Assembly: GCF_902833045.1 (NCBI RefSeq)
Contig: NZ_CADFDU010000004.1
Coordinates: 434,001-498,000, forward strand
From: Burkholderia sp. BCC0322
GTDB lineage: Bacteria > Pseudomonadota > Gammaproteobacteria > Burkholderiales > Burkholderiaceae
Length of the DNA stretch: 64,000 nt
Reading direction: 5' to 3'
Positions 1 to 64,000 of the stretch are shown here, piece after piece. Under the pieces are notes generated by a model. It saw only the letters and a list, made by a program, of their open reading frames with translations, ran no database searches and was not told where the DNA came from. Each line of letters starts with the position of its first letter. Within the stretch, counting starts at the first letter, position 1. A program made the position numbers and the translations under genes.

Positions 1-443
1 TGCGATTTCTGTTGCTGATACAACTGTACGATCGTCGCCGGATCGCTATCGGGCGTCGCGTCGACGAAGGTCTTCTGGTCGGGATAGATCTGCGCGGTCT
101 GCACCGCGACGAACAGGTCGCCATAGAGTTGGCTCGGCGGCGGCAACAGCGTGCCTGATGCGGGGACGGCAACCGCGGCCGTGGCGGGCGGAGCCGACTG
201 GGCAGTTGCCTGTGCGGCGGCCTGGTTCGTGTTGTCGGCCTGTGCGGCGCAGCCGGCAACGGCAAGATACGCGACGGCCAATGCGGCGGCCCAGCGAAGA
301 CGCGGCACGGGCGGCGGTGAGCGACGGGGCGGGAAATGCGTAGAGAAGCGGCTTGAAAAGCGGGCTGGGAAGCCGGCCGAGAAGCAGGCTGAAAAGTGGG
401 CTGAAAAGCGCGATGCGATCGATGCGGCACGACGTGACGTCAT
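1..443 (-). CDS. treA: alpha,alpha-trehalase, N-terminal part (cut by window edge)
   Basis: Periplasmic trehalase that splits trehalose into two glucose units. Only the first ~147 residues lie in the window; the gene runs off the left edge. The recognisable part is [20 protein letters not shown] near residue 105, followed by [14 protein letters not shown], which matches the conserved start of mature TreA (DVQNAKLFPDQKTFADAVP in E. coli, from memory). The ATG at 443 has an excellent Shine-Dalgarno (AAAGGAGGGG, 7 nt upstream). That start gives an unusual ~50-residue N-terminal extension with six FSAx-type tetrapeptides before a normal signal sequence ([18 protein letters not shown]...AQA). VAGC could also act as a lipobox. 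A shorter start at a GTG just before the signal peptide is possible but has no ribosome site. Confidence 0.9.
336..407 (-). repeat. six 12-bp tandem units in the treA leader
   Basis: Six imperfect copies of a 12-bp unit encode [24 protein letters not shown] (residues 13-36) ahead of the trehalase signal peptide. Read on the opposite strand, the same unit gives lysine-rich EKxA tetrapeptides, much like the AKPA tail of the TfoX-like gene at 53.7 kb. It is a likely site of length variation between strains. Confidence 0.75.
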
Positions 444-579
444 GACGTGTCCCCTCCTTTGGATGGTGAGTGGGTCGGCACGAGGTCTCGTTCGCGCGCG
501 CGCTCGTCTCGATGGCCCTCGATCGATGCGCGTCGTTTGGTGGTGCGAGTAGGTCGGAATGTCGCACGAAACGTGCACA

Positions 580-1209
580 TCAAGCAAGTTTCGATTCGCG
601 CGACTCGCGCAGATAACCGCGCATGGCCCGCCACACGCGCGCGTCGAGCGCATCCGCATCGGTCTCTCCGCGCGCGCCCGCCGCATCGACGATCCCTTTC
701 ACGATCGCGAGCAGATCGTGCGCGACGACGTCGGGCGCCGCGACGCGCGGCGCATCGCGCAGCCCGAGCGCATGCAGCAGCGTCGCGTGGATACGATCCA
801 CGACGCGTGCGGTGCGCGCGCCGAGCGGCAGCCGCGCCTCCTCGAAATCGATCAGCCGCGCGAGCACGGGACGGCGCATCTGGTGCGCGACGGCCGCGCG
901 TACCAGTGCGCGCAGTACGTCGTCGCACGACGACAGCGCGCCAGCCCGGTCGACGTCGTCGAGCAGATGCGCGCTCTCGCGCTCGACGAGCGCGGCCGTC
1001 AGCGCATCGCGATTCGGGAAGTACTGATAGAGCGAACCGATGCTCACGCCGGCCAGCGCCGCGACCGCGTTCGTCGTGTAGCCGTCGAAGCCGTCGCGCT
1101 CCAGAATGCGAGCGGCGGCCTCGACGATCGCGTCGACGGTGGCCAGCGAGCGACGCTGGCGCGGCGCCTTGCGAGGCGACAGCGGGATTCGTGAAGACGA
1201 TTCGGCCAT
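580..1209 (-). CDS. TetR/AcrR family transcriptional regulator
   Basis: Dimeric repressor of 209 residues. The N-terminal helix-turn-helix is typical: [20 protein letters not shown], then [20 protein letters not shown] with the hallmark G-S-L-Y-x-Y-F at about residues 45-60, then a C-terminal ligand domain with no specific family signature. I chose the ATG at 1209; a longer frame begins at 1293 but would run through the operator. A perfect inverted repeat lies 19 nt upstream (1228-1251), which suggests autorepression. Its regulated partner is not certain: it could be treA, which lies 137 bp downstream on the same strand, or the exporter gene starting at 1632 on the other strand, since efflux pumps are common TetR targets. 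Confidence 0.9.
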
Positions 1210-1227
1210 GGTCGGAATGCGAGTTTC

Positions 1228-1251
1228 GAATATGAGCAAACGCTCATATTC
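1228..1251. promoter_or_regulatory. perfect TetR-type operator
   Basis: GAATATGAGC and GCTCATATTC form a perfect 10-bp inverted repeat around a 4-nt centre (AAAC). Position just upstream of the TetR start and the ATGAGC/GCTCAT arms are typical of TetR-family autoregulatory operators. It is strikingly AT-rich against its GC-rich surroundings. Confidence 0.8.
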
Positions 1252-1571
1252 TAGAAACACCCTTCCGCCCCGGCAAACCGCAACCTCGCCCACCCTTGTT
1301 CATCGCCGTGACGACGCGCCCCGAATGGCTCGGCGTCCCCATGCCGGAGCGCTTGCGGCCGCTGTGCGAATACAGCGCGCCGATCCGCGAAACGCGAGGC
1401 GAACACGCGTCGCTGCGCCGCTACGCCGCCGCGTTCTACGCGGCACGCGTGATCGATAGGTGTATCGGAGCCGAGCAGGATCACCGCGCATGGGAACGCG
1501 CGATCCCGGCGCGATGCAAGCGCCGCGTTTCTGCAGTCGTTCTTTTCTTGGCGTCCGCCAACAAAGACGAC

Positions 1572-1598
1572 TGTTGCAACATGCGGAACAACTGTTGT
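1572..1598. promoter_or_regulatory. paired TGTTG palindromes upstream of the exporter
   Basis: TGTTGCAACA (1572-1581) is a perfect 10-bp palindrome and ACAACTGTTGT (1588-1598) is an 11-bp palindrome with one central base. ACTGTTG also occurs as a direct repeat 21 bp apart, two helix turns. They sit about 35-60 bp upstream of the exporter start and may be an operator. The rest of 1252-1622 shows no convincing gene; a 103-codon frame at 1296-1607 lacks codon bias, family features and a ribosome site. Confidence 0.45.
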
Positions 1599-1631
1599 CG
1601 TACGTGACTCAACGGTCACAATGTGGGCATA

Positions 1632-3047
1632 ATGGCGTCTTTACCGCGCGCCCAGCCCATGTCGCCCGTCTTTCTAGCACCGCTCATCGTTGCCTGTGCG
1701 TTGTTCATGGAAAGCGTCGACGCGAACATCATCGTCACCGCCCTTCCCGCGATGGCGAGGGATTTCGGGCACAACCCCGTCACATTGAACATTGCGATCA
1801 CGGCCTACGTGGTCGGGCTCGGCGTGTTCATTCCGATCTGCGGCTGGCTGGCCGACCGCTTCAGCGCACGCTCCGTGTTCCGCACCGCGATCGGGATCTT
1901 CGTCGTCGGCTCGCTGATGTGCGCGGCATCCAGTTCCCTCGGCGTGCTCACGTTCGCGCGCTTCATCCAAGGCGTCGGCGGTGCGATGATGGTGCCCGTC
2001 GGCCGCATCATCATCTTCCGCGCCGTGCCGCGCTCGGATCTCGTGCGCGCGATGAACTACCTCGCGATTCCCGCCCTGTTCGGGCCCACGGTCGGGCCGC
2101 TGGTCGGCGGCTTCATCACGACCTACCTGCACTGGCGGATGATCTTCTTCATCAACGTGCCGATCGGCATCTACGGGATCTACCTCGCGAGCAAGCACAT
2201 CGCGAATACGCGCGAGCCCGATCCGGGCCCGCTCGACTGGTTCGGCTTCGTGCTGTCGGCCAGCGGCGCCGCGCTGCTGCTGATGGGTCTCACGCTGATC
2301 GACGGCTCGCTCACGTCGCGCTCGAACGCGCTCGTCATGTGCGTGGCCGGTACCGCCCTGCTCGCGCTCTACGTGCCGTATGCGCGCCGCAAGGAGCGCC
2401 CGGTGCTCGACCTCAGCTTCCTCAAGATCCCCACCTATCACGCGAGCGTGGTCGGCGGGTCGCTGTTCCGTATCGGCCTCGGCGCGGTGCCGTTCCTGCT
2501 GCCGCTCGCGCTGCAGGAAGGGCTCGGCATGAGCGCGTTCCATTCGGGGCTCATCACGTGCGCGTCCGCGTTCGGCGGCGCCATGAGCCGCTCGACGGCC
2601 ACTCATACGCTGCGCCGCTTCGGCTTCCGCACGGTGCTGATCTACAACGCGGCATTCGCGGGCCTCGCGATCGCCGCCTACGGCGTGTTCCATCCCGGCA
2701 TGGCGACCTGGGCGATCTGGCTGATCGTGCTCGTCGGCGGCATCTTCCCCGCGCTGCAGTTCACGAGCCTGAACTCGATGATCTACGCGGACATCTCGCC
2801 GCGGGACGCCGGCCGCGCGACGAGCCTCGGCAGCGTCGTGCAGCAGATGTCGCTCGGCCTGGGCGTGACGGTCGCCGGCCTCGTGCTGCACATTTCGCAC
2901 TGGCTGCAAGGTCATCAGAAGATGGTGTGGTCGGATTTCTGGCCCGCGTTCGTCGTGGTCGGGCTGTGCTCGTTCGCGTCGATTCCGATCACGCGGCGGC
3001 TGCCGCCCGGCGCCGGCGACGAAGTCGCGCGCGGCAAGCGGCAATAA
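1632..3047 (+). CDS. MFS multidrug exporter, DHA2 (EmrB/QacA) family
   Basis: Proton-driven inner-membrane exporter of 471 residues with about 14 membrane spans. The first span carries the DHA2 style ESVDANIIVTALPAMARDF motif (D-x-x-I-V-x-x-A-L-P); motif A-like GWLADRFSARSVF follows span 2, and motif C-like GPTVGPLVGG lies in span 5. Substrate cannot be read from sequence. In-frame starts exist at 1623 (GTG), 1632 (ATG) and 1659 (ATG, MSPVFLAPL); none has a good Shine-Dalgarno, so the exact start is open. The gene stands alone; the TetR regulator at 580-1209 diverges from it across 420 bp that hold two palindromic elements. Confidence 0.9.
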   Translation: MASLPRAQPMSPVFLAPLIVACALFMESVDANIIVTALPAMARDFGHNPVTLNIAITAYVVGLGVFIPICGWLADRFSARSVFRTAIGIFVVGSLMCAASSSLGVLTFARFIQGVGGAMMVPVGRIIIFRAVPRSDLVRAMNYLAIPALFGPTVGPLVGGFITTYLHWRMIFFINVPIGIYGIYLASKHIANTREPDPGPLDWFGFVLSASGAALLLMGLTLIDGSLTSRSNALVMCVAGTALLALYVPYARRKERPVLDLSFLKIPTYHASVVGGSLFRIGLGAVPFLLPLALQEGLGMSAFHSGLITCASAFGGAMSRSTATHTLRRFGFRTVLIYNAAFAGLAIAAYGVFHPGMATWAIWLIVLVGGIFPALQFTSLNSMIYADISPRDAGRATSLGSVVQQMSLGLGVTVAGLVLHISHWLQGHQKMVWSDFWPAFVVVGLCSFASIPITRRLPPGAGDEVARGKRQ

Positions 3048-3112
3048 CGCGCCGACAGACGAACGGGAAAAGACGGAAGGGAACGCGGCTCGCGAAGCAA
3101 ACCGGACAATAC

Positions 3113-3168
3113 AAAAAAATCAGCGGACATCCACACGGGGCCGGTGCACAGCCGCATGGATGTCCGCT
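3113..3168 (-). terminator. intrinsic terminator, minus strand, no gene upstream
   Basis: A perfect 12-bp stem (AGCGGACATCCA at 3122-3133 with TGGATGTCCGCT at 3157-3168) has a 23-nt loop and, read on the minus strand, is followed by GA and seven T. No minus-strand gene ends here: both neighbours are on the plus strand. On the plus strand no T-run follows the stem. Confidence 0.75.
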
Positions 3169-3281
3169 CAGGGCTCCGGGTCTCCCGATGGGGGTTGAGA
3201 ATCCCGGATTCGCTTCCTGCGTGCCATGGACATATGTGCGTCGGAAGCAAAATCGTTGCGCGCCTTTATCGTCGCGCCATG
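3113..3281 (-). ncRNA. candidate small RNA
   Basis: Inferred from the orphan minus-strand terminator at 3113-3168. Upstream on the minus strand there is a TATAGT -10 element (plus 3288-3293) and a TTGACA hexamer (plus 3315-3320), but their spacing is 21 nt, longer than ideal. The predicted transcript is roughly 170 nt, lies in the 365-bp gap between the exporter and the YcaQ-like gene, and has no open reading frame of note. Confidence 0.4.
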
Positions 3282-3412
3282 AACTGCACTATAGGGAAAC
3301 TTGCGAAACGTATCTGTCAACCATTGTCAGACACGTTGCATGGGCACGTCGCGCGCGCGCACCGCTTTCGCGCTAAAGTGGTTCCCGACCATCACTCCCG
3401 TCCGCCCTTCCG

Positions 3413-4627
3413 ATGCTTACGCTCTCGCCCGCCGCCGCCCGCGCGCTGCATCTCGCCGCGCAGGGCCTGCTGACGCCGCCCCGCCGCAAGGCCACCAAAT
3501 CCGACGTGCTCGACACGATCCGCCGGATGGCGCAGTTGCAGATCGATACCATCCACGTCGTCGCGCGCAGCCCGTATCTCGTGCTGTTCAGCCGTCTCGG
3601 CGATTTCTCGCCGCAGTGGCTCGACGAGCATCTCGCCGAGGCACGCCTGTTCGAATACTGGTCGCACGAAGCGTGCTTCCTGCCGATCGAGCAGTTCGGC
3701 CTGATGCGCTACAAGATGCTCGATCCGTCCGGAATGGGCTGGAAGTACGCAGCCGAGTGGCATGCGCAGAATCGTCCCGAAATCGAGCGGCTGCTCGCGC
3801 GGATTCGCGCCGAAGGCCCGGTACGGTCGGCCGATTTCGCCCGCGACGATGGCGTGAAAGGCAACGGCTGGTGGGATCGCAAGCCCGAGAAGCGTCACCT
3901 GGAAGTGCTGTTCACGACGGGCGACCTGATGGTGTCGGAACGCCGCAATTTCCAGCGCGTGTACGACGTGCGCGAGCGCGTGCTGCCCGACTGGGACGAC
4001 GCGCGCGACCTGCCGCCGCGCCACGCCGTGCTGCCCGCGCTGCTCGACTACACGTGCCGCGCGCTCGGCGTCGTGCGCGCGGACTGGGTGGCCGACTACT
4101 ATCGGCTGCCGCGCCGTTCGTACCGCGCGGAACTCGAGCAGCTCGCGAGCGCAGGCGACCTGATCCCGGTGGCGATCGACGGCTGGAAGGAGCCGGCCTA
4201 CGTGCATCGCTCGCTCGAGGCGTGGCTGCCCGCCGCGGAAGCCGACACGCTGCGCTCGACGGTCACGACGCTGCTGTCGCCGTTCGACCCGGTCGTCTGG
4301 GACCGGCGGCGTGCATCGACGCTGTTCGGTTTCGATTACACGATCGAATGCTATACGCCCGGGCACAAACGGCGTTACGGCTATTTCTGCCTGCCGGTGC
4401 TGCATCGCGGGCGGCTGGTCGGGCGCATCGACGCGAAGGCGCATCGCACGCTCGGCACGTTCGAACTGAAGGCCGTGCATGTCGAGCCGGGCGTGCGGTT
4501 CGGCACGGGGCTCGCGGCCGATGTCGCGAAGGCGGTGAAGAAGCTCGCGGCGTGGCACGGCACGCCGGAAGTCACGGTCGGGCAGCCGGCCCCGCCGGAG
4601 CTGGTAAAGGCGCTGGCCGGCGCGTAG
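3413..4627 (+). CDS. YcaQ/AlkZ-type winged-helix DNA glycosylase family protein
   Basis: 404 residues, of the HTH_42 / YcaQ superfamily, whose studied members are DNA glycosylases acting on alkylated bases or interstrand crosslinks. The N-terminal MAQLQIDTIHVVARSPYLVL contains the catalytic-motif region; here it reads Q43-I44-D45, the QxD form rather than the QxQ form. Downstream winged-helix repeats and the C-terminal DPVVWDRRRASTLFGFDY and KRRYGYFCLPVL segments are typical of the family. No ribosome site is visible before the ATG at 3413. It stands alone on the plus strand with a convergent gene downstream. Activity is inferred from family membership only. Confidence 0.85.
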   Translation: MLTLSPAAARALHLAAQGLLTPPRRKATKSDVLDTIRRMAQLQIDTIHVVARSPYLVLFSRLGDFSPQWLDEHLAEARLFEYWSHEACFLPIEQFGLMRYKMLDPSGMGWKYAAEWHAQNRPEIERLLARIRAEGPVRSADFARDDGVKGNGWWDRKPEKRHLEVLFTTGDLMVSERRNFQRVYDVRERVLPDWDDARDLPPRHAVLPALLDYTCRALGVVRADWVADYYRLPRRSYRAELEQLASAGDLIPVAIDGWKEPAYVHRSLEAWLPAAEADTLRSTVTTLLSPFDPVVWDRRRASTLFGFDYTIECYTPGHKRRYGYFCLPVLHRGRLVGRIDAKAHRTLGTFELKAVHVEPGVRFGTGLAADVAKAVKKLAAWHGTPEVTVGQPAPPELVKALAGA

Positions 4628-4675
4628 ACGTCCGCCCCGCCGGCTGGCACGGCGGCGCGCGCCGCCGGCCGTCCA

Positions 4676-4894
4676 TCAGTCGCGCAGCTTGCGGAAACGC
4701 GGCGTGCCGTCTTCGAGGTTCCCGTTGAACATCGCTTCCGGTCGTACCCACAGACCGCGTGCATGCGGCCACAGGTGTTCGTACACGACCACCGATTCCT
4801 CGGTTTCGGAATGGCGGGCAACGCCGATGTAGCGATACAGCCCGCCCTTGTAATGGCGATGCGTCGCGAGCTGTTCGGCTTCCTGTTCGGTCAT
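4676..4894 (-). CDS. DUF1653 family protein
   Basis: A small protein of 72 residues. The core YKGGLYRYIGVARHSETEES, VVVYEHLWPHARGLWVRP and MF are the family signature of DUF1653, whose function is unknown. I chose the ATG at 4894 because GAAGAGAAG lies 6 nt upstream and it gives the usual family length; an in-frame ATG at 4948 would add 18 residues that overlap nearly the whole gap to the GNAT gene. The acetyltransferase gene ends 57 bp upstream, so both may share a transcript. Confidence 0.85.
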   Translation of the reverse strand: MTEQEAEQLATHRHYKGGLYRYIGVARHSETEESVVVYEHLWPHARGLWVRPEAMFNGNLEDGTPRFRKLRD

Positions 4895-4951
4895 GATGGG
4901 CTTCTCTTCGGCAAAAACGGAAAGCGCGTATTGTATGCGCTGCGCCATTCG

Positions 4952-5395
4952 TCAGCGTTTCGCGTAGATGTCCGGGCGGCGGATCTCCATCACCCGCTCG
5001 GGGTTCGCCAACGGCCCGAAGCCGACCGGCCGGTACAGCGCGTGCGCATCGGACGTCACGAGCATGATGCGACGCAGCCCCTGCACCATCTCCTGCGCGA
5101 ACACGTGGTCGATCAGCGCGCGACCGTAGCCGTTGCCGCGTTCGGCCGGCAGCACGAACACGTCGCACAGGTACGCGAACGTCGCGTGATCGGTCACGAG
5201 CCGCGCGAACCCGACGAGCCGGTCGCCCACGTAGGCACCGAAGCACAACGAGCCCTCGATCGCACGCTCGACCACATCGCGCGGAATGCCCTGCGACCAG
5301 TACGCGTCGCGATGCAGGAAGTCGAAGATCGCGTCGACGTCGAGTTCGCGCTTGTCGGTGGAAAATCTCAGCGTGGCGGGGGTGGCAGCGGGCAC
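4952..5395 (-). CDS. GNAT family N-acetyltransferase
   Basis: 147 residues with a single GNAT fold. The acetyl-CoA pyrophosphate-binding segment is VFVLPAERGNGYGRALIDHV (Q/RxxGxG/A form, residues ~79-98), preceded by the central strands LVGFARLVTD and followed by a C-terminal HALYRPVGFGPL, which fits the usual F/Y-G-F motif. The substrate is unknown; this short type acts on small molecules or protein N termini. The gap 5396-5682 upstream holds no gene. Confidence 0.88.
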   Translation of the reverse strand: MPAATPATLRFSTDKRELDVDAIFDFLHRDAYWSQGIPRDVVERAIEGSLCFGAYVGDRLVGFARLVTDHATFAYLCDVFVLPAERGNGYGRALIDHVFAQEMVQGLRRIMLVTSDAHALYRPVGFGPLANPERVMEIRRPDIYAKR

Positions 5396-5682
5396 GTCGG
5401 TCTCCGGTTGGCGTGGTGGAAGGCGAAATGCCGACGATACCGCGCGGCGCGAGGGGCTACAAGCGGTGACACGTATCGACTACATCCCGACGGACGGGCA
5501 TCTGCTCGCCCGGCTCACGGCGGCCGCAACGCGCGATCTGCGTTGCAACGCTTCAACGGCAGCGGCCGGGCCGCCACGATCCGCGTGACCTCGCGCGTGC
5601 GCGGGTCGATTTCCAGGTCGAGGCATGCGCAATCGACCGTGCGGCCAACGGGCCTCGATTCGGTGACAATGTCGCCTGCCCA

Positions 5683-6327
5683 ATGAACCCGCCACGCCGC
5701 TTCATGCCCTATCGCCTCATCGCATTCGACTTCGACGGCACGCTCGCCGATTCGCTCGACAGCTTTCTCGCGGCGCTGTCGGAAGCGTCGCGCATGCACG
5801 GCTTTCGCGACGCCACGCCCGAGTTGCGCCCGGCGCTGCGCGGCATGTCGGCGCGCGACATCATTCGCGCGCTCGACGTGCCGATGTGGAAAGTGCCGCG
5901 CGTCACGGTCGACATGCGCCGCCTGATGCGGCCGCGCGTCGCCCAAGTGGCGTTGTTCCCCGGCGTCGGCGAAACGTTCGACGCGCTCGCCGCGCGCGGC
6001 ATCCGCATCGCGATCGCCACGTCGAATACCGAGGAGATCGTGCGTGACCGGCTCGGCCCGCGTGCCAGCAGCCGCGTCGAACATTTCGCATGCGGCATTC
6101 CACTGTTCGGCAAGGCGCGTCGCCTGCGCGCGCTCGTTCGTGAGGCCGGCGTGCGCGCCGATGACGTGCTGTACGTCGGCGATGAAATCCGCGACGCCGA
6201 TGCGGCACGACGCGCGCGCATCGCATTCCAGGGTGTCGCGTGGGGCTACACCGCACCGAACGCGTTGCAGGCGCATTGCGCGACACCGTTGCTGCCCCGC
6301 CTCGACGCATTGCTCGATCGCGTGTGA
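5683..6327 (+). CDS. HAD-superfamily hydrolase, phosphoglycolate-phosphatase-like
   Basis: 214 residues. Motif I is FDFDGTLADS (nucleophile D, acid/base D), motif II is AIATSN, and motif IV is LYVGDEIRDADAARRA (GDxxxD). The helical cap between residues ~25 and 90 is of the C1 type, as in phosphoglycolate phosphatase (Gph). Substrate cannot be assigned. An in-frame ATG at 5704 (MPYRLIAFDFDG) would put the motif at the usual distance from the start and is an equally likely start. The gene is followed by a 384-bp gap. Confidence 0.87.
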   Translation: MNPPRRFMPYRLIAFDFDGTLADSLDSFLAALSEASRMHGFRDATPELRPALRGMSARDIIRALDVPMWKVPRVTVDMRRLMRPRVAQVALFPGVGETFDALAARGIRIAIATSNTEEIVRDRLGPRASSRVEHFACGIPLFGKARRLRALVREAGVRADDVLYVGDEIRDADAARRARIAFQGVAWGYTAPNALQAHCATPLLPRLDALLDRV

Positions 6328-6711
6328 CGCACCCGGCGCTTCGTGCGCACGGCTCGACCCGGCCGCTCGACGCGCACGACACCTCGGCACGACGATGACT
6401 TGCAGATGACGCCCCCGTGCATTCAGCACATCCCATGCACGCAAGAATTGCCGCCGTCGCACACGCAACAGGTACGCAATACCGGTCGTCACGCTTGCTC
6501 GGCGATTCGTCTTACCAACCGTTACACAAACCACAGCGCGGTTGCACCTGCGACCGGATCGCTCTCCTAGAATCGGTCGGGCCGGGTAACACTTCGACCG
6601 GCGCCGCGGCAGAGCGGCGGTCGAATCCGGCCCGGGCGCGCCCGGTCTCTCGCACAGCGACGGATCACGTGATCCGTTTTTCAACCCGAGCCCCGATCGA
6701 AAGGAGGTCCC
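6328..6711. other. intergenic region, leader of the DUF4142 gene
   Basis: No gene recognised. Its end carries a perfect 18-bp palindrome (6660-6677) and a near-ideal Shine-Dalgarno AAGGAGGT at 6701-6708 for the gene at 6712. TAGAAT at 6568-6573 could be a -10 element, with TTGCAC 20 nt upstream, which is too far for a confident call. Confidence 0.4.
6660..6677. promoter_or_regulatory. 18-bp perfect palindrome with T-run in the 5' leader
   Basis: ACGGATCAC followed directly by GTGATCCGT is a perfect dyad centred on CACGTG, followed by four further T. It lies 35 bp before the DUF4142 start. It could be an operator for a dimeric regulator or a weak terminator/attenuator hairpin. Confidence 0.55.
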
Positions 6712-7281
6712 ATGAACCGCTTTCCCCACATCTCGCGCCTTGCTTTGTCTGCCGCTGGCCTGCTTCTCGTCGCCGTGACGGCGAACGCGCAAACCGCACA
6801 ACCGGCACCGAACGCACCGGCCGCCGCCGCGACGCGCATCCACGAAGCCGACCAGGCCTTCATCACGGACGGCACGAAAACCGTGTCGACGCAGCACGAC
6901 GCGGCGCGCATCGCCGATTCGCGCACGTCGGACAGCCAGGTCAAGGCGTTCGCGCAACGCGTGTCGACCGATGATGAAAAGATCATCCAGGCCATGCGCG
7001 CGGCAAGCCCGCGCGGCGTCGACGTGCCGGCCAACGACCCCGACACGGCCGTGCTGGGCAGCATCAAGAACCTGCGCGGCGCCGAGTTCGACAAGGCGTA
7101 TATCGAGCAGGTCGCGCTCGCCGGCCAGCAGAAGGCCATCTCGGCATTCCAGGCCGAAATCGCGTCGGGCCGCGACACGAAGCTGAAGGAAGTCGCCCGC
7201 CAGTCGCTGCCGATCCTGCAGAAGCACTACGCCGACGCGCAGAAGCTCGCGGAACGCCACCACCTCGCATCGGCGCAGTAA
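6712..7281 (+). CDS. DUF4142 family periplasmic protein
   Basis: 189 residues with a clear Sec signal peptide (MNRFPHISRLALSAAGLLLVAVTANAQ). The mature part is helical with IHEADQAFITDG, STQHDAARIADSRTSDSQVK, IEQVALAGQQKAISAFQAE and LPILQKHYADAQKLA, which is the DUF4142 pattern of two antiparallel helical hairpins (ferritin-like). The molecular role of the family is not established. Upstream is one of the strongest ribosome sites in the window (AAGGAGGTCCC-ATG), suggesting abundant expression, consistent with a stress-type envelope protein, but that is inference. Confidence 0.85.
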   Translation: MNRFPHISRLALSAAGLLLVAVTANAQTAQPAPNAPAAAATRIHEADQAFITDGTKTVSTQHDAARIADSRTSDSQVKAFAQRVSTDDEKIIQAMRAASPRGVDVPANDPDTAVLGSIKNLRGAEFDKAYIEQVALAGQQKAISAFQAEIASGRDTKLKEVARQSLPILQKHYADAQKLAERHHLASAQ

Positions 7282-7389
7282 CGCGCCCGCTACGCCGCGC
7301 CGTCGTGCGCGGCGCACTGCGTCCCCTGTCGCCGCGTCGACGCTGCCCTTCCGGCGGCGCGACGCACGTCAAACGTCACGCTTCACGCG

Positions 7390-7989
7390 TTACGTCGCGA
7401 GTTTCGCCAACAGCCGCGCACGCACCTCCGGCCATTCGTCGTCGATGATGCTGAAGCGCACCGAATTGCGCTTGCGGCCATCCGGCATGATCCGTTCGTG
7501 CCGCACGATACCTTCCTGCTTCGCACCGAGCCGCAGGATCGCCGCGCGCGATTTCTCGTTCAGCTCGTCGGTCGTGAACTGCACGCGCACGCATTGCAGC
7601 ACGTCGAACGCATGGCCCAGCAACAACCATTTCGCTTCGGTGTTCGCACGCGTGCGCTGCGCCGATGCGCTCAGCCACGTATGGCCGATCTCGAGCTTGC
7701 GGTGCTTGCGATCGATCTTCCAGAAACGCGTGCTGCCGATCACGCGGCCCGATGCACGATCGACGATCGTGAACGGCATCACGGTGCCGGCGGCGCGGCC
7801 CTGCAGTGCGGTGTCGAGATAGGCGTCGATCGTATCGGGGCCCGGCACGACCGTGACCTTCAGGTTCCATAACTGGCCGTCCGCGGCAGCGTCCAGCAGC
7901 GCCTGCCGGTCGGACGAGGCGAGCGGCCTCAGTTCGACGCGTTCGCCGGTCAGGATCGGTTGTTCGAGGAAAGCAGAAGCATCGGTCAT
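7390..7989 (-). CDS. GNAT family N-acetyltransferase, RimJ/RimL type
   Basis: 199 residues. LTGERVELRPLASSDRQALL at the N terminus, GSTRFWKIDRKHRKLEIGHT in the centre and SRAAILRLGAKQEGIVRHER near the C terminus are the RimL-type GNAT pattern (Acetyltransf_3), enzymes that acetylate protein alpha-amino groups or small molecules. The ATG at 7989 (MTDASAF) is chosen over an upstream in-frame ATG at 8034, which would overlap most of the gap to the LysR gene. Single gene; target unknown. Confidence 0.88.
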   Translation of the reverse strand: MTDASAFLEQPILTGERVELRPLASSDRQALLDAAADGQLWNLKVTVVPGPDTIDAYLDTALQGRAAGTVMPFTIVDRASGRVIGSTRFWKIDRKHRKLEIGHTWLSASAQRTRANTEAKWLLLGHAFDVLQCVRVQFTTDELNEKSRAAILRLGAKQEGIVRHERIMPDGRKRNSVRFSIIDDEWPEVRARLLAKLAT

Positions 7990-8043
7990 GAGGATTCCGG
8001 AAAGAGACGATGATGGCGAAAAAACGCCCATCATACTGCCGCG

Positions 8044-8958
8044 TCAGCCGAGGAGCGCGGCCAACCGGCGGCGGATCGTCTTCGCCTCACTGCGCAGTGC
8101 GTCGGCAAACGCATCGACCAGCAGGCTCTTCGGCCGATGCTCGGGCACGATCACGCTGACCCGGTACGGAAACGACCGCGTGAGCGGCCGCACGTGCAGG
8201 TCGCGCCCGACGAAATCGAGCGCCGTCAGCGGATTGACGATCGCCGCGCCGAGCCCCTGCCGCACGAACGCGCACACCGACACGGCCGACGGTGTTTCGA
8301 CGACCGAGCGCGGCGCCACGCCGAGTTGCGCGAACGCCTCGTCGATCAGAATGCGGTACGGATCGTTCAGCGACAGGCTCACGAACGGGCGATCGGCGAG
8401 ATCCGGCAGATCGATCGCGTCCTGCGCGAGCAGCGGATGGCCGTCGGGCAGCACGCACACTTCGTCGACTTCGAGCAGCGGCGTGAGCACGGTGCCGGCC
8501 GGCGCGACGTCGCGCTCGGTCAGCCCGAGGTCGTAACGCTGCGCGGTCAGCCACTCTTCGAGCACCGGCGATTCCTGCGTCGCAACCGACACGCTGACGC
8601 CCGCGTGGGCCTCGTGAAAACGCCGGCACGCGCCGGGCAGGATCGCGTGCGAGAACGCCGGCAGCGCAATCACCGACAGCTGACCGTCACGAAACTCGCG
8701 CAGGCGCGCGGCGGTAGCCGCGACGCGTTCAAGCCCCACATACGCAAGCCGCACATCGTCGAACAGCGTGAGCGCGGCCATCGTCGGCCGCAGCCGGCCA
8801 TGCGCGCGCTCGAACAGCGCGAAGCCGACGACCTGTTCCATGCGCGCAAGCTCGCGGCTGATCGTCGGTTGCGACGTATAGAGCATCTCGGCCGCGCGCG
8901 TCGTGCTGCCGGTGACCATCAGCGCGCGAAAGACCTCGATATGGCGGTGCGTGAGCAT
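8044..8958 (-). CDS. lysR: LysR, activator of the adjacent lysA
   Basis: LysR-type regulator of 304 residues. The winged HTH is at the N terminus (IEVFRALMVTGSTTRAAEML, TSQPTISRELARMEQVVGFA), followed by the two-lobed effector domain. It diverges from lysA across 109 bp. The E. coli lysR-lysA pair has the same arrangement, in which LysR activates diaminopimelate decarboxylase under lysine limitation, so I assign the founding LysR role on synteny. An imperfect inverted repeat in the intergenic region is a candidate binding site. Confidence 0.88.
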   Translation of the reverse strand: MLTHRHIEVFRALMVTGSTTRAAEMLYTSQPTISRELARMEQVVGFALFERAHGRLRPTMAALTLFDDVRLAYVGLERVAATAARLREFRDGQLSVIALPAFSHAILPGACRRFHEAHAGVSVSVATQESPVLEEWLTAQRYDLGLTERDVAPAGTVLTPLLEVDEVCVLPDGHPLLAQDAIDLPDLADRPFVSLSLNDPYRILIDEAFAQLGVAPRSVVETPSAVSVCAFVRQGLGAAIVNPLTALDFVGRDLHVRPLTRSFPYRVSVIVPEHRPKSLLVDAFADALRSEAKTIRRRLAALLG

Positions 8959-8990
8959 GATCTTCTATATCAAATATGAATCGAATGCAG

Positions 8991-9012
8991 ATACGTAAGC
9001 ATTTTACTGTAT
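8991..9012. promoter_or_regulatory. candidate LysR operator in the lysR-lysA gap
   Basis: ATACGTAA (8991-8998), a 5-nt spacer and TTACTGTAT (9004-9012) form an inverted repeat with one inserted base. It lies 55 bp upstream of lysA and 32 bp from the lysR start, where an autoregulatory LysR site is expected. Confidence 0.45.
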
Positions 9013-9067
9013 AGGTAATCAGGCGCATCATTCACCCTATCCGTTCATTCGACCCGATTCATCCGCC

Positions 9068-10306
9068 ATGTCCCTCGATTCCCGCCAGCTCGCGACGCTC
9101 GCGCAGCAATACGGCACCCCGCTGTGGGTGTACGACGCCGACGTCATCCGCGACCGCATCGCCCAACTGCGTCAGTTCGACGTGATCCGCTATGCGCAGA
9201 AGGCGAACTCGAATGTCCATATCCTGAAGCTGATGCGTGAGGAGGGCGCGTGCGTCGATGCCGTATCGCTCGGCGAGATCGAGCGCAGCCTCGCGGCCGG
9301 GTTCAGCCCTGCCGGCGAGCCGGAAGGCGTCGTGTTCACGGCCGACCTGATCGACCGCCCGACGCTCGCGGCCGTGCTGAAGCACGGCGTGACCGTGAAC
9401 GCCGGTTCGCTCGACATGCTCGCGCGCATCGGCGAGCACGCGCCCGGCCACCGCGTGTGGCTGCGCGTCAACCCCGGGTTCGGCCACGGCCACAGCAACA
9501 AGACCAACACCGGCGGCCCGCAGAGCAAGCACGGCATCTGGATCGACGACGTGCCGCGCGCGATCGAGATCGTGCGCCGGTACGGGCTGAAGCTCGTCGG
9601 CATCCACATGCACATCGGTTCCGGCGTCGACTACGGCCACCTGTCTCAGGTGTGCGATGCGATGGTCGATCTCGTCACGTCGCTCGGCCATGACATCGAC
9701 GCGATCTCGGCCGGCGGCGGCCTGTCGATTCCGTATCGCGACGGCGAGCCGCGCGTCGACGTGGGTCACTACTTCAGCCAGTGGGACGCCGCGCGCAAGC
9801 GGATCGAGCGGCATCTCGGCCACCCGGTGCGCATCGAGATCGAGCCGGGCCGCTTCCTCGTCGCCGAAGCCGGCACGCTCGTCACCGAAGTGCAGGCCGT
9901 CAACCGCCGGCCGAAGCACGATTTCGTGCTGATCGACGCGGGCTTCAACGACCTGATGCGCCCGTCGATGTACGGCAGCTACCACGCGGTGTCGGTGCAC
10001 ACGCACGAAGGCGCGCTGCCGGCCGGCCGGCCGCTCGTCGATCTCGCGATCGCGGGGCCGCTGTGCGAATCGGGCGACGTGTTTACGCAGGACGCGGGGG
10101 GCGTGGTCACGCACCGCAAGCTGGCGCAGCCGCAGATCGGCGACCTGCTGTTCCTGCATGATGCTGGCGCGTACGGCGCGTCGATGTCGTCGAACTACAA
10201 CAGCCGGCCGCTCGCGCCGGAAGTGCTCGTCGATCGCGGTGCGCCGCGGCTGATCCGCCGCCGGCAGACGATCGACGAATTGCTCGCGCTCGAAACGTTC
10301 GAGTAA
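9068..10306 (+). CDS. lysA: diaminopimelate decarboxylase
   Basis: PLP enzyme of 412 residues that converts meso-diaminopimelate to L-lysine, the last step of lysine synthesis. The PLP lysine is K45 in YAQKANSN. HMHIGSGV, the glycine loop ISAGGGLSIPY, EPGRFLVAEAG, the catalytic GPLCESGDVF and the C-terminal YNSRPL motif are all present. Length is normal. It stands alone, followed by a strong terminator, and is divergent from lysR. The DAP pathway genes are not nearby, so this is probably a regulated copy away from the main lysine genes. Confidence 0.95.
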   Translation: MSLDSRQLATLAQQYGTPLWVYDADVIRDRIAQLRQFDVIRYAQKANSNVHILKLMREEGACVDAVSLGEIERSLAAGFSPAGEPEGVVFTADLIDRPTLAAVLKHGVTVNAGSLDMLARIGEHAPGHRVWLRVNPGFGHGHSNKTNTGGPQSKHGIWIDDVPRAIEIVRRYGLKLVGIHMHIGSGVDYGHLSQVCDAMVDLVTSLGHDIDAISAGGGLSIPYRDGEPRVDVGHYFSQWDAARKRIERHLGHPVRIEIEPGRFLVAEAGTLVTEVQAVNRRPKHDFVLIDAGFNDLMRPSMYGSYHAVSVHTHEGALPAGRPLVDLAIAGPLCESGDVFTQDAGGVVTHRKLAQPQIGDLLFLHDAGAYGASMSSNYNSRPLAPEVLVDRGAPRLIRRRQTIDELLALETFE

Positions 10307-10330
10307 CGCGCTTTCGTCGAGACGAAAGCC

Positions 10331-10374
10331 AACGGCCAGGCTTGCCGCTACCGGCAGCCTGGCCGTTTTGCTTT
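10331..10374 (+). terminator. intrinsic terminator of lysA
   Basis: AACGGCCAGGCT (10331-10342) pairs perfectly with AGCCTGGCCGTT (10356-10367), followed by T-rich sequence. It starts 24 bp after the lysA stop. Confidence 0.85.
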
Positions 10375-10416
10375 TCGGCGCACGGCCAGCCATATGGCGG
10401 CATGCGCACCGACGCG

Positions 10417-11304
10417 TCAGCTCGCCCGCTGCACGGGCGCCATCTTCGAAAAGTACTTCGCGCCCGCCACGCAGCCGACCACGACGAACGTCACGACGAC
10501 CATCGACGGCGGCACCGTCTCGTGCAGCAGCCCGGCCGCCAGCAGGAAGCCGAAGAACGGCTGCAGCAGCTGCAACTGGCCGACGCCCGCGATCCCGCCG
10601 AGCGCGAGCCCGCGATACCAGAACACGAAGCCGATCAGCATGCTGAACAGCGACACGTACGCGAGCCCCCACAGCGCAGCAGCATCGACGCCTTCGAACG
10701 ACGCTGGCCGGGTGAACCACGTGAGCGGCAGCATCAGCGGCAGCGACAGCACGAGCGCCCACGAGATCACCTGCCAGCCGCCGAGATCGCGCGACAAGCG
10801 CGCGCCTTCCGCATAGCCGAGCCCGCACGCGACGATCGCGGCCAGCATCAATGCATCGCCGGCCACCGACGCGTGGCCGCCGTTGCGCAGCGCAAACGCG
10901 GCCACCGCGCCGCTGCCGATGATCGAGAAGATCCAGAACGGCGGCCGCGGCCGTTCGCCGCCGCGCCATACGCCGAACAGCGCGGTCGCGAGCGGCAGCA
11001 ACCCGACGAACACGATCGCCTGCGCGGACGTCACATGCTTCAGCGCGAGCGCCGTCAACAACGGGAAACCGACCACGACCCCGAGCGCGACGATCGCGAG
11101 CGACACGGCCTCGGCACGCGTCGGCCGCCGCTGCTTCAGCACGACGAGCAGCAGCAGGCCGAGCGCGCCGGCGATCGTCGCGCGCGCAAAGGTGAGGAAC
11201 AGCGGGTCGAGCCCCTGCACCGCGATACGCGTCGCGGGCAGCGAGCCACTGAAGATGATCACGCCCAGCAGGCCGCTGAGCCATCCGTCGGTCGTCTTTT
11301 GCAC
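10417..11304 (-). CDS. DMT-superfamily (EamA) exporter
   Basis: 295-residue membrane protein with ten predicted spans in two EamA repeats, e.g. GLLGVIIFSGSLPATRIA at the start and FFGFLLAAGLLHETVPPSMV near the end. DMT proteins of this type export amino acids or related metabolites. The most credible start is the GTG at 11304 (VQKTTDGWLSG), 8 nt after AGGA; an in-frame ATG at 11391 lies inside the operator of the divergent regulator. The gene is divergent from a MocR regulator, a pairing seen often for amino-acid or PLP-linked exporters, so it is probably that regulator's target. Confidence 0.88.
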   Translation of the reverse strand: MQKTTDGWLSGLLGVIIFSGSLPATRIAVQGLDPLFLTFARATIAGALGLLLLVVLKQRRPTRAEAVSLAIVALGVVVGFPLLTALALKHVTSAQAIVFVGLLPLATALFGVWRGGERPRPPFWIFSIIGSGAVAAFALRNGGHASVAGDALMLAAIVACGLGYAEGARLSRDLGGWQVISWALVLSLPLMLPLTWFTRPASFEGVDAAALWGLAYVSLFSMLIGFVFWYRGLALGGIAGVGQLQLLQPFFGFLLAAGLLHETVPPSMVVVTFVVVGCVAGAKYFSKMAPVQRAS

Positions 11305-11390
11305 GGGAAATCCTGAACGGGGAAAGGGGATCACCGATGATCCGCCGCCCGCGAAAAGCGCGTAAGCTACGGCCCAATACAATTCGGACA

Positions 11391-11419
11391 AACTGTACTG
11401 GACAACCGGCCGTACAGTT
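11391..11419. promoter_or_regulatory. candidate MocR operator
   Basis: AACTGTAC (11391-11398) and GTACAGTT (11412-11419) are a perfect 8-bp inverted repeat with a 13-bp spacer. GGACAA also recurs as a direct repeat (11386 and 11400), with an ACTGGAC core like that of other MocR operators. It abuts the regulator start and lies 87 bp from the exporter start. Confidence 0.6.
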
Positions 11420-11430
11420 CACTCTTCGTC

Positions 11431-12909
11431 ATGAGCCAGACCACCGCGCTTCCCGTTCCGCCCATTCAGTCGCGCACGCGCGTGGAAACCGTGATGGATA
11501 CGTTGCGCGCACGAATCGCGAGCCGCGCGCTGGTGCCCGGCGCGCGCGTGCCGTCGATCCGGATGATGGCGGACGCGCTCGGCGTGTCGAAATCGACCGT
11601 CGTCGATGCGTACGAGCGGCTTGCGAGCGAAGGCGTGCTGGTCTCGCGGCGCGGCTCGGGTTTCTATGTGTCGGGACACGCGCCACCGCTCGCGCTCGCC
11701 GATCTCGGCCCGCGGCTCGATCGCGGGCTCGATCCGCTGTGGCTGTCGCGCCAGTCGCTCGAGGCAGCACCCACTTCGGTGAAGCCCGGTTGCGGATGGC
11801 TGCCGCCGTCGTGGCTGCCGGACGAGAGCCTGCGCCGCGCGCTGCGCGCCGCGTCGCGCGACGAATCCGACGCGCTGACCGACTACGCGACGCCGCTCGG
11901 CCTGCCCGCGATGCGCCAGCAGCTCGCATGGCGGCTCGCGCAGCACGGCGTCCAGGCCGAACCCGCGCAGATCATGCTGACCGACGGCGGCTCGCACGCG
12001 CTCGATCTCGTCTGCCGCCTGCTGCTGGAGCCGGGCGACACGGTCGTGCTCGACGACCCGTGCTACTTCAACTTCCAGGCGCTGCTGCGCGCGCACCGTG
12101 CGCGGATCGTCAGCGTCCCGTACACGCCGAACGGCCCCGATCTCGCGCGCTTCGAGCAGGTGCTCGCCGAGCACCGGCCGCGCCTGTACATCACCAACGC
12201 GGCGCTGCACAACCCGACCGGCGCGACGCTCGCGGCGCCCGTCGCGCACCGGCTGCTGACGCTTGCGGCCGAGCACGGTCTGCTGATCGTCGAGGACGAC
12301 ATCTTCGCGGATTTCGAGAGCACGCCCGCGCCTCGCCTCGCGGCCTTCGACGGGTTGTCGCGGGTCGTGTCGATCGGCAGCTTCTCGAAGACGCTGTCGG
12401 CCGCGATCCGCTGCGGCTACGTCGCCGCGCGCCCGGAATGGATCGAGGCGCTCGTCGACCTGAAGCTCGCAACGTCGTTCGGCCATGGGCAGATCGGCGC
12501 GAACGTCGTACACCGGCTGCTCGTCGACGGCACGTACCGGCGCCACGTCGACAGCCTGCGCACGCGCCTCGCGGACGCGATGGGCGAAACGCTCCGACGC
12601 CTCACACGCGCCGGGCTGAGGATCTGGACGGAGCCGCGCGGCGGCCTGTTCGTGTGGGCGGAGTTGCCCGACGGGCTCGACGCCGCGCGTGTCGCGCGCC
12701 ATGCGCTGGACCGCGAGGTGGTGCTCGCGCCCGGCAACGTGTTCAGCGCGTCGCACGGCGCGACGTCGTACCTGCGTTTCAACGTGTCGCGCTGCAAGGG
12801 GCCGGCGGTGTTCGATGCGCTGGCGCGGGCGATGGAGATCGTGCGTGTCGAAGAATGCAGTGGCATGCAGGCGGATGCGGGCGGACGTGCCCCCGCTCGG
12901 GAATGCTGA
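11431..12909 (+). CDS. MocR-family regulator (GntR HTH plus aminotransferase domain)
   Basis: 492 residues. Residues ~17-85 form a GntR winged HTH (LRARIASRALVPGARVPSIR, MADALGVSKSTVVDAYERLA). From ~115 onward it is a fold-type I aminotransferase-like domain with a PLP lysine at K320 in IGSFSKTLSAAIRCGYVA. Such proteins sense PLP or a PLP-amino-acid adduct rather than act as metabolic enzymes. Typical targets are PLP synthesis genes or divergent transporters; here the only divergent gene is the DMT exporter, and no pdxST genes are present, so I avoid the name pdxR. The 3' end adds a Cys-rich tail (EECSGMQADAGGRAPAREC). Confidence 0.9.
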   Translation: MSQTTALPVPPIQSRTRVETVMDTLRARIASRALVPGARVPSIRMMADALGVSKSTVVDAYERLASEGVLVSRRGSGFYVSGHAPPLALADLGPRLDRGLDPLWLSRQSLEAAPTSVKPGCGWLPPSWLPDESLRRALRAASRDESDALTDYATPLGLPAMRQQLAWRLAQHGVQAEPAQIMLTDGGSHALDLVCRLLLEPGDTVVLDDPCYFNFQALLRAHRARIVSVPYTPNGPDLARFEQVLAEHRPRLYITNAALHNPTGATLAAPVAHRLLTLAAEHGLLIVEDDIFADFESTPAPRLAAFDGLSRVVSIGSFSKTLSAAIRCGYVAARPEWIEALVDLKLATSFGHGQIGANVVHRLLVDGTYRRHVDSLRTRLADAMGETLRRLTRAGLRIWTEPRGGLFVWAELPDGLDAARVARHALDREVVLAPGNVFSASHGATSYLRFNVSRCKGPAVFDALARAMEIVRVEECSGMQADAGGRAPAREC

Positions 12910-12974
12910 AACGCAGCAATTAGGCAAACAATCACGAAATGGATCGGTACATTTTTCGACGACAGGATTCTGTG

Positions 12975-13451
12975 GTGACATTTCTTGCACGCGCGACAAG
13001 CATCGCGATCTGGTCCTGCCTCGCGTTTTCGATGCCATCCACGGCCTGTACGGTTTCCGAAGACATGCTTGACAGCGTCCCGCTCAATTCCGACGCGATC
13101 CCCAACGAGGATCGCGTCAAGATTACAGAGATGGCCATTCGCGCGCGCCAATGGCCCGGCGCCGAAATTCGAGGCATCGTCACCGCCGGAGCCTACATCG
13201 GGGAAGTCAATCCACATGGGCTGGCGCTGCGGCGAGCGGCACACCTGAAGGAATTCCTGATACAACTCGGTGTCAAGAGTGAGAACATCTGGTCGGATAC
13301 CCACATCATCTCGAAACCGTATCCGAAAGACAGCGCCGGTTATGAAGGCTATCTTCAGATCGGTCTGACACTGGTGCCGCTTTGCAACGATGGATGTCGG
13401 CACTTGTGCCGCGATCCGCGCATCACGCCGACATCCAGAGCACTTCGCTGA
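12975..13451 (+). CDS. secreted OmpA-C-like small protein
   Basis: 158 residues. I chose the GTG at 12975 because AGGA lies 7 nt upstream; an ATG at 12939 in the same frame has no ribosome site. The start gives a signal sequence TFLARATSIAIWSCLAFSMP, with STAC as a possible lipobox. The mature part (RVKITEMAIRARQWPGAEIR, then GLALRRAAHLKEFLIQLGVK and SENIWSDTHI) resembles the OmpA/MotB peptidoglycan-binding fold, where L-A-x-x-R-A-x-x-V-x-x-x-L precedes a G-V segment, but the usual NRRVE-type motif is missing. Codon use is AT-richer than the neighbours, hinting at acquisition. Function not assignable; it lies alone between the MocR gene and nadV. Confidence 0.7.
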   Translation: MTFLARATSIAIWSCLAFSMPSTACTVSEDMLDSVPLNSDAIPNEDRVKITEMAIRARQWPGAEIRGIVTAGAYIGEVNPHGLALRRAAHLKEFLIQLGVKSENIWSDTHIISKPYPKDSAGYEGYLQIGLTLVPLCNDGCRHLCRDPRITPTSRALR

Positions 13452-13537
13452 GGTAGTCCGCCGCTAAAAGACCTCGCAATCGCGTCGTATCAGCGACGGC
13501 GTGACCCGAGCCTCTCGCGCCGCCTCCGCCTCCCGCA

Positions 13538-14971
13538 TCACACTTCCCCCGCGTGCGCCCTCGCCCGCACTTCCGCGAACGACGTATCGACGAGCAGCCG
13601 CCCCGTATCGAACACCGTTTCGAGCGCGTCTTCCCATTCGCCTTCCAGCATCCGGTCGTCCCACGCGGCGGGCAGCGTCGTCGTCCGATACTCGCCGGTG
13701 CGGAAACTGCGCAGCAGCGTGAGCCGCCCCTTCTTCGAGCGCTTGCCCTGATCCGTCACCGGATCCTTGCGGACGTCGTGCCACACGCCGCCGCGCCGGA
13801 TCGCCGAGCACTTCATCGCGAAACGCTGCGTATCGCGGTTCACCTGCTGCAGCAGCGCGCCGCCCATGCCGAACACGACGTTGCCGGCCGCATAACCGGC
13901 GTCGTCGAGCGCGGAGAGAATCGCATCGATCGACCGCTCGTCGACACCATCGCCCTGGATCACCCGCACGCGATTCAGCACGCGCCGCCCCTTGCCGTTT
14001 ACGGTCGAGCCGAACGATTCGTCGAGCGCGCGCACGGTCTGCAGCACGATCGACACCGGGTCGCCCGAATCGGGACGCACGACCAGTGTCGCGCCCGAAT
14101 CAAGCACGGCCTGCCGAAGCTCGCCGCCCCACAGATCGAGCGCGGCGAACAGATCGTAGGAGTCCGACACGACCGACACGATCGCACCGGGCAGGCCAAA
14201 GCGGCGAATCATGTTCCGGTACGCATCGGCTTCATGCTCGCGGCCCCACGACGTGATCGTGCTGTGCTCGGCCGCCGGCACCGAGTACGCGGCCATCGGC
14301 TCGCGATAGAAGCGGTTCGCGGCCAGCACGCCGAGCACCGTGTCCGAACCCATGAAGTTCACGAGGTGCGCCGCGCCGCCGATCGCGGCCGACTCCGCGC
14401 TCGATACGCCGCGCGCGCCGAAGTCGTGAAGCTTGAACGGCAGTTGCGCGAGATCGTCGTCGGTCTTTTCGAGGAAGCGGCGGATCGTCTGCCGCAGGTG
14501 CCAGCTGCGCGTCGCAACCGTAACCGGATACCACACGCGCAGCAGCATCGTCTCGAGATACGACGCGAGCCAGAACACCTGCGGGTCGTCGCATTCGACC
14601 GTCATCAGCACGTTGTGTACCGGCACGACCGAGCCCTCGGGCACCGCGCGGATCTTCACCGGCAGGTAGCCGTCGTAGCGTTCGACGATGTAGCGCCACC
14701 CCGCTTCGTTGAACGGCTCGCCGTGCACCGTGAAGAAGTCGCGCGCCTCGTCGATCATCGCGTGCGTGATCGGCTTGCACAGATATTCCTTCAGCAGCAT
14801 CTGCAGGCCGAAGAACACCGTGCGGTCGTAACGGCCGCCGCGCGATTCGACGTACGAGAACATCGCCGACGCGTCGGGCGGATATTGCAGGAAGTGGGAA
14901 GCCTTGTACGAATCCGTGTTGAGGATCGGATTGGCGAGAACCGCGGCAAAGCCGCCGAGATCGTTTTGCAT
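13538..14971 (-). CDS. nadV: nicotinamide phosphoribosyltransferase
   Basis: 477 residues, close to the eukaryotic NAMPT length. It makes NMN from nicotinamide and PRPP, so it salvages nicotinamide without deamidation. NTDSYKASHFLQYPPDASAM at residues ~18-37, HDFGARGVSSAESAAIGGAA in the centre, SVVSDSYDLFAALDLWG and VVRPDSGDP are the conserved NAMPT signatures (D in SDS-YD selects nicotinamide over nicotinate). It follows the NMN adenylyltransferase gene by 73 bp on the same strand, completing a two-step nicotinamide-to-NAD route. Confidence 0.94.
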   Translation of the reverse strand: MQNDLGGFAAVLANPILNTDSYKASHFLQYPPDASAMFSYVESRGGRYDRTVFFGLQMLLKEYLCKPITHAMIDEARDFFTVHGEPFNEAGWRYIVERYDGYLPVKIRAVPEGSVVPVHNVLMTVECDDPQVFWLASYLETMLLRVWYPVTVATRSWHLRQTIRRFLEKTDDDLAQLPFKLHDFGARGVSSAESAAIGGAAHLVNFMGSDTVLGVLAANRFYREPMAAYSVPAAEHSTITSWGREHEADAYRNMIRRFGLPGAIVSVVSDSYDLFAALDLWGGELRQAVLDSGATLVVRPDSGDPVSIVLQTVRALDESFGSTVNGKGRRVLNRVRVIQGDGVDERSIDAILSALDDAGYAAGNVVFGMGGALLQQVNRDTQRFAMKCSAIRRGGVWHDVRKDPVTDQGKRSKKGRLTLLRSFRTGEYRTTTLPAAWDDRMLEGEWEDALETVFDTGRLLVDTSFAEVRARAHAGEV

Positions 14972-15044
14972 GGCTAGAGCTCCTCTAGGCCGTTGAAGTG
15001 CCGCCGCGTCTGTCGCGGCGGACGGAATGCGGGGAATCAGCGGA

Positions 15045-16085
15045 TCACAGCTTCCCCAGGAAGTGATACGCGATGTCGAAGTGATCCTCGAACATCACGT
15101 TGCGCATCTGCGCGAATTCGTTGAGCGGCACCCAGCGCGCCTTGTCGGCGTCGTCGCTGCCCTTCACGCGCGGCAGTTCGCCGGTCGGGAAGTTGAACAG
15201 GCACGCGTGCGTGATCGTGCGGCCGCGCAGCGAACGCGTCGGGTGGTCGAACACCTGGCGATCCTTGATCGAGCCGCGCAGCACGGGCTCCGGCAGCTTC
15301 AGGCCGGTTTCTTCACGCAGCTCGCGGATACAGGCCGCGTCGAGCCGCTCGTCCTGGTTCACGAACCCGCCCGGCAGCGCCCACAGGCCACGGCCCGGTT
15401 CGCTGCGGCGGCGCACGAGCAGGATATGGCCCGAATGCACGACCACCGCGTCGACCGTCACGAACGTGACGGGATAAGGCGCGGCCGCCCACGCCTTGCG
15501 ATATCCGGCGATGAATTCGGCTTCCGACTTCAGCTGCGCGAATTCCGGCTGCGTGCGGAAACGCTCGAGCCAGCCGAACACGGGTTCCGGCACGGCCCAC
15601 TGCACGAAGCTGTTCGGGCGTTCGGCGAAATACTGGTCGCGAATCTCGGTGGCGGAAATGTCTTCCGTCGCGTCGACATCGACGAGCTCCCATTGCGGGA
15701 ACATCCGCAGGTAATACGACGTGGCGTCTTTCTCGTGGCCGATCAGCCCGACCTTGCGCTGCGCGATATCGCCGAGCGTGGACGCGACCGCGTCCTGCAC
15801 CCAGCGCACCCAGTCGCCGTCGTTGTAGGTCGAATCCTGCAACGGCGCGATCGTGACGCGGTCGCGCTCGGACGCATCGAGCAGCGAAGCCAGCATCTGG
15901 CGGCGCTCGTCGAACGAGAACGGATCCTTGATGGTGCGGGGCTTGTCGGTCGATCCGATCAGCACGCACACGCGCTCGGCCCGGCTCAGTGCCGACTTCA
16001 GCACGTTCAGGTGACCACGATGCGGAGGCTGGAAACGACCAATGAAAACGAGCGCGTCGAAGCGCCGGTTCTGTTGCGTACTCAT
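15045..16085 (-). CDS. bifunctional NMN adenylyltransferase / Nudix hydrolase
   Basis: 346 residues. The N-terminal NadM-type nucleotidyltransferase has GRFQPPHRGHL (HxGH) near residue 16 and ISATEIRDQYF (the IS-x-T-x-x-R motif) near 145. The C-terminal Nudix domain has the full box G-x5-E-x7-R-E-L-x-E-E-T-G at about residues 235-257. It adenylates NMN to NAD; the Nudix part cleaves ADP-ribose-type nucleotides in studied homologues. The ATG at 16085 has GAGGGAG upstream. It is the first gene of the nadV operon. Confidence 0.93.
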   Translation of the reverse strand: MSTQQNRRFDALVFIGRFQPPHRGHLNVLKSALSRAERVCVLIGSTDKPRTIKDPFSFDERRQMLASLLDASERDRVTIAPLQDSTYNDGDWVRWVQDAVASTLGDIAQRKVGLIGHEKDATSYYLRMFPQWELVDVDATEDISATEIRDQYFAERPNSFVQWAVPEPVFGWLERFRTQPEFAQLKSEAEFIAGYRKAWAAAPYPVTFVTVDAVVVHSGHILLVRRRSEPGRGLWALPGGFVNQDERLDAACIRELREETGLKLPEPVLRGSIKDRQVFDHPTRSLRGRTITHACLFNFPTGELPRVKGSDDADKARWVPLNEFAQMRNVMFEDHFDIAYHFLGKL

Positions 16086-16103
16086 GAGGCTCCCTCAAGA
16101 GAG

Positions 16104-16139
16104 TGAAACGCTTCGGGTCTTTCCCGAAGGGTTGAAACG
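16104..16139. promoter_or_regulatory. dyad flanked by direct repeats upstream of the NAD salvage operon
   Basis: CTTCGGG (16111-16117) and CCCGAAG (16123-16129) form a 7-bp inverted repeat with a 5-nt centre. TGAAACG occurs just before it (16104-16110) and again just after it (16133-16139), 29 bp apart. It lies 19-54 bp upstream of the operon start, a suitable place for a repressor site; no NrtR or NiaR gene is seen in the window. Confidence 0.45.
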
Positions 16140-16266
16140 AATCCTAGGGGAAATCCCGAGGTGCGTCAATCGAGCTCATCCTCGACTTGACGAAGTCTGA
16201 CGCAATACGCGGCATTGGCGGGTTACACTCGATTTCATCCCAATCCGCGCCATTGCGCCCGCCATC

Positions 16267-16719
16267 ATGAGGATCTCAGTCAGCCGGACCGTCGGTGTCG
16301 ATCGCAGACGCCTCTTCACGTGGTCGCAGGATTACGCGCGGCGGCTCGTGTGGGACAGCTTCCTCACCGACGCGTATCTGCTCGACGGCACGACGGCCGG
16401 CGTCGGCGTCGACGCGTTCTGCCGCAGCCAGTCGGGCGCGACGATGGTGTCACGCTACATCTCGTACCGTCCGCCGCAGGTCGCCGCCGTCGAGATGGTC
16501 GACGGGCCGAAAGTGCTCGAGCGCTTCAGCGGCAGCTGGAACTTCACCGAGCACACGCCCGGCACGACCGAGGTGAAATTCACGTACCACTTCCGCGCCC
16601 AGCCGGCCTGGCTGCGCTGGCTGCTCGAACCGCTGATCGGCGCGTTCTATCTCGTGCAGACGCGCCGGCGTCTCGACTCGTTCAAGCGCTGGGCCGAAGC
16701 CGAAGCGCTACCGCACTGA
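16267..16719 (+). CDS. SRPBCC (START/polyketide-cyclase-like) family protein
   Basis: 150 residues with the helix-grip fold pattern: ISVSRTVGVDRRRLFTWSQD opens, VLERFSGSWNFTEHTPGTTE and VKFTYHFRAQPAWLRWLLEP lie in the second half, and a long C-terminal helix (LVQTRRRLDSFKRWAEAEAL) closes the cavity. Such proteins bind hydrophobic ligands; the ligand is unknown. It diverges from the NAD salvage operon with 181 bp between them. No operon partner downstream. Confidence 0.85.
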   Translation: MRISVSRTVGVDRRRLFTWSQDYARRLVWDSFLTDAYLLDGTTAGVGVDAFCRSQSGATMVSRYISYRPPQVAAVEMVDGPKVLERFSGSWNFTEHTPGTTEVKFTYHFRAQPAWLRWLLEPLIGAFYLVQTRRRLDSFKRWAEAEALPH

Positions 16720-16943
16720 TCGTCGCTGCCGCGGGCCACGCGCCCGCACGGCCCGGCGTGTCCGCGCCACCTCCTCCCCACGGTGTTCCAACGCGCCACC
16801 GCCGCGCAGTCGGGCATTCACCGCGCATTTGCCAGATTCGCCGAACCCGGGGAAACTACGGGCGGCCGTCACCCTGACGGCGCGCCCCGACCGAGAGAAC
16901 GGGGCACTCCTCCCTGAAACGGCTACGACACGAACCTAATCCG

Positions 16944-17831
16944 ATGAGCCTGATATCCCGATTCTTTGGCCGCAACGAAGCACCCGAAAACCCCGTAGCG
17001 CTGGTCGCGGCACCCGACGTCGAGAATCCGCTGAGCGTGACGGTCGTCTTCGACGGCCCGCTGAAGGTCGACATCCCCGCGCTGACGGCCGCGCTGCGCG
17101 CGTACCACCCGAGCATGGAGCAGGCGCGCGTCGAGACCGAGCCGACGCTGGAGCAGGTATTCGGGCTCGCCGGCTGGGGCAACCATGTCGTCCGGCTCGT
17201 CGGCTTCGACGCGCCCTATCCGTCCGAGGCGCTGGAAACGTGTGTCGCACCGGCCCACTACGGGCAGGACCTGAAGCAGCAGGTGCGGGCAAGTCGCAGC
17301 CACGTGATCCTCTACTACGCCGGGCACGAAGCGAATCCGCTCGACCAGTATGTCGCGCTGGCGGCCGTCGCCGGCGCGCTCGCCGAACAGAACGGCCTCG
17401 CGGTGCTGAACGAGCACGCGCACACGTCGCTGCCGGCCGGCGTCTTCAATGCGAAGGAACTCGGCGAGGAAAGCCTCGACGTGCTGCGGGATATCCCGCT
17501 GAACCTGTTCTTCTGCGGCTTCGTGAAATACGAAGTCGAAGGCGTCGACGGCGTGTGGATGCGCACCTATGGCGCCGACGTGTTCGGCCTGCCCGATTTC
17601 GCCGCGCTCGCGGAAGGCCATCACGAGGGCGAACGTTACTCGGGCATCTTCAACAACGTGATGCATTACCTGCTGGAAAGCGGCGCGCGCATGCATGCGG
17701 GCGAAACGATGCAGATCGGCACGGAAACGTTCATGAAGCTGCGCGAACCGCTCGAGCACGAGTACTACCTGCAGGGGCCGGCGCCAGTCCTGGTGGCCGA
17801 GCTGATTTCGGCGGACGAAATCAATCGCTGA
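16944..17831 (+). CDS. DUF4261 domain protein
   Basis: 295 residues, soluble. The C-terminal half (GVDGVWMRTYGADVFGLPDF, YSGIFNNVMHYLLESGARMH, AGETMQIGTETFMKLREP) is the DUF4261 pattern; the N-terminal half has LSVTVVFDGPLKVDIPALTA and a substrate-type cysteine in ALETCVAPAHYGQDLKQQ. The family has no established function and occurs in loci for secretion and immunity as well as alone. Here it stands alone 225 bp after the SRPBCC gene. No signal peptide or membrane span. Confidence 0.82.
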   Translation: MSLISRFFGRNEAPENPVALVAAPDVENPLSVTVVFDGPLKVDIPALTAALRAYHPSMEQARVETEPTLEQVFGLAGWGNHVVRLVGFDAPYPSEALETCVAPAHYGQDLKQQVRASRSHVILYYAGHEANPLDQYVALAAVAGALAEQNGLAVLNEHAHTSLPAGVFNAKELGEESLDVLRDIPLNLFFCGFVKYEVEGVDGVWMRTYGADVFGLPDFAALAEGHHEGERYSGIFNNVMHYLLESGARMHAGETMQIGTETFMKLREPLEHEYYLQGPAPVLVAELISADEINR

Positions 17832-17990
17832 TTTCGCCCCGTCGCATCTTGCTGCACGGCGCACGGGTTCAAGACTTCGCGAACCGCGTGCGCCGCTGCA
17901 TCATCTGACGGCGGCGCGACGTTGCACAGCGTGTCGTCGTTCCGGTTCGACCGGTAGCGGGAACGTCGCGACGTTCGTGACGGCCCGGCC

Positions 17991-18377
17991 CTAACGTGCG
18001 CCGCCCCCGCGCAACGGGAACGTTTCCGCCCCCGCATCGCGGCGCAACGTGACCTCCGTACCGGTCAGCCATCCTGACGATTTCAGGATCGGGCGCGCGA
18101 TCGCGTACAGGCGGTCGGCGCTCGTACCATAGAAGTACAGGTAACCGTCGTTGCCGTCGCGATGCACTTCGGTCTCGCCCAGTTCGCCGGCGCGTGCCTG
18201 CTTCACCGCGCGATCCAGCCGTTGCTCCAGCGCGTGAAGGCGCGCGTTGTCCTTCTCGTAGTAATCGAAGTGAACCATCACGACCGGCCCGGGCGGCTTC
18301 GGCGGCACATCGGCGGCGGCATTGCCCGCCAGCAGCGCCCAGCCAAGCAACGCGGCAAATCGGATTCCGTTACGCAT
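17991..18377 (-). CDS. small periplasmic protein at the end of the polyamine/membrane-stress arm
   Basis: 128 residues; I do not recognise the family. MRNGIRFAALLGWALLAGNAAADV is a clear Sec signal peptide with an A-x-A cleavage site. The mature part starts PPKPPGP, then VVMVHFDYYEKDNARLHALE, a helix LEQRLDRAVKQARAGELGET, and DGYLYFYGTSADRLYAIARP, an alternating alpha/beta pattern that looks like a small ferredoxin-like fold. It lies 26 bp downstream of speD on the same strand and so probably belongs to that operon. No strong ribosome site before the ATG at 18377. Confidence 0.75.
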   Translation of the reverse strand: MRNGIRFAALLGWALLAGNAAADVPPKPPGPVVMVHFDYYEKDNARLHALEQRLDRAVKQARAGELGETEVHRDGNDGYLYFYGTSADRLYAIARPILKSSGWLTGTEVTLRRDAGAETFPLRGGGAR

Positions 18378-18403
18378 ATCGGTCAAGAGAGTGAAAGGCC
18401 CGC

Positions 18404-18787
18404 TCACGTCGGCGCGCCGCCGCGCGCAACCTGCTGCCGGACTTGCGCCTGCGTGCCGAGCGCGGCGGCGATCGCGTCGACGGCATCGGCCGCACGCGCC
18501 GCGCCGCACATGAACGCGTCGACGGCCGCGAAGCGATGCTCGGGCCACGTATGGATCGTGATGTGCGATTCGGCGAGCAGCACGACGCCCGTCACGCCAT
18601 GCTCACCGCCGAAATGATGGAAATGCGCGCCGATCACGCGTGCGCCCGCCTGCTGCGCCGCTTCGACGAGAAGCGCCTCGAGGCGCGCGGCGTCGCGCAG
18701 CAGCGCCGCGTCGATGCCGGCCAGGTCGGCCAGCACGTGCGCACCGAACGTCGCGCGCGGTGGCGCGATCGCGTCGCGCACGGTCAT
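18404..18787 (-). CDS. speD: S-adenosylmethionine decarboxylase proenzyme, class 1b
   Basis: 127 residues. The enzyme makes decarboxylated AdoMet, the aminopropyl donor for spermidine-type polyamines. It is made as a proenzyme that cleaves itself at E73-S74 to form the pyruvoyl group; LLAESHITIHTWPEHRFAAV carries S74 and the proton-donor H79, and DAFMCGAA carries the catalytic C94. Its ATG overlaps the stop of the 49-residue gene upstream (ATGA), so it is translationally coupled into an operon with DUF4178, SPFH and DUF350 genes and not with normal polyamine genes. The matching aminopropyltransferase-like gene lies on the opposite arm. Confidence 0.92.
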   Translation of the reverse strand: MTVRDAIAPPRATFGAHVLADLAGIDAALLRDAARLEALLVEAAQQAGARVIGAHFHHFGGEHGVTGVVLLAESHITIHTWPEHRFAAVDAFMCGAARAADAVDAIAAALGTQAQVRQQVARGGAPT

Positions 18788-18933
18788 TTGTGCGACCCGT
18801 ACGACGAGTAGCCGCTGCGGGCCGACGAACTGCCCCAGCCGCTGCCGCCCGAACCGCTGCCGCCGATCGATGCGCAGCTGAACAGCGTGACGACGATCAG
18901 GCCGTAGATGCCATAGAGGATGTACCGGATCAC
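18784..18933 (-). CDS. 49-residue lipoprotein-like microprotein
   Basis: Starts at a GTG (18933) that overlaps the stop of the DUF4178 gene by 4 nt and ends in a TGA that overlaps the speD ATG by 4 nt, so it is locked between them. The product has an N-terminal hydrophobic segment (IRYILYGIYGLIVVTLFSC) whose end LFSC fits a lipobox, then a Gly/Ser-rich tail (SIGGSGSGGSGWGSSSARSG) ending YSSYGSHK. A longer ATG frame to 18972 exists but would run into the upstream gene. No family known to me; the double overlap argues that it is real. Confidence 0.7.
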   Translation of the reverse strand: MIRYILYGIYGLIVVTLFSCASIGGSGSGGSGWGSSSARSGYSSYGSHK

Positions 18934-20441
18934 GCGCTGCCCCCGTCCGACGCAAAGCTCTTCCACAGCCATTCAGGCAGCCACAGCACCAGCACGCCGA
19001 CCAGCACGTAGACGGAGCGGCCGCTGAACGAGAACAGCGAGCCCATGTTCAGGATCACGAGCAGCGCGCTGAACACGAGCGGCAGCGGCGCGAAACTGTG
19101 CGGGCCTTTCCGGCCGAACAGGCCCGTCGACGCAGCGGCGCCCGTTGCCGCCGCGGCCGTCGCGAGCGCCGGCGTGCCGAAGCGTTCGGCAAGCGTGCTG
19201 CCCGACAGCGGCTGCGCGCGCGACCAGACGATCTCCGCGTTGCTGCGCTCGCGCGTCAGCTTGTCCTTCTGCCAGCCGTAGTCGATGATCGACGTGCGAT
19301 CGCCCACCTGCACGCGCCAGTTGAACGCACCGACCACGTAGACGACCTCCGAATCGTATTCCTCGCGCAGGCGGTAGGTCTTGCCGCCGTCGGTCACGTC
19401 GGACTCGCCGCCGATCGTCGGCCATTGGTCGAGCACCTGCACGCGTTCCCAGCGCCCTTCGCTCTGCACGAGCCACAGGAACCCGCGCTTCGGGTTCAGC
19501 AACAGGTATTCGTCCCACGTCTCTTCTTCGTCCGGCACGCGGCAACGCATCATCCCGATCACCGTGTACTTCACGCCGTCGAACGTGCCGATCGCGCCGA
19601 GCTCCAGCGCACCCTTCACCGCGTCGAGCTTGCGCTGCGCCGCGAACACGGTCTGCTGCTCGGTCGTGCACTGCACGCCCGCATGGCAACTGCCGCACAC
19701 CACGTAGTCGGCGACGTTCGGCGCATACGACAGCGGCGCACCGCAGCTCGGGCACGCGAACGGCACCATCTCCGCGCCGCGCTTCTCGCGCGTATCGTTT
19801 TCGGTATCGCGCAGCCCGGTGAATGCGAGCGCATCGAATTCGAGCGCTTCGCCCGTATAGACGGCCGGACTCCCGCCGTTCGAATCGGCGTCGGAATAGT
19901 CGTAGGTCGCGAACGCGTTGCCGGTGCGCAGGTCGACGACGCGCGCCTCCCAGCCGGCATCGACGCGGAACGGCAGCTCGCCGTCGCCGCCCGTGCAGCG
20001 CGCGGTGCGCACGTCCGACACGAGAAATGCGCGGCCGCCGTGGTCGATCCGCATGCCCGGTTCCAGCGTGCCGAACGCAGGCCACGCGCCGCCGGACGCA
20101 TCGTCGGGCTCGCGCGCCGTGATCGCATACTGGCCGGACGCATCCGACAGCCAGCCGAACGTGCCGTCGTCGAACACGACATACCACTCACTCCACGCGC
20201 CGGCGTCGTAGGTCATCTGGATGCGCCCGAGCACCGTGAACGCACGCTTGCCGTAGCGACCGGCCGTGCCGATCTGGATCGGCGACGCATCGTCGAGCAC
20301 CGTGGCCAGTTCGCCGATACGTTCGACGTCGGTGCCGCGCTTGAGCAGCGTGCTGCGACAGGACGCGCAGACGGCCATCACCGCCGCCGCCGAGCGAAAC
20401 TCGACCGGCGCGCCGCACTGGGGGCACGAGGTACTGAACAT
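18930..20441 (-). CDS. zinc-ribbon DUF4178 membrane protein
   Basis: 503 residues. It opens with a zinc ribbon (C6, C9, C25, C28 in CPQCGAP...CASC), then a DUF4178 domain (IQIGTAGRYGKRAFTVLGRI, YDAGAWSEWYVVFDDGTFGW), then a second ribbon (FACPSCGAPLSY...CGSC) and a second DUF4178 domain (FDGVKYTVIGMMRC, WDEYLLLNPKRGFLWLVQ). The C terminus has two membrane spans. DUF4178 proteins occur with PspA/SPFH membrane-remodelling proteins and with SpeD/SpeE-like enzymes; the biochemical role is unknown. It follows the SPFH gene by 9 bp. Confidence 0.85.
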   Translation of the reverse strand: MFSTSCPQCGAPVEFRSAAAVMAVCASCRSTLLKRGTDVERIGELATVLDDASPIQIGTAGRYGKRAFTVLGRIQMTYDAGAWSEWYVVFDDGTFGWLSDASGQYAITAREPDDASGGAWPAFGTLEPGMRIDHGGRAFLVSDVRTARCTGGDGELPFRVDAGWEARVVDLRTGNAFATYDYSDADSNGGSPAVYTGEALEFDALAFTGLRDTENDTREKRGAEMVPFACPSCGAPLSYAPNVADYVVCGSCHAGVQCTTEQQTVFAAQRKLDAVKGALELGAIGTFDGVKYTVIGMMRCRVPDEEETWDEYLLLNPKRGFLWLVQSEGRWERVQVLDQWPTIGGESDVTDGGKTYRLREEYDSEVVYVVGAFNWRVQVGDRTSIIDYGWQKDKLTRERSNAEIVWSRAQPLSGSTLAERFGTPALATAAAATGAAASTGLFGRKGPHSFAPLPLVFSALLVILNMGSLFSFSGRSVYVLVGVLVLWLPEWLWKSFASDGGSA

Positions 20442-20450
20442 GCGCGACGC

Positions 20451-21503
20451 TTACCGGGTCAGCTTCGCGAGGATCTCGGCCTTCGCGCGCGAATATTCGT
20501 CTTCGGTCACGAGGCCCTTGTCGAACAGCGCCTTCAACTGTTCGAGCCGCTGCACGTAATCAGTGCCCTCCGCCGGCGCGGCAGGCTGTGCGGCCGCCAC
20601 CGGCGCGGCGGGGGGCGCGGGCGGTGCAGCCGGCGCCGATTGCGCGACACCCGCCATCTGGCCGGCCATCGCCTGCCCGATCGCCGCACCCGCGGCGAGC
20701 CCCGCGCCGATCCCGGCGATGCCGCCCGGGTTCTGCGCGGCGAGCGGAATCGCCTGCGCGGTCTGGTATTGCGTGGCGCGGGCAAGATCCCCGGCCATCC
20801 CCGCGCCGATCCGCAGGTCGAGCGCCTTCTGCAGCTCCGCAGGCAGCGACACGCTCTCGACCGCGAACGCATCGAGCGCAAGGCCGTAGCGCGTAAACAC
20901 CGGCGCCAGCGCCTCCGCGACGCGCTGCGACAGCAGCGACTGGTTCGCGGCCATGTCGACGAACGGTACGTCGGCCGAGCCGAACGTGGTGCTCATCGCG
21001 GTGACCACCAGGTTGCGCAGTTGCTGTTCGAGATCGTCGACCGTGTACTGCGCGCGCGTGCCGCTGACCTCGCGATAGAACGCGCCCGCGTCGACGATCC
21101 GGTACGAGTAGATGCCGAACGCACGCACCTGCACGAAGCCGAATTCGCGGTCGCGGATCGTCACCGGCTGCGCGGTGCCCCAGCGCCGGCCGAGCTGTAG
21201 CCGCGTGCTGAAGAAATACACGTCCGATTTGAAAGGCGACTGAAAGAGTTTGTCCCAGTTCTTCAGGTACGTGAGCACCGGCAGCGTATTCGTTTCCAGC
21301 GTGTACAGCCCCGCCTGGAAGATGTCGGCGACCTTGCCTTCGTTGACGAAGATCGCGACCTGCGTTTCGCGCACGGTCAGTTTGCCGCCGTAGCGGATTT
21401 CCATGTCTTCCATCGGATAGCGCCAGGCCAGCACGCCGTCGGTGTCTTCGGTCCATTGCAGGACGTCGACGAACTGCTTGCGGATAAACGATCCCAGACT
21501 CAT
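20451..21503 (-). CDS. SPFH-domain protein with C-terminal SHOCT motif (YdjI-like)
   Basis: 350 residues. The N-terminal two-thirds is an SPFH/band-7-like domain (VLAWRYPMEDMEIRYGGKLT, FSTRLQLGRRWGTAQPVTIR, FGFVQVRAFGIYSYRIVDAG), of the type in B. subtilis YdjI. A Gly/Ala-rich linker of ~60 residues (~255-315) is rich in AAPPAP and ends in a SHOCT helix pair, RLEQLKALFDKGLVTEDEYS and AKAEILAKL. No membrane span, so it is probably recruited to the inner face of the membrane by the DUF350 or DUF4178 partners. Second gene of the minus-strand arm. Confidence 0.88.
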   Translation of the reverse strand: MSLGSFIRKQFVDVLQWTEDTDGVLAWRYPMEDMEIRYGGKLTVRETQVAIFVNEGKVADIFQAGLYTLETNTLPVLTYLKNWDKLFQSPFKSDVYFFSTRLQLGRRWGTAQPVTIRDREFGFVQVRAFGIYSYRIVDAGAFYREVSGTRAQYTVDDLEQQLRNLVVTAMSTTFGSADVPFVDMAANQSLLSQRVAEALAPVFTRYGLALDAFAVESVSLPAELQKALDLRIGAGMAGDLARATQYQTAQAIPLAAQNPGGIAGIGAGLAAGAAIGQAMAGQMAGVAQSAPAAPPAPPAAPVAAAQPAAPAEGTDYVQRLEQLKALFDKGLVTEDEYSRAKAEILAKLTR

Positions 21504-21530
21504 GTCGGTCTCCTCGAAACGCGTGGCGCG

Positions 21531-21917
21531 TCAGGTCAGGCAGGCGGCATTGATGATGCCGACGACAAGCGACGCGGTGCCCATCAGGCCGCCCATCGCG
21601 ACGTTGCGATCCTCGATTGCATGATTCATGCCGGGCATCAGGCGCGTCAGCGCCGCATAGGTGATCAGTTGCACGGCCATCGCGCCGACGGCCCAGATCA
21701 CGACTTCTCCGAGCGTGGAATTGTGCGCGATGCTGGATGCGAGCGTCAGGCAGAAGCCGACCAGCGCACCGCCGAACGACAGCGTCGCGGCCGCGTTGCC
21801 GTCGCGGATCAGCGCCAGTTCGTCGAACGGGGTGACCTTCAGGTACACTGCCGCGAACACGAGAAGCAGCACGAACGCCGACAATAAATGAACCGCATAG
21901 AGATAGGCACTATTCAT
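21531..21917 (-). CDS. DUF350 membrane protein (YjfL-like)
   Basis: 128 residues with four membrane spans: LYAVHLLSAFVLLLVFAAVY, ATLSFGGALVGFCLTLASSI, VVIWAVGAMAVQLITYAALT and MGGLMGTASLVVGIINAACL. The topology of two repeated pairs is the DUF350 pattern (E. coli YjfL, which sits beside the PspA homologue YjfJ). It is the first gene of the minus-strand arm; 13 bp after the ATG-proximal region, a 136-bp gap separates it from the divergent SpeE-like gene. Confidence 0.87.
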   Translation of the reverse strand: MNSAYLYAVHLLSAFVLLLVFAAVYLKVTPFDELALIRDGNAAATLSFGGALVGFCLTLASSIAHNSTLGEVVIWAVGAMAVQLITYAALTRLMPGMNHAIEDRNVAMGGLMGTASLVVGIINAACLT

Positions 21918-21969
21918 TCTTTCCCTCGGATCTTGTGCTCGGTTCGCCGCCCCGTCGCCAGCCGGCTTG

Positions 21970-22001
21970 TGTGGGGCCAGCGGACGGATGGCCGCCCCAC
22001 A
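21970..22001. promoter_or_regulatory. dyad between the two arms of the polyamine/membrane module
   Basis: TGTGGGGC (21970-21977) and GCCCCACA (21994-22001) form a perfect 8-bp inverted repeat with a 16-bp spacer in the 136-bp divergent promoter region. It could be one operator controlling both arms. Confidence 0.4.
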
Positions 22002-22053
22002 AAAGTCCGCGCCAGTATATCCACATTGCCGATCGCTGCACAACGGACGCACC

Positions 22054-23568
22054 ATGCTGCATAGGCGCGCGCTCGTCCTGTCGATTCTCGTGCTCGCGTC
22101 GTGCGGGCTCGGCTACGAACTGATCAGCAGTGCGCTGTCCAGCTACCTGCTCGGCGATTCGATCCTGCAGTTCTCGTCGGTGATCGGTTGCTACCTGTTT
22201 GCGATGGGGATCGGCTCGTGGCTCGCGAAGTTCGTCGAGGACGACGACGTGCTCGACCGCTTCGTCGACATCGAGCTGCTCGTCGGCCTGCTCGGCGGCG
22301 TGTCGGCCGCGCTGCTGTTTGCCGTGTTCGCGTGGCTCGCCGCGCCGTTTCGCGCGGCGCTCTATGCCCTGGTGCTGGCGCTCGGCCTGCTGATCGGGAT
22401 GGAGATCCCGCTCGTGATGCGCGCGTTCCAGCAGCGACGCCAGGCGTTCCGCCATACCGTCAGCGAAGTGCTGACCTTCGACTATCTCGGCTCGCTCGCC
22501 GTGTCGCTGATCTTCCCGCTGGTACTCGCGCCGCGTCTCGGCCTGCTGCGCACCAGCTTTCTGTTTGGGCTCCTGAACGCGTTCGTCGCGCTGTGGACGA
22601 CACACCTGTTCCGTGACGAGATCCGCAACGTGCGCGGCAAGCTGATGCGCGCATCGCTCGTGATCGGGCTGCTCGTCGCCGGCTTCGCGCTGTCGGACCG
22701 CATCACGCACTGGGCCGAGCACGGCGTGTACGGCGACGAGACGATCTACTCGGAAACGACGCCGTACCAGCGCATCGTGCTCACGCAGTGGCACGACGAC
22801 ATGAGGCTGTACCTGAACGGCAACCTGCAGTTCTCGTCGCGCGACGAGCATCGCTATCACGAGGCGCTGATCCACCCGACGATCGAGGCGCTGCCGTGGG
22901 CGAAGCGCGTGCTCGTGCTCGGCGGCGGCGACGGCCTCGCGGTGCGTGAACTGCTGAAGCACCGCAACCTCGAACGGATCACGCTCGTCGATCTCGATCC
23001 CGCGATGACGAAGCTGTTCTCGACGTCCGCACCGCTCGTCAAGCTGAACCAGGGCTCGCTGAAGGACCCGCGCGTACACGTGATCAACGACGATGCGGTG
23101 CGCTGGCTCGAATCGAATGCCGACGTGTACGACGCGATCGTCGTCGACTTCCCCGACCCGACCAACTTCGGGCTCGGCCGGCTGTATTCGGTGCCCGTGT
23201 TCCGGTTGCTCGCCCGCCACCTGTCGGAGAACGGCTACGCGGTGATCCAGTCGACGTCGCCGTATTTCGCGCCGCACGCGTACTGGACCATCATCGCGAC
23301 GCTGCATGAAGCCGGGCTCAACACGTGGCCGTACCACTGCTACGTGCCGTCGTTCGGCGACTGGGGCTTCGTGATCGCCGGCAAGCGGCGCGACTTCACG
23401 GTGCCGACGCACTACTCGGTGCCCATGCGCTGGCTCGACGCGCAGACGGCCGTCGAGATGTTCCACTTCCCGGCCGACATGCCGGCGCTGCCGATGTCGC
23501 CGAACGAACTCAACGACCAGCCGCTCGTGCGCCGTTTCGACGACGACTGGAAACACGTGCTGCGCTGA
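22054..23568 (+). CDS. membrane-anchored spermidine-synthase-like aminopropyltransferase
   Basis: 504 residues. The first ~215 hold about seven membrane spans (ALVLSILVLASCGLGYELIS, SVIGCYLFAMGIGSWLAKFV, ALLFAVFAWLAAPF, ALYALVLALGLLIGMEIPLV). The rest is a SpeE-type domain: TPYQRIVLTQWHDDMRLYLN, VLVLGGGDGLAVRELLKH (dcAdoMet site), ITLVDLDPAM, and YDAIVVDFPDPTNFGLGRLY, where the canonical catalytic DSTDP-like motif reads DFPDP with the acidic residues kept. It therefore probably transfers an aminopropyl group, perhaps at the membrane. Its stop overlaps the ATG of the FAD oxidoreductase by one base (TGATG). Confidence 0.88.
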   Translation: MLHRRALVLSILVLASCGLGYELISSALSSYLLGDSILQFSSVIGCYLFAMGIGSWLAKFVEDDDVLDRFVDIELLVGLLGGVSAALLFAVFAWLAAPFRAALYALVLALGLLIGMEIPLVMRAFQQRRQAFRHTVSEVLTFDYLGSLAVSLIFPLVLAPRLGLLRTSFLFGLLNAFVALWTTHLFRDEIRNVRGKLMRASLVIGLLVAGFALSDRITHWAEHGVYGDETIYSETTPYQRIVLTQWHDDMRLYLNGNLQFSSRDEHRYHEALIHPTIEALPWAKRVLVLGGGDGLAVRELLKHRNLERITLVDLDPAMTKLFSTSAPLVKLNQGSLKDPRVHVINDDAVRWLESNADVYDAIVVDFPDPTNFGLGRLYSVPVFRLLARHLSENGYAVIQSTSPYFAPHAYWTIIATLHEAGLNTWPYHCYVPSFGDWGFVIAGKRRDFTVPTHYSVPMRWLDAQTAVEMFHFPADMPALPMSPNELNDQPLVRRFDDDWKHVLR

Positions 23569-25187
23569 TGGACCGCCGCACGTTCCTCGTCGCGTCGGCG
23601 GCCGCGTCGCTTGCCGCCTGCGGGCGCACCGGCTGGCTCGAGACGACGCCGCATGTCAACTACCCCGGCATGCGCGAAGGCCATGCGCTGCGCGACCATG
23701 CGACGCTGCCGCCGCCGTCCGGCACGATCGAGACCGACATCGCGATCCTCGGCGCGGGCGCTGCCGGGCTGTCATGCGCATGGCAGCTCGCGCGTGCGGG
23801 ACACAAGCGCTTCACGGTGCTCGCGGGCCCCGAATTCGGCGGCAACGCGGCCGGCGGCCGCTTCGGCGATCTCGGCTATCCGAAAGGCGCGCACTACCTG
23901 CCGCTGCCATCACTCGAATCCGCGCATCTGCGCGACATGCTCGCCGATCTCGGCGTGATCGAATCGGCGCCGTTCTCCGCGCGCCCCGTGTACGACGAGC
24001 GCGTGCTCGTCCATGCACCCGACGAGCGGCTCTTCATCGCCGGGCAGTGGCAGGACGGCCTCGTGCCGACGGCCGGCCTCGGCGCCGACGAGCTCGCGCA
24101 ACAGGCACGCTTCTTCGCGTACACGGACGGGCTGCGCAGCGCGCGCGGCGCCGATGGCCGCAAGGTGTTCTGCATCCCGATCGCGGAATCGTCACGCGAC
24201 CCGCGCTGGCGCGCGCTGGACCGGCGCTCGTTCCGCCAGTGGCTGCTCGACGAGGGCTACACCGCGAAGTCGCTGCACTGGTACCTGAACTATTGCTGCC
24301 GCGACGACTACGGCGCGGGATACGAGCACGTGTCCGCATGGGCAGGCCTGCATTATTTCTCGTCGCGCGGCGCTCACGCCGGCGATGCCGGCGACGGCGC
24401 GGTGCTGACCTGGCCCGACGGGCTGCACACGATGGTGACGAAGCTGAGCGATTCGATCACCGCGCGCACCGGCTCGAACGCATGGTCGCGCGATGGCTTC
24501 GCCGTGCGCGCGACCGAACGCGCGGGCGGCGTCGACGTGCTATGCGCACGCATCGGCAACGACGGCGCGCTGTCGACGTTCGTGCTGAAGGCGCGGCGCG
24601 TCGTCAGCGCGATGCCGCTGTTCGTCGCGGCGCGCGTATTTCCGCAGCTGGCCGCGTATGGCTTCGATCCCGCGCGCGACCTGCCGCCGCGCGCGCCGTG
24701 GCTCGTGTCCAACTTCCTGCTCGACGGCATGCCGGCCGAAGCAGCCGGCGTGCCGCTCGCGTGGGACAACGTCGTCTACGACGGCGCAGGGCTCGGCTAT
24801 GTCGTGTCGACGCACCAGTTGATCCGCATGTCGCCGCCGACGCGCTCGGTGTTCTCCGCGTACCAGGCGTTGAGCACGCAAGCGCCGGACGACACGCGCC
24901 GCTGGCTTGCACAGGCCCAACCCGACGCGTTGCGCGAACAGGCGGCGACCGACTTGCAGGCCGTCTACGGGCGCGATCTGTGGAAACACGCGACGGCGCT
25001 CGAGATCACCATGCGCGGTCACGCGATGGCGACGCCCGATGTCGGCTTCCTGAGCCGGCCGGGGCTGCTCGCGCTGCGCGATGCCGACGGCCCGGTCGTG
25101 TTCGCGCATGCCGACCTGTCGGGGCTGTCGCTGTTCGAGGAAGCGTCGTACTGGGGCATGCTCGCCGCCCGGCGCACGTTGGCCTGA
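23568..25187 (+). CDS. exported FAD-dependent oxidoreductase (amine-oxidase-like)
   Basis: 539 residues. MDRRTFLVASAAASLAACGR is at once a twin-arginine signal and a lipobox (LAAC), so the folded flavoprotein is predicted to be an outer-face lipoprotein. The Rossmann motif is IAILGAGAAGLSCAWQLARA (~62-81), followed by a GG doublet (NAAGGRFGDLGYPKGAHYLP), and the C terminus VVFAHADLSGLSLFEEASYW resembles the FAD-binding end of flavin amine oxidases. The pairing with SpeD and a SpeE-like enzyme suggests that it oxidises an exported polyamine or a polyamine-modified envelope component; that is inference. Confidence 0.86.
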   Translation: MDRRTFLVASAAASLAACGRTGWLETTPHVNYPGMREGHALRDHATLPPPSGTIETDIAILGAGAAGLSCAWQLARAGHKRFTVLAGPEFGGNAAGGRFGDLGYPKGAHYLPLPSLESAHLRDMLADLGVIESAPFSARPVYDERVLVHAPDERLFIAGQWQDGLVPTAGLGADELAQQARFFAYTDGLRSARGADGRKVFCIPIAESSRDPRWRALDRRSFRQWLLDEGYTAKSLHWYLNYCCRDDYGAGYEHVSAWAGLHYFSSRGAHAGDAGDGAVLTWPDGLHTMVTKLSDSITARTGSNAWSRDGFAVRATERAGGVDVLCARIGNDGALSTFVLKARRVVSAMPLFVAARVFPQLAAYGFDPARDLPPRAPWLVSNFLLDGMPAEAAGVPLAWDNVVYDGAGLGYVVSTHQLIRMSPPTRSVFSAYQALSTQAPDDTRRWLAQAQPDALREQAATDLQAVYGRDLWKHATALEITMRGHAMATPDVGFLSRPGLLALRDADGPVVFAHADLSGLSLFEEASYWGMLAARRTLA

Positions 25188-25311
25188 CGGTCGTCATCCG
25201 TCATTGCGGCGCCACCGCCACCCGCTATAATCGCCCGACATTCCGACTGCCTTGAGCAGGCCGACGGTGCCGCACCGCCTGACGCGCCGTATGCCCTCCT
25301 CGACAACAACA

Positions 25312-26064
25312 ATGACGAACCGAACCATCCGACGCCTTCGCCCGTTCGTGCGCGCCGCCGCGCGCGTGCTCGCCTGCGCCCCGCTGCTCGGCGCGCCGCT
25401 TGCGCTCCATGCGGCCGGCACCGACACCGCGCCCGCCTCCGGGCGCTACATCGTCGTCGACACCGGCCATACGCCGGCTCACCCGGGTTCCACCGGCGCG
25501 AGCGGCCGCGTCGAATACCTGTACAACCTCGACCTGTCCGCGGCGGTCGCCGAGAAACTCGTCGCGCATGGCGACCGCGTGCTGCGCACGTCGGCCGACG
25601 GCCGCGAGATCGCGCTCGACCAGCGTTCGACGCAGGCGCCCGACGCGAACCTGTTCGTGTCGATCCATCACGACTCGATGCAGCAGCAGTTCATCGACGC
25701 GGGCCGCCAGCGCGAATTCCGCGGCTTCTCGGTGTTCGTGTCGGAACGCAATCCGCACTATGCGGAAAGCCTGCGGTGCGCGAAGGCGATTGCCGAGCGG
25801 CTGGTCGCGTCCGGCGAGCGGCCGTCGCTGTATCACGCGCAGCCGATCCGCGGCGAGAATCGCCCGCTGATCGACCCGCAACTCGGCATCCACCGCTTCG
25901 ACGATCTCGTCGTGTTGCGCACCGCGCCGATTCCGGCCGTGCTCGTCGAAGCCGGCGTGATCGTCAATCCGGACGAGGAAGCGCGGCTTGCGCGGCGCGA
26001 GACGATCCAGAAGCTGTCCACTGCGATCGCGGGCGGCATCGACACGTGCACCGCGCCGAAATAA
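25312..26064 (+). CDS. N-acetylmuramoyl-L-alanine amidase (Amidase_3)
   Basis: 250 residues, periplasmic, zinc-dependent, cutting the amide between muramic acid and the peptide stem. A long basic signal sequence (RRLRPFVRAAARVLACAPLL...LHAAG) precedes IVVDTGHTPAHPGSTGASGR (first zinc His; note DTGH in place of the usual DAGHGG), then EYLYN, LFVSIHHDS (zinc His) and VLVEAGVIVNPDEEA (catalytic Glu). The GHGG variation and the lack of a peptidoglycan-binding domain make it a non-standard AmiC-type enzyme. ATG codons at 25291 and 25312 are both possible starts; I chose the one giving a normal signal length. Confidence 0.85.
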   Translation: MTNRTIRRLRPFVRAAARVLACAPLLGAPLALHAAGTDTAPASGRYIVVDTGHTPAHPGSTGASGRVEYLYNLDLSAAVAEKLVAHGDRVLRTSADGREIALDQRSTQAPDANLFVSIHHDSMQQQFIDAGRQREFRGFSVFVSERNPHYAESLRCAKAIAERLVASGERPSLYHAQPIRGENRPLIDPQLGIHRFDDLVVLRTAPIPAVLVEAGVIVNPDEEARLARRETIQKLSTAIAGGIDTCTAPK

Positions 26065-26117
26065 ATGACGGCATCCCCGTCGGACTCAACGGTTTTCACC
26101 CAGTCAGGAGCATCACC

Positions 26118-26507
26118 ATGAAAATGAAGAATCTGCTCGCATCCTGCGCGCTGCTCGCGCTTGCCGTTCCGTTCGCCGCGCACGCGGCCGGCTGCGCGAA
26201 GCCGCACAGCGCATTCGACCAGGTGTACTGCAGCAGCACCCAGTTCTCGCAGACCGACCGTGACCTCAACGACGAGTACGGCCGCCTGCGCAAGCAACTG
26301 AGCAGCGACCAGCAGGCGACGCTGAAGGCCGGCCAGCTCGCATGGCTGAAGCAACGCGACGCGCAGTGCAGCGAGACGCGCAACAACGGCTACCTCGTGG
26401 ATCTCCAGTGCGCGACCGACATGACGCAGTCGCGGCTGTCGTTCCTGCGCGAGCGTGAACGCGAGTGCACGAGCACGGGTTGCGTGACGTCGAAGCTCGG
26501 CGACTAA
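26118..26507 (+). CDS. LprI-like (DUF1311) periplasmic lysozyme-inhibitor-type protein
   Basis: 129 residues. Signal peptide MKMKNLLASCALLALAVPFAAHA, then a Cys-paired domain: GCAKPHSAFDQVYCSSTQFS, TDRDLNDEYGRLRKQL, LKAGQLAWLKQRDAQCSETR and LVDLQCATDMTQSRLSFLRE. This W-L-K-x-R-D-x-x-C pattern defines the LprI/DUF1311 family, some members of which inhibit host or bacterial lysozymes. CAGGAG lies 7 nt before the ATG. It follows the amidase gene by 53 bp, so a cell-wall enzyme and a possible wall-hydrolase inhibitor are co-expressed. Confidence 0.87.
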   Translation: MKMKNLLASCALLALAVPFAAHAAGCAKPHSAFDQVYCSSTQFSQTDRDLNDEYGRLRKQLSSDQQATLKAGQLAWLKQRDAQCSETRNNGYLVDLQCATDMTQSRLSFLRERERECTSTGCVTSKLGD

Positions 26508-26522
26508 GGGCTTCGCGCGACC

Positions 26523-26548
26523 CGCGCCGCGAAGCGTTTCGCGGCGCG
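26523..26548. terminator. GC-rich hairpin after the LprI-like gene
   Basis: CGCGCCGCGAA (26523-26533) and TTCGCGGCGCG (26538-26548) form a perfect 11-bp stem with a 4-nt loop, 15 bp after the stop. There is no T-run, so termination would be weak or Rho-assisted. Confidence 0.5.
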
Positions 26549-26600
26549 GCGCTTCATGCCGTTGCGAACCCTCCGCTTCGGCACCGCGAAAGGAGCGGCG

Positions 26601-27179
26601 ATGCGACAAGCATTCCCTGAAGTCCTCAACGATCTGGTCGACTATTTTCTCGTCGGCGATCTCCTGCTGCTGAAGCGCTTCAAGGAACGGCAGGGGCTGC
26701 CGGACGACGTCGCGACGGCGTTCACGACGAGCGACAGCGGCGATCGCGCCGTGCTCGAAGGCGTCGTCATTCCGCTGGCCGGCATCGAGAATCATCCGTA
26801 CACGATCATCTTCACGCTGGATGACGCAACACCCGAACTGCTGAAGACGGGAAGCCGCCTGCAGCATCGGCGCGGTGGGTACGTGCTGCGCGTCGAACAT
26901 CGTTCGATCATGCTCTATACGTGGCGGATTCTCGAACGCTTCAACGACGCAACGGTCGATGCGCTGCTCGCGCGTTACCGCGAACCGGGCAGGCCCGTGA
27001 TCGAAATCGACAACGGCTGGTATGACGTCGATATCCTCGGTGGCGAAGTGCCGCGCAACGGCTGGTTCGAGCCTGCGTTCGAATTCGTGCTGAAGAAAAC
27101 CGACGTGCCGGGCGATGCATCACAGGTGGATATCCACTACCGTTTTGCGATCGACGGCAGCCTGGATCCGGCGAATTGA
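26601..27179 (+). CDS. conserved-looking protein of unknown function
   Basis: 192 residues, soluble, family not recognised. A good ribosome site (AAAGGAG, 5 nt before the ATG) supports the start. Visible features: an N-terminal helix FPEVLNDLVDYFLVGDLLLL, then VLEGVVIPLAGIENHPYTII and FTLDDATPELLKTGSRLQHR, a Tyr/Trp-rich stretch HRSIMLYTWRILERFNDATV, and a C-terminal beta-rich segment ending WFEPAFEFVLKKTDVPGDAS. The overall pattern (mixed alpha/beta, no signal) resembles small immunity-type proteins, but no toxin gene is adjacent, so I do not claim that. Confidence 0.7.
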   Translation: MRQAFPEVLNDLVDYFLVGDLLLLKRFKERQGLPDDVATAFTTSDSGDRAVLEGVVIPLAGIENHPYTIIFTLDDATPELLKTGSRLQHRRGGYVLRVEHRSIMLYTWRILERFNDATVDALLARYREPGRPVIEIDNGWYDVDILGGEVPRNGWFEPAFEFVLKKTDVPGDASQVDIHYRFAIDGSLDPAN

Positions 27180-27229
27180 ATCCCGCACACGACGGCGCGG
27201 CACACGGCACCCGATCAGACGGAACACAC

Positions 27230-27769
27230 ATGACATCGAACACGATGAACATCGACATCCGCCCTGCCACGCCCGCCGATGCCCCGGCCATCGCCGCCAT
27301 CCACGTCGCATCGTGGCAGGCTACCTACCCGGGCATCATGCCGGCCCCGTTCCTCGCCGGCCTGTCGGTCGAAAAGCGCACCGCTTCTTGGCGCCAAGCG
27401 CTCGACGCCGGCCGGCCGCGCGTTGCGCTCGCGTTCGCGGAAAGCGGCCCGACGGGCTGGATCGCCTTCGGTCCGACGCGCGACACCGACAAGGATCGCA
27501 CCTGGGGTGAAATCGAAGCGATCTACCTGCATCCGACGCATTGCGGGCAAGGCGTCGGCGCGGCGCTGGTCGACCATGCATGCGATGCGCTGCATGACAT
27601 GGGCCGTGCGTGGGTGTCGCTCTGGGTGCTGGTCAAGAACCATCGAGCACGGGCGTTTTATGAACGCGAGGGTTTCGTTGCCGAAGACGACATCAAGACG
27701 TTCGAGATCGACGGTGCGCCGATCGAAGAAGTGCGCTATTGGCGCGCGTTGCCGAAACGAACGTCATGA
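27230..27769 (+). CDS. GNAT family N-acetyltransferase
   Basis: 179 residues. IDIRPATPADAPAIAAIHVA at the start, IEAIYLHPTHCGQGVGAALV with the acetyl-CoA-binding QGVGAA loop in the centre and NHRARAFYEREGFVAEDDIK near the C terminus are classic Acetyltransf_1 features; the YPG in WQATYPGIMP is common in the YhhY/PhnO-like branch. Substrate unknown. In-frame ATG codons at 27230 and 27245 are both possible; neither has a strong ribosome site. The stop overlaps the convergent LysR gene by 6 bp. Confidence 0.88.
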   Translation: MTSNTMNIDIRPATPADAPAIAAIHVASWQATYPGIMPAPFLAGLSVEKRTASWRQALDAGRPRVALAFAESGPTGWIAFGPTRDTDKDRTWGEIEAIYLHPTHCGQGVGAALVDHACDALHDMGRAWVSLWVLVKNHRARAFYEREGFVAEDDIKTFEIDGAPIEEVRYWRALPKRTS

Positions 27770-28687
27770 CGGCATCGCTTCCTCCACCGCAAGGCGCGCC
27801 TGCATCAGCTGCAGCAACTCGCGGATCTTCGCGTTGACCGAATTGCGGCTCGAATAGGCGGCCAACAGTTCGAGCGGCGCCGGCGTCATCTCCAGTGGCA
27901 CGCGCACGAGCCGCCCGGCGGCCAGCTCGGCCGCGCATCCTCGTTCGACGAGAATCGCGAAGCCGATCCCGTTTACCGCCGCCAGCCCCGCCATCTCGCC
28001 GCTATTGACGCGATACCGGCTGGCGACCGGAATCTTGTGAATCCGCCCGTCGTCGCCGGCGAACTGCCACGGCTGCCCTTTCAGCGTGCTCAACGTCGTG
28101 ATGCACGGCAATTGCCTGAGCTGCTCCGTCCGGGTCGGCATGCCCGTGCGCTCGATCAGCGACGGCGCCGCCACGACGACGCTCGGCAGGCTCACGAGCG
28201 GCCTGACGACGAACGCACTGTCGTCCAGCTTGCCGCGATTGACGATGACCGACAGGTCGATATCGTCGCGCAGTGTCGAGACCCCTGCGAGGCTCGTATC
28301 GCAGTCGATTTCGACACGCGGATGGCGGCGGGCGAATTCCGCGACGATCGGCCCGAGCATGCGCGGCCCGATTTCGCCGGGCACGCAGAGCTTCAGCACG
28401 CCGCGCAGCTCCGTCTGCTGCGAGGTCAGTTCGAACTCGGCGAGCGTCAGTGCATCGAGCATCGGCTTCGCGCGCTCGTGCAGCAGGCGCCCGGCCTCCG
28501 TCATGCGCAGGTGCCGCGTGCTGCGTTCCAGCAAGCGCACACCGAGCCTCGACTCCAGTTGCGCCACATGACGGCTCACGTTGGAACCGGGTATCGACAG
28601 CACACGCGCAGCGCCGGCAAAGCTGCCTTCGTCGACGACCGACACGAACACGCGCACCGCGTTCAGATCCAGCTTGCTGCGCATCAT
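27764..28687 (-). CDS. LysR-type transcriptional regulator
   Basis: 307 residues. N-terminal winged HTH (LNAVRVFVSVVDEGSFAGAA, LSIPGSNVSRHVAQLESRLG) and a periplasmic-binding-like effector domain; the GSNVSRHVAQLE recognition helix resembles the CrgA/DhcR branch. It diverges from the FAD monooxygenase gene across 150 bp that hold a short perfect palindrome, so it most likely controls that gene. Confidence 0.9.
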   Translation of the reverse strand: MMRSKLDLNAVRVFVSVVDEGSFAGAARVLSIPGSNVSRHVAQLESRLGVRLLERSTRHLRMTEAGRLLHERAKPMLDALTLAEFELTSQQTELRGVLKLCVPGEIGPRMLGPIVAEFARRHPRVEIDCDTSLAGVSTLRDDIDLSVIVNRGKLDDSAFVVRPLVSLPSVVVAAPSLIERTGMPTRTEQLRQLPCITTLSTLKGQPWQFAGDDGRIHKIPVASRYRVNSGEMAGLAAVNGIGFAILVERGCAAELAAGRLVRVPLEMTPAPLELLAAYSSRNSVNAKIRELLQLMQARLAVEEAMPS

Positions 28688-28743
28688 TCTCCCGTTTTTG
28701 GTATCAAAGCTCGCCGCTTTTCATGGCTTATCCCGTTCGCGAC

Positions 28744-28754
28744 CGTAATTTACG
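28744..28754. promoter_or_regulatory. palindrome CGTAATTTACG between LysR and its divergent target
   Basis: CGTAA-T-TTACG is a perfect 11-bp dyad with a single central base, 56 bp from the LysR start and 84 bp upstream of the monooxygenase. It is the only clear dyad in the gap, and is AT-rich, as expected for a LysR recognition site. Confidence 0.4.
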
Positions 28755-28837
28755 ATGCGGATCCAGTCAAGGCGTGGCCGCCGGCGCACGATCCCGCGCC
28801 GATGCGAGCACGCGCACGAACCTACGGGAGCATCAAC

Positions 28838-30028
28838 ATGGATATCGCCATTCTCGGCGCCGGCGTGGCCGGCATGAGCACCGCGCTTGCGCTTGCCGGG
28901 CAGGGGCACCGGATACGGCTCTACGAACGCAGGGCGTCCGGGACGACGATGGGCGCCGGTGTCGTGTTATGGCCGAATGCCGGCTTCGTGCTCGAGCAAC
29001 TCGGCCTGCTGCCGGACATCGCCGCGGTCAGCGGCCATCTGCACGCGATGCGGTGCATGGACCGGCACGGCACCCCGTTCAAGCGTTTCGATATCGGCGA
29101 ACTCGACCGACACATGGGTTTCCAGACGCGCTCGATCCTGCGGCGCGACCTGCAGGCCGTGCTGGCTCGGCATGTCGCCGCGCACGACATCGAAGTCTGC
29201 TTCGGCTACTGCGCGACGGCCATCGACATCGGCACTGACGGCCGCGCCGTCGTTCATTTCGACAACGGCGCGACGATCACTCCCGATCTCGTGATCGGCG
29301 CGGACGGCCGCATGAACTCCGTAGCGCGACGCCATGTGGTCGGCGACGCCACGCCCGTCTATCAGGGTTTCGTCAACTGGATCGGCGTCGCGCAGAGCGA
29401 TGTGCCGCTGGTCGACGAAGTGTCGATATTCGACTATTGGGGCCAGCGCGAGCGATTCGGCATCGTCGCGGTGGACCGGCATCGCCTGTACTGGGCGGCG
29501 GCCCGGGCCGAGGCCGAAATCGCCGACGACAACGACAGCAACAGCGACGCTGCGGCGCCGGATGATCCAGGCCCGCTGCTGGAACGGCTCTTCGACGGCT
29601 GGCCGGCGCCGATCGCAGACGTGATGCGTGCGACGCCGCCGCACACGATCGCGAAGATCCGCGTGCACGATCTCGATCCGGTCGATGTATGGCACCGCGG
29701 CAATGTGCTGCTGATCGGCGATGCCGCACACGCGCCGCTCCCCACCTCCGGACAGGGCGCATGCCAGGCGCTCGAGGACGCGTGGCATCTCGCGCGTTGC
29801 CTCGACGAGCATGGAAAAGGCAGCGACCTCAATGCCGCGCTCGTGTCGTTCACGGTGCGACGCAGCCGGAAAACCGCAGCGATCACGCTACGCGCACGCG
29901 CGTTCGCTCACCGGCTGTTCGCCAACGACACGCATGAAGCTGCCCGACAAGCCGATCCGGTCGCCGAAATCGAGGCGCTCGCGAACGCGTGGGGAGCGGG
30001 ACTGCCGATGGTGCAGGCACGGGACTGA
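28838..30028 (+). CDS. FAD-dependent monooxygenase, group A (PHBH fold)
   Basis: 396 residues. The FAD dinucleotide-binding motif opens the protein (IAILGAGVAGMSTALALAGQ), the DG motif is DLVIGADGRMNSVARRHV near ~155 and the GD motif is VLLIGDAAHAPLPTSGQGAC near ~292; the last also holds the FAD pyrophosphate-binding GD. These three define the aromatic-hydroxylase-type group A enzymes. Substrate unknown; the family members most like it act on small aromatics. GGGAG lies 7 nt before the ATG. Divergent from and probably controlled by the LysR gene. Confidence 0.9.
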   Translation: MDIAILGAGVAGMSTALALAGQGHRIRLYERRASGTTMGAGVVLWPNAGFVLEQLGLLPDIAAVSGHLHAMRCMDRHGTPFKRFDIGELDRHMGFQTRSILRRDLQAVLARHVAAHDIEVCFGYCATAIDIGTDGRAVVHFDNGATITPDLVIGADGRMNSVARRHVVGDATPVYQGFVNWIGVAQSDVPLVDEVSIFDYWGQRERFGIVAVDRHRLYWAAARAEAEIADDNDSNSDAAAPDDPGPLLERLFDGWPAPIADVMRATPPHTIAKIRVHDLDPVDVWHRGNVLLIGDAAHAPLPTSGQGACQALEDAWHLARCLDEHGKGSDLNAALVSFTVRRSRKTAAITLRARAFAHRLFANDTHEAARQADPVAEIEALANAWGAGLPMVQARD

Positions 30029-30054
30029 CAAGCCCCGCAAGCGATGGCATCCGA

Positions 30055-31401
30055 TCACAAGAACCACCGATACTCCCGCGCGCCAATCTCATTGCGAAAA
30101 TCCAGTTCCTCCTGCCGCTTGTTCTCGCAATACACCATCACGAACTCGCCGCCGAGCCCTTCGCGCACGGCCGCATGATCCTGCATCGCCGCGACGGCCG
30201 ACAGCATCTCCTTCGGAAAGTCGATCCCGCTGCCGCGATCCTCGTTGAGCGGCGCGATCGGCTCCAGCTTCGCGTCGAGCCCGTGCTCCATCCCGACGAG
30301 AATCGCCGCGAGCACGAGGTACGGGTTCGCGTCCGCACTGGCGAGCCGGTGTTCGATCCGCAGGTTGCGCGCATCCGACTCGGGAATCCGGATGCACGCA
30401 TCGCGATCCTCGAAGCCCCAGCTCGCGCGGCTCGCCGCGTTCACCATCGAACCGTAACGCCGAAACGCGTTGTGATTCGGCGCGAACACGGGCATGCAAT
30501 GCGGCAGCAGTGCGAGGCATCCGGCCACCGCATGCCGCAGCGGCCGCTGCCCGTCCGCCGCGAGCAGGTTGCGCCCCGCATCGTCGTAGAGGCTCACGTG
30601 CACGTGCATCCCGCTGCCCGGCGCATGCAGGTACGGCTTGCCCATGAAGCTCGCGCGATAACCGTGCTGCAATGCGACGCCGCGCGTGCTGCGGCAGAAC
30701 ATCGCCGACCAGTCGGCCGCGCGCAACCCGTCGTCGCAATGGCCGAAGTTGATCTCGAACTGGCCCGGCCCGAGTTCGGCGGTGATCACGGTCGCGTCGA
30801 TCCCCTGCATGCACGCGACGTCGACCATCTCGTGCAACACGTCGGAGAAGCGCGACAGGCGCTCGATATGCATGTTCGGCTGATCGTCGCGATCATCGGA
30901 CAGGCGGTCGCGCGGATACTTCGGCATCCCCTCTTCGAGCTGTGCGGCGAACAGGTAGAACTCGAGCTCGAACGCGACGACCGGCCGGATGCCGCGCCGC
31001 GCGAACCGCTCCAGCACGCGCGCGAGCACCTCGCGTGGCTCGAACTCGACCGGCGCGTCGGTGCCGTCCGTCGTGATCAGCATCTGGCCGAGCGGCTGCT
31101 TCTCCCAGGTCACCGGCTTCAGCGTGCCGGGGACCAATCGGCGCACGGCGTCCGGGTCACCGTCGTTGAAACAGTAGTCGCCGATCTTGTAGAGGCCGCC
31201 CTGCGTGCCGAGCAGGATGCAGTTCTGCGGCAGCTTCAGCAGCGCGCCGGCCGCGACCTTTTCGAGCGCATCGACCGGGTAGCGCTTGCCGTAGAAATGT
31301 CCGGGCAGGTCGAGGCAGATCAGGTCGACATAACGGATCTCCGGGTGCGCCTGCCGGAATGCGCGGACTTCAGCGACCAGCGCGGGAACGACGTCAGCCA
31401 T
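30055..31401 (-). CDS. puuA: gamma-glutamylputrescine synthetase-like glutamine synthetase
   Basis: 448 residues of the glutamine-synthetase superfamily, in the branch that ligates glutamate to polyamines rather than to ammonia. FELEFYLFAAQLEEGM (metal Glu), AELGPGQFEINFGHCDDGLR, GSGMHVHVSLYDDAGRNLLA (ATP/metal His), NAFRRYGSMVNAASRASWGF and IEHRLASADANPYLVLAA are all present. The Puu function is inferred from context: a PuuB-like oxidase and a PuuR-like regulator lie upstream. The 152-bp gap before it implies its own promoter. puuC and puuD are not in the window. Confidence 0.85.
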   Translation of the reverse strand: MADVVPALVAEVRAFRQAHPEIRYVDLICLDLPGHFYGKRYPVDALEKVAAGALLKLPQNCILLGTQGGLYKIGDYCFNDGDPDAVRRLVPGTLKPVTWEKQPLGQMLITTDGTDAPVEFEPREVLARVLERFARRGIRPVVAFELEFYLFAAQLEEGMPKYPRDRLSDDRDDQPNMHIERLSRFSDVLHEMVDVACMQGIDATVITAELGPGQFEINFGHCDDGLRAADWSAMFCRSTRGVALQHGYRASFMGKPYLHAPGSGMHVHVSLYDDAGRNLLAADGQRPLRHAVAGCLALLPHCMPVFAPNHNAFRRYGSMVNAASRASWGFEDRDACIRIPESDARNLRIEHRLASADANPYLVLAAILVGMEHGLDAKLEPIAPLNEDRGSGIDFPKEMLSAVAAMQDHAAVREGLGGEFVMVYCENKRQEELDFRNEIGAREYRWFL

Positions 31402-31553
31402 GTCTCATCCTTTCCATGTCTTGTATGGCGGTGCCGCAGCGCGGCGAACCGGATTCACGCGGTACATTCGACGACGAACGCCGCATTTAAATCAGTACTG
31501 CAAACAGGCTGCGTGACGCGGCGGCCTGCTGCACCGCCCGCCCCGCCGACAAC

Positions 31554-32111
31554 TCAGGTGAATACCCAGATCACGCGCGTCGGCGCGTCGGTCAGGTTGG
31601 CGTAACGGAAGCGCTTGTGCGCTGGCAGCTGGAATGCGTCGTTCCGGCCAAGCGTGACGGGCGTATCGTCGCCGTCGATCCAGATCGTCAGTTCTCCTTC
31701 AAGCACGAAGCCGCCCTGCTCGTCGCTGTCGTCGACAGGCCGCTCGCCGCTGCTCGCGCCCGGCGCGAGATGGCTTTCGAGGATCGAGAAGCGCGAGCGC
31801 ATGTTCGGCGACACGAGGATGTCGGTAATGCCGGCCGCGTAATACACGGTGCGCCGCTCGTCGGGCCGCGTCACCCACGGCACGCTGCGCGGCTTGCTCA
31901 GGCTGTAGAAATAGGTGGTCGGCACGCCGAGCGCCTCGCCGATCGCGGTGAGATCCGCAACCGTCGGGCGCGACAGCCCGCGCTCGACCTGTGACAGAAA
32001 GCCGACCGAGCGGCCGATCCGTTCCGCGAGATCGTTGAGCGTGACCTTGCGATGCTTGCGCAGGTCGCGGATCAGGATCGCCAGGCTTTCTATCTCTTCC
32101 TGTTCATTCAT
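31554..32111 (-). CDS. puuR: XRE-cupin regulator, PuuR-like
   Basis: 185 residues. An N-terminal XRE-type HTH (LRKHRKVTLNDLAERIGRSV, LSQVERGLSRPTVADLTAIG) is joined to a C-terminal cupin (GFVLEGELTIWIDGDDTPVT, LGRNDAFQLPAHKRFRYANL). E. coli PuuR has the same build and represses putrescine-utilisation genes until putrescine accumulates. It follows the oxidase gene by 17 bp and precedes puuA. The paired palindromes upstream of the oxidase are the probable binding sites. Confidence 0.87.
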   Translation of the reverse strand: MNEQEEIESLAILIRDLRKHRKVTLNDLAERIGRSVGFLSQVERGLSRPTVADLTAIGEALGVPTTYFYSLSKPRSVPWVTRPDERRTVYYAAGITDILVSPNMRSRFSILESHLAPGASSGERPVDDSDEQGGFVLEGELTIWIDGDDTPVTLGRNDAFQLPAHKRFRYANLTDAPTRVIWVFT

Positions 32112-32128
32112 GGTGGGTTCCGGTGCAG

Positions 32129-33418
32129 TCAGACGGTATCGCGCAGACGGTACCAGGCCTTGCCGATCGCCTCCAGCGGCGCGGCGAATCGGCCGCCGCC
32201 GGGGAAGCGCGGGTTGCGGATGCGCTGGTACTGCGCGAGCAGGCGTTCGTCGCCGAGCACCGCGTCGGCCACCGCCCGCGCACCGGCGAGCGTCGGCAGC
32301 ACGCCGTGCCCCGAGAACCCCTGCAGCCAGAAACGCTGCCCGTGGCGGCCGATGTCCGGCGTGCGGCGCATGCTGATGTCGATATGGCCGCCCCACGCGT
32401 AATCGAGCGGCACGCCGGCCAGTTGCGGGAACACGCGTTCGAGGTGCGGGCGCGTCGCGGCCGCGATATCGGCCGGAATGCCGCCGAGATACGTGCAGCC
32501 GCCGCCGAACAGCAGCCGGTTGTCGGGGCTCAGGCGGAAATAGTCGGGCACGAACTGGTTGTCGATCACGCAACTGTTCCGCGGCAGCAGCGAACGGGCG
32601 ACGTCGGGCGCGAGCGGCGTAGTCGCGACCTGGTACGTGCCGACCGGCAGCAACCGGCGCGCGAGATCGCGATCGAGCCGGTCGACATACGCGTTGCAGG
32701 CCAGCACCAGTACGTCAGCGCGCACTTCGCCACGCGCCGTGCGGGCAATGTGACCGCCGGCCGTCTCGCGGCAGTCGAGCACGCGACTCTGCTCGAAGAT
32801 GCGGCCGCCCGTGCGCTCGATCGTCTGCGCGAGGCCGAGCGCGAGCTTCAGCGGATTGAGGTGGCCGGCCTCGGGATCGTAGAGCGCCGCAAGATAACGC
32901 GTGCCGCCGATCCATTCGGGCATTTCAGCCTGGCCGATCACGCGCAGCCGGTCGTAGCCCCAGCGCTCGGCCGCTTCGTCGCGGGCCTGCGCGAGCATCG
33001 CGACACGCCGTGGCCGCACCGCTGCCCACAGGCTGCCGGGCCGGTAGTCGATATCGAAACCGTGCCTGGCCGGCAGTTCGCGCACCTCGGCCGCGGCCCA
33101 GCGCATGCTGTCCCACAGCAGGCGCGCGCCGTCGCGGCCGAGCGAATCCTCGAGCGGCTGCATGTCGCACGACCAGCCGAGCAACGCCTGCCCGCCATTG
33201 CGGCCCGATGCGGCCCACGCGACGCGGCTCGCTTCGAGCACGACGACACGCTTGCCGGCCAGCGCCAGGCGCAACGCCGTATGCAGCCCGCTGAACCCCG
33301 CGCCGACGACGAGCACGTCGGTGTCGATGCGCCCCTCCAGTTCCGGACGATGCGGGATCGGCGCCGGGTAGGTGCCGGCGTAGTAGCTTGCGACGTGACG
33401 GTCGGACTGCACGAACAT
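32129..33418 (-). CDS. puuB: gamma-glutamylputrescine oxidase-like FAD enzyme
   Basis: 429 residues of the DAO family. DVLVVGAGFSGLHTALRLAL near residue 35 is the FAD motif, followed by ASGRNGGQALLGWSCDMQPL, typical of PuuB/OrdL-type amine oxidases, and DIGRHGQRFWLQGFSGHGVL near the C terminus. It oxidises gamma-glutamylputrescine to the aldehyde. I chose the ATG at 33418, which has GGGAG 5 nt upstream; an ATG at 33454 in the same frame lies inside the operator and is unlikely. First gene of the puuB-puuR unit. Confidence 0.87.
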   Translation of the reverse strand: MFVQSDRHVASYYAGTYPAPIPHRPELEGRIDTDVLVVGAGFSGLHTALRLALAGKRVVVLEASRVAWAASGRNGGQALLGWSCDMQPLEDSLGRDGARLLWDSMRWAAAEVRELPARHGFDIDYRPGSLWAAVRPRRVAMLAQARDEAAERWGYDRLRVIGQAEMPEWIGGTRYLAALYDPEAGHLNPLKLALGLAQTIERTGGRIFEQSRVLDCRETAGGHIARTARGEVRADVLVLACNAYVDRLDRDLARRLLPVGTYQVATTPLAPDVARSLLPRNSCVIDNQFVPDYFRLSPDNRLLFGGGCTYLGGIPADIAAATRPHLERVFPQLAGVPLDYAWGGHIDISMRRTPDIGRHGQRFWLQGFSGHGVLPTLAGARAVADAVLGDERLLAQYQRIRNPRFPGGGRFAAPLEAIGKAWYRLRDTV

Positions 33419-33429
33419 GCGGGCTCCCG

Positions 33430-33477
33430 TGAAATTTACGCCAATAAATTTCATGAAAAATTAGCACGGCAATTTCA
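33430..33477. promoter_or_regulatory. two abutting 24-bp palindromic operators upstream of puuB
   Basis: Element 1 (33430-33453) is TGAAATTTA, six bases, TAAATTTCA: a perfect 9-bp inverted repeat. Element 2 (33454-33477) starts directly after it and again begins TGAAA and ends TTTCA (14 bases between). Their junction itself reads TTTCATGAAA. The array starts 12 bp before the puuB ATG, so a bound repressor would cover the ribosome site and promoter. It is very AT-rich in a GC-rich context. Confidence 0.8.
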
Positions 33478-34111
33478 CGGGGGCAAGCTGGAAATGCTTT
33501 CCGCCGATCGCCAGAACAGGACGGCAAGATCGGGCGCGCCGAATCGTCGGATCATTTCCATTCCGAATTTCGTCGTCGAGTGCCCCGATGCAACGCAAGT
33601 GCGGCCCGGCAGCAGTCCGACCTGTCGGCCACGACACGGGCATCCTGACGCGCCGGCATCCGGCGCGAACGAGCTGCCACTCACGCCACCCTGACTCCGC
33701 CACGACGCGATATTCGTCACCGCATTCGCTCCGCGCGGGCATTCGACACGCCACCGGCAAGGTTGTCGCCCTCGCGCGCAACGAGCATGCCGACCCGCTT
33801 CCACTCACGAGAGCTCGCGCAGTTCGAATCGCATCTTTTCAAATAATCTGTAGTGCGAACTCAATTGACTCAAGCCGTTTGAAAAATTCATCGACAGCCC
33901 GGCGCCGTCTCGCCGTCACGATCGACGCGCGGCAGCGCCTTCACCGGCCGGTGCGCCATCATTTCCCGTCGCCGAAGCGCCCCGACTCGCGCGGCGCTGC
34001 TTCGCGACGATGCGTGCGACCGGCGTCACGACCTCGCTCGACAAGCGTGCGCCACCGTTCGCCGCATCGCTCGTTTCGCCCGGATCATCCCCTGATGCGT
34101 GCCGCGCCGGA
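33478..34111. other. long intergenic region between puuB and the biosynthetic cluster
   Basis: About 630 bp with no convincing gene on either strand. It holds an AT-rich patch (about 33830-33890). A 115-codon minus frame at 33461-33808 overlaps the puuB operator and has neither codon bias nor family features. Confidence 0.5.
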
Positions 34112-34156
34112 GTGCAATAACTGACAGTTTCTCGGCCGGGGGCTTTTCATTAGATT
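34112..34156 (+). promoter_or_regulatory. lux-box-like promoter of the left biosynthetic operon
   Basis: GTGCAATAACTGACAG (34112-34127) has the lux-box layout (xTG-N10-CAG) and ends in the same GACAGT half as the two boxes at 47.4 kb. TAGATT (34151-34156) is a possible -10 element, with exactly the 23-nt gap seen there. The inner dyad AACTG-A-CAGTT is perfect. Predicted transcript start about 34162, 30 bp before the first gene. Confidence 0.5.
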
Positions 34157-34191
34157 GGCGACACGATCCATGCAAAGTCTCGCTCCCTGAC

Positions 34192-35340
34192 ATGACCCTC
34201 ACTGCCAGCGAAGTACAGCACACGACGACCGCCACGTTCCGCGACATCGCCGAACGCCATGCGCGGTCCGCCCCTTCCGGCTCATTCCATCGCGAAGCAT
34301 GGGATGCATTGTCCGAGGCGGGACTGTGGCGCCTGCCGGTAGCGCGCGAACTCGGCGGTGCGGGAAGCACGTGGCGCGACTTCATCGACGCATTCGAGAC
34401 GATTGCCGCGGCGCAGCGCTCCGTCGGCTTCGCGATGGCGCTCGCCAACCAGGCGACGCTGATTCGTGCGATCGTCGCATACGGCTCCGACGCGCAGCGC
34501 GCCCGGCATCTGCCGCCGCTGCTGTCCGGCGCCATCGGCGCCACGGCGATCTCGGAGAAAGGCACCGGCACCGAAGTGCGCGCGCTCGAAACCCGCCTCG
34601 CGCGCGACGGCGACCACTACCGGCTCGACGGCCACAAGTACAACATCAGCCACGCGCCCGAAGCGCGCCTGATGATGATCGTCGCGACCCTGGCCGGCGA
34701 TGGCAAGCCGGCCACCGCGCTGGTGCTGATCGATCCCGCACGCGCAGGCGTGCAGCGCACCGCGCCGCAGGCCACGCTCGGTGTCACGGACCTGCCGATC
34801 GGCGACCTCGCGTTGTCCGGCGTACGCGTCGAGGCCGACGAGTTGCTCGGCGCGCCCGGCGACGGACTGCGCCTGCTGATGGACATCGCGTCGATGAATC
34901 GCGCGCTGTTCGGCCTGCTGTGCGCGAACGTCACCCAGCCGTTCCTCGCCGACGCACTCGCACACACCGGCGCCCGCAAGACGCTCGGCGTCGCGCTGGA
35001 CACGCATCAGCACGTGCAGCGCCGGCTGGTCGACGTCCAGGTCGGCATCGAGCGCACCCGCTGGACGGCGCGCGCCGCGCTCGACTTGCTCGTCGAGCAG
35101 CGTCCCGAAGCCCTCGCGAACTGTTCGATCGCGAAGCTCGCGGGCGCGCGCGATCTCGCGCAGGCCGCACTGCACCTGCTTGCGATTCACGGCAGCGACG
35201 GCTACCGGCACGGTCCGCTCGCCACCTTCGTCGCCGACGCGCTCGCAATGGGATCGGCCGGCGGCACCGAGGAAATGCATTACCGGAACATCTTCAGCCA
35301 GATGCAACGACGCGCGGCCGCCACGGCGCGCGCGGCGTAA
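34192..35340 (+). CDS. acyl-CoA-dehydrogenase-fold flavoprotein, TdaE-like candidate
   Basis: 382 residues with the ACAD layout: N-terminal helical domain (HREAWDALSEAGLWRLPVAR), central beta domain (GATAISEKGTGTEVRALETR, YRLDGHKYNISHAPEARLMM) and C-terminal helical domain (QHVQRRLVDVQVGIERTRWT). At the end, where ordinary enzymes have the catalytic EGT motif, this one reads SAGGTEEMHYRNIF, so the Glu is replaced and a simple dehydrogenase is unlikely. In the tropodithietic acid pathway TdaE is a flavin dioxygenase of this fold that converts the phenylacetyl-CoA shunt product to a tropone; the cluster context supports that here. First gene of the left operon. Confidence 0.75.
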   Translation: MTLTASEVQHTTTATFRDIAERHARSAPSGSFHREAWDALSEAGLWRLPVARELGGAGSTWRDFIDAFETIAAAQRSVGFAMALANQATLIRAIVAYGSDAQRARHLPPLLSGAIGATAISEKGTGTEVRALETRLARDGDHYRLDGHKYNISHAPEARLMMIVATLAGDGKPATALVLIDPARAGVQRTAPQATLGVTDLPIGDLALSGVRVEADELLGAPGDGLRLLMDIASMNRALFGLLCANVTQPFLADALAHTGARKTLGVALDTHQHVQRRLVDVQVGIERTRWTARAALDLLVEQRPEALANCSIAKLAGARDLAQAALHLLAIHGSDGYRHGPLATFVADALAMGSAGGTEEMHYRNIFSQMQRRAAATARAA

Positions 35341-35374
35341 CCGCTCACTTTCACCCCCCCTTCAGGAGTTTCCC

Positions 35375-35779
35375 TTGACTATCCAGACTGGCCTGCGCGC
35401 CCGCGCCACTCACCGCGTCGACACGATTTCGCTTGCCGATCAATGGGGAGGCGAAGCGCACGCGCTCGCGAGCCCGATCATGATCATCTTCATCGAGCAG
35501 ACCTGCATGCAGGCGACCGACCATCTGCTGCCGGACGGGCAGATGACGGTGGGCTACAACTTCGAGATCAAGCATCTCGCACCGACGCCGCCCGAATGGG
35601 AAGTGACGGTCGACGCCGAACTGATCGAGGTCGACGGCCGCATGATGACGTACCGGGTCGAAGTGCGCGACGCGGTGGGCGTGGTCGGCGAAGGCGTGCA
35701 TACGCGCTGCGCGGTGAGCCGCGACGGCTTCCATCGCCGTCTCGCCGAGCGGCGCGACAGCACGGCGCTCGCGCGCTAA
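35375..35779 (+). CDS. FlK-type hotdog thioesterase
   Basis: 134 residues. The start is a TTG (35375) with AGGAG 6 nt upstream; no ATG is available. Residues E41 in IMIIFIEQTCM and H67 in VGYNFEIKHLAPTPPEWEVT match the catalytic Glu and His of fluoroacetyl-CoA thioesterase (FlK), and a Ser (S33) sits where FlK has Thr. The EWEVTVDAEL, DGRMMTYRVEVRDAVG and VGEGVHTRCAV strands complete the hotdog fold. The likely role is to hydrolyse a CoA ester, comparable to TdaD of tropodithietic acid clusters. It is 34 bp after the flavoprotein gene. Confidence 0.82.
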   Translation: MTIQTGLRARATHRVDTISLADQWGGEAHALASPIMIIFIEQTCMQATDHLLPDGQMTVGYNFEIKHLAPTPPEWEVTVDAELIEVDGRMMTYRVEVRDAVGVVGEGVHTRCAVSRDGFHRRLAERRDSTALAR

Positions 35780-35796
35780 CGAGCCGGAGCCCGACC

Positions 35797-36816
35797 ATGA
35801 TTCCGCTTCCGCTGCAGGGTCTCCGGCTGCCGGTGATTGCGTCTCCCATGCTGATCGCGAGCTATCCCGAGATGGTGCTCGCCCAGTGCAAGAGCGGGAT
35901 CGTCGGCGCATTTCCGGCGCTCAACGCGCGGCTCAGCGCACAGCTCGGCAACTGGATCGACACGATCGACGGCACGCTGCGTGCGTACCGGGACGCCCAT
36001 CCCGATGCGCCGGTCGGCCCGTACGCGGTCAACCACATCTGCCATCCGTCGAATCCGCGCGCCGAACAGGACCTGCGCATCTGCATCGAGCGGCGTGTGC
36101 CGCTGATGATCACGAGCCTGCGCGCACCGTCGCGCGACATCGTCGACGCGATCCACGCCTACGGCGGAATCGTGCTGCACGACGTCACGACGGTGCGGCA
36201 TGCGCAGAAGGCGCTGGAAGCCGGCGTCGACGGCCTCGTGCTCGTCGCGGCGGGTGCGGGCGGCCACGCCGGCACGTTGTCGCCGTTCGCGCTGGTCACC
36301 GAAGTACGGCGCTTCTACGACGGCTTCATCGCACTGTCCGGCGCGATCGCGACGGGCGACGCGATCGCCGCCGCGCGCGCGCTCGGCGCCGACTTCGCGT
36401 ACATCGGCACGCGCTTCCTGGCATCGCACGAAGCAAACGTGGTGCAGCGATACAAGGACACGATCGTCGAAGCCAGCGCGGCCGACATCATCTATACCGA
36501 CGCGTTCACCGGCGTCCACGGCAACTACCTGCGCCAGAGCATCGAGGCGGCCGGGCTCGACGCGCGCCGGCTCGCACGGGTCGACGGCGCGCAGCTCGAT
36601 TTCTCGCCGGAAGGCGGCGCGAAGCAGTGGCGCGACATCTGGGGGGCCGGCCAGGGCGTCGGCGCGATGGACGCGGTACTCAGCGTCGCCGAGATCGTCG
36701 AACGGCTCGAGGCCGAATACGAGCGCGCCGTCGCGCGGCTGCAGCCGGGTGCAGCCGCGCACGTCGCCGCACACCGGCCGCCCGCTTCGTCGACTTCACG
36801 GATCGAAACGCCATGA
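35797..36816 (+). CDS. nitronate-monooxygenase/2-nitropropane-dioxygenase-like FMN enzyme
   Basis: 339 residues, TIM-barrel FMN protein. LPVIASPMLIASYPEMVLAQ opens the barrel, LVLVAAGAGGHAGTLSPFAL is the FMN/active-site GGHxG segment, LSGAIATGDAIAAARALGAD and FAYIGTRFLASHEANVV form the phosphate-binding end. Family members oxidise nitronates or act as flavin reductases and enoyl reductases; the substrate here is unknown. Its stop overlaps the pheA ATG (ATGA), tying it into the operon. A second member of the family lies at 56977-58047. Confidence 0.85.
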   Translation: MIPLPLQGLRLPVIASPMLIASYPEMVLAQCKSGIVGAFPALNARLSAQLGNWIDTIDGTLRAYRDAHPDAPVGPYAVNHICHPSNPRAEQDLRICIERRVPLMITSLRAPSRDIVDAIHAYGGIVLHDVTTVRHAQKALEAGVDGLVLVAAGAGGHAGTLSPFALVTEVRRFYDGFIALSGAIATGDAIAAARALGADFAYIGTRFLASHEANVVQRYKDTIVEASAADIIYTDAFTGVHGNYLRQSIEAAGLDARRLARVDGAQLDFSPEGGAKQWRDIWGAGQGVGAMDAVLSVAEIVERLEAEYERAVARLQPGAAAHVAAHRPPASSTSRIETP

Positions 36817-37955
36817 CGCCGTCCGAACTTGCCGCCCCGTCGTCCGTCGACGATGCGATCGCGCGCCGCCGCGCGCAGATCGACGTGATCGACGACGAAC
36901 TTCTCGCGCTGATCGGCCAGCGCATCGTGCACGCGACCGAGATCGGTCATCTCAAGCGGCACGCGGGGCTCGCGGTGCAGCAGCCCGCCCGCGAAGCGTC
37001 GATCGTCGCCGAGCTGTGCACGCGCGCGCCGTGGGGGCTGCGCGACCGCGACCTGAAGGCCATCTGGCAAACGCTGTTCCGCGCGAGCCGTGACGCGCAA
37101 TCGCTGCCGTCAGTCGCGTTCCTCGGCCCGTCGGGTACCTACACCGAAGCCGCGATGTTGCGGCATTTCGGCGAGTTTGCCCGCGGGCAGGCACACGAGA
37201 CGATCGATGCAGTATTCGAAGCGCTCGCGCGCGGCGACGCGGATTGCGCGGTCGTGCCGGTCGAGAATTCCTCCGAAGGCAGCGTGACCCGCACGCTCGA
37301 CCTGCTGATCGCGCAAGCGGCACCCGTCACGGGCGAGATCGAGCTGCCGGTCGCGCACTGCCTGCTGAGCGCCAGCGGATCGCTCGCCGGCGTCGACAGC
37401 GTGGTCGGCCATCCGCAGGCACTCGCGCAATGCCGCGCGTGGCTCGACACGCATGCGCCCGGCCTGCGCCGCATCCCCGTTTCCAGCAACGCGGTGGCCG
37501 CGCGCGAAGCCGCGCACCTGTACGACTGCGCGGCGATCGCCGGCGAACCGGCAGCCGCACTTTACGGACTGCGAATCGTATCCCGCACGATCCAGGATCA
37601 CCCGGACAACCGCACGCGCTTCGTGATCGTCGGCGGGCAGATTCCCGCCCCGACCGGCCACGACCGCACGAGCATCGTGCTGCGGCCGACCGATGCGCCC
37701 GACGCGCTCGCGCGCGTATTCGATGCGCTCGCGCACCACCGCGCACCGCTGCTGTGGGTCGACGTGCGTCCGGCACGGGGCGGCGGCCATGCGTATCGGT
37801 ACTGCATCGATTTCGGCGGGCACCCGCTCGATCCGAACGTGCGCGCGGCACTCGACGAAGTCGCGCTCGCCGCTGCCGAACTGCGCGTCCTCGGCGCGTA
37901 TCCGCGTGCCGCGAGCGGGTCGGACGCACCCGCCGACGGGTCGGCCGCGCAATGA
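36813..37955 (+). CDS. pheA: chorismate mutase/prephenate dehydratase (P-protein) with degraded ACT domain
   Basis: 380 residues. Residues ~15-95 are an AroQ chorismate mutase (RRAQIDVIDDELLALIGQRI, EIGHLKRHAG); ~98-275 the prephenate dehydratase (VAFLGPSGTYTEAAMLRHFG, VPVENSSEGSVTRTLDLL, DHPDNRTRFVIVGG with the catalytic TRF); ~285-365 the ACT domain. It makes phenylpyruvate from chorismate. The two Phe-binding ACT motifs are changed: GAL reads DAL (TDAPDALARVFDAL) and ESRP reads DVRP (LLWVDVRPARGG), so feedback inhibition by phenylalanine is probably lost. This suits a biosynthetic cluster that needs phenylpyruvate; TdaC is the comparable enzyme in tropodithietic acid loci. Confidence 0.9.
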   Translation: MTPSELAAPSSVDDAIARRRAQIDVIDDELLALIGQRIVHATEIGHLKRHAGLAVQQPAREASIVAELCTRAPWGLRDRDLKAIWQTLFRASRDAQSLPSVAFLGPSGTYTEAAMLRHFGEFARGQAHETIDAVFEALARGDADCAVVPVENSSEGSVTRTLDLLIAQAAPVTGEIELPVAHCLLSASGSLAGVDSVVGHPQALAQCRAWLDTHAPGLRRIPVSSNAVAAREAAHLYDCAAIAGEPAAALYGLRIVSRTIQDHPDNRTRFVIVGGQIPAPTGHDRTSIVLRPTDAPDALARVFDALAHHRAPLLWVDVRPARGGGHAYRYCIDFGGHPLDPNVRAALDEVALAAAELRVLGAYPRAASGSDAPADGSAAQ

Positions 37956-38623
37956 CGACGGCACCCGCTTCGTCCCGCGTCGCCGCCCGACTGCTCGCGA
38001 TTCGCGACGGTCGCGACGATCGCCTGCTCGTGCTCTGCGGCATCGCCTCGGCGGGATGCTTGCCGCTCGCCGCCGGACGATGGCTGCGCGCGCTGCGCGC
38101 CGAATACGACGACGAACTGGAGTTGCTGCCGATCGTGCGCGGCATGCCGGACGCCGCCGACACCGCGTGCCTGCTGCGGCGCTGCGCGCGTCTCCAGCTT
38201 CCTGCGGTAGCGATCGGCGACACCGCGGCAACCGCCTACGGCCGCTGGCGCACATGCCTGCCCGCGGCGCCGCTGACCTGGCAGGTGCTCGAAACGGCGG
38301 CGGCACGGCCCGCGGCGCCGCTGCCCGGCGGCCTGCTGGCGCGCTGGCCGGCACGCCCGGCCGAACCGGTCGACTGGCCTCGCTCGCGCCGCGTGGTCGC
38401 CGATCTCGGCGCTGCGTCGCCGGCGCTTGGCGCCCGGATCGGCGCGCTCACCGACGCCCTGTACGACGGCACGCTCGTCATCGCCGGCATTGCGCTGGAC
38501 ACCGCCCCTGGCGCGCCTCACACCTTCATCACCGATGCACTGGACCGGCTCGCCAACTACGTCCGGATGCAGCGGATCGCCGCCGTGACACGCCGCGCCC
38601 CGTCGCTGCGGAGCCGCCTGTGA
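37952..38623 (+). CDS. collapsed DAHP-synthase-like protein (predicted pseudoenzyme)
   Basis: 223 residues. I aligned it by eye with the true DAHP synthase at 46245-47351: LLAIRDGRDDRLLVLCG matches LAQIIAGEDDRLALIVG, LRALRAEYDDELELLPIV matches LAPLRERYADVLEIVMRV, LQLPAVAIGDT matches LGLPAATEFLD, and the C-terminal YDGTLVIAGIALD and ITDALDRLANYV match HRGERAIVGVMIE and ITDACLGWDHTAELV. The catalytic elements are gone: GPCSIH reads GIASAG, and KPRT, the GGK and the DASHGNS motifs are absent or deleted. Both ends overlap neighbours (ATGA, GTGA), so it is kept and coupled. Role unknown; a regulator or partner of the real enzyme is possible. Confidence 0.75.
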   Translation: MTTAPASSRVAARLLAIRDGRDDRLLVLCGIASAGCLPLAAGRWLRALRAEYDDELELLPIVRGMPDAADTACLLRRCARLQLPAVAIGDTAATAYGRWRTCLPAAPLTWQVLETAAARPAAPLPGGLLARWPARPAEPVDWPRSRRVVADLGAASPALGARIGALTDALYDGTLVIAGIALDTAPGAPHTFITDALDRLANYVRMQRIAAVTRRAPSLRSRL

Positions 38624-39144
38624 GCCCGCGCTCGCAGGCCGGCCCGACGCGCATCGCGCTCGTCGGGATGCCCGGCGCCGGCAAGACGACCCTCGGCAGC
38701 GCACTGGCCGGCGCGCTCGGTTTGCCGTTCGTCGACGCCGATCGGGAACTCGAACGCCGCTTCGGCGCCCCCGTCGCGGCGCAATTCCATGCGGGCGACT
38801 TCCGCGCACGTGAGGCCGACGTCATCGACGCGCTGACGCGCGGGCCGGCGCTCGTGCTCGCGACCGGCGGCGGCGCCGTGCTGCGCGACGATACGCGCGC
38901 CCGGCTCGGCCAGCGCTGTTTCGTGATCCATCTCGCGAGCGATCTCGACACCCTGTTGCACCGCACGCGCGACGACGCGTCCCGCCCGCTGCTGAACGTC
39001 GCCGACCCGCGCGCGGCGCTCGCCGCGCTGCACGACGCGCGCGAATCGCTGTACCGCGCATGCGCGCATCGCCGCATCGACACATCCGGCCAGTCCGTCG
39101 CACAAACGCTCGCGGCAGCGCTCGACGCGCTTGCCATGGCGTAA
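38620..39144 (+). CDS. aroK: shikimate kinase
   Basis: 174 residues. P-loop ALVGMPGAGKTTLGSALAGA near residue 16; DADRELERRFG holds the shikimate-binding Asp/Arg; VLATGGGAVLRDDTRARLGQ carries the GGG motif; the lid Arg is in RDDASRPLLNVADPR. It phosphorylates shikimate at the 3-hydroxyl. The start is a GTG at 38620 that overlaps the stop of the DAHP-synthase-like gene (GTGA). It is a second, cluster-specific copy next to pheA and DAHP synthase, consistent with a dedicated flux boost. The left operon ends here, 150 bp before the efflux genes. Confidence 0.9.
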   Translation: MSPRSQAGPTRIALVGMPGAGKTTLGSALAGALGLPFVDADRELERRFGAPVAAQFHAGDFRAREADVIDALTRGPALVLATGGGAVLRDDTRARLGQRCFVIHLASDLDTLLHRTRDDASRPLLNVADPRAALAALHDARESLYRACAHRRIDTSGQSVAQTLAAALDALAMA

Positions 39145-39237
39145 ATCGCTCCTCCGATCGGCCCCCCCTTCAGCTGCTTCAACTCCGCCGGCCGGTTCGG
39201 CGGACTGCCATTTCTACCAGTTGCCGAGCGTCAAATA

Positions 39238-39263
39238 ATATCTAAAGATATATTTTTAGATAT
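39238..39263. promoter_or_regulatory. AT-rich operator upstream of the efflux operon
   Basis: ATATCTAAA (39238-39246) and TTTAGATAT (39255-39263) are a perfect 9-bp inverted repeat with an 8-bp centre; the half-site AGATAT/ATATCT occurs three times. It lies 31 bp before the outer-membrane component gene, in a stretch almost without G or C. MarR- or TetR-like repressors use such sites; none is encoded next to it. Confidence 0.65.
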
Positions 39264-39294
39264 ATTGTTCGCCATCGCGCACAGGAAACCGACC

Positions 39295-40740
39295 ATGCCC
39301 TCTCTCATCGACCGAGCGCGCGGCTCACGCCGCCTGGTTCCCGCGCTCGCCGCGCTTGCGATCGCCGGCTGCGCGCCGTTCGGCGCGCAACGCCCGGCGG
39401 CCCGGATGACGCCCGTCGAGCAACTCGATGCGGGCGCCGCGATCCACGCCGCCGGCGCAGGCTCGCCGACGATCGCCGAACGCTGGTGGACCGCGTTCGG
39501 CGATGCGCAGCTGGATCGCCTCGTCGACGATGCACTGGCCGGCGCCCCGACGCTGCAGGCGCAACGCGAACGTGTCGCGCAGGCGCTCGCCGACGCCGAT
39601 GTCGAAAGCGCCGCGCTGTTGCCGCAACTCGGCGCGACGGTCAGTGCGGTGCCGACGCGCCTGCCCGGCAGCTACCGGACACCTCCACCCGCGGCCGGCC
39701 ACTGGCAGGTCGACGCGCAGGCGCTCCTCGGCGCATCGTGGAATCTCGACATCGCCGGCCGGCAGCACGCGCTGGCCCGCGCCGCCGCGCTGCGCGCGGA
39801 CCAGCAGCGCGCGCTCGAGCACGCGGCCACCGTGTCGCTACAGGCGGCGATCGTCGAAACCTATCTGCAGCTCGTGCTCGAACAGCAATTGCTCGCGATC
39901 TCGCGCGATACGCTGCAGCAACACAGCTATCTGCTCCGCCTCACGTCGCAACGCGCCGACGCCGGGCTCGACATGCAGGTCGCCGTGCTTAGGGCAAGCG
40001 AACCCATTCCGCACGCGCAGGCCGACATCGACACGCACGCGGCCGCATCGGCCCGGCTGCGCCACCGGCTCGCCGCGCTCGTCGGCCGGGGGCCCGGTTA
40101 CGCCGATGCGCTGACGCCGGCCGCGCCGCCCGCGGCCGAGCCGCCGATGCCGGCCGTCCTGCCCGCGGCGCTGATCGGCCGCCGGCCGGACGTACTGGCC
40201 GCGCGCTACCAGGTCGAAGCCGAGGCGGCGAACATCGACGCGGCGCGCGCCGCGTTCTATCCGGACGTCAACCTGATGGCCTTCGCCGGCGTGCAGAGCT
40301 TCGGCTTCCGCGCGCTGTTCCACGGCAACAGCGGCACGTTCGGCGCGGGTCCCGCGATCACGCTGCCGATTTTCGAGGGTGGCCGGCTGCGAGCCGGCCT
40401 GCGCGCACAAACCGCCGCCTACAACGCCGCCGTCGCGGTGTACGACGACACGGTCGTCAACGCGCTTGCACAGGTCAGCGACACCCTCGTCCAGATCGAC
40501 ACCCTCCGCCGGCAGCGCGCGCTTCAGCGCGACGCGCTGTCGCGCGCGCAACAGACCTACGCCGTCGAAACGCAGCGCTACCGGAAGGGCATTTCCGGCT
40601 ACCTCGACGTCCTGCTCGCCGAAGGCCGGCTGCTCGAGGATCGCGCATCGGTCGCCCGTGCGGACGCGTCGTTCGCGATCGAGCACGCCCGCCTGATCGC
40701 CGCGCTCGGCGGCGCCACTTCCACTGGAGTCACGCAATGA
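39295..40740 (+). CDS. outer-membrane efflux lipoprotein (NodT/OprM family)
   Basis: 481 residues. The signal sequence ends in the lipobox LAIAGC. Two TolC-type repeats follow: WWTAFGDAQLDRLVDDALAG and AAILVETYLQ-like helices in the first, RPDVLAARYQVEAEAANIDA, ARAAFYPDVNLMAFAGVQSF and AGPAITLPIFEGGRLRAGLR in the second. It forms the outer-membrane channel of the tripartite pump with the next two genes. AGGAAA lies 8 nt before the ATG. The stop overlaps the HlyD gene (ATGA). Confidence 0.9.
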   Translation: MPSLIDRARGSRRLVPALAALAIAGCAPFGAQRPAARMTPVEQLDAGAAIHAAGAGSPTIAERWWTAFGDAQLDRLVDDALAGAPTLQAQRERVAQALADADVESAALLPQLGATVSAVPTRLPGSYRTPPPAAGHWQVDAQALLGASWNLDIAGRQHALARAAALRADQQRALEHAATVSLQAAIVETYLQLVLEQQLLAISRDTLQQHSYLLRLTSQRADAGLDMQVAVLRASEPIPHAQADIDTHAAASARLRHRLAALVGRGPGYADALTPAAPPAAEPPMPAVLPAALIGRRPDVLAARYQVEAEAANIDAARAAFYPDVNLMAFAGVQSFGFRALFHGNSGTFGAGPAITLPIFEGGRLRAGLRAQTAAYNAAVAVYDDTVVNALAQVSDTLVQIDTLRRQRALQRDALSRAQQTYAVETQRYRKGISGYLDVLLAEGRLLEDRASVARADASFAIEHARLIAALGGATSTGVTQ

Positions 40741-41936
40741 ACCGTCCCGAATCCCCCGCCGCCGAGCCGTCGCTGCAACGCGCGCGCCGGCGCTACTTCC
40801 GCTGGTTCTTCATCGCACTCGCCGGCGCCGCCGGCATCGGCGTCGCCGCGTGGGCCACCACGCGCGGCACCGAGACGACCGACGATGCATACGTGTCCGG
40901 CGACGTCGTGCAGATCTCGCCGCAGATCGGCGGCACCGTCGACGCCGTGCGCGTGCAGAACGCCGACTGGGTCGGTCCGGGCGACCTGCTCTTCAGCGTC
41001 GACAAGACCGATGCGCGGCTCGCGCTGGACGAAGCGGTCGCCCAGCTCGCCCGCGCGGTGCGCGAATACCGTACCGCGCATGCGGACGCGGCGCGCGAGG
41101 AAGCACAGATCCGGCTGCGGCGCGCCGAATTGTCCAAGGCGAATGACGATCTCCAGCGCCGGCAGAGCCTCGCACAGGACGGCGGCGTATCGCGCGAGGA
41201 TCTTCGCCATGCGCGGGACGCGATGGACGGTGCGTCGGCCGCGCTGAACGCGCAGCAAGCCGCCTACGACGCGACGCTCGCGCACACCGACGGCACGTCG
41301 ATCGACACGAACCCGCTCGTGCGCGCGGCGGCGTCCCGGGTCCGCAGCGCGGCGCTTGCGCTGCGCCGCACCGAAATACGCGCGCCGCTCGGCGGGCTCG
41401 TCACGCGCCGGGTCGTGCAGGTCGGCCAGCACGTCTCGCCCGGCACGCCGTCGATGGCGCTCGTTCCGCTCGATCACGTGTGGGTCGAAGCCAACTTCAA
41501 GGAATCGCAGCTGCGCGGCATGCGCGCCGGGCAGCCGGTCGAACTGTTCTCGGATCTGTACGGCAGCGACGTGGTGTTCCACGGGCGCGTCGTCGGGCTC
41601 GAAGCCGGCACGGGCGCAGCGTTCGCGGCCGTGCCCGCGCAGAACGCGACCGGCAACTGGATCAAGGTCGTTCAGCGCGTGCCGGTCCGGATCGCGCTCG
41701 ACCCCGCCGAGCTGCGCGCGCACCCGCTGCGCATCGGCCTGTCGATGACGGCATCGGTGCCGGTCGAACACGGCAGCGGCACCGCATCGGCGTCGCCGGT
41801 CGCCCGCCCGCCCGCGGTGCGCAGGTCGATCGACGCCACATCGATCTACCGTGACGACGACGAAGCGGGCAATGCGCTCGTCGCCGAGACGATTCGCGCG
41901 AACAGCGGCGCGCGCCCGCTCGCACCGGGAGCCTGA
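40737..41936 (+). CDS. membrane-fusion protein (EmrA/HlyD family)
   Basis: 399 residues: one N-terminal membrane span (YFRWFFIALAGAAGIGVAAW), then TTDDAYVSGDVVQISPQIGG, the biotinyl-lipoyl-like HlyD motif, a coiled-coil hairpin (~95-200) and the returning half (EIRAPLGGLVTRRVVQVGQH, HVWVEANFKESQLRGMRAGQ). It links the MFS pump with the outer-membrane channel. Translationally coupled to both neighbours. The C-terminal ~45 residues (SIYRDDDEAGNALVAETIRA) are an extension not usual for EmrA. Confidence 0.9.
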   Translation: MNRPESPAAEPSLQRARRRYFRWFFIALAGAAGIGVAAWATTRGTETTDDAYVSGDVVQISPQIGGTVDAVRVQNADWVGPGDLLFSVDKTDARLALDEAVAQLARAVREYRTAHADAAREEAQIRLRRAELSKANDDLQRRQSLAQDGGVSREDLRHARDAMDGASAALNAQQAAYDATLAHTDGTSIDTNPLVRAAASRVRSAALALRRTEIRAPLGGLVTRRVVQVGQHVSPGTPSMALVPLDHVWVEANFKESQLRGMRAGQPVELFSDLYGSDVVFHGRVVGLEAGTGAAFAAVPAQNATGNWIKVVQRVPVRIALDPAELRAHPLRIGLSMTASVPVEHGSGTASASPVARPPAVRRSIDATSIYRDDDEAGNALVAETIRANSGARPLAPGA

Positions 41937-41938
41937 CG

Positions 41939-43477
41939 ATGCGCTTTTTCGCCCGGAACGCGGCGCCGAAACTGCCGCTGGAGCCGCTCGCCGGCATGCC
42001 GCTGGCGCTCGTCGCGATCGCGGTCAGCGTCGCGAATTTCATGCAGACGCTCGACCTGACGATCGCGAACGTCGCCGTCCCGACCATCGCGGGCGATCTC
42101 GGCGTCGCGCCCGACATGGGCACCTGGATGCTGACCTCGTTCGCGACGCCGCTCGCGATCACGCTGCCGCTCACCGGCTGGCTCACGCAGCGCTTTGGCC
42201 AGGTGCGGCTGTTCCGCCTGTCGGTGCTGCTCTTCGTGCTCACGTCGGTCCTGTGCGGGATGGCGCCGAACTTCGAGTCGCTGCTGCTGTTTCGCGCGCT
42301 TCAGGGCGCCGCGTCGGGCCCGATCACCGCGCTATCCCAGGCGCTGCTGATGGCGGTGTTCCCGTCGACGCGCCGCCACGTCGCGCTGGCCGTGTGGCAG
42401 ACCACGACGTTCGTCGCACCGGTACTCGGGCCAATTGCCGGCGGCTGGATCACCGACAACCTGAGCTGGCCGTACATCTTCTACGTGAACGTACCGCCGG
42501 GCGTGCTCGTGCTGGGCGTACTCGCGCGGCTGCTGGCGGGACGCGACAACGCGACGCGGCGCCTGCCGGTCGACGTCGTCGGGCTGCTGCTGCTCACCGC
42601 CGCGTTCGGTTCGTTCCAGCTGCTGCTCGATCGCGGCCAGAACCTCGACTGGTTCGCCTCCGGCGAAATTCGCGGGCTGGCGGTCGTGGCGGTCGTGTCG
42701 TTCATCGCGCTGATCCTCTGGGAGCTGACCGACGACCATCCGATCGTCGACCTGCGATTGTTCGCGGACCGCAACTTCTCGACGAGCACGCTCGCGATCA
42801 CGGTCGGCTTCGGGCTCTACTTCGGTGCGCTGGTGCTCGTGCCGCTGTGGCTGCAGACCCAGCAGGGCTACACGGCCACCTGGGCCGGCATCGCCACCGC
42901 GCCGCTCGGCGTCGCGGGGATCGTGATCGCGCCGCTTCTCGGCCGCTTCCAGGGCCGCACCGACCCGCGCCTGCTCGCGACCGTCGCACTCGTCGGATGG
43001 GGCGCCGCATCGTTCTGGCGCATGCATTTCAACACCGACGTGACCCTTGGGGACATCGCCGCCAATTCGCTGCTGATGGGCGCCGCCACCGCGTTCTTCA
43101 TCACGCCGCTCGTGTCGCTTTCGCTCGCCGGGCTGCCCCGCGAGCGGCTGCCCGCTGCATCCGGGCTGCAGAACGCGCTGCGACGGATCGGCACCAGCGT
43201 CGCGACCTCGGTCGCGCCGACTTACTTCGAGCGCCGTTCCCGCGTGCACAACACCTATCTCGTCGACCACATCACGCCGTACGATTTCGCGTCCGGCGAC
43301 TGGTTCGCGCGGCTCGATCACGCGGGACTGTCGCCGTCCGGTGCGCTTGCATCCGTCGCACATTCAATCGACGTCGAAGCGCACATGCTCGCGCTGAACG
43401 ATTTTTCGTTCGGCTGCCTGCTGCTGTTCGGCGCGACGCTGCTGACGGTCTGGTCGATCCGCTACCGCCACGCGTGA
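41939..43477 (+). CDS. MFS exporter, DHA2/EmrB family, 14 spans
   Basis: 512 residues. NFMQTLDLTIANVAVPTIAG is the first-span DHA2 motif; GWLTQRFGQVRLFRLSVLLF is motif A; VAPVLGPIAGGWITDNLSWP is motif C. It is the inner-membrane pump of the tripartite system and starts 2 bp after the HlyD gene. In the cluster context it is the probable exporter and self-resistance determinant for the product. Residues near the C terminus (RSRVHNTYLVDHITPYDFAS) are typical of the EmrB subgroup. Confidence 0.92.
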   Translation: MRFFARNAAPKLPLEPLAGMPLALVAIAVSVANFMQTLDLTIANVAVPTIAGDLGVAPDMGTWMLTSFATPLAITLPLTGWLTQRFGQVRLFRLSVLLFVLTSVLCGMAPNFESLLLFRALQGAASGPITALSQALLMAVFPSTRRHVALAVWQTTTFVAPVLGPIAGGWITDNLSWPYIFYVNVPPGVLVLGVLARLLAGRDNATRRLPVDVVGLLLLTAAFGSFQLLLDRGQNLDWFASGEIRGLAVVAVVSFIALILWELTDDHPIVDLRLFADRNFSTSTLAITVGFGLYFGALVLVPLWLQTQQGYTATWAGIATAPLGVAGIVIAPLLGRFQGRTDPRLLATVALVGWGAASFWRMHFNTDVTLGDIAANSLLMGAATAFFITPLVSLSLAGLPRERLPAASGLQNALRRIGTSVATSVAPTYFERRSRVHNTYLVDHITPYDFASGDWFARLDHAGLSPSGALASVAHSIDVEAHMLALNDFSFGCLLLFGATLLTVWSIRYRHA

Positions 43478-43729
43478 TGCACGCGCCACGGCCGGCGGCC
43501 GTGGCGCGCACCGTCTGCGATACGTCCGGCTCCGGTGACTTCGACGCAAGCTCGCGGTAGCCATAGCCTTGGCCGCAGCGGCGTTCAATCACGACCTCGC
43601 GTTGACACACCTCCCGCACCGTCCGGCGTGCCCTGCCATGCGCGACCTCCGTGTGAATCGGGCGACGGCATGGGCGAAGCCACGCGGGAAATCTCCGAAG
43701 CCCGCCACGCTCGACTGCACTCCTGAACG

Positions 43730-43768
43730 AAAAAAAAGGCTCCGCGCCGGAAGACCCGGCGCGGAGCC
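43730..43768 (-). terminator. intrinsic terminator of the right biosynthetic operon
   Basis: A perfect 11-bp stem, GGCTCCGCGCC (43738-43748) with GGCGCGGAGCC (43758-43768), has a 9-nt loop and, read on the minus strand, a run of eight T. It lies 17 bp after the DUF1330 gene stop. Confidence 0.92.
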
Positions 43769-43784
43769 CCTTCACCTTCACCGC

Positions 43785-44096
43785 TTAACGCGGATCGCTG
43801 GCGACCGGCACGTATCCTTCGGCGAGGATGCCGGTCGTCCGGGCCGCCGGCTCGCGCAGCAGCTTCGCTGCCTGATAGCCTTCGGACCGATACCATTCGC
43901 GGGCGCGCAGCGCCGACTCGAACTCGAGCACGACGACGCGCTTCGGCGACCACTCCCCTTCCAGCGTTTCGACTTCGACGCCGCGCACCAGGAAACGCCC
44001 GCCGTACTCGGCCACCGTCGGCGCGCCGAGCCGGCGGTACGCCTGGTATGCGTCGACGTCGTGTATGTCGATATCGAACACCACGTATGCGCTCAT
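43785..44096 (-). CDS. DUF1330 family protein
   Basis: 103 residues. [60 protein letters not shown] and [20 protein letters not shown] are the DUF1330 pattern, a ferredoxin-like alpha+beta-barrel family related to EthD and to small ring-modifying proteins. Function unknown; in a biosynthetic cluster it may help an aromatic or tropone intermediate along (cyclase, isomerase or reactivity control). Its ATG overlaps the ferredoxin stop (ATGA). Last gene of the right operon. Confidence 0.85.
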
Positions 44097-44449
44097 GATC
44101 GCGCCTCCGCCGGCTCCGCCGCAAGCTGCACGAACACGCGGCCGTTCTCGATCTTCACCGGATAGGTGCGCACGCACGTCGTCAGCGGCGCGCACAGCGC
44201 GATGCCGGTCCGCACGCTGAAGCGCCCCTGATGCAGCGGGCACTCGATCTCGTCGTCGAGCAGGAAACCGTCGCTCAGCCGCGCGTCACCGTGCGTGCAC
44301 TGGTTCTCGGTCGCGAAGATCTCGTCGCCCACCGCATACAGCGCGATGTCGCGGCCGCCGACCCGGACGCCGAGCAATCCGTCGGTCCGCACCGCTTCCG
44401 GCGCGACCGCATCGATCCAATTCGTAGTCACTTTCGGCACCTCGCTCAA
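44093..44449 (-). CDS. Rieske [2Fe-2S] ferredoxin of a ring-hydroxylating oxygenase
   Basis: 118 residues. [20 protein letters not shown] followed by PLHQG is the C-x-H...C-x-x-H cluster motif; the rest ([20 protein letters not shown] and [10 protein letters not shown]) is the typical beta-barrel. It passes electrons to the terminal oxygenase. The best start is a TTG at 44449 overlapping the beta-subunit stop (TTGA); a GTG at 44440 is the alternative. No reductase gene follows, so electrons must come from a reductase elsewhere. Confidence 0.87.
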
Positions 44450-44973
44450 ACCGGGAAAATCAGCGAGTTCGGAATCATCTCGCTGTCGTAGACGCAGATG
44501 CGCGACTCGAAACGCAGCCCCTGCGGCGTCCGCACGATCCGGTCCAGGTAGCGCCCGGTGTTGTAGACGTCGCTCATCTGCTCGGTCTTCGTGCGCAGCA
44601 CCGCGTAGTTCGTCTCCGCCTCGATCGCCGCGTCGTCGAGATACGTGACGAGCGGCAGCCCGATCACGTGGCGCTGATAGTACGGATCGAAGAACAGCGT
44701 CTCCTTGATCCCGTAGACGCGATCCTTCAGCATGCCCTTGCTCTCGAAGTCCATCACCGCGAGCGGCAGGTTGCGCTCGTGGTTCTCGCGCGGCACCACC
44801 GTATACCGGCATTGCTCGACGAAGAATTCCGGCCATGCGTCCCAGTCACCGCTGTCGAGCACGGCCGCATACCGTGCATTGAGCTGGACGAGCGCATAGA
44901 AATCCTCGAAGCTCGCGCCGCCGAGGTGCGGCTCGGCGGCCGGCCGGCCCGTTCGTGTCGTGATCGTGCTCAT
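44446..44973 (-). CDS. ring-hydroxylating oxygenase, small (beta) subunit
   Basis: 175 residues with the SnoaL-like cone fold: [60 protein letters not shown] and [20 protein letters not shown] are family-typical. Structural partner of the alpha subunit in an alpha3beta3 assembly. It starts directly after the alpha stop. The resemblance is greatest to the subunits of salicylate/anthranilate-type oxygenases, judged by eye. Confidence 0.88.
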
Positions 44974-46233
44974 TCAGGCCTCCATCACTTGGCGCCAGTA
45001 CTGGTACATGCCGCGCACCAGCGTTTCACTGACCATATGGTCGGTTTGCTCGTCGACCTGCCGGCCGCCGAGTTCGTTGTAGACGTTGCCGCGCTGGATC
45101 TGCTCGAAGCTCTGCTGCACGCACTCGATGACTTCACCATCGTCCGCCGACACGAAGCCGGCCGGCCCGAACAGATTGGCCTGGCGCAGACGGCGCCGCG
45201 TCATCTCCTCGGTGTCGGTCTCGAAACCGAAATGCGTCCACACGTAGTCGAACACGCCCGGGCTGACCGGCCGGATGCGCCGCGTCGACAACGCATTGAC
45301 CTGCTGCTGGATGATGACGCTCGGCATCAGCGTGAGCATCACGACGGTCGGATCGCCCCACCACGGTTCGTGCACGACATCGAGGAAGCGGTCGTCGTTC
45401 AGCGTCATGCGCTCCTTGAAGCTCGTCACGTTGTGGGTCACCTCGCCGCCGCCGCCGCCGCTGCGGATCGACACCATCGCACCGTGCCGGTGATGCTCGT
45501 CGGTCACGAGCTTGGCGGGATTGTCCGCGCGCCACAGGCCGAAATTGACGAACCAGGTATGCAGCAGCCCCGCGTGATACGGATCCTTGATGTTCTCGAC
45601 CATCAGCTTCCAGTTGCTCGGCACGCGTTGCCGCGTGTAGCCGAGCACCGTCAGCTTCGGACCGTGGAACAGGCGATCGTAGTAAGGCAGGATGCGCGGC
45701 CCGAGGAAATCCTCGAACGATTCGACGTTCTCGTCGAACGACGCGAACACCGCGCCGCCGCGCGTCGACACGCGCAGGCGCCGCAGCGCATGCTTGCCCG
45801 GATCGAAATCCGCCGGCATGCCGCCGTTGATCGTGCCGCCCTGACGCACGCCGCGCCGGAACGGCACGCCGATCAGGTTGCCCTTCAGGTCATAGTTCCA
45901 CTGGTGATATGGGCAGTGGAAATCCTTTGCTTTCCCCGAACGTTCCCGGCAAAACTGCATGCCGCGGTGTGCGCACGCATTTTCGAAGACGACGATTTCG
46001 CCGTCCTCCGTGCGCGTCATCACGACGGAACGCTCGCCGACTTCCGTGCGCTGGAAATCGCCGGGAGACGGCACTTCGGCTTCGAGGCCGATGTAGCACC
46101 AGTGATTCGCGTAGAACAGGCGCTCGAGTTCACGCTGATACAGCGCTTCACTCGTGTACGCCTCGTACGGCGTGCGGCTGGCACCGTCGCCTTTCCAGTC
46201 AAGCGCGCGGGCGATGTCGATGGGTGAGTTCAA
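44974..46233 (-). CDS. ring-hydroxylating oxygenase, large (alpha) subunit
   Basis: 419 residues. The Rieske centre is C87/H89 in ENACAHRGMQFC and C106/H109 in HCPYHQW; the mononuclear iron site is in LMVENIKDPYHAGLLHTW (Asp-x2-His-x4-His). C-terminal catalytic-domain features follow to residue 419. The start is a TTG at 46233 with AAAGGAG 5 nt upstream, 11 bp after the DAHP synthase stop; a longer frame to 46374 would overlap that gene. It hydroxylates an aromatic or tropone ring; the combination with DAHP synthase in one operon is unusual. Substrate class by eye resembles salicylate 5-hydroxylase and anthranilate dioxygenases. Confidence 0.88.
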   Translation of the reverse strand: MNSPIDIARALDWKGDGASRTPYEAYTSEALYQRELERLFYANHWCYIGLEAEVPSPGDFQRTEVGERSVVMTRTEDGEIVVFENACAHRGMQFCRERSGKAKDFHCPYHQWNYDLKGNLIGVPFRRGVRQGGTINGGMPADFDPGKHALRRLRVSTRGGAVFASFDENVESFEDFLGPRILPYYDRLFHGPKLTVLGYTRQRVPSNWKLMVENIKDPYHAGLLHTWFVNFGLWRADNPAKLVTDEHHRHGAMVSIRSGGGGGEVTHNVTSFKERMTLNDDRFLDVVHEPWWGDPTVVMLTLMPSVIIQQQVNALSTRRIRPVSPGVFDYVWTHFGFETDTEEMTRRRLRQANLFGPAGFVSADDGEVIECVQQSFEQIQRGNVYNELGGRQVDEQTDHMVSETLVRGMYQYWRQVMEA

Positions 46234-46244
46234 GAGAGCTCCTT

Positions 46245-47351
46245 TCAGTAAGAAACGGCCTGCATCGCGACGGCGGCGCCGTGCGCGATGAAGCCGGCTG
46301 GCGAACGCCGCCGCGCAACCACCGCGGCAGCCAACTGCTCGACAAGTTCGGCCGTGTGATCCCAGCCGAGACATGCGTCCGTAATGCTTTGGCCGAACAC
46401 CGGCGGCGTGCCCGGCACCACGTCCTGCCGCCCCTCGACGAGGAACGACTCGATCATCACGCCCACGATGGCGCGCTCGCCGCGATGCAGTTGCGCGGCG
46501 AGATTGCCGCAGACATCGATCTGCGCGCGCGTCTGCTTGCCGCTGTTGCCATGGCTCGCGTCGATCACGACATACGGGGGGAGATGCGCGTCGCGCAGCG
46601 CGGCGCAGGCCGCCGCAACGCTCGCGGCATCGTAATTCGGAGTCTTGCCGCCGCGCAGGACGACATGCGTGTCGGGATTGCCGGGCGTGGTCGCAATTTC
46701 CACGCCGCCGGAAACGGACGGCCTCAGGTAGCAGTGCGAAGCGCGGGACGCGCGGATCGCATCGATCGCGACCTTCACGTTGCCGTCGGTGCCGTTCTTG
46801 AAGCCGACCGGCAGGTCGAGCCCCGATGCCGCCTGACGATGGATCTGCGATTCGGTCGTCCGGGCGCCGATCGCGCCCCAGGATACGAGGTCGTCGAGAT
46901 ACGGTGCGGTCATCGGATCGAGAAACTCCGTCGCGGCCGGCAGGCCCAGCGCATTGATCCCGAGCAGCACCTTGCGCGCAACGCGCAGGCCGTCCTCGAT
47001 CCGGAAACTGCCGTCGAGATACGGATCGTTCACCAGTCCTTTCCAGCCGACCGTGGTGCGCGGCTTTTCGAAATAGACCCGCATCACGATCTCGAGCACA
47101 TCGGCGTACCGCTCGCGCAGCGGCGCGAGCCGCCGCGCGAACGCCAGCGCGGCCTCTGCGTCATGGATCGAACACGGGCCGACGATCAGCGCAAGCCGAT
47201 CGTCCTCGCCCGCGATGATCTGCGCCAATGCACGCCGCGCATCGCCGATCGAGCGTGCCAGGCCGGGATCGCATGGCAACTCTGCGCGCAACCGCTGCGC
47301 ACTGATCACCGCCACGCCTTGCGTCAACGCTGCCTCAACGGATTTTTCCAT
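46245..47351 (-). CDS. 3-deoxy-7-phosphoheptulonate synthase, AroAI-alpha type
   Basis: 368 residues. It condenses PEP with erythrose 4-phosphate, the entry step of the shikimate pathway. LALIVGPCSIHDAEAALAFA, VYFEKPRTTVGWKGLVNDPY, PVGFKNGTDGNVKVAIDAIR, HVVLRGGKTPNYDAASVAAA and VVIDASHGNSGKQTRAQIDV are all intact, so it is active by sequence. GGAG lies 6 nt before the ATG. It is the first gene of the right operon, behind a lux-box-like promoter. A catalytically dead relative lies in the left operon. Confidence 0.94.
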   Translation of the reverse strand: MEKSVEAALTQGVAVISAQRLRAELPCDPGLARSIGDARRALAQIIAGEDDRLALIVGPCSIHDAEAALAFARRLAPLRERYADVLEIVMRVYFEKPRTTVGWKGLVNDPYLDGSFRIEDGLRVARKVLLGINALGLPAATEFLDPMTAPYLDDLVSWGAIGARTTESQIHRQAASGLDLPVGFKNGTDGNVKVAIDAIRASRASHCYLRPSVSGGVEIATTPGNPDTHVVLRGGKTPNYDAASVAAACAALRDAHLPPYVVIDASHGNSGKQTRAQIDVCGNLAAQLHRGERAIVGVMIESFLVEGRQDVVPGTPPVFGQSITDACLGWDHTAELVEQLAAAVVARRRSPAGFIAHGAAVAMQAVSY

Positions 47352-47394
47352 TTATCACTCCACTCTCGCTGATCGGATGCCGATTTCCGAAGCA

Positions 47395-47506
47395 ATTAGA
47401 GCGCGGTCAAATCCGGGGTGATACTGTCATTTATCTCAGAAGCATTTCGCATAGTGAATATCTGTGATTTCCGACAGTATTCCAATATGCGGATCACGTC
47501 TAACTT
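47395..47506. promoter_or_regulatory. symmetric divergent promoter with two lux-box-like sites
   Basis: Box A CTGTCATTTATCTCAG (47424-47439) and box B CTGTGATTTCCGACAG (47462-47477) both have the CTG-N10-CAG lux-box layout. Minus-strand TCTAAT (plus 47395-47400) lies 23 nt from box A; plus-strand TAACTT (47501-47506) lies 23 nt from box B, so each box would be centred at about -42.5, the classic position for LuxR activation. The halves nearest each -10 are identical when read in the transcription direction (GACAGTAT). They serve the DAHP synthase/oxygenase operon (minus) and the thioesterase (plus). Confidence 0.7.
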
Positions 47507-47557
47507 AACTCCTGAACAAACACGTTCTCACCTGCTGTTCTGCCAAGGAGCCTCGCA

Positions 47558-47998
47558 ATGACAAGAAAATATTTCGAAACCCGGATCGACGTGAAATATC
47601 GGGAAACGGACGCAATGGGCCATGTGAGCAGCCCGGTCTATTACGATTATCTGCAGCATGCATACCTGACCTACATGCACGATCTGCTGGAGCTGCCCTA
47701 TTCGGAAAAGCTGCCGCACATCATGGTCAAGACGTCGTGCGAGTATCTGAAACCCGCGCAGTACGGAGATACGATCACGGTCCGCAGCAGCGTCACGCGC
47801 TTCGGCTCGAAGAGCTTCGAACTGGAATACCTGATGGTGCGCGACGCGCAGGCGCCCGGCGAGGATTCGGACGACGATCAGGCGGTGGTTGCGCGCGCCG
47901 TGTCCACGCACGTGATGTTCGATTACGGCAGCAAGACCACGGTGCCGGTGCCGGAAGAGTTCAGGACGCGCGTGCTGTCGTTCCAGGGCGCAATCTGA
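47558..47998 (+). CDS. YbgC/FadM-type acyl-CoA thioesterase (4HBT)
   Basis: 146 residues. FETRIDVKYRETDAMGHVSS is the hotdog active-site region (Asp in YRETDAMGHV), followed by YYDYLQHAYLTYMHDLLELP and CEYLKPAQYGDTITVRSSVT. It hydrolyses a CoA thioester, often hydroxybenzoyl- or phenylacetyl-like acyls in this family. AAGGAG lies 9 nt before the ATG. It is divergent from the DAHP synthase operon with its own lux-box-like promoter, so it is the second thioesterase of the cluster. Confidence 0.88.
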   Translation: MTRKYFETRIDVKYRETDAMGHVSSPVYYDYLQHAYLTYMHDLLELPYSEKLPHIMVKTSCEYLKPAQYGDTITVRSSVTRFGSKSFELEYLMVRDAQAPGEDSDDDQAVVARAVSTHVMFDYGSKTTVPVPEEFRTRVLSFQGAI

Positions 47999-48030
47999 TG
48001 TCACAACCGGGGCGCACGCCCCGGTGCCGT

Positions 48031-48270
48031 TCATGCAAACACGATCAGGCCCATCAGCACGGCCTTCACCACCGCATTGGTCTTGTTGCATGCGTTGAGC
48101 TTCACGATCGATCTCGATATATGGAAATTGATCGTCCTCTCGGTCAAGCCGAGGATGATGCCGATCTCATACGCGGTCTTCCCCTCCGCTGCCCATCGCA
48201 ATACCTCGCACTCGCGCATGCTCAGCGTGACATCATCGGGAGTCGCGATATTCGCCGCACAATGAACCAT
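48031..48270 (-). CDS. single-domain LuxR-type HTH protein
   Basis: 79 residues, only the DNA-binding domain: LSMRECEVLRWAAEGKTAYE and IGIILGLTERTINFHISRSI and VKLNACNKTNAVVKAVLMGL match the C-terminal HTH of quorum-sensing LuxR proteins almost end to end (S-x-R-E-x-E-V-L-x-W-x-A-x-G-K-T). The autoinducer-binding domain is absent; an AT-rich region precedes it. I prefer the ATG at 48270 (GGAG 6 nt upstream) to 48282. It may bind the nearby lux boxes or interfere with a full-length regulator elsewhere. It could also be the remnant of a longer gene, but the good ribosome site argues for use. Confidence 0.8.
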   Translation of the reverse strand: MVHCAANIATPDDVTLSMRECEVLRWAAEGKTAYEIGIILGLTERTINFHISRSIVKLNACNKTNAVVKAVLMGLIVFA

Positions 48271-48559
48271 TCGTTTCTCCATCCAAAATAAGACGCCAAT
48301 ATTTCAGATTCATGATTTCCAATTTTCACCTCAATTCACATACCCCTCGGATTGGATATTTATTATTTAAAGGCGTCACGAATGTTCGGCGAATTCAAAA
48401 GCAATAAACGTCCTAACCATTATCTCCGGTGTTGTCCAACCGGAATCGAGCATACCGAATCGATTTACGCTTCGGAAGATGCATGAAACGCAATATATCA
48501 ATGACGTTGACGCACGCCACAACACTTGCATGGCGCGTCACGTCGAAGCGGCCACGAAG
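48271..48559. other. AT-rich intergenic segment
   Basis: About 290 bp between the LuxR-type gene and the LysR gene. It is markedly AT-richer than anything nearby (notably 48290-48400) and holds no gene I can support on either strand; no remnant of an autoinducer-binding domain was found by eye. It may mark the scar of an insertion or the edge of a transferred segment. Confidence 0.5.
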
Positions 48560-49474
48560 CTAGCGGGCGTTCGCCTCGGCAACGCGTGGCGCACAGATAT
48601 TGCGCACGCAATCGCGCAGCCATCGATGCGCGGGGTCGCGATCGAAACGCGGGTGCCAGATCTGCGAGACGGTCAGGTCGGCGATCGGCACCGGCAGCGT
48701 AAAACTGTGCATGCCGACGCGGGACCGCTCGGTCTGCCGCTCCGGCACGCTGGCGACGAAGTCCGAGCCGCGCGCAAGCGACAGCGCGGTCGGGAAGCTC
48801 GCCACGACGGTGGTCACCGAGCGCGCGATGCCGAGGGCATCGAGCAGCGTATCGATCGGTCCGTTGAACTGCCCGCGGCGCGACACGCCCACGTGCGGAA
48901 ACGACACGAAGCGTTCCGGCGTCATTTCGCCGGACGCCAGCGGATGATCCGTGCGGACCACGCCGATGAAGCGGTCGCGAAACAGCGCCTGCACGCGCAA
49001 CTCGGGGCCGGCCTGGCCGATCACGCCGACCTCGAGATCGATGTCGCCGTTGCGCAGCGCGTCGACATGCTTGTTGGGTTTGGGTGCGAAACGCAGCCGC
49101 ACGTCGGGTGCCGTGTGCGACGCGTACTCGAGCAGCGCCGGCGCGAACGTCTCGACGAACGCCTCGTTCGCGCGAATCGAGAACGTGCGCTTGAGCGTGG
49201 ACATGTCGACCCGTTCGCACGGGCACATGACCGATTGCGCCTCCACGACGAGCGCATGCACCCTGTCGCGCAACTCGAGCGCGCGCGGGGTCGGGACGAG
49301 GTCCCGTCCCGCCCGCACCAGCAACGGGTCGCCCGTCATCACCCGCAACCGTGCGAGCGAGCGGCTGAGTGCGGACGGACTCAGGCCGAGCGCGTTGGCC
49401 GCGCCCACTACGCTGTTCTCGGACAGCAACGCGTCCAGAACGACAAGAAGATTGAGGTCGATGGAAGTCGCCAT
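48560..49474 (-). CDS. LysR-type regulator of the cluster, NodD-like subgroup
   Basis: 304 residues. The HTH is DLNLLVVLDALLSENSVVGA and ANALGLSPSALSRSLARLRV, and the early Asp-Leu-Asn-Leu-Leu is typical of the NodD/PcpR/TdaA-like subgroup. It has GDPLLVRAGRDLVPTPRALE and the effector domain with FVSFPHVGVSRRGQFNGPID. A LysR (TdaA) also controls tropodithietic acid clusters, which fits its place at the right edge of this one. I chose the ATG at 49474; longer frames exist but lack a ribosome site. Confidence 0.87.
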   Translation of the reverse strand: MATSIDLNLLVVLDALLSENSVVGAANALGLSPSALSRSLARLRVMTGDPLLVRAGRDLVPTPRALELRDRVHALVVEAQSVMCPCERVDMSTLKRTFSIRANEAFVETFAPALLEYASHTAPDVRLRFAPKPNKHVDALRNGDIDLEVGVIGQAGPELRVQALFRDRFIGVVRTDHPLASGEMTPERFVSFPHVGVSRRGQFNGPIDTLLDALGIARSVTTVVASFPTALSLARGSDFVASVPERQTERSRVGMHSFTLPVPIADLTVSQIWHPRFDRDPAHRWLRDCVRNICAPRVAEANAR

Positions 49475-50335
49475 GTTGCGCCCATGCTGTACTGTCGGGA
49501 CCGGCCGGCCGATGGGCCAACAACGGCATCGTGCCTCGGGCGTATTTGCTCCGTGATTCGCGATATACCGGAAATCGGCAGTCGCGCCGCCGCGCCTGAC
49601 ACACGATCGTGCGTCCGCCCAAGAGGCGTGCCGTGAATGGCGGGGAGAATTTTTGCCGCTGAGAAAATCCGCTGCGGATTTATTGCACTTGTGAACGATT
49701 GTGCACCGCGCTGCAACAAATCGCAACCCGACTCGATGCGCATTCGGTTTAAACGAAACGATGCGCCCCAATGAACAATAAAACAAACCAATTCCATTGC
49801 GCCGATTCGGGCATTGCGCACGCAAACCGGCCGGCCGACGAAGCAAAGCCCGCCGCTGCAAGCCTGCACCGGCCTTGCCGGACATGGCGAGGCCGCCCGC
49901 CGGCAAGGCTTTCGCGCCAAGTACGGCACGCTCTGCGCATCGAGCGGAATTACAGAACTTTTAAACTCTTCTATTGACTTTCACACCGACATTCCGATTT
50001 GACGGCCAAACGTTTCACAAAACAATTCCCGATCGGTCGATTCACGCATGTCTCTCCGCAATCCGGGAAAATCCGTTTGATTGCCCGGGCCGCCCTTTCG
50101 CGACTCGATCGGTATTTCGCGAAAATGCGGCCGGCGCGATGTATCCGGAGGGGCGGCGCGCGCATGAAACGTGAATCCGCTTCGCTGGTCTTTCGTTTCG
50201 CACGCCGTGCGGTGGCGACGCCGTCCCGGCCCGGGCCCCGTTCCCGGCAAACGCGATCCTGCATTACCATCGAGCGGCCGCCGCGTTTGCCCGCTCGCGG
50301 CAAGCCAGCCCAGCCACTTCCCCGCTCCCGCACCC
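49475..50335. other. long intergenic region right of the cluster
   Basis: About 860 bp with no supported gene; the frames here have no ribosome sites or known families. It has AT-rich patches (about 49660-49790, 49960-50130) and a hairpin: GCCTTGCCGG (49872-49881) pairs perfectly with CCGGCAAGGC (49900-49909), 18-nt loop, followed by TTT. It probably marks the right boundary of the biosynthetic region. Confidence 0.5.
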
Positions 50336-51073
50336 ATGCTCGCTCTCGTCATCCTCGCCGGCCTGTGGGCCGGACTGCAGAACACCCTCGCCGGCGGCGG
50401 CTCGTTCGTCACGCTGCCCGCGCTGATCGTGTCGGGCATGTCGCCGCTCTCGGCGAACATCACGTCGACGGTCGCGCTGTTTCCCGCGCAGGTCACGACC
50501 GGCTGGGCGAGCCGCAACATGGTGCGCGGCGTGGGCAAGCTGTCGTTCCGCGCGATGTTCTTCATCAGCGTGGTCGGCGGTGCGCTCGGCGGGCTGCTGT
50601 TGCTGAAGACCCCGTCGTCGATCTTCTCGCGCCTCGTGCCGTGGCTCGTGCTGTTCGCGACGATCGTGTTCGCGTGGGGCAGCTTCTTCCGCAAGCCGAG
50701 CGAAGGCACGGCCCATCTCGGCACCGTCCCCGCCGCGCTCTCGCAGTTCATGATCGCGATCTACGGCGGCTACTTCGGCGGCGGACTCGGCTTCCTGATG
50801 ATGGCCGTGCTGACGATGGCCGGGCTCGCGCCACGTCACGCGATGTCGACGAAGAACGCGCTCGCGGGCGTGATGAACGCATCGGCCGTGGTGCTGTTCC
50901 TGACGTCGCCGCACCTGCACTGGGGCAAGGCGCTCGCGCTCGGCGGCGGCGCGATCGTCGGCGGGCTGCTCGGCACGTGGGCGCTGCATCGCGTGAACGA
51001 ACGCGTGCTGCGGATCGGGATCGTCTGCATCGGCGCGGTGCTGACCGTCGGGTTGTTCGTCAAGCCGCTCTGA
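50336..51073 (+). CDS. TauE/SafE family membrane transporter
   Basis: 245 residues, seven to eight spans. GLQNTLAGGGSFVTLPALIV at the start and IYGGYFGGGLGFLMMAVLTM in the middle are the two duplicated G-G-G-x-[SG] family motifs. Members carry sulfonates, sulfite, sulfoacetate or other anions across the inner membrane; the substrate here is unknown. The start ATG at 50336 has no strong ribosome site; longer upstream frames run into non-coding-like sequence. Confidence 0.87.
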   Translation: MLALVILAGLWAGLQNTLAGGGSFVTLPALIVSGMSPLSANITSTVALFPAQVTTGWASRNMVRGVGKLSFRAMFFISVVGGALGGLLLLKTPSSIFSRLVPWLVLFATIVFAWGSFFRKPSEGTAHLGTVPAALSQFMIAIYGGYFGGGLGFLMMAVLTMAGLAPRHAMSTKNALAGVMNASAVVLFLTSPHLHWGKALALGGGAIVGGLLGTWALHRVNERVLRIGIVCIGAVLTVGLFVKPL

Positions 51074-51374
51074 CGCACGCACACGCCCGCCGCCGCCGCG
51101 GCAATTGATGAGCAAACCGCAAGACGTCTTTCGGATATCTCGTTTGCCGTGACGGCGGTGTCCACCCACAATCCGGGGTTGTCGTCGTCATCGCCCTCTC
51201 GCGGGCACCGACCGGCACTTCGCGGCCGCCATTCCGATTCACCGCCGGCGGCCCGGCACATCGCGTCACACACGCTCCCTCGACATCGGCGCCCCATGCG
51301 GACGGCAGAACGCTTGCCGCCGCGCGGCCCGATGCGTTCCCGGCCAACGTGCCAACAATAACTAGAGGTAGGAG

Positions 51375-52754
51375 ATGCAGGACAACTCATTGAGGCAAAG
51401 CCTCAAGCAACGGCACATCACGATGATCGCGCTCGGCGGCGTGATCGGCGCGGGCCTGTTCGTCGGCTCCGGCGCCATCATCGCGACCGCCGGCCCAGCG
51501 GCCATCCTGTCGTACCTGATCGGCGGCGTGATCGTCACGCTGGTCATGTTCATGCTCGGCGAAATGGCATCCCGCAATCCCGACAGCGGGTCGTTCTCCA
51601 CCTACGCAAGCAGCTATCTCGGCGAATGGGCCGGCTTCGCGGTCGGCTGGCTGTACTGGTTCAAGTCGATGATGACGATCACCGTCGAGGCGATCCTGCT
51701 CGGCGCGATCCTCCACGATTTCCTGCCGTGGCTGCCCGTTTGGGGCGGCGCGCTGTTCATGCTCGTCACGCTGATCGCGAGCAATGCGTACTCGGTACGC
51801 TCGTTCGGCGAAGCCGAATACTGGCTGTCGTTCGCGAAGGTCGCGACGATCATCGTCTTCATGGCGCTCGGCGCATCGATCCTGCTCGGCTTCCAGCCGC
51901 GCATTCCCGCGCCCGGGCTCGTGAACCTGACCGATCACGGCGGCTTCATGCCGAACGGCATGTCGCCCGTGCTCGCCGGTGTGATGGTCGTGATCTTCTC
52001 GCTCGGCGGCAGCGAAATCGCAGCCGTTGCGGCGGGCGAATCCGAGAACCCGAGCAAGAACGTGATCCGTGCGATCAAGAGCGTGATCGTGCGCGTGATG
52101 GTGTTCTACGTCGGCTCGGTGTCGATCCTGATCCTGTGCATGCCATGGACCGACAAGGCCAACCTGAAGTCGCCGTACGTGTCGCTGTTCAACATGGCAG
52201 GCTTCACGGGCGCGGCCGTCGCGATGAAGATCGTGTTGTTCGTGTCGTTCATGTCGGTGATGAACTCGTTCCTGTTCTCGAACTCGCGCATGCTGTTCTC
52301 GCTCAGCCAGCGCGGCCACGCGCCCGCGATGTTCGGCCGTACCAACGCGAAAGGCGTGCCGATGAATGCGCTCGTACTGTGCCTCGCGATCTGCGTGTCG
52401 ATCCTCGGGGTTCACTTCGTGAGCGGCGGCGACCTGTTCCTGATGCTCGCAAAGAGCAGCGGCGCGTTCGTGATGATCGTGTGGATCTTCATCATCGTCG
52501 CGCACTTCGCGATGCGCCGGCAGGAGAAGCACGCACCGCGCGATCCGCAGGCGTTTCGCGCGTGGTTTTACCCGGTGTCGAACTGGATCGCACTGCTGGC
52601 GCTGGTCGCCGTGCTCGGCTCGCAAGCATTCAACCCGGATTCGCGCTTCCAGTTCTGGTTCACGGTATTGACGGCGCTCGCAATCGTCGCGGCGTATTTC
52701 CTGCGTCGCAAACCGGCGCAGCTCGGCGATACGGCCGGCGCGAGGGTGCGCTGA
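51375..52754 (+). CDS. amino-acid permease, GabP-like (APC superfamily)
   Basis: 459 residues, twelve spans. MIALGGVIGAGLFVGSGAII is the first-span substrate motif (GxIGxGLF); FSTYASSYLGEWAGFAVGWL and VMVVIFSLGGSEIAAVAAGE with the conserved Glu, then SENPSKNVIRAIKSVIVRVM, are typical of the GabP/AnsP/ProY group. GABA is the most likely substrate by resemblance and would fit the putrescine pathway in this window, since that pathway ends in GABA, but specificity is not proven. GAGG lies 5 nt before the ATG. Confidence 0.88.
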   Translation: MQDNSLRQSLKQRHITMIALGGVIGAGLFVGSGAIIATAGPAAILSYLIGGVIVTLVMFMLGEMASRNPDSGSFSTYASSYLGEWAGFAVGWLYWFKSMMTITVEAILLGAILHDFLPWLPVWGGALFMLVTLIASNAYSVRSFGEAEYWLSFAKVATIIVFMALGASILLGFQPRIPAPGLVNLTDHGGFMPNGMSPVLAGVMVVIFSLGGSEIAAVAAGESENPSKNVIRAIKSVIVRVMVFYVGSVSILILCMPWTDKANLKSPYVSLFNMAGFTGAAVAMKIVLFVSFMSVMNSFLFSNSRMLFSLSQRGHAPAMFGRTNAKGVPMNALVLCLAICVSILGVHFVSGGDLFLMLAKSSGAFVMIVWIFIIVAHFAMRRQEKHAPRDPQAFRAWFYPVSNWIALLALVAVLGSQAFNPDSRFQFWFTVLTALAIVAAYFLRRKPAQLGDTAGARVR

Positions 52755-52837
52755 CCGTTGCCCCGGGCGGGCAAGCGGCGCGCCGGTCGGCCGCCGCTCC
52801 GTCGCTCGACGTCTCAGTCGCTCAACTTCCCGGCCGC

Positions 52838-53413
52838 TCAGAACGGCCGCACGCCGATCAGCCAGCCGTGCAGGAACCGCGCGAAGATGGCCCACACGAC
52901 GAGCCCGGCCACGATCGCCACGACGTCGCCCGACAGCTTGCCCGCCGGATAGCGAACGCCGTCACGGCGGTCACGCGCGCGCCACACGACGAAATCGACG
53001 AGCGACCACACGAAGAACGCGCCGAACAACACGACGGCATGCAGCGTGCCGTTCGCGAGCAGGTGCGCGATCGCCCATACCGCGACGCCGGCCACCATCG
53101 GATGGCCGACGAGCGTCTTGATGCGGTTGCCGGGCACGTAGGACGCGGCGATCAGCACGAATGCGATCGCGGTCAGCATGCCGGTGAGGTGGCGCACGCC
53201 GACCGGCGACACCCACAGCAGCATCGCGCCCTGGCGCGCGATGCCGTAGCCCCAGATGATCAGCACGAAGCCGATGATCGACGCGATCGAATAGGAGCCC
53301 TTCCAGCCTTTCTCGCCGATCCGCTCGATCGTCGCTGACCGCCAGCCGTCCGCGACGATCCGGATCGAGTGCACACCGAGGAAGATCGCTAAACCGAGAA
53401 TCAGGACGAGCAT
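52838..53413 (-). CDS. NnrU family membrane protein
   Basis: 191 residues, six spans. MLVLILGLAIFLGVHSIRIV and IERIGEKGWKGSYSIASIIG, RIKTLVGHPMVAGVAVWAIA and AVVLFGAFFVWSLVDFVVWR are the NnrU pattern (related to the isoprenylcysteine methyltransferase/NnrS-linked protein required for nitrite respiration in some alphaproteobacteria). No denitrification genes are near, so its role is open. It is convergent with the permease gene, 83 bp apart. Confidence 0.87.
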   Translation of the reverse strand: MLVLILGLAIFLGVHSIRIVADGWRSATIERIGEKGWKGSYSIASIIGFVLIIWGYGIARQGAMLLWVSPVGVRHLTGMLTAIAFVLIAASYVPGNRIKTLVGHPMVAGVAVWAIAHLLANGTLHAVVLFGAFFVWSLVDFVVWRARDRRDGVRYPAGKLSGDVVAIVAGLVVWAIFARFLHGWLIGVRPF

Positions 53414-53727
53414 CGGCTGTCTCCGTCTGGAATGATGAGTGGGGAAGCGTCCCGCGCGGCGTACGATGCGCCGTTCGCGGGGCCGGCGGCGAGGCCGGCT
53501 CGGCGCGCCAGGCACGGGTGAAACCCGCGCCGATCATAAACGCCGTGGCCGCCGTTGTGAAGCATGGGGGATGTGCGGTGCGGCAACGCGGATGATTTTG
53601 CGCACCCGTGCGGGCGCGCCGCCGGGTACCCACGCCGCGCCACGCGCGCAGCGAATCGCCCCGACACGGTCGGGATCGAAAGAAAGGAAAGCGAAATTCG
53701 CGACGTTTTCGCGTCGCTCGATCGGTG
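53414..53727. other. intergenic region with a weak minus-strand terminator
   Basis: About 310 bp without a gene. Read on the minus strand, GCGACG and CGTCGC (plus 53700-53717) form a 6-bp hairpin 10 bp after the TfoX-like stop, followed by a modest AT stretch. Nothing else was seen. Confidence 0.5.
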
Positions 53728-54273
53728 TCAGGTTCGCTTGCGCTTTGCCGCTGGTTTCGCTGCTGGTTTTGACGCCGGTTTCGCTGCTGGTTTCGCTGCT
53801 GGTTTCGCTGCTGGTTTCGCTGCTGGTTTCGCTGCCGGTTTCGTTGCTGGTTTCGCCACCGATTTCGCCACTCGCTTCACCACCGCGCTCCCTTCCGCCA
53901 CCGGCTTCGCCACCGCCCGCGCCTTGCGCTTCGGCGGCCCCGCCAGCAACGCCGCGCGATACGCACTGCGGCACCAGTCGAACAGCGCGCCGGCGTCCTC
54001 GAGCACGTCGGCCGGCGTTTCGTAATAGCCGTCGAGCGACACCGTGCGCGTGGGCCGCTCGTACGAGAACGGCCCCATCCCCGCCGCGACGAACGCAGGA
54101 CGGTTCACGTCATCCACACGCAGGAACAGCGACCCGCGCGACATGAAGCCGAACATCACGCCGTCGAGCCGCATCGCCGCACCGCTGAAGAATCGCACGA
54201 CCGTCACGTTGCCGAGCGGCGCGAGCCGATACGCGATCTCCTCGCCGTGCGCCTTTTCCGATTGCCAGCTCAT
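53728..54273 (-). CDS. TfoX N-domain protein with histone-H1-like lysine/alanine tail
   Basis: 181 residues. Residues 1-105 are a TfoX N-terminal domain (LAPLGNVTVVRFFSGAAMRL, GVMFGFMSRGSLFLRVDDVN, PFSYERPTRTVSLDGYYETP). The rest is a basic tail that turns into about ten AKPA tetrapeptides and ends AKRKRT. TfoX-family domains act in competence control or as DNA-associated proteins; the tail resembles eukaryotic-H1-like and AlgP-like nucleoid proteins and probably binds DNA non-specifically. Its ATG overlaps the dehydrogenase stop (ATGA). Confidence 0.86.
   Translation of the reverse strand: MSWQSEKAHGEEIAYRLAPLGNVTVVRFFSGAAMRLDGVMFGFMSRGSLFLRVDDVNRPAFVAAGMGPFSYERPTRTVSLDGYYETPADVLEDAGALFDWCRSAYRAALLAGPPKRKARAVAKPVAEGSAVVKRVAKSVAKPATKPAAKPAAKPAAKPAAKPAAKPASKPAAKPAAKRKRT
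53736..53880 (-). repeat. 12-bp tandem repeats coding the AKPA tail
   Basis: About ten copies of a 12-bp unit (plus strand TTTCGCTGCTGG) encode AKPA repeats; one copy reads AKPT and one SKPA. Likely to vary in copy number between strains. Same unit length as the treA leader repeat. Confidence 0.85.
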
Positions 54274-55379
54274 GCGGATGCCCTGCAGCGCTGCGTCCAC
54301 GCGTCGAGCTCGGCCTCGTCGAAGCCGACCGCCGCCGCGCTCTCGCGAATCTGCCGCCACGACGCGCGATCGACCGGAATGCCGCCGGCACCGCGTGCCG
54401 CGCGGCTCGCCTCTTCCGGCTCGCCCGGCACCTGCACCGGTGCGTCGCCGGCCTGCGGCGACGCCTTCGCCCATGCGACGAACGCATCGGCTTCGCGTTC
54501 CGCGTCGGCCGCATCGAACGCGTTCGGATCGATCAGCACCGACAGCATTCCATTCACGATCGCGCTCGTCTTCTGCAATGTGTCGCCGTAGGTCGTGTGC
54601 CCGCCGACGAGCGCGCCGCCGAAAATCTCGCACATCGCCGCCAGCGCGTACCCCTTGTGCATCCCGAACGGCAGCAGCGCACCGAACGGCTGCTCGTGCA
54701 TCACGGCCGGATCGTCGGTCGGCTGGCCGCGATGGTCGATCAGCGAGCCGGCCGGCACCCGCTTGCCCTGGTTGTACGCAACGCGCGTCTTGCCGTACGC
54801 GATCGCGCTCGTCGCGAAATCGAGCAGTAGCGGCGGCCTGCCCGCACGCGGATACGCGGCGCAGAACGGGTTCGTGCCGAAGCGCGGATCGGTGCCGTGC
54901 AGCGGCGCGACCAGCAGGTCGCCCGGCACGTTGACGAAATGGAACGATACGAGCCCCGAGCGCGCGCACTGCTCGGCCCAGTGCCCGATACGGCCGAGAT
55001 GATGCACGTCGCGCAGCCCGATCGCGCAGATGCCCATGCGTCGCGCGCGGTCGATCCCTTCGACCATCGCCTCGAACGCGATCACCTGGCCGAAGCCGCG
55101 CCCGCCGTCGATCGTTAGCACCGCGCCGCCGTCGCGAACGATCGACGCGTGCCCGTTCAACTGCAACTGTCCTTCCCGCCACGACGCGACGTAGTTCGGA
55201 ATCATCCCGATCCCGTGCGAATCGTGGCCCGCGAGATTCGCGCCGACCAGGTGATCGGCGACGAGCCTCGCCTCCCGCTCGCTGCTGCCGGCCCGTTCCC
55301 AGAGCGCCGCGACGAATGCATGCAGCGGTTCGGCGCGCATGCGCAGCGGTTCGGTATCGAGCGTCGGCAATGCGGTCAT
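54270..55379 (-). CDS. Ldh_2-type NAD(P)-dependent dehydrogenase (malate/L-lactate/ureidoglycolate family)
   Basis: 369 residues. RLVADHLVGANLAGHDSHGI (catalytic-histidine GHDSHG), FGQVIAFEAMVEGIDRARRM, LRDVHHLGRIGHWAEQCARS, LHGTDPRFGTNPFCAAYPRA and LLPFGMHKGYALAAMCEIFG are the conserved blocks. The family includes malate, ureidoglycolate, 2,3-diketo-L-gulonate and delta1-piperideine-2-carboxylate reductases; the substrate is not fixed by sequence. It is translated just before the TfoX-like gene, and 61 bp after the M20 peptidase gene on the same strand. Confidence 0.87.
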   Translation of the reverse strand: MTALPTLDTEPLRMRAEPLHAFVAALWERAGSSEREARLVADHLVGANLAGHDSHGIGMIPNYVASWREGQLQLNGHASIVRDGGAVLTIDGGRGFGQVIAFEAMVEGIDRARRMGICAIGLRDVHHLGRIGHWAEQCARSGLVSFHFVNVPGDLLVAPLHGTDPRFGTNPFCAAYPRAGRPPLLLDFATSAIAYGKTRVAYNQGKRVPAGSLIDHRGQPTDDPAVMHEQPFGALLPFGMHKGYALAAMCEIFGGALVGGHTTYGDTLQKTSAIVNGMLSVLIDPNAFDAADAEREADAFVAWAKASPQAGDAPVQVPGEPEEASRAARGAGGIPVDRASWRQIRESAAAVGFDEAELDAWTQRCRASA

Positions 55380-55440
55380 CGGCGAGGTTCCGTCGGGTCA
55401 GGTTGGCCAGTTGTCACGCCAAGCACCAAGCGCCAGGCGA

Positions 55441-56895
55441 TCAGCGCGCGGTCGCGATCACGTCCGCGACCGCCGCCGTCAGCTTCTTCGCATACGGCAC
55501 GTGCAGGAATTCGTTCGGGCCGTGCGCGTTCGACTTCGGCCCGAGCACGCCGCACACCATGAACTGGGCGGACGGGAAACCTTCCTGCAGCACGTTCATC
55601 AGCGGGATCGTGCCGCCGAGGCCCATGTACGCGCAGTCGGCGCCGAAGTGGCGGCGCGACGCGGCATCGAGCGACGATGCGAGCCACGGCGCGAGATCGG
55701 GCGCGCTCCAGCCCGTCGCGGCGCCCGCATCCGGCTTGAACGTGACCTTCGCGTTGTACGGCGGATCGAGTTCGAGCAATTCCTTCAGCTGCTGCACGGC
55801 CTGCGCGGCGTCGACGAGCGGCGGCAGGCGCAGCGACAGCTTGAACGCGGTACGCGGACGCAGCACGTTGCCCGCATCGGCGAGCGCCGGCAGGCCGGCC
55901 GCGCCGGTGACCGACAGCGACGGACGCCACGTCGAATTCAGCAGCGCCTCGCGCGGATCGGTCGTGGTCGGCAGCACCGGCTTGCCATCCGCGCCGCAGG
56001 CCCACGGCAGCCCCTTCCACACGGCGTCGCCGAGAATCGAGGCGGCCGCTTCGGCTTCGCGCACGCGGCTGTCGGGAATCTCGCAATGGAACACGCCCGG
56101 CAGCAGGTTGCCGTTCTTCGCATCCTCGAGGCGCTCGAACAGCTGGCGCATCACGCGGAAGCTCGACGGCGCGATGCCGCCGAATACGCCCGAGTGCACA
56201 CCCTCCTCGAGCACCTCGACCTGCAGGTCGCCGGACACGAGCCCGCGCAGCGACGTGGTGAGCCACATCTGGTCGTAGTTGCCGGCGCCCGAATCGAGGC
56301 ACACGACGAGCGACACCTGGCCGAGCCGGTCGCGCAGCGCATCGACGTACGGCAGCAGGTCGTAGCTGCCCGATTCCTCGCAGGTCTCGATCAGGCCGAC
56401 GCAGCGCGGCCGCTCGATGCCCTGCTCGTCGAGCGCACCGAGCGCCGCGAGGCTCGCGTAGATCGCATAGCCGTCGTCCGCGCCGCCGCGGCCGTACAGC
56501 TTGCCGTTCTCGTACTTCGGCGTCCACGGGCCGAGGTCCGCGCGCCAGCCGTCGAATTCGGGCTGCTTGTCGAGGTGGCCGTACAGCAGGATCGTGTCGG
56601 TGCTGCCCGAACGCGTGGCGGGCGATTCGAAGAAGATCACCGGCGTGCGGCCGGGCAAACGCACGATCTCGAGCTTCAGGCCCTTCACGGGCTGCCGCTC
56701 GGCCCACTGCGCGGCATCGACGACGACGCGCTCGAGATAGCCGCGTTTCGCCCAGTCGGGGTCGAATGCGGGGCTCTTCGCGGGGATCGCGATGTAGTCG
56801 GTCAGGGCGTGGAGGATTTCATCGTTCCACTTGCGCTCGATGAAGGTAACGAGCTTGTCATGGTCGAGGACGGGGGTAGTGTCGACGGAGGTCAT
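55441..56895 (-). CDS. M20 family metallopeptidase (CNDP/carnosinase-like)
   Basis: 484 residues. TILLYGHLDKQPEFDGWRAD holds the first zinc His/Asp, YGRGGADDGYAIYASLAALG the bridging Asp, GLIETCEESGSYDLLPYVDA the catalytic Glu, VVCLDSGAGNYDQMWLTTSL the next zinc Asp and GPKSNAHGPNEFLHVPYAKK the last His. The lid/dimerisation domain is in residues ~215-370. It cleaves dipeptides or related amides. Shares direction with the dehydrogenase. Confidence 0.9.
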   Translation of the reverse strand: MTSVDTTPVLDHDKLVTFIERKWNDEILHALTDYIAIPAKSPAFDPDWAKRGYLERVVVDAAQWAERQPVKGLKLEIVRLPGRTPVIFFESPATRSGSTDTILLYGHLDKQPEFDGWRADLGPWTPKYENGKLYGRGGADDGYAIYASLAALGALDEQGIERPRCVGLIETCEESGSYDLLPYVDALRDRLGQVSLVVCLDSGAGNYDQMWLTTSLRGLVSGDLQVEVLEEGVHSGVFGGIAPSSFRVMRQLFERLEDAKNGNLLPGVFHCEIPDSRVREAEAAASILGDAVWKGLPWACGADGKPVLPTTTDPREALLNSTWRPSLSVTGAAGLPALADAGNVLRPRTAFKLSLRLPPLVDAAQAVQQLKELLELDPPYNAKVTFKPDAGAATGWSAPDLAPWLASSLDAASRRHFGADCAYMGLGGTIPLMNVLQEGFPSAQFMVCGVLGPKSNAHGPNEFLHVPYAKKLTAAVADVIATAR

Positions 56896-56976
56896 GGTGG
56901 GGGTGCCTGGATCGGGCTGACGAAAACCCAGATGATACGCCGATGCTCCCGCGCCAGCGCCCCCCTTCCCGGTGGT

Positions 56977-58047
56977 TCAGACCGCCTGCGGGAGTGCGTC
57001 GTGCAGCCCCGCCGCGCACGCCAGTGCGTCACGCCACAGGCGCTGCGTCAGTTCGCCCGCATCCTCTTCGCGCGCAAGCGCCGCGGCCTCGCCCGCCCAC
57101 AGCAGCGAGAAGTCGTCGCGGCCTTGCCGCTCGAACGCGCCGCGCAGCGGATCGACCGCGGCCGTCGCGAGCGGGAACGCCGGCGCGAGCGTGCTCATCG
57201 GCCCCTGCTCGCGCATGAAGCGCGTCAGCAGCCCGCGCGCGGGGCGGCCCGTGTACAGGTTGGTCATGCGCGTGCCGTCGTCGCGCGCGGCGCGCACCGC
57301 CGCGCGATGCTGCGCCGAACGGCCGGCTTGCGGCGTCAGCAGGTAGCCCGTGCCGATCTGCACGGCGCGCGCGCCGAGCGCGAACGCTGCCGCGATGCCG
57401 CGCCCGTCGGCGATCGCGCCGGCCGCGATCACCGGGGCGCGCACCGCGTCGACGATCTGCGGCAGCAACGCGAACAGGCCCGGTTGCGCATGGATGTCGT
57501 CGGTCAGGAACATCCCGCGATGGCCGCCGGCCTCCGCGCCCTGCGCGACGATCGCGTCGACGCCGCGCGCATCCAGCCAGCGCGCTTCCTCGACGGTCGT
57601 CGCGGACGAAATCACCTGCGCGCCCGTGCGCCGCACGCGCTCGAGCAGCGTGTCGTCCGGCAACCCGAAATGGAAGCTGACGACGGCCGGCCGCGATTCC
57701 TCGACGACCGCGCACATCGCGTCGTCGAACGGCGCGCGGCCGGGGCCGCCCTTCACGTCGGCCGGATCGAGCCCGGCTTGCGCGTAGTAGCCGGCGAGCG
57801 CCGCGCGCCAGCGCGCGTCGACCTCGGCATCGGGCGCCGGCGGCGTATGGCAGAAGAAGTTTACGTTGAACGGCGCGGGCGTGCGCGCGCGGATCGCCGC
57901 GATCTCGTCGCGCAGTTGCTGCGGGCCGAGCGCCGCGCATGCGAGCGAGCCGAGCCCGCCGGCTTCGCACACCGCGATCGCGAGCGGGCTCAGCGACCCG
58001 ACCATCGGGGCCTGGATCAGCGGCAAGCGGGAAGGCAGCGTCGTCAT
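56977..58047 (-). CDS. NAD(P)H-dependent flavin oxidoreductase, nitronate-monooxygenase family
   Basis: 356 residues. LPLIQAPMVGSLSPLAIAVC opens the barrel; VDAIVAQGAEAGGHRGMFLT is the GGHxG active-site segment with the catalytic His; VIAAGAIADGRGIAAAFALG and ARAVQIGTGYLLTPQAGRSA bind FMN phosphate. It is a class I nitronate monooxygenase by motif and a paralogue family member of the cluster enzyme at 35797. Substrate in vivo is uncertain (3-nitropropionate detoxification in characterised members). 82 bp upstream of the M20 peptidase gene on the same strand. Confidence 0.88.
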   Translation of the reverse strand: MTTLPSRLPLIQAPMVGSLSPLAIAVCEAGGLGSLACAALGPQQLRDEIAAIRARTPAPFNVNFFCHTPPAPDAEVDARWRAALAGYYAQAGLDPADVKGGPGRAPFDDAMCAVVEESRPAVVSFHFGLPDDTLLERVRRTGAQVISSATTVEEARWLDARGVDAIVAQGAEAGGHRGMFLTDDIHAQPGLFALLPQIVDAVRAPVIAAGAIADGRGIAAAFALGARAVQIGTGYLLTPQAGRSAQHRAAVRAARDDGTRMTNLYTGRPARGLLTRFMREQGPMSTLAPAFPLATAAVDPLRGAFERQGRDDFSLLWAGEAAALAREEDAGELTQRLWRDALACAAGLHDALPQAV

Positions 58048-58478
58048 CGGGATCGTCCTCGGGGAAGAAGCGAAGCGTGCGCGCGCAGGCGGCGCGCATC
58101 AAATGCGCTCGATATTAACCGACAAACCCGCACTCCATTGCTGCGCCATTTACATCACAAATCGATTCAATCGGTTCGGAGAAACGATTATTCACGGCAG
58201 CTTCGGCAGCGTGATCCCGACGCCCGGGATCGAGACCGACAGAAACGCCTTCCAGCGTTGCCGCACGGACCACCTCCCCCCGCCTTCAAACGCCAATTCA
58301 CCAGTTTCAATGACATTCATCAATCTTCAATTTATTAAATACCGGCGTTTACCCTTATTCGAAACCATCCAGGCGATAACATGAACACGTTAATTAAATC
58401 GACGATCCGCACCGGAATCGCCGACCGGCGCCCCGCCGCGCCACCTCAACCGCAACACGTCTCGTCAAGGAGCGTCGC
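58048..58478. other. promoter region of the antiporter/decarboxylase operon
   Basis: About 430 bp, AT-rich near its end (58300-58400). GATCCCG (58213-58219) and CGGGATC (58225-58231) form a 7-bp inverted repeat. A short frame from an ATG at 58381 has AGG upstream but runs into the antiporter gene and is not supported. AAGGAG lies 8 nt before the antiporter ATG. Confidence 0.5.
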
Positions 58479-60011
58479 ATGTCCGATGCCAGCTCGTCCT
58501 CCTCCCGCTCCGCCGCCACGTCGGCCGCGGCTTCCGCGCCGAAAATCGGCGTCATTCCCGCCACGCTGATGGTCGCGGGCAACATGATGGGCTCCGGCGT
58601 CTTCATGCTGCCCGCGAACCTCGCCGCCACCGGCGGCATCGCGATCTTCGGCTGGCTGATCACCGTCGTCGGCGCCGTGTCGCTCGCGCTGGTGTTCGCG
58701 AAGCTCGCGGCGATCGACCCGGTCGCCGGCGGCCCGTACGCGTATGCGCGCAAGTCGTTCGGCCCGTACATGGGCTACCAGACCAACCTGATCTACTGGC
58801 TCGCGAACGTGCTCGGCAACGTCGGCCTCGCCGTGGCCGGCCTCGGCTACCTCACGCATTTCTTCCCGGTCCTGAAGGACCCGCTCGTGTTCGCGCTCGC
58901 ACAGATCTTCGTGATCTGGCTGTTCACGTACGCGAACATCCTCGGGCCGAACGTCGTCGGCCGCGTGCAGTCGGTCACGACGATCTTCGCGCTGGTGCCG
59001 ATCCTCGGGATGGCCGTGTTCGGCTGGTTCTGGTTCAGCAAGGACGTGTATTTCGCCGGCTGGAACGTGTCCGGCACCAACAGCTTCAGCGCGATCGGCG
59101 CGACGCTGAACTTCACGCTGTGGGCGTTCATCGGCGTCGAGAGCGCGTCGGTATCGGCGGGCGTCGTCGAGAACCCGTCGCGCAACGTGCCGATCGCGAC
59201 CGTCGGCGGCGTCGTGCTTGCGGCCGTCTGCTACGTGCTCAGCTCGACCGTGATCATGGGGATGATCCCGAACAAGGCGCTGCTCGCATCGAGCGCGCCG
59301 TTCGCGGATGCCGCGCGGCTCGCGCTCGGCGATACGGCCGCGAACGCGGTCGCGATCTGCGCGGCGCTCGGCTGCCTCGGCTCGCTCGCGGGCTGGACGC
59401 TGCTGGTCGGCCAGACCGCGAAGGCGGCCGCCGACGACGGCCTGTTCGCCGGCGTGTTCGCCCGCGTGAACTCGAAGAACGTGCCGTCGGCCGGCCTTGC
59501 CATCGTCGCGCTGATCATGTCGGTGCAGGTACTCGCGACGATGTCGCCGAGCGCCAGCGAGCAGTTCGGCAAGATCGCGTCGATCGCCGTGATCATGACG
59601 CTGCTGCCGTACATCTACTCGTGCATCGCGATCAAGGTGCTCGGCTACGGCAAGATGCCGTCGCACCAGTTCACGTTCTACACGATCGTCGGCCTGATCG
59701 GCGCCGTCTACGCGCTGTGGGCGATGGTCGGCTCCGACGGCCAGCAAACACGCTGGTCGCTGATCTTCGTCGTCGCGACGATCGTCTTCTACGAGCTGTC
59801 GATCAACCGCCAGCGCGAGATCGAGGAAACCCATATCCATCCGGGCGGCCGCTCGCCGCGCTGGGTCCGCTATCTCGCGCTCGGCGTGACCATCGCCGCG
59901 CTCGTCGCCACCTTCTGGATCTCCGTGGGCCGTCACCAGGCCGACACCCTTCACGCGCGCTCGCCGGCTGTTGCCGCGAGCGTCCAGGCAACCCAGCAAA
60001 CGGGGGATTAA
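58479..60011 (+). CDS. amino-acid/polyamine antiporter, CadB/AdiC/PotE type
   Basis: 510 residues, twelve spans, with a Ser/Ala-rich N-terminal tail of ~20 residues. VAGNMMGSGVFMLPANLAAT is the first-span motif (G-[SA]-G of AdiC), FAKLAAIDPVAGGPYAYARK follows, and TLWAFIGVESASVSAGVVEN carries the conserved Trp/Glu of the substrate site. It exchanges an external amino acid for the decarboxylated amine inside. The decarboxylase starts 3 bp after its stop, so both form one acid-resistance/polyamine unit. Confidence 0.9.
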   Translation: MSDASSSSSRSAATSAAASAPKIGVIPATLMVAGNMMGSGVFMLPANLAATGGIAIFGWLITVVGAVSLALVFAKLAAIDPVAGGPYAYARKSFGPYMGYQTNLIYWLANVLGNVGLAVAGLGYLTHFFPVLKDPLVFALAQIFVIWLFTYANILGPNVVGRVQSVTTIFALVPILGMAVFGWFWFSKDVYFAGWNVSGTNSFSAIGATLNFTLWAFIGVESASVSAGVVENPSRNVPIATVGGVVLAAVCYVLSSTVIMGMIPNKALLASSAPFADAARLALGDTAANAVAICAALGCLGSLAGWTLLVGQTAKAAADDGLFAGVFARVNSKNVPSAGLAIVALIMSVQVLATMSPSASEQFGKIASIAVIMTLLPYIYSCIAIKVLGYGKMPSHQFTFYTIVGLIGAVYALWAMVGSDGQQTRWSLIFVVATIVFYELSINRQREIEETHIHPGGRSPRWVRYLALGVTIAALVATFWISVGRHQADTLHARSPAVAASVQATQQTGD

Positions 60012-60014
60012 TAC

Positions 60015-62354
60015 ATGACCGCTTCCTTGACCCAACCGGCCTTCCGCCGCCTCGGCATGAAGGCGCTGCTCGTGCAGCACGACATCGATGAACGCACGGC
60101 CACCGGGCGCGCCGCAACGGCGCTTGCCGAGGAGCTGCGCACGCGGCTCGTCGACGTCGTGATCGCGACGTCCGCCGACGATGCGTGCGCGGTGGTCGCC
60201 GCCGATCCGGCGATTCAGTGCCTGCTGCTCAACTGGGAACTCGGCAACGATGCCGGGCACGCACCCGCGCAGGCCGTGCTCGACGCGATGCGCGCGCGCA
60301 ACGCGACCGTGCCCGTGTTCCTGCTGGCGAGCCGCGCGAGCGCGTCCGCGATTCCGGTCGACGCGATGCGCAAGGCCGACGATTTCATCTGGATGCTGGA
60401 AGACACCACCGCGTTCATCGGCGGCCGGATCGTCGCCGCGATCGAGCGCTACCGCGAAACCGTGCTGCCGCCGATGTTCCGCGCGCTCGCGCAGTTCTCG
60501 CGCGTGTACGAATATTCATGGCACACGCCCGGCCACACCGGCGGCACCGCGTTCCTGAAATCGCCGGTCGGCCGCGCGTACTTCGAATTCTTCGGCGAAT
60601 CGCTGTTCCGCTCCGACCTGTCGATCTCGGTCGGCGAACTCGGCTCGCTGCTCGATCACTCGGGCCCGATCGGCGAAAGCGAACGCTATGCGGCGCGCGT
60701 GTTCGGCGCGCATCGCACGTATCACGTGACGAACGGCTCGTCGATGTCGAACCGCGTGATCCTGATGGCGAGCGTCACGCGCAACCAGGTCGCGCTGTGC
60801 GACCGCAACTGCCACAAGTCGGCCGAGCACGCGATGACGATGTCGGGCGCGATTCCGACCTACCTGATTCCGTCGCGCAACCACTACGGGATCATCGGCC
60901 CGATCATGCCCGAGCGGCTGACGGCCGCCGCCGTGCGGCTCGCGATCGACGCGAACCCGCTCGTGCGCGGCCGCGACGGCATCGACCCGACGCCCGTGCA
61001 TGCGCTGATCACGAACTCGACGTACGACGGCCTCTGCTACAACGTCGCGCGCGTTGAGGCACTGCTCGGCCAGAGCGTCGATCGATTGCATTTCGACGAG
61101 GCGTGGTACGGCTACGCGCGCTTCAACCCGATCTACCGCGACCGTCACGCGATGCACGGCGATCCCGCGCAACACGACGCGAGCAAGCCGACCGTGTTCG
61201 CGACGCAATCGACGCACAAGCTGCTCGCCGCGCTGTCGCAGGCCTCGTTCATTCATGTCCGCGACGGCCGCAACCCGATCGAGCACGCACGCTTCAACGA
61301 GGCGTACATGATGCATGCGTCGACGTCGCCGAACTACGCGATCATCGCGTCGAACGACGTGAGCGCCGCGATGATGGACGGCCCCGGCGGCGAGGCGCTG
61401 ACGACCGACGCGATCCGCGAGGCCGTCGCGTTCCGCCAGATGCTGGCGCGCCTGCATACGGAATGCGCGGAGAACAACGACTGGTTCTTCAACGGCTGGC
61501 AGCCCGACAGCGTCGTCGATCGCAAGACCGGCCGCCGCGTGCGTTTCCACGAAGCGGACGAGACGCTGCTCGCCACCGACCCGTCGTGCTGGGTACTGCA
61601 TCCGGGCGACACGTGGCACGGCTTCGGCGATATCGAGGACGACTACTGCATGCTCGACCCGATCAAGGTGTCGATCGTCACGCCGGGCGTCGCATCGCAC
61701 GGCGGGTTGATGCCGGTCGGCATTCCGGCATCGGTCGTCACCGCGTATCTCGACCGGCACGGGATCGTCGTCGAGAAAACGACCGACTTCACGATCCTGT
61801 TCCTGTTCTCGCTCGGCGTGACGAAGGGCAAGTGGGGCACGCTCGTCAACACGCTGCTCGACTTCAAGCGCGACTACGATGCGAACGCGCCGCTCGAACA
61901 GGCGTTGCCCGAACTCGTCGCGCGCTATCCGCAACGCTACGGCACGCTCGGCCTGCGCGACCTGTGCGACCTGATGTTCAGCGCGATGAGCGACCTGAAG
62001 ACGACCGAGATGATGTCGCGTGGCTTCTCCACGCTGCCGAAGCCCGATTACAGCCCGGCCGAGGCGTTCGAGCATCTGGTGCACAACGACATCGAGATGC
62101 TGGAGCTCTCGGAGATGGAAGGCCGCACCGTCGCGACGGGCGTCGTGCCTTATCCGCCCGGCATTCCGCTGCTGATGCCCGGCGAGAACGCGGGGCCGGC
62201 CGACGGGCCGCTGCTCGGCTACCTGAAGGCGCTCGAGCAGTACGACCTGCGCTTCCCGGGCTTCACGCACGACACGCACGGTGTCGAAGTCGAGGATGGC
62301 GTGTACCGGATCGCGTGCATCAAGCAGAAGCCGCGCGATACCAGCACGCGCTGA
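60015..62354 (+). CDS. basic amino-acid decarboxylase, AdiA-like (arginine/lysine/ornithine family)
   Basis: 779 residues, fold-type I PLP enzyme. Residues 1-140 form the N-terminal wing domain (QCLLLNWELGNDAGHAPAQA), then YEYSWHTPGHTGGTAFLKSP, NGSSMSNRVILMASVTRNQV, CDRNCHKSAEHAMTMSGAIP, DRLHFDEAWYGYARFNPIYR and FATQSTHKLLAALSQASFIH with the PLP lysine K402. Sequence resembles inducible arginine decarboxylase (AdiA) more than CadA by eye, but substrate needs assay. Together with the antiporter it consumes a cytoplasmic proton per turn and yields agmatine or a diamine. Confidence 0.88.
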   Translation: MTASLTQPAFRRLGMKALLVQHDIDERTATGRAATALAEELRTRLVDVVIATSADDACAVVAADPAIQCLLLNWELGNDAGHAPAQAVLDAMRARNATVPVFLLASRASASAIPVDAMRKADDFIWMLEDTTAFIGGRIVAAIERYRETVLPPMFRALAQFSRVYEYSWHTPGHTGGTAFLKSPVGRAYFEFFGESLFRSDLSISVGELGSLLDHSGPIGESERYAARVFGAHRTYHVTNGSSMSNRVILMASVTRNQVALCDRNCHKSAEHAMTMSGAIPTYLIPSRNHYGIIGPIMPERLTAAAVRLAIDANPLVRGRDGIDPTPVHALITNSTYDGLCYNVARVEALLGQSVDRLHFDEAWYGYARFNPIYRDRHAMHGDPAQHDASKPTVFATQSTHKLLAALSQASFIHVRDGRNPIEHARFNEAYMMHASTSPNYAIIASNDVSAAMMDGPGGEALTTDAIREAVAFRQMLARLHTECAENNDWFFNGWQPDSVVDRKTGRRVRFHEADETLLATDPSCWVLHPGDTWHGFGDIEDDYCMLDPIKVSIVTPGVASHGGLMPVGIPASVVTAYLDRHGIVVEKTTDFTILFLFSLGVTKGKWGTLVNTLLDFKRDYDANAPLEQALPELVARYPQRYGTLGLRDLCDLMFSAMSDLKTTEMMSRGFSTLPKPDYSPAEAFEHLVHNDIEMLELSEMEGRTVATGVVPYPPGIPLLMPGENAGPADGPLLGYLKALEQYDLRFPGFTHDTHGVEVEDGVYRIACIKQKPRDTSTR

Positions 62355-62430
62355 GTGCACCGAGCGCGCACGGCGACGCCGCGCCGCCGCCCGGCGGCAG
62401 GCGTCGTCACTCGCAGCCGGCATCGGCCGT

Positions 62431-63156
62431 TCAGGCCGCCGGCTGCCCCTTCAGTTGGCCGACCCACTCGGCGAGCTGCGCCGCCCCCTCTTCGTCGAGC
62501 TTGCCATCGAGTTCGCCGTACCACGACGCAATCGCGTCGGCCGGCTGCGTGGCCTTCAGGATCTCGAAGCTCTTCTCCAGGAACGACGAGAAGAGCGGAA
62601 TGCCGCGCATGTAGAGGAAGGTCGAATCGGTGATGCGCACCTGCGCGTAGATGTCGCGCATCCATGCGAGATGCGGCAGCGCCTCGCGCAGGTGGCCGCT
62701 CTGCATCAATGCGGAAATGAAGTTCACGCACGCGGCAACGTCGGACTGCTCGTGCGTGTCGTGATTGACCTGGGCAGCCTTCAGCAGCCACGCTTCGCCG
62801 CGCTCCACTTCGCCGCACATCACCGACGTCGTCGCGAGCTGCAGCGCGTTGTGCGCGCTCGGCTCCCGCTCGAACAGCTTGAGCCAGTACGGGAAGGCTT
62901 CCGGGTAGCGCGCCATCTCCGAGTACGCGAGCGCGCACAAGCGCGCCGCATCGGCCAGCCGCTCCACGTGCGGCAGGGCGCCCGCGATCGCGTCCATGGG
63001 CCGGCCCGCCTGGAACGCGGCCAGCGCGGGGGCGAGTTCGGGGGCGATGTCGGGCTCGCGCGACTCACCCGGTTCGGCACCGGCTCGCGTCGACGGCGCA
63101 GGCGACGACGCTTCCGCGCGCGATTTCTTTCCGAACAGCTTTCCCAGCAGGCCCAT
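62431..63156 (-). CDS. TPR-like helical repeat protein
   Basis: 241 residues, soluble. After a basic N terminus (MGLLGKLFGKKSRAEA) and a Pro/Ala linker come helical pairs: LAPALAAFQAGRPMDAIAGA, LADAARLCALAYSEMARYPE, AFPYWLKLFEREPSAHNALQ, GEVERGEAWLLKAAQVNHDT and MQSGHLREALPHLAWMRDIY, a degenerate tetratricopeptide pattern. No known family. The gene starts at the ATG at 63156 with AAGGA 9 nt upstream. It is convergent with the decarboxylase gene, 76 bp apart. Confidence 0.8.
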   Translation of the reverse strand: MGLLGKLFGKKSRAEASSPAPSTRAGAEPGESREPDIAPELAPALAAFQAGRPMDAIAGALPHVERLADAARLCALAYSEMARYPEAFPYWLKLFEREPSAHNALQLATTSVMCGEVERGEAWLLKAAQVNHDTHEQSDVAACVNFISALMQSGHLREALPHLAWMRDIYAQVRITDSTFLYMRGIPLFSSFLEKSFEILKATQPADAIASWYGELDGKLDEEGAAQLAEWVGQLKGQPAA

Positions 63157-63296
63157 GATGGTGTCCTTGTCGTTATCGTCGTGCCGCATGAACGGCGCAA
63201 GCCGGCGACCACGCAACCGGCTTCTCTCAGTGATGCGCGATCTTACGCCACCGCGGTGTCATCCGAGGAGAGCGCCGCCAGGAACCGGTACCGCGC

Positions 63297-64000
63297 TCAA
63301 GCGTCCCGCGCGCCTTCGCCGCGACTCATCCCGCGCCGGTACGCGGCGGGGCTCGTCGCCGCGACGCGCCGGAAATGCCGGCGCAGCGATTCCTCGGAAC
63401 CGAACCCCGCTCGCGCCGCAACCTGCGCGAGCGACAGCCCGGGATGGGCTTCGAGCATGTCCTTCGCGACGTTCACGCGTTCGCGGATCAGCCACGCGAG
63501 CGGCGACATTCCCGTCGCGTCCGCGAACTGACGCTGCAGCGTGCGCGTGCTCATCGCGGCCTGTGCGGCAAGCGACGCGAGCGTGTGCGGCTCGGCCGCG
63601 TGCGCGCGCATCCAGTCGATCAGCTTCGCGAGCCGGTCGGTGCCGCCCGGCGCGACCGGGCGCGGCACGAACTGCGCCTGGCCGCCGTCACGATGCGGCG
63701 GCAGCACGAGGCGCTGCGCGACCCGGTTCGCGATCGCGCCGCCGTGATCGCGGCGCACGAGATGCAGCAGCATGTCGAGCCCCGCCGCCGATCCGGCCGA
63801 CGTGATCACCTGCCCTTCGTCGACGTACAGCGCATCGGGATTCACGCGCAGCGCCGGATAGCGCGCCTGCAGTTTCTCCGCATAACGCCAGTGGGTCGTC
63901 ACCGTGAGGCCGTCGAGCACGCCGGCCGCGGCCAGCACGAACACGCCCGAGCAGATCGAGCAGAGCCGCGCGCCGCGGCGATGCGCGGCCCGCAGTTTCT
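63297..64000 (-). CDS. GlxA/FtrA-type AraC regulator, C-terminal part (cut by window edge)
   Basis: The last ~234 residues. The DJ-1/PfpI-like domain is cut at the window end: CSICSGVFVLAAAGVLDGLT keeps the nucleophile-elbow C-S-x-C-S-G, and VITSAGSAAGLDMLLHLVRR follows. The AraC HTH pair is near the C terminus: SLAAQAAMSTRTLQRQFADA and LAQVAARAGFGSEESLRRHF, ending AATSPAAYRRGM. This build is typical of FtrA, CdhR and GbdR-like activators of betaine, carnitine or choline catabolism. Target unknown. Confidence 0.9.
   Translation of the reverse strand, partial: KLRAAHRRGARLCSICSGVFVLAAAGVLDGLTVTTHWRYAEKLQARYPALRVNPDALYVDEGQVITSAGSAAGLDMLLHLVRRDHGGAIANRVAQRLVLPPHRDGGQAQFVPRPVAPGGTDRLAKLIDWMRAHAAEPHTLASLAAQAAMSTRTLQRQFADATGMSPLAWLIRERVNVAKDMLEAHPGLSLAQVAARAGFGSEESLRRHFRRVAATSPAAYRRGMSRGEGARDA

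Follow-up and report, generated by a model that had tools for sequence, protein, structure and literature searches.

The question raised by this locus is whether a cluster of 17 genes in Burkholderia sp. BCC0322 directs the formation of a tropone-type compound, and what a Rieske oxygenase would do in such a pathway. The window analysed is a stretch of 64,000 nucleotides, for which a first-pass annotation had proposed a cluster that makes and exports a hydroxylated tropone. Every part named there was found at its place by Pfam and NCBIfam profile searches, with the first coding position at 34192 and not at 34112. Two genes, at 37952-38623 and at 48031-48282 on the reverse strand, were missing from that list.

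Gene content and conservation

The forward-strand series opens with an ACAD-fold flavoprotein (34192-35340, 382 aa) and an FlK-type hot-dog thioesterase (35375-35779, 134 aa, TTG start; Pfam FlK 1.3e-26, scored on the longer reading frame 35180-35779). These are followed on the same strand by an FMN enzyme of the nitronate monooxygenase/FabK family (35797-36816, 339 aa), assigned by Pfam NMO and by FabK and NMO matches in the PDB, with the NCBIfam FabK model below cut-off. The bifunctional chorismate mutase-prephenate dehydratase, or P-protein (36813-37955, forward; Pfam CM_2 and PDT, NCBIfam PRK11898 above cut-off), the shikimate kinase (38620-39144, forward, GTG start; Pfam SKI 2.2e-36 on a longer reading frame) and the class I DAHP synthase (46245-47351, reverse; Pfam DAHP_synth_1 1.2e-84) are consistent with precursor supply and in this respect fit the tropone reading proposed earlier. 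The kinase and the DAHP synthase have sequence motifs that we take to be characteristic of these enzymes. The P-protein is plausibly deregulated, as had been suggested, since its ACT domain gave no Pfam match and its motifs are altered in a manner that presumably bears this meaning. The 223-aa protein encoded at 37952-38623 (forward) has homologues and gave no Pfam or NCBIfam match. It is possibly a degenerate DAHP synthase-like protein, given a weak hhalign match to DAHP synthase (probability 27, E 7e-4) and a pairwise score of 60 against 38+/-6 for shuffled sequences (maximum of 300 shuffles, 69).

An outer-membrane efflux protein (39295-40740; Pfam OEP), a membrane fusion protein of HlyD/EmrA type (40737-41936; HlyD_3, HlyD_D23) and an MFS exporter of EmrB type (41939-43477; MFS_1) follow on the forward strand. 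Two regulators lie on the reverse strand, namely a stand-alone LuxR-type helix-turn-helix protein of 83 aa (48031-48282; Pfam GerE 1.3e-16), matched also in 13 of 36 loci with flavoproteins of the known type (L047-L082), and a LysR regulator (48560-49474; Pfam HTH_1 and LysR_substrate on a longer reading frame). The latter is 44-45% identical to LysR proteins of five Pseudomonas loci (L048, L050, L052, L060 and L082), and a TdaA query gave no tblastn match to it.

The cluster genes are 89-100% identical in near Burkholderia loci (L032-L038, L086-L091), and the gene set recurs for the most part in genome G142 and in Trinickia and Paraburkholderia loci. Together with dN/dS values of 0.05-0.26 in comparisons with the near loci L032 and L090, this indicates that the cluster is more than a chance assembly. 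Nevertheless the gene set is not fixed across loci. Shikimate kinase was undetected in L092, L093 and L043, the 223-aa gene is missing from L040, L042 and L043, and the block of T. soli (L162) gave no match for the P-protein, the 223-aa protein, the shikimate kinase or the outer-membrane protein.

Flavoprotein and thioesterases

The flavoprotein has the three-domain ACAD fold (Pfam ACAD N, M and C). Aligned to rat SCAD, it carries Gly357 at the position of the glutamate that we take to be catalytic in the dehydrogenase, and TdaE of Phaeobacter inhibens likewise has a glycine there (G361), in keeping with the description of a dead-motif enzyme. In a first tree, 37 known-type sequences and the clade of the window protein (clade A) were separated from 13 B. 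lata ACAD sequences with a branch support of 100; in a second, with two Streptomyces ACADs added outside, they again grouped together (support 99). HsaA-type enzymes were not entered by name in either tree, and within this sampling the protein groups with TdaE/TpoE and apart from ordinary dehydrogenases, the placement on which the earlier proposal depended. By this placement it is a member of the TdaE/TpoE tropone family and not an ordinary acyl-CoA dehydrogenase, but one of a divergent clade. In both trees clade A lies outside the characterised TdaE/TpoE proteins and the known-type sequences, on a long stem, although the two trees gave supports of 0 and 94 for the split from all known-type sequences. 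Identity to Phaeobacter TdaE is 40%, against an average of 55% for the known type, and 34 of 55 TdaE-specific columns are kept in the alignment while 21 are changed, with the changed residues concentrated at 61-89.

This divergence raises the alternative that the substrate of clade-A flavoproteins is a different CoA ester or an aromatic bound to a carrier, leading to some other phenylpyruvate- or salicylate-derived product and not to a tropone. The 21 changed columns would agree with it, as would the occurrence of an ACAD-FlK pair in a Streptomyces rimosus cluster with a ketoacyl-ACP synthase III, which indicates that the pair is not tropone-specific. Moreover, the authors of a 2024 mBio paper caution that for many TpoE-like clusters the product may not be a tropolone (PMC11481866). 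However, the flavoprotein of S. rimosus lies outside the group formed by known type and clade A (support 99), no salicylate synthase family was found by Pfam among the 17 cluster genes, and the window shares core genes and a TdaD orthologue with known-type clusters. We regard this alternative as improbable.

The orthologue is the second thioesterase (47558-47998, forward, 4HBT family), which shares 60% identity with P. inhibens TdaD (WP_014881726) and 59% with its P. donghuensis counterpart. The tree backs its placement, by which it is an acyl-CoA thioesterase of the TdaD/TpoD type, and the presence of such an orthologue fits the tropone reading proposed earlier. Orthologues at 67-98% identity occur in 13 of the 16 genomes searched; the remaining matches in these genomes are at 63-73% (second copies, and in G045 the single copy), at 45-47% (three) or at 25-30%. 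Some of the known-type flavoproteins also adjoin genes for TdaD, DAHP synthase, P-protein, exporter or LuxR-type proteins.

The Rieske oxygenase and its linkage to clade A

On the reverse strand lie the genes for a DUF1330 protein (43785-44096, 103 aa; Pfam 1.6e-29), a Rieske ferredoxin (44093-44431, GTG start; Pfam Rieske on a longer reading frame, an AndAb-like NCBIfam model below cut-off), and the beta (44446-44973; Ring_hydroxyl_B) and alpha (44974-46233, TTG start inferred; Rieske and Ring_hydroxyl_A on a longer reading frame) subunits of a Rieske oxygenase. Alpha, beta and ferredoxin are thus all present, as in salicylate 5-hydroxylase. The alpha subunit matched NagGH of Ralstonia sp. 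U2 (PDB 7c8z; 644 bits, E 7.5e-193), aligned over residues 12-417 of 419 with the pocket arginine and methionine kept. The Rieske oxygenase recognised in the first-pass annotation can therefore be specified further: by sequence it is a relative of salicylate 5-hydroxylase (NagG) that keeps the arginine for which a carboxylate-binding role is described (PMC9060491). Arg318 and Met253 occur in all 21 sequences of its clade (15 sources; support 100) and in 17 other family members, from which the clade differs by 27 fixed positions, the first two residues excluded.

These features might suggest that two systems adjoin here, with 34192-43477 and 47558-47998 forming a tropone operon and 43785-46233, on the other strand, an independent salicylate 5-hydroxylase operon for gentisate formation, in which the substrate-contact arginine and the pocket methionine are retained. 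Yet the DAHP synthase gene lies 11 bp upstream of the alpha subunit in the same apparent operon, and where the flavoprotein sits elsewhere the alpha subunit still accompanies DAHP synthase, TdaD and LysR. The clade has its own fixed positions, and Pfam found no gentisate dioxygenase family among the 17 genes. Two independent systems therefore seem very unlikely. Nor did the 17 genes include a Rieske reductase or another gentisate pathway gene, in contrast to what would be expected beside a salicylate 5-hydroxylase.

The linkage extends across genomes. The clade Rieske alpha (at least 86% identity) was found in 13 of 299 genomes, all of them among the 15 of 299 with a clade-A flavoprotein, and the association gives a Fisher p of 5.6e-21 when both surveys are taken as one sample of genomes that are not independent. 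Among 24 genomes searched for FlK it was present in 13, precisely those that carry the clade Rieske, and these also have TdaD and the clade-A flavoprotein; in three of them the genes do not form one block, and the linkage persists. The exceptions are G060 and G045, with a clade-A flavoprotein and neither FlK nor the clade Rieske; G060 also has no close TdaD.

These counts also bear on a plainer explanation, that of an ordinary tropolone cluster in which flavoprotein and thioesterase lead to tropolone in the manner of B. plantarii, leaving no more than detoxification, protection or minor tailoring to the Rieske, FMN and DUF1330 proteins. The TdaE-family flavoprotein, the TdaD orthologue and the precursor genes speak for it, and the product of TdaE, reported as the first flavoprotein dioxygenase, is described as decarboxylating spontaneously to tropolone (PMC8283759). 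Nevertheless all eight genomes with only a known-type flavoprotein are without FlK and the clade Rieske. Moreover seven of the 15 clade-A genomes also hold a known-type flavoprotein (told by an identity of 38-46%), so that another plain tropolone cluster would be superfluous in them, and the flavoprotein changes are concentrated in one stretch. We consider this explanation unlikely, although slightly less so than an altogether different product.

Proposed pathway and known systems

From gene content, family placement and genome-wide linkage, as established by comparison, we infer the following steps, substrate order and product. Phenylpyruvate supply would be raised by DAHP synthase, shikimate kinase and chorismate mutase-prephenate dehydratase, and the host phenylacetyl-CoA pathway would provide the seven-membered shunt product 2-hydroxycyclohepta-1,4,6-triene-1-formyl-CoA. 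The clade-A flavoprotein would dehydrogenate and probably oxygenate it, and the FlK-type or TdaD-type thioesterase, or both, would release the acid. This salicylate-like ring acid (or tropolone) may then be hydroxylated by the Rieske enzyme via its carboxylate-binding arginine. Decarboxylation, in which the FMN enzyme and the DUF1330 protein possibly take part, would then give a hydroxylated tropolone or tropone. The product would leave through the tripartite exporter, under putative control of LysR and the small LuxR-type protein.

That the cluster makes and exports such an oxygenated troponoid is somewhat favoured in our judgement, because the flavoprotein falls within the TdaE/TpoE family beside a TdaD orthologue and because FlK and the clade Rieske accompany clade A even outside one block. 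It is further favoured by PaaA and PaaN models above cut-off in the genomes of 16 of 16 relatives, by the conserved arginine, by the lowest dN/dS of the cluster in the Rieske alpha (0.05-0.06 against L032 and L090) and by the precedent of the Streptomyces tropone enzyme TrlE, which was likened to salicylate hydroxylases and found to bind salicylate (PMC11110157). Against it stand the changed TdaE-specific columns of the window protein, the position of its clade outside the characterised proteins, the mBio caution, the S. rimosus pair, the two exceptional genomes, the variable gene set and the lack of a reductase among the 17 genes. More tentatively, and at less than even chances, the Rieske enzyme and the clade-A flavoprotein may form a second, non-flavin route to ring hydroxylation, in which tropone-2-carboxylate (or its epoxide) mimics salicylate and is hydroxylated while its carboxylate is still in place. 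The resulting substitution pattern would differ from that of 7-hydroxy- and 3,7-dihydroxytropolone. If so, several species of the Burkholderia cepacia complex would make two troponoids from two clusters.

The tda cluster of P. inhibens shares the TdaE-family flavoprotein, TdaD and a LysR gene. Neither TdaB nor TdaC gave a tblastn match anywhere in the 64 kb window (threshold 1e-4), and the other cluster genes gave none in the 19 kb around P. inhibens tdaE. The window cluster is thus not a tropodithietic acid cluster, and sulfur-insertion genes appear to be absent, as first noted; of the parallels drawn with LysR and TdaC, only the presence of a LysR gene was retained, one not detectably like TdaA. 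The putative clusters for tropolone in B. plantarii and ditropolonyl sulfide in B. cenocepacia, compared by their description (PMC8283759), are likewise from Burkholderia and have a TdaE homologue and shikimate-pathway genes. The latter differs by its PatB/TdaB homologues. TdaE-Bp was outside the loci compared directly, and the word "Rieske" does not occur in that paper. The tpo locus for 7-hydroxytropolone of P. donghuensis HYS (L060) shares the flavoprotein (42%), TdaD/TpoD, LysR (45%) and exporter genes (24-35%), and no Rieske, FlK or NMO match was found within the 21 kb examined. How hydroxyl groups enter the Pseudomonas compounds is stated in print as an open question, and that account recognises no hydroxylase candidate in the Pseudomonas clusters (PMC11481866).

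In Streptomyces, the trl cluster for 3,7-dihydroxytropolone also pairs DAHP synthase with a chorismate-to-phenylpyruvate enzyme for supply (PMC7497051) and tailors the ring with a salicylate-hydroxylase-like enzyme. TrlE and TrlCD are, however, flavin monooxygenases, neither TdaE-like nor Rieske (PMC11110157), and no such Pfam family occurs among the 17 genes. NagGH shares the alignment and the pocket residues of the alpha subunit and differs in clade and in its context, the window enzyme lying in a tropone-type cluster. The B. cepacia clusters with a TpoE-like flavoprotein and a small COG5496 thioesterase, given as uncharacterised leads in a paper whose main text contains neither "Rieske" nor "nitronate" (PMC11481866), are very probably of the same type. 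The idea that clusters of this type may make troponoids is already partly in print. What is new here is, by sequence comparison, a NagG-type Rieske oxygenase with the carboxylate arginine in a tropone-type cluster. Since no Rieske enzyme of the salicylate-hydroxylase family was seen in the tropone pathways compared, the product may be new. If the proposed pathway is correct, a further troponoid is predicted in Burkholderia and Trinickia species. Clade A offers divergent flavoproteins for comparison with TdaE, and the cluster provides, in Burkholderia, a concrete candidate of another kind for troponoid hydroxylation, namely a Rieske enzyme whose carboxylate-binding pocket is defined.

The flavoprotein and its kinship with TdaE

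The flavoprotein encoded at 34192-35340 carries all three acyl-CoA dehydrogenase (ACAD) domains of Pfam, and the solved structures matching it at E 1e-20 or better (26 distinct sequences, the top one at 100 bits) are all named dehydrogenases. In a search of genomes and plasmids it presented 40% identity to TdaE of P. inhibens (WP_014881725.1), whereas the known-type proteins, which resemble characterised TdaE or TpoE, have a mean identity of 55% to TdaE and a minimum of 47%. The position of the catalytic glutamate of the dehydrogenases is occupied by glycine in both the window flavoprotein and TdaE. Moreover, of the 55 columns that are invariant among the known-type rows and seldom shared by the outgroup, 34 are kept and 21 altered in the window protein. 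The altered columns are enriched within residues 61-89 (10/15 versus 11/40 elsewhere, p 0.012, for a segment picked post hoc), which presumably line the acyl pocket.

The possibility of an ordinary acyl-CoA dehydrogenase was ruled out by both ACAD trees. The first had 67 rows, comprising 17 of a divergent clade that includes the window protein (clade A), 37 of the known type and 13 other dehydrogenases of B. lata. This outgroup came from the 15 of 30 fetched ACAD loci that met the limits, after removal of the clade-A and known-type proteins, and two of its 13 rows are identical in sequence. From the set of 53 loci, three relatives at 24-26% (L083, L084 and L085) were kept out of the trees, locus L100 was excluded as below the coverage limit, and the TdaE of B. 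plantarii (WP_042624079.1) lies outside the loci compared. Known type and clade A stood together against the outgroup (support 100), clade A formed one group on a long stem (support 99) and the known-type rows formed a separate group with support 0. When two Streptomyces ACADs were added, known type and clade A again fell on one side of a branch (99), the S. rimosus protein was outside and the known-type group reached 94. The kinship to TdaE and not to ordinary dehydrogenases, proposed in the first-pass annotation, was thus borne out in both trees. On the trees, the 40% identity, the 34 retained columns and the shared glycine, the flavoprotein is assigned to the TdaE family as a member of a divergent clade, its identity as a TdaE itself being putative.

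A triad of ACAD, FlK-type thioesterase and FMN enzyme in other phyla was considered in a survey of 4 of the 51 rows listed and rejected, as the partners lie outside the group or have other neighbours. An ACAD-FlK pair is present on S. rimosus pPZG101, but its ACAD is outside the group of known type and clade A. Different genes surround the FMN-enzyme homologue in S. cadmiisoli, Streptomyces sp. HUAS 31 and a Cupriavidus sp.; the ACAD that adjoins it in S. cadmiisoli groups with ordinary dehydrogenases. In the pPZG101 locus (L183, 5788-7387) the ACAD-family gene adjoins the FlK-like gene and its product shares about 40% identity with proteins of the TdaE family. The pair is preceded by genes for a ketoacyl-ACP synthase III and an aminotransferase; this is possibly a related but different biosynthetic cluster.

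Gene layout and linkage across genomes

The gene block described in the first-pass annotation is indeed present (34192-49474), and from the gene map and gaps its 17 genes fall into three apparent transcription units. The first (34192-43477, plus strand) runs from the flavoprotein through the exporter genes; the FMN enzyme, the P-protein, a 223-aa gene and shikimate kinase are joined by four-base overlaps, and a 150-bp gap separates shikimate kinase from the exporter genes. The second (43785-47351, minus strand) encodes DAHP synthase, Rieske alpha and beta subunits, ferredoxin and a DUF1330 protein, with gaps in gene order of 11, 0, 14 and -4 bp. The third is the divergent TdaD-type thioesterase gene (47558-47998, plus strand), after which come an 83-aa LuxR-type gene and a LysR gene, both on the minus strand. 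The flanking genes, for glutamine synthetase and an FAD oxidoreductase upstream and for a TauE/SafE protein and an amino-acid permease downstream, were left out of the cluster. The window is Burkholderia DNA: ncS035, an sRNA of that genus, is encoded in it, and among named genomes the flavoprotein is matched most closely in B. puraquae and B. lata (96%). The G+C content drops to 61-63% at 46001-50000, against 64-73% elsewhere in the window, and is 58% in the TdaD-type gene and 54% in the LuxR-type gene; the drop suggests a mosaic origin for this part.

The linkage sample comprised 299 family genomes, in two draws treated as one since their handles agree. A clade-A flavoprotein (at least 56% identity) was found in 15 of them, the 77% fragment in G200 being excluded, and a Rieske alpha subunit at 86% or more in 13, all within those 15 (Fisher 5.6e-21, a value that overstates independence because the genomes are related and belong to two genera). 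Among the 24 genomes searched for it, FlK was present in the same 13 as the clade Rieske gene and in none of the eight with the known type only, nor in G060, G045 or G200. A chance gene neighbourhood is rejected by this conservation and by the linkage of the parts across genomes, some of which have the parts dispersed. In Trinickia soli about 63 kb separate the flavoprotein gene from FlK and from the block of Rieske, DAHP synthase, TdaD and LysR genes. In MAG FW106 the distance between flavoprotein and FlK is 12.6 kb, and a separate contig carries the Rieske block. T. fusca has one contig with the flavoprotein-FlK part and another with the Rieske part, and in P. ribeironis the cluster genes share one contig in rearranged order. 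The cluster is contiguous in T. dabaoshanensis and T. diaoshuihuensis. A known-type flavoprotein, recognised by 38-46% identity, is also found in seven of the 15 clade-A genomes.

The gene set varies between loci. There was no match to shikimate kinase in L092, L093 and L043, to the 223-aa gene in L040, L042 and L043, to several upstream-operon genes in the T. soli block (L162), or to the Rieske gene in P. ferrariae L040, of which the stretch retrieved stops short of the far end. Only fragments of the flavoprotein (79%) and shikimate kinase (67%) are found in L100 of G200, another Burkholderia (C1:104000-123800), with neither FlK nor the clade Rieske gene in that genome; this locus is a decayed cluster remnant. 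G060 and G045 have a clade-A flavoprotein without FlK or the clade Rieske gene, and in four Trinickia-group genomes (L096-L099) the flavoprotein gene stands apart between similar-sized adjoining ORFs. The clade-A gene seems to have moved between replicons: G206, G253 and G163 have it on C2, a contig of 3.0-3.2 Mb, and G142 has it on the 1.2-Mb C3. In G206, G163 and G142 the known-type copy lies on C1.

The Rieske enzyme, the thioesterases and two small genes

The best solved match of the Rieske alpha subunit is the salicylate 5-hydroxylase NagG (7c8z; 644 bits, E 7.5e-193), the runner-up scoring 293 bits; the closest NCBIfam models, those of the anthranilate dioxygenase AndA subunits, were under cut-off. 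An excerpt of a terephthalate dioxygenase study (PMC9060491) describes a conserved arginine (R323 in NagG) that binds the substrate carboxylate, and M257 in the pocket. Their counterparts here are Arg318 and Met253, R323 and M257 being matched to the solved chain on our assumption of a 19-residue tag; all 21 cluster rows, drawn from 15 sources, retain both residues, as do the 17 other rows. The cluster alpha subunits, including six second copies from the same genomes, formed one clade (support 100), and 27 positions are fixed differently in them and in the 17 others, the first two residues excluded. In addition, the dN/dS of this subunit against two near loci (L032 and L090) was 0.05-0.06, the lowest in the block; in the same set the FMN-enzyme alignment with L094 crossed a stop.

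The protein encoded at 47558-47998 is 60% identical to TdaD of P. inhibens and 59% to a P. donghuensis protein, and it is placed inside the TdaD/TpoD tree. Of 16 genomes screened, all 13 that have the complete set encode a TdaD-type protein at 67-98%; a second copy occurs at 70-73% in six Burkholderia genomes and at 65% in T. fusca, G045 has one copy at 63%, and the remaining matches are three at 45-47% and others at 25-30%. The FlK gene (35375-35779) starts 34 bp after the flavoprotein gene, and we take COG5496 to be the FlK-type family. According to an excerpt of PMC11481866, Pseudomonas TpoE requires the thioesterase TpoD for acid release, whereas TdaE cuts the thioester by itself; a thioesterase beside the window flavoprotein therefore makes sense.

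The 223-aa protein (37952-38623, plus strand) belongs to no known family; homologues occur in the Burkholderia loci nearest to the window, in G142 and in two clusters of Trinickia. Its profile alignment with DAHP synthase has a probability of 27 and covers a C-terminal part, and a local score of 60 at the N-terminus was exceeded by at least one of 300 shuffles, which weakly suggests a degenerate DAHP synthase. The 83-aa protein (48031-48282, minus strand), a stand-alone LuxR-type HTH protein, is kept in clade-A loci and has matches (44-61%) in 13 of the 36 known-type loci L047-L082; it is possibly a shared regulator of tropone clusters.

Comparison with known tropone systems

A tropodithietic acid cluster is ruled out, as neither TdaB nor TdaC had a match anywhere in the 64-kb window; the absence of sulfur-insertion genes, noticed at first pass, agrees with the unmatched TdaB. 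TdaA did not match the cluster LysR. The PaaA and PaaN models were over cut-off in all 16 relatives. As described in PMC8283759, TdaE converts the phenylacetate shunt product (2-hydroxycyclohepta-1,4,6-triene-1-formyl-CoA) to an epoxytropone carboxylate, which gives tropolone by decarboxylation. Ditropolonyl sulfide has been reported in isolates of the Burkholderia cepacia complex (PMC7912996). A tropone-type pathway is the best supported reading. For the hydroxylated tropone proposed at first pass it is reasonable to infer a hydroxylated product, a proposal made sharper because the Rieske enzyme is of the salicylate 5-hydroxylase type, with the product chemistry staying predicted.

The cluster type has already been flagged in outline by others, as B. 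cepacia flavoprotein clusters with a COG5496 thioesterase that are named as uncharacterised leads, in a main text (PMC11481866) where the words Rieske and nitronate are both absent, and judged by titles and abstract openings it is described nowhere else in the literature searched. In Streptomyces the flavin monooxygenase TrlE, likened in PMC11110157 to salicylate hydroxylases, can bind salicylate and takes the ring acid as its substrate. If the salicylate 5-hydroxylase-type Rieske enzyme of the window acted on the same kind of ring acid, this would be a parallel recruitment.
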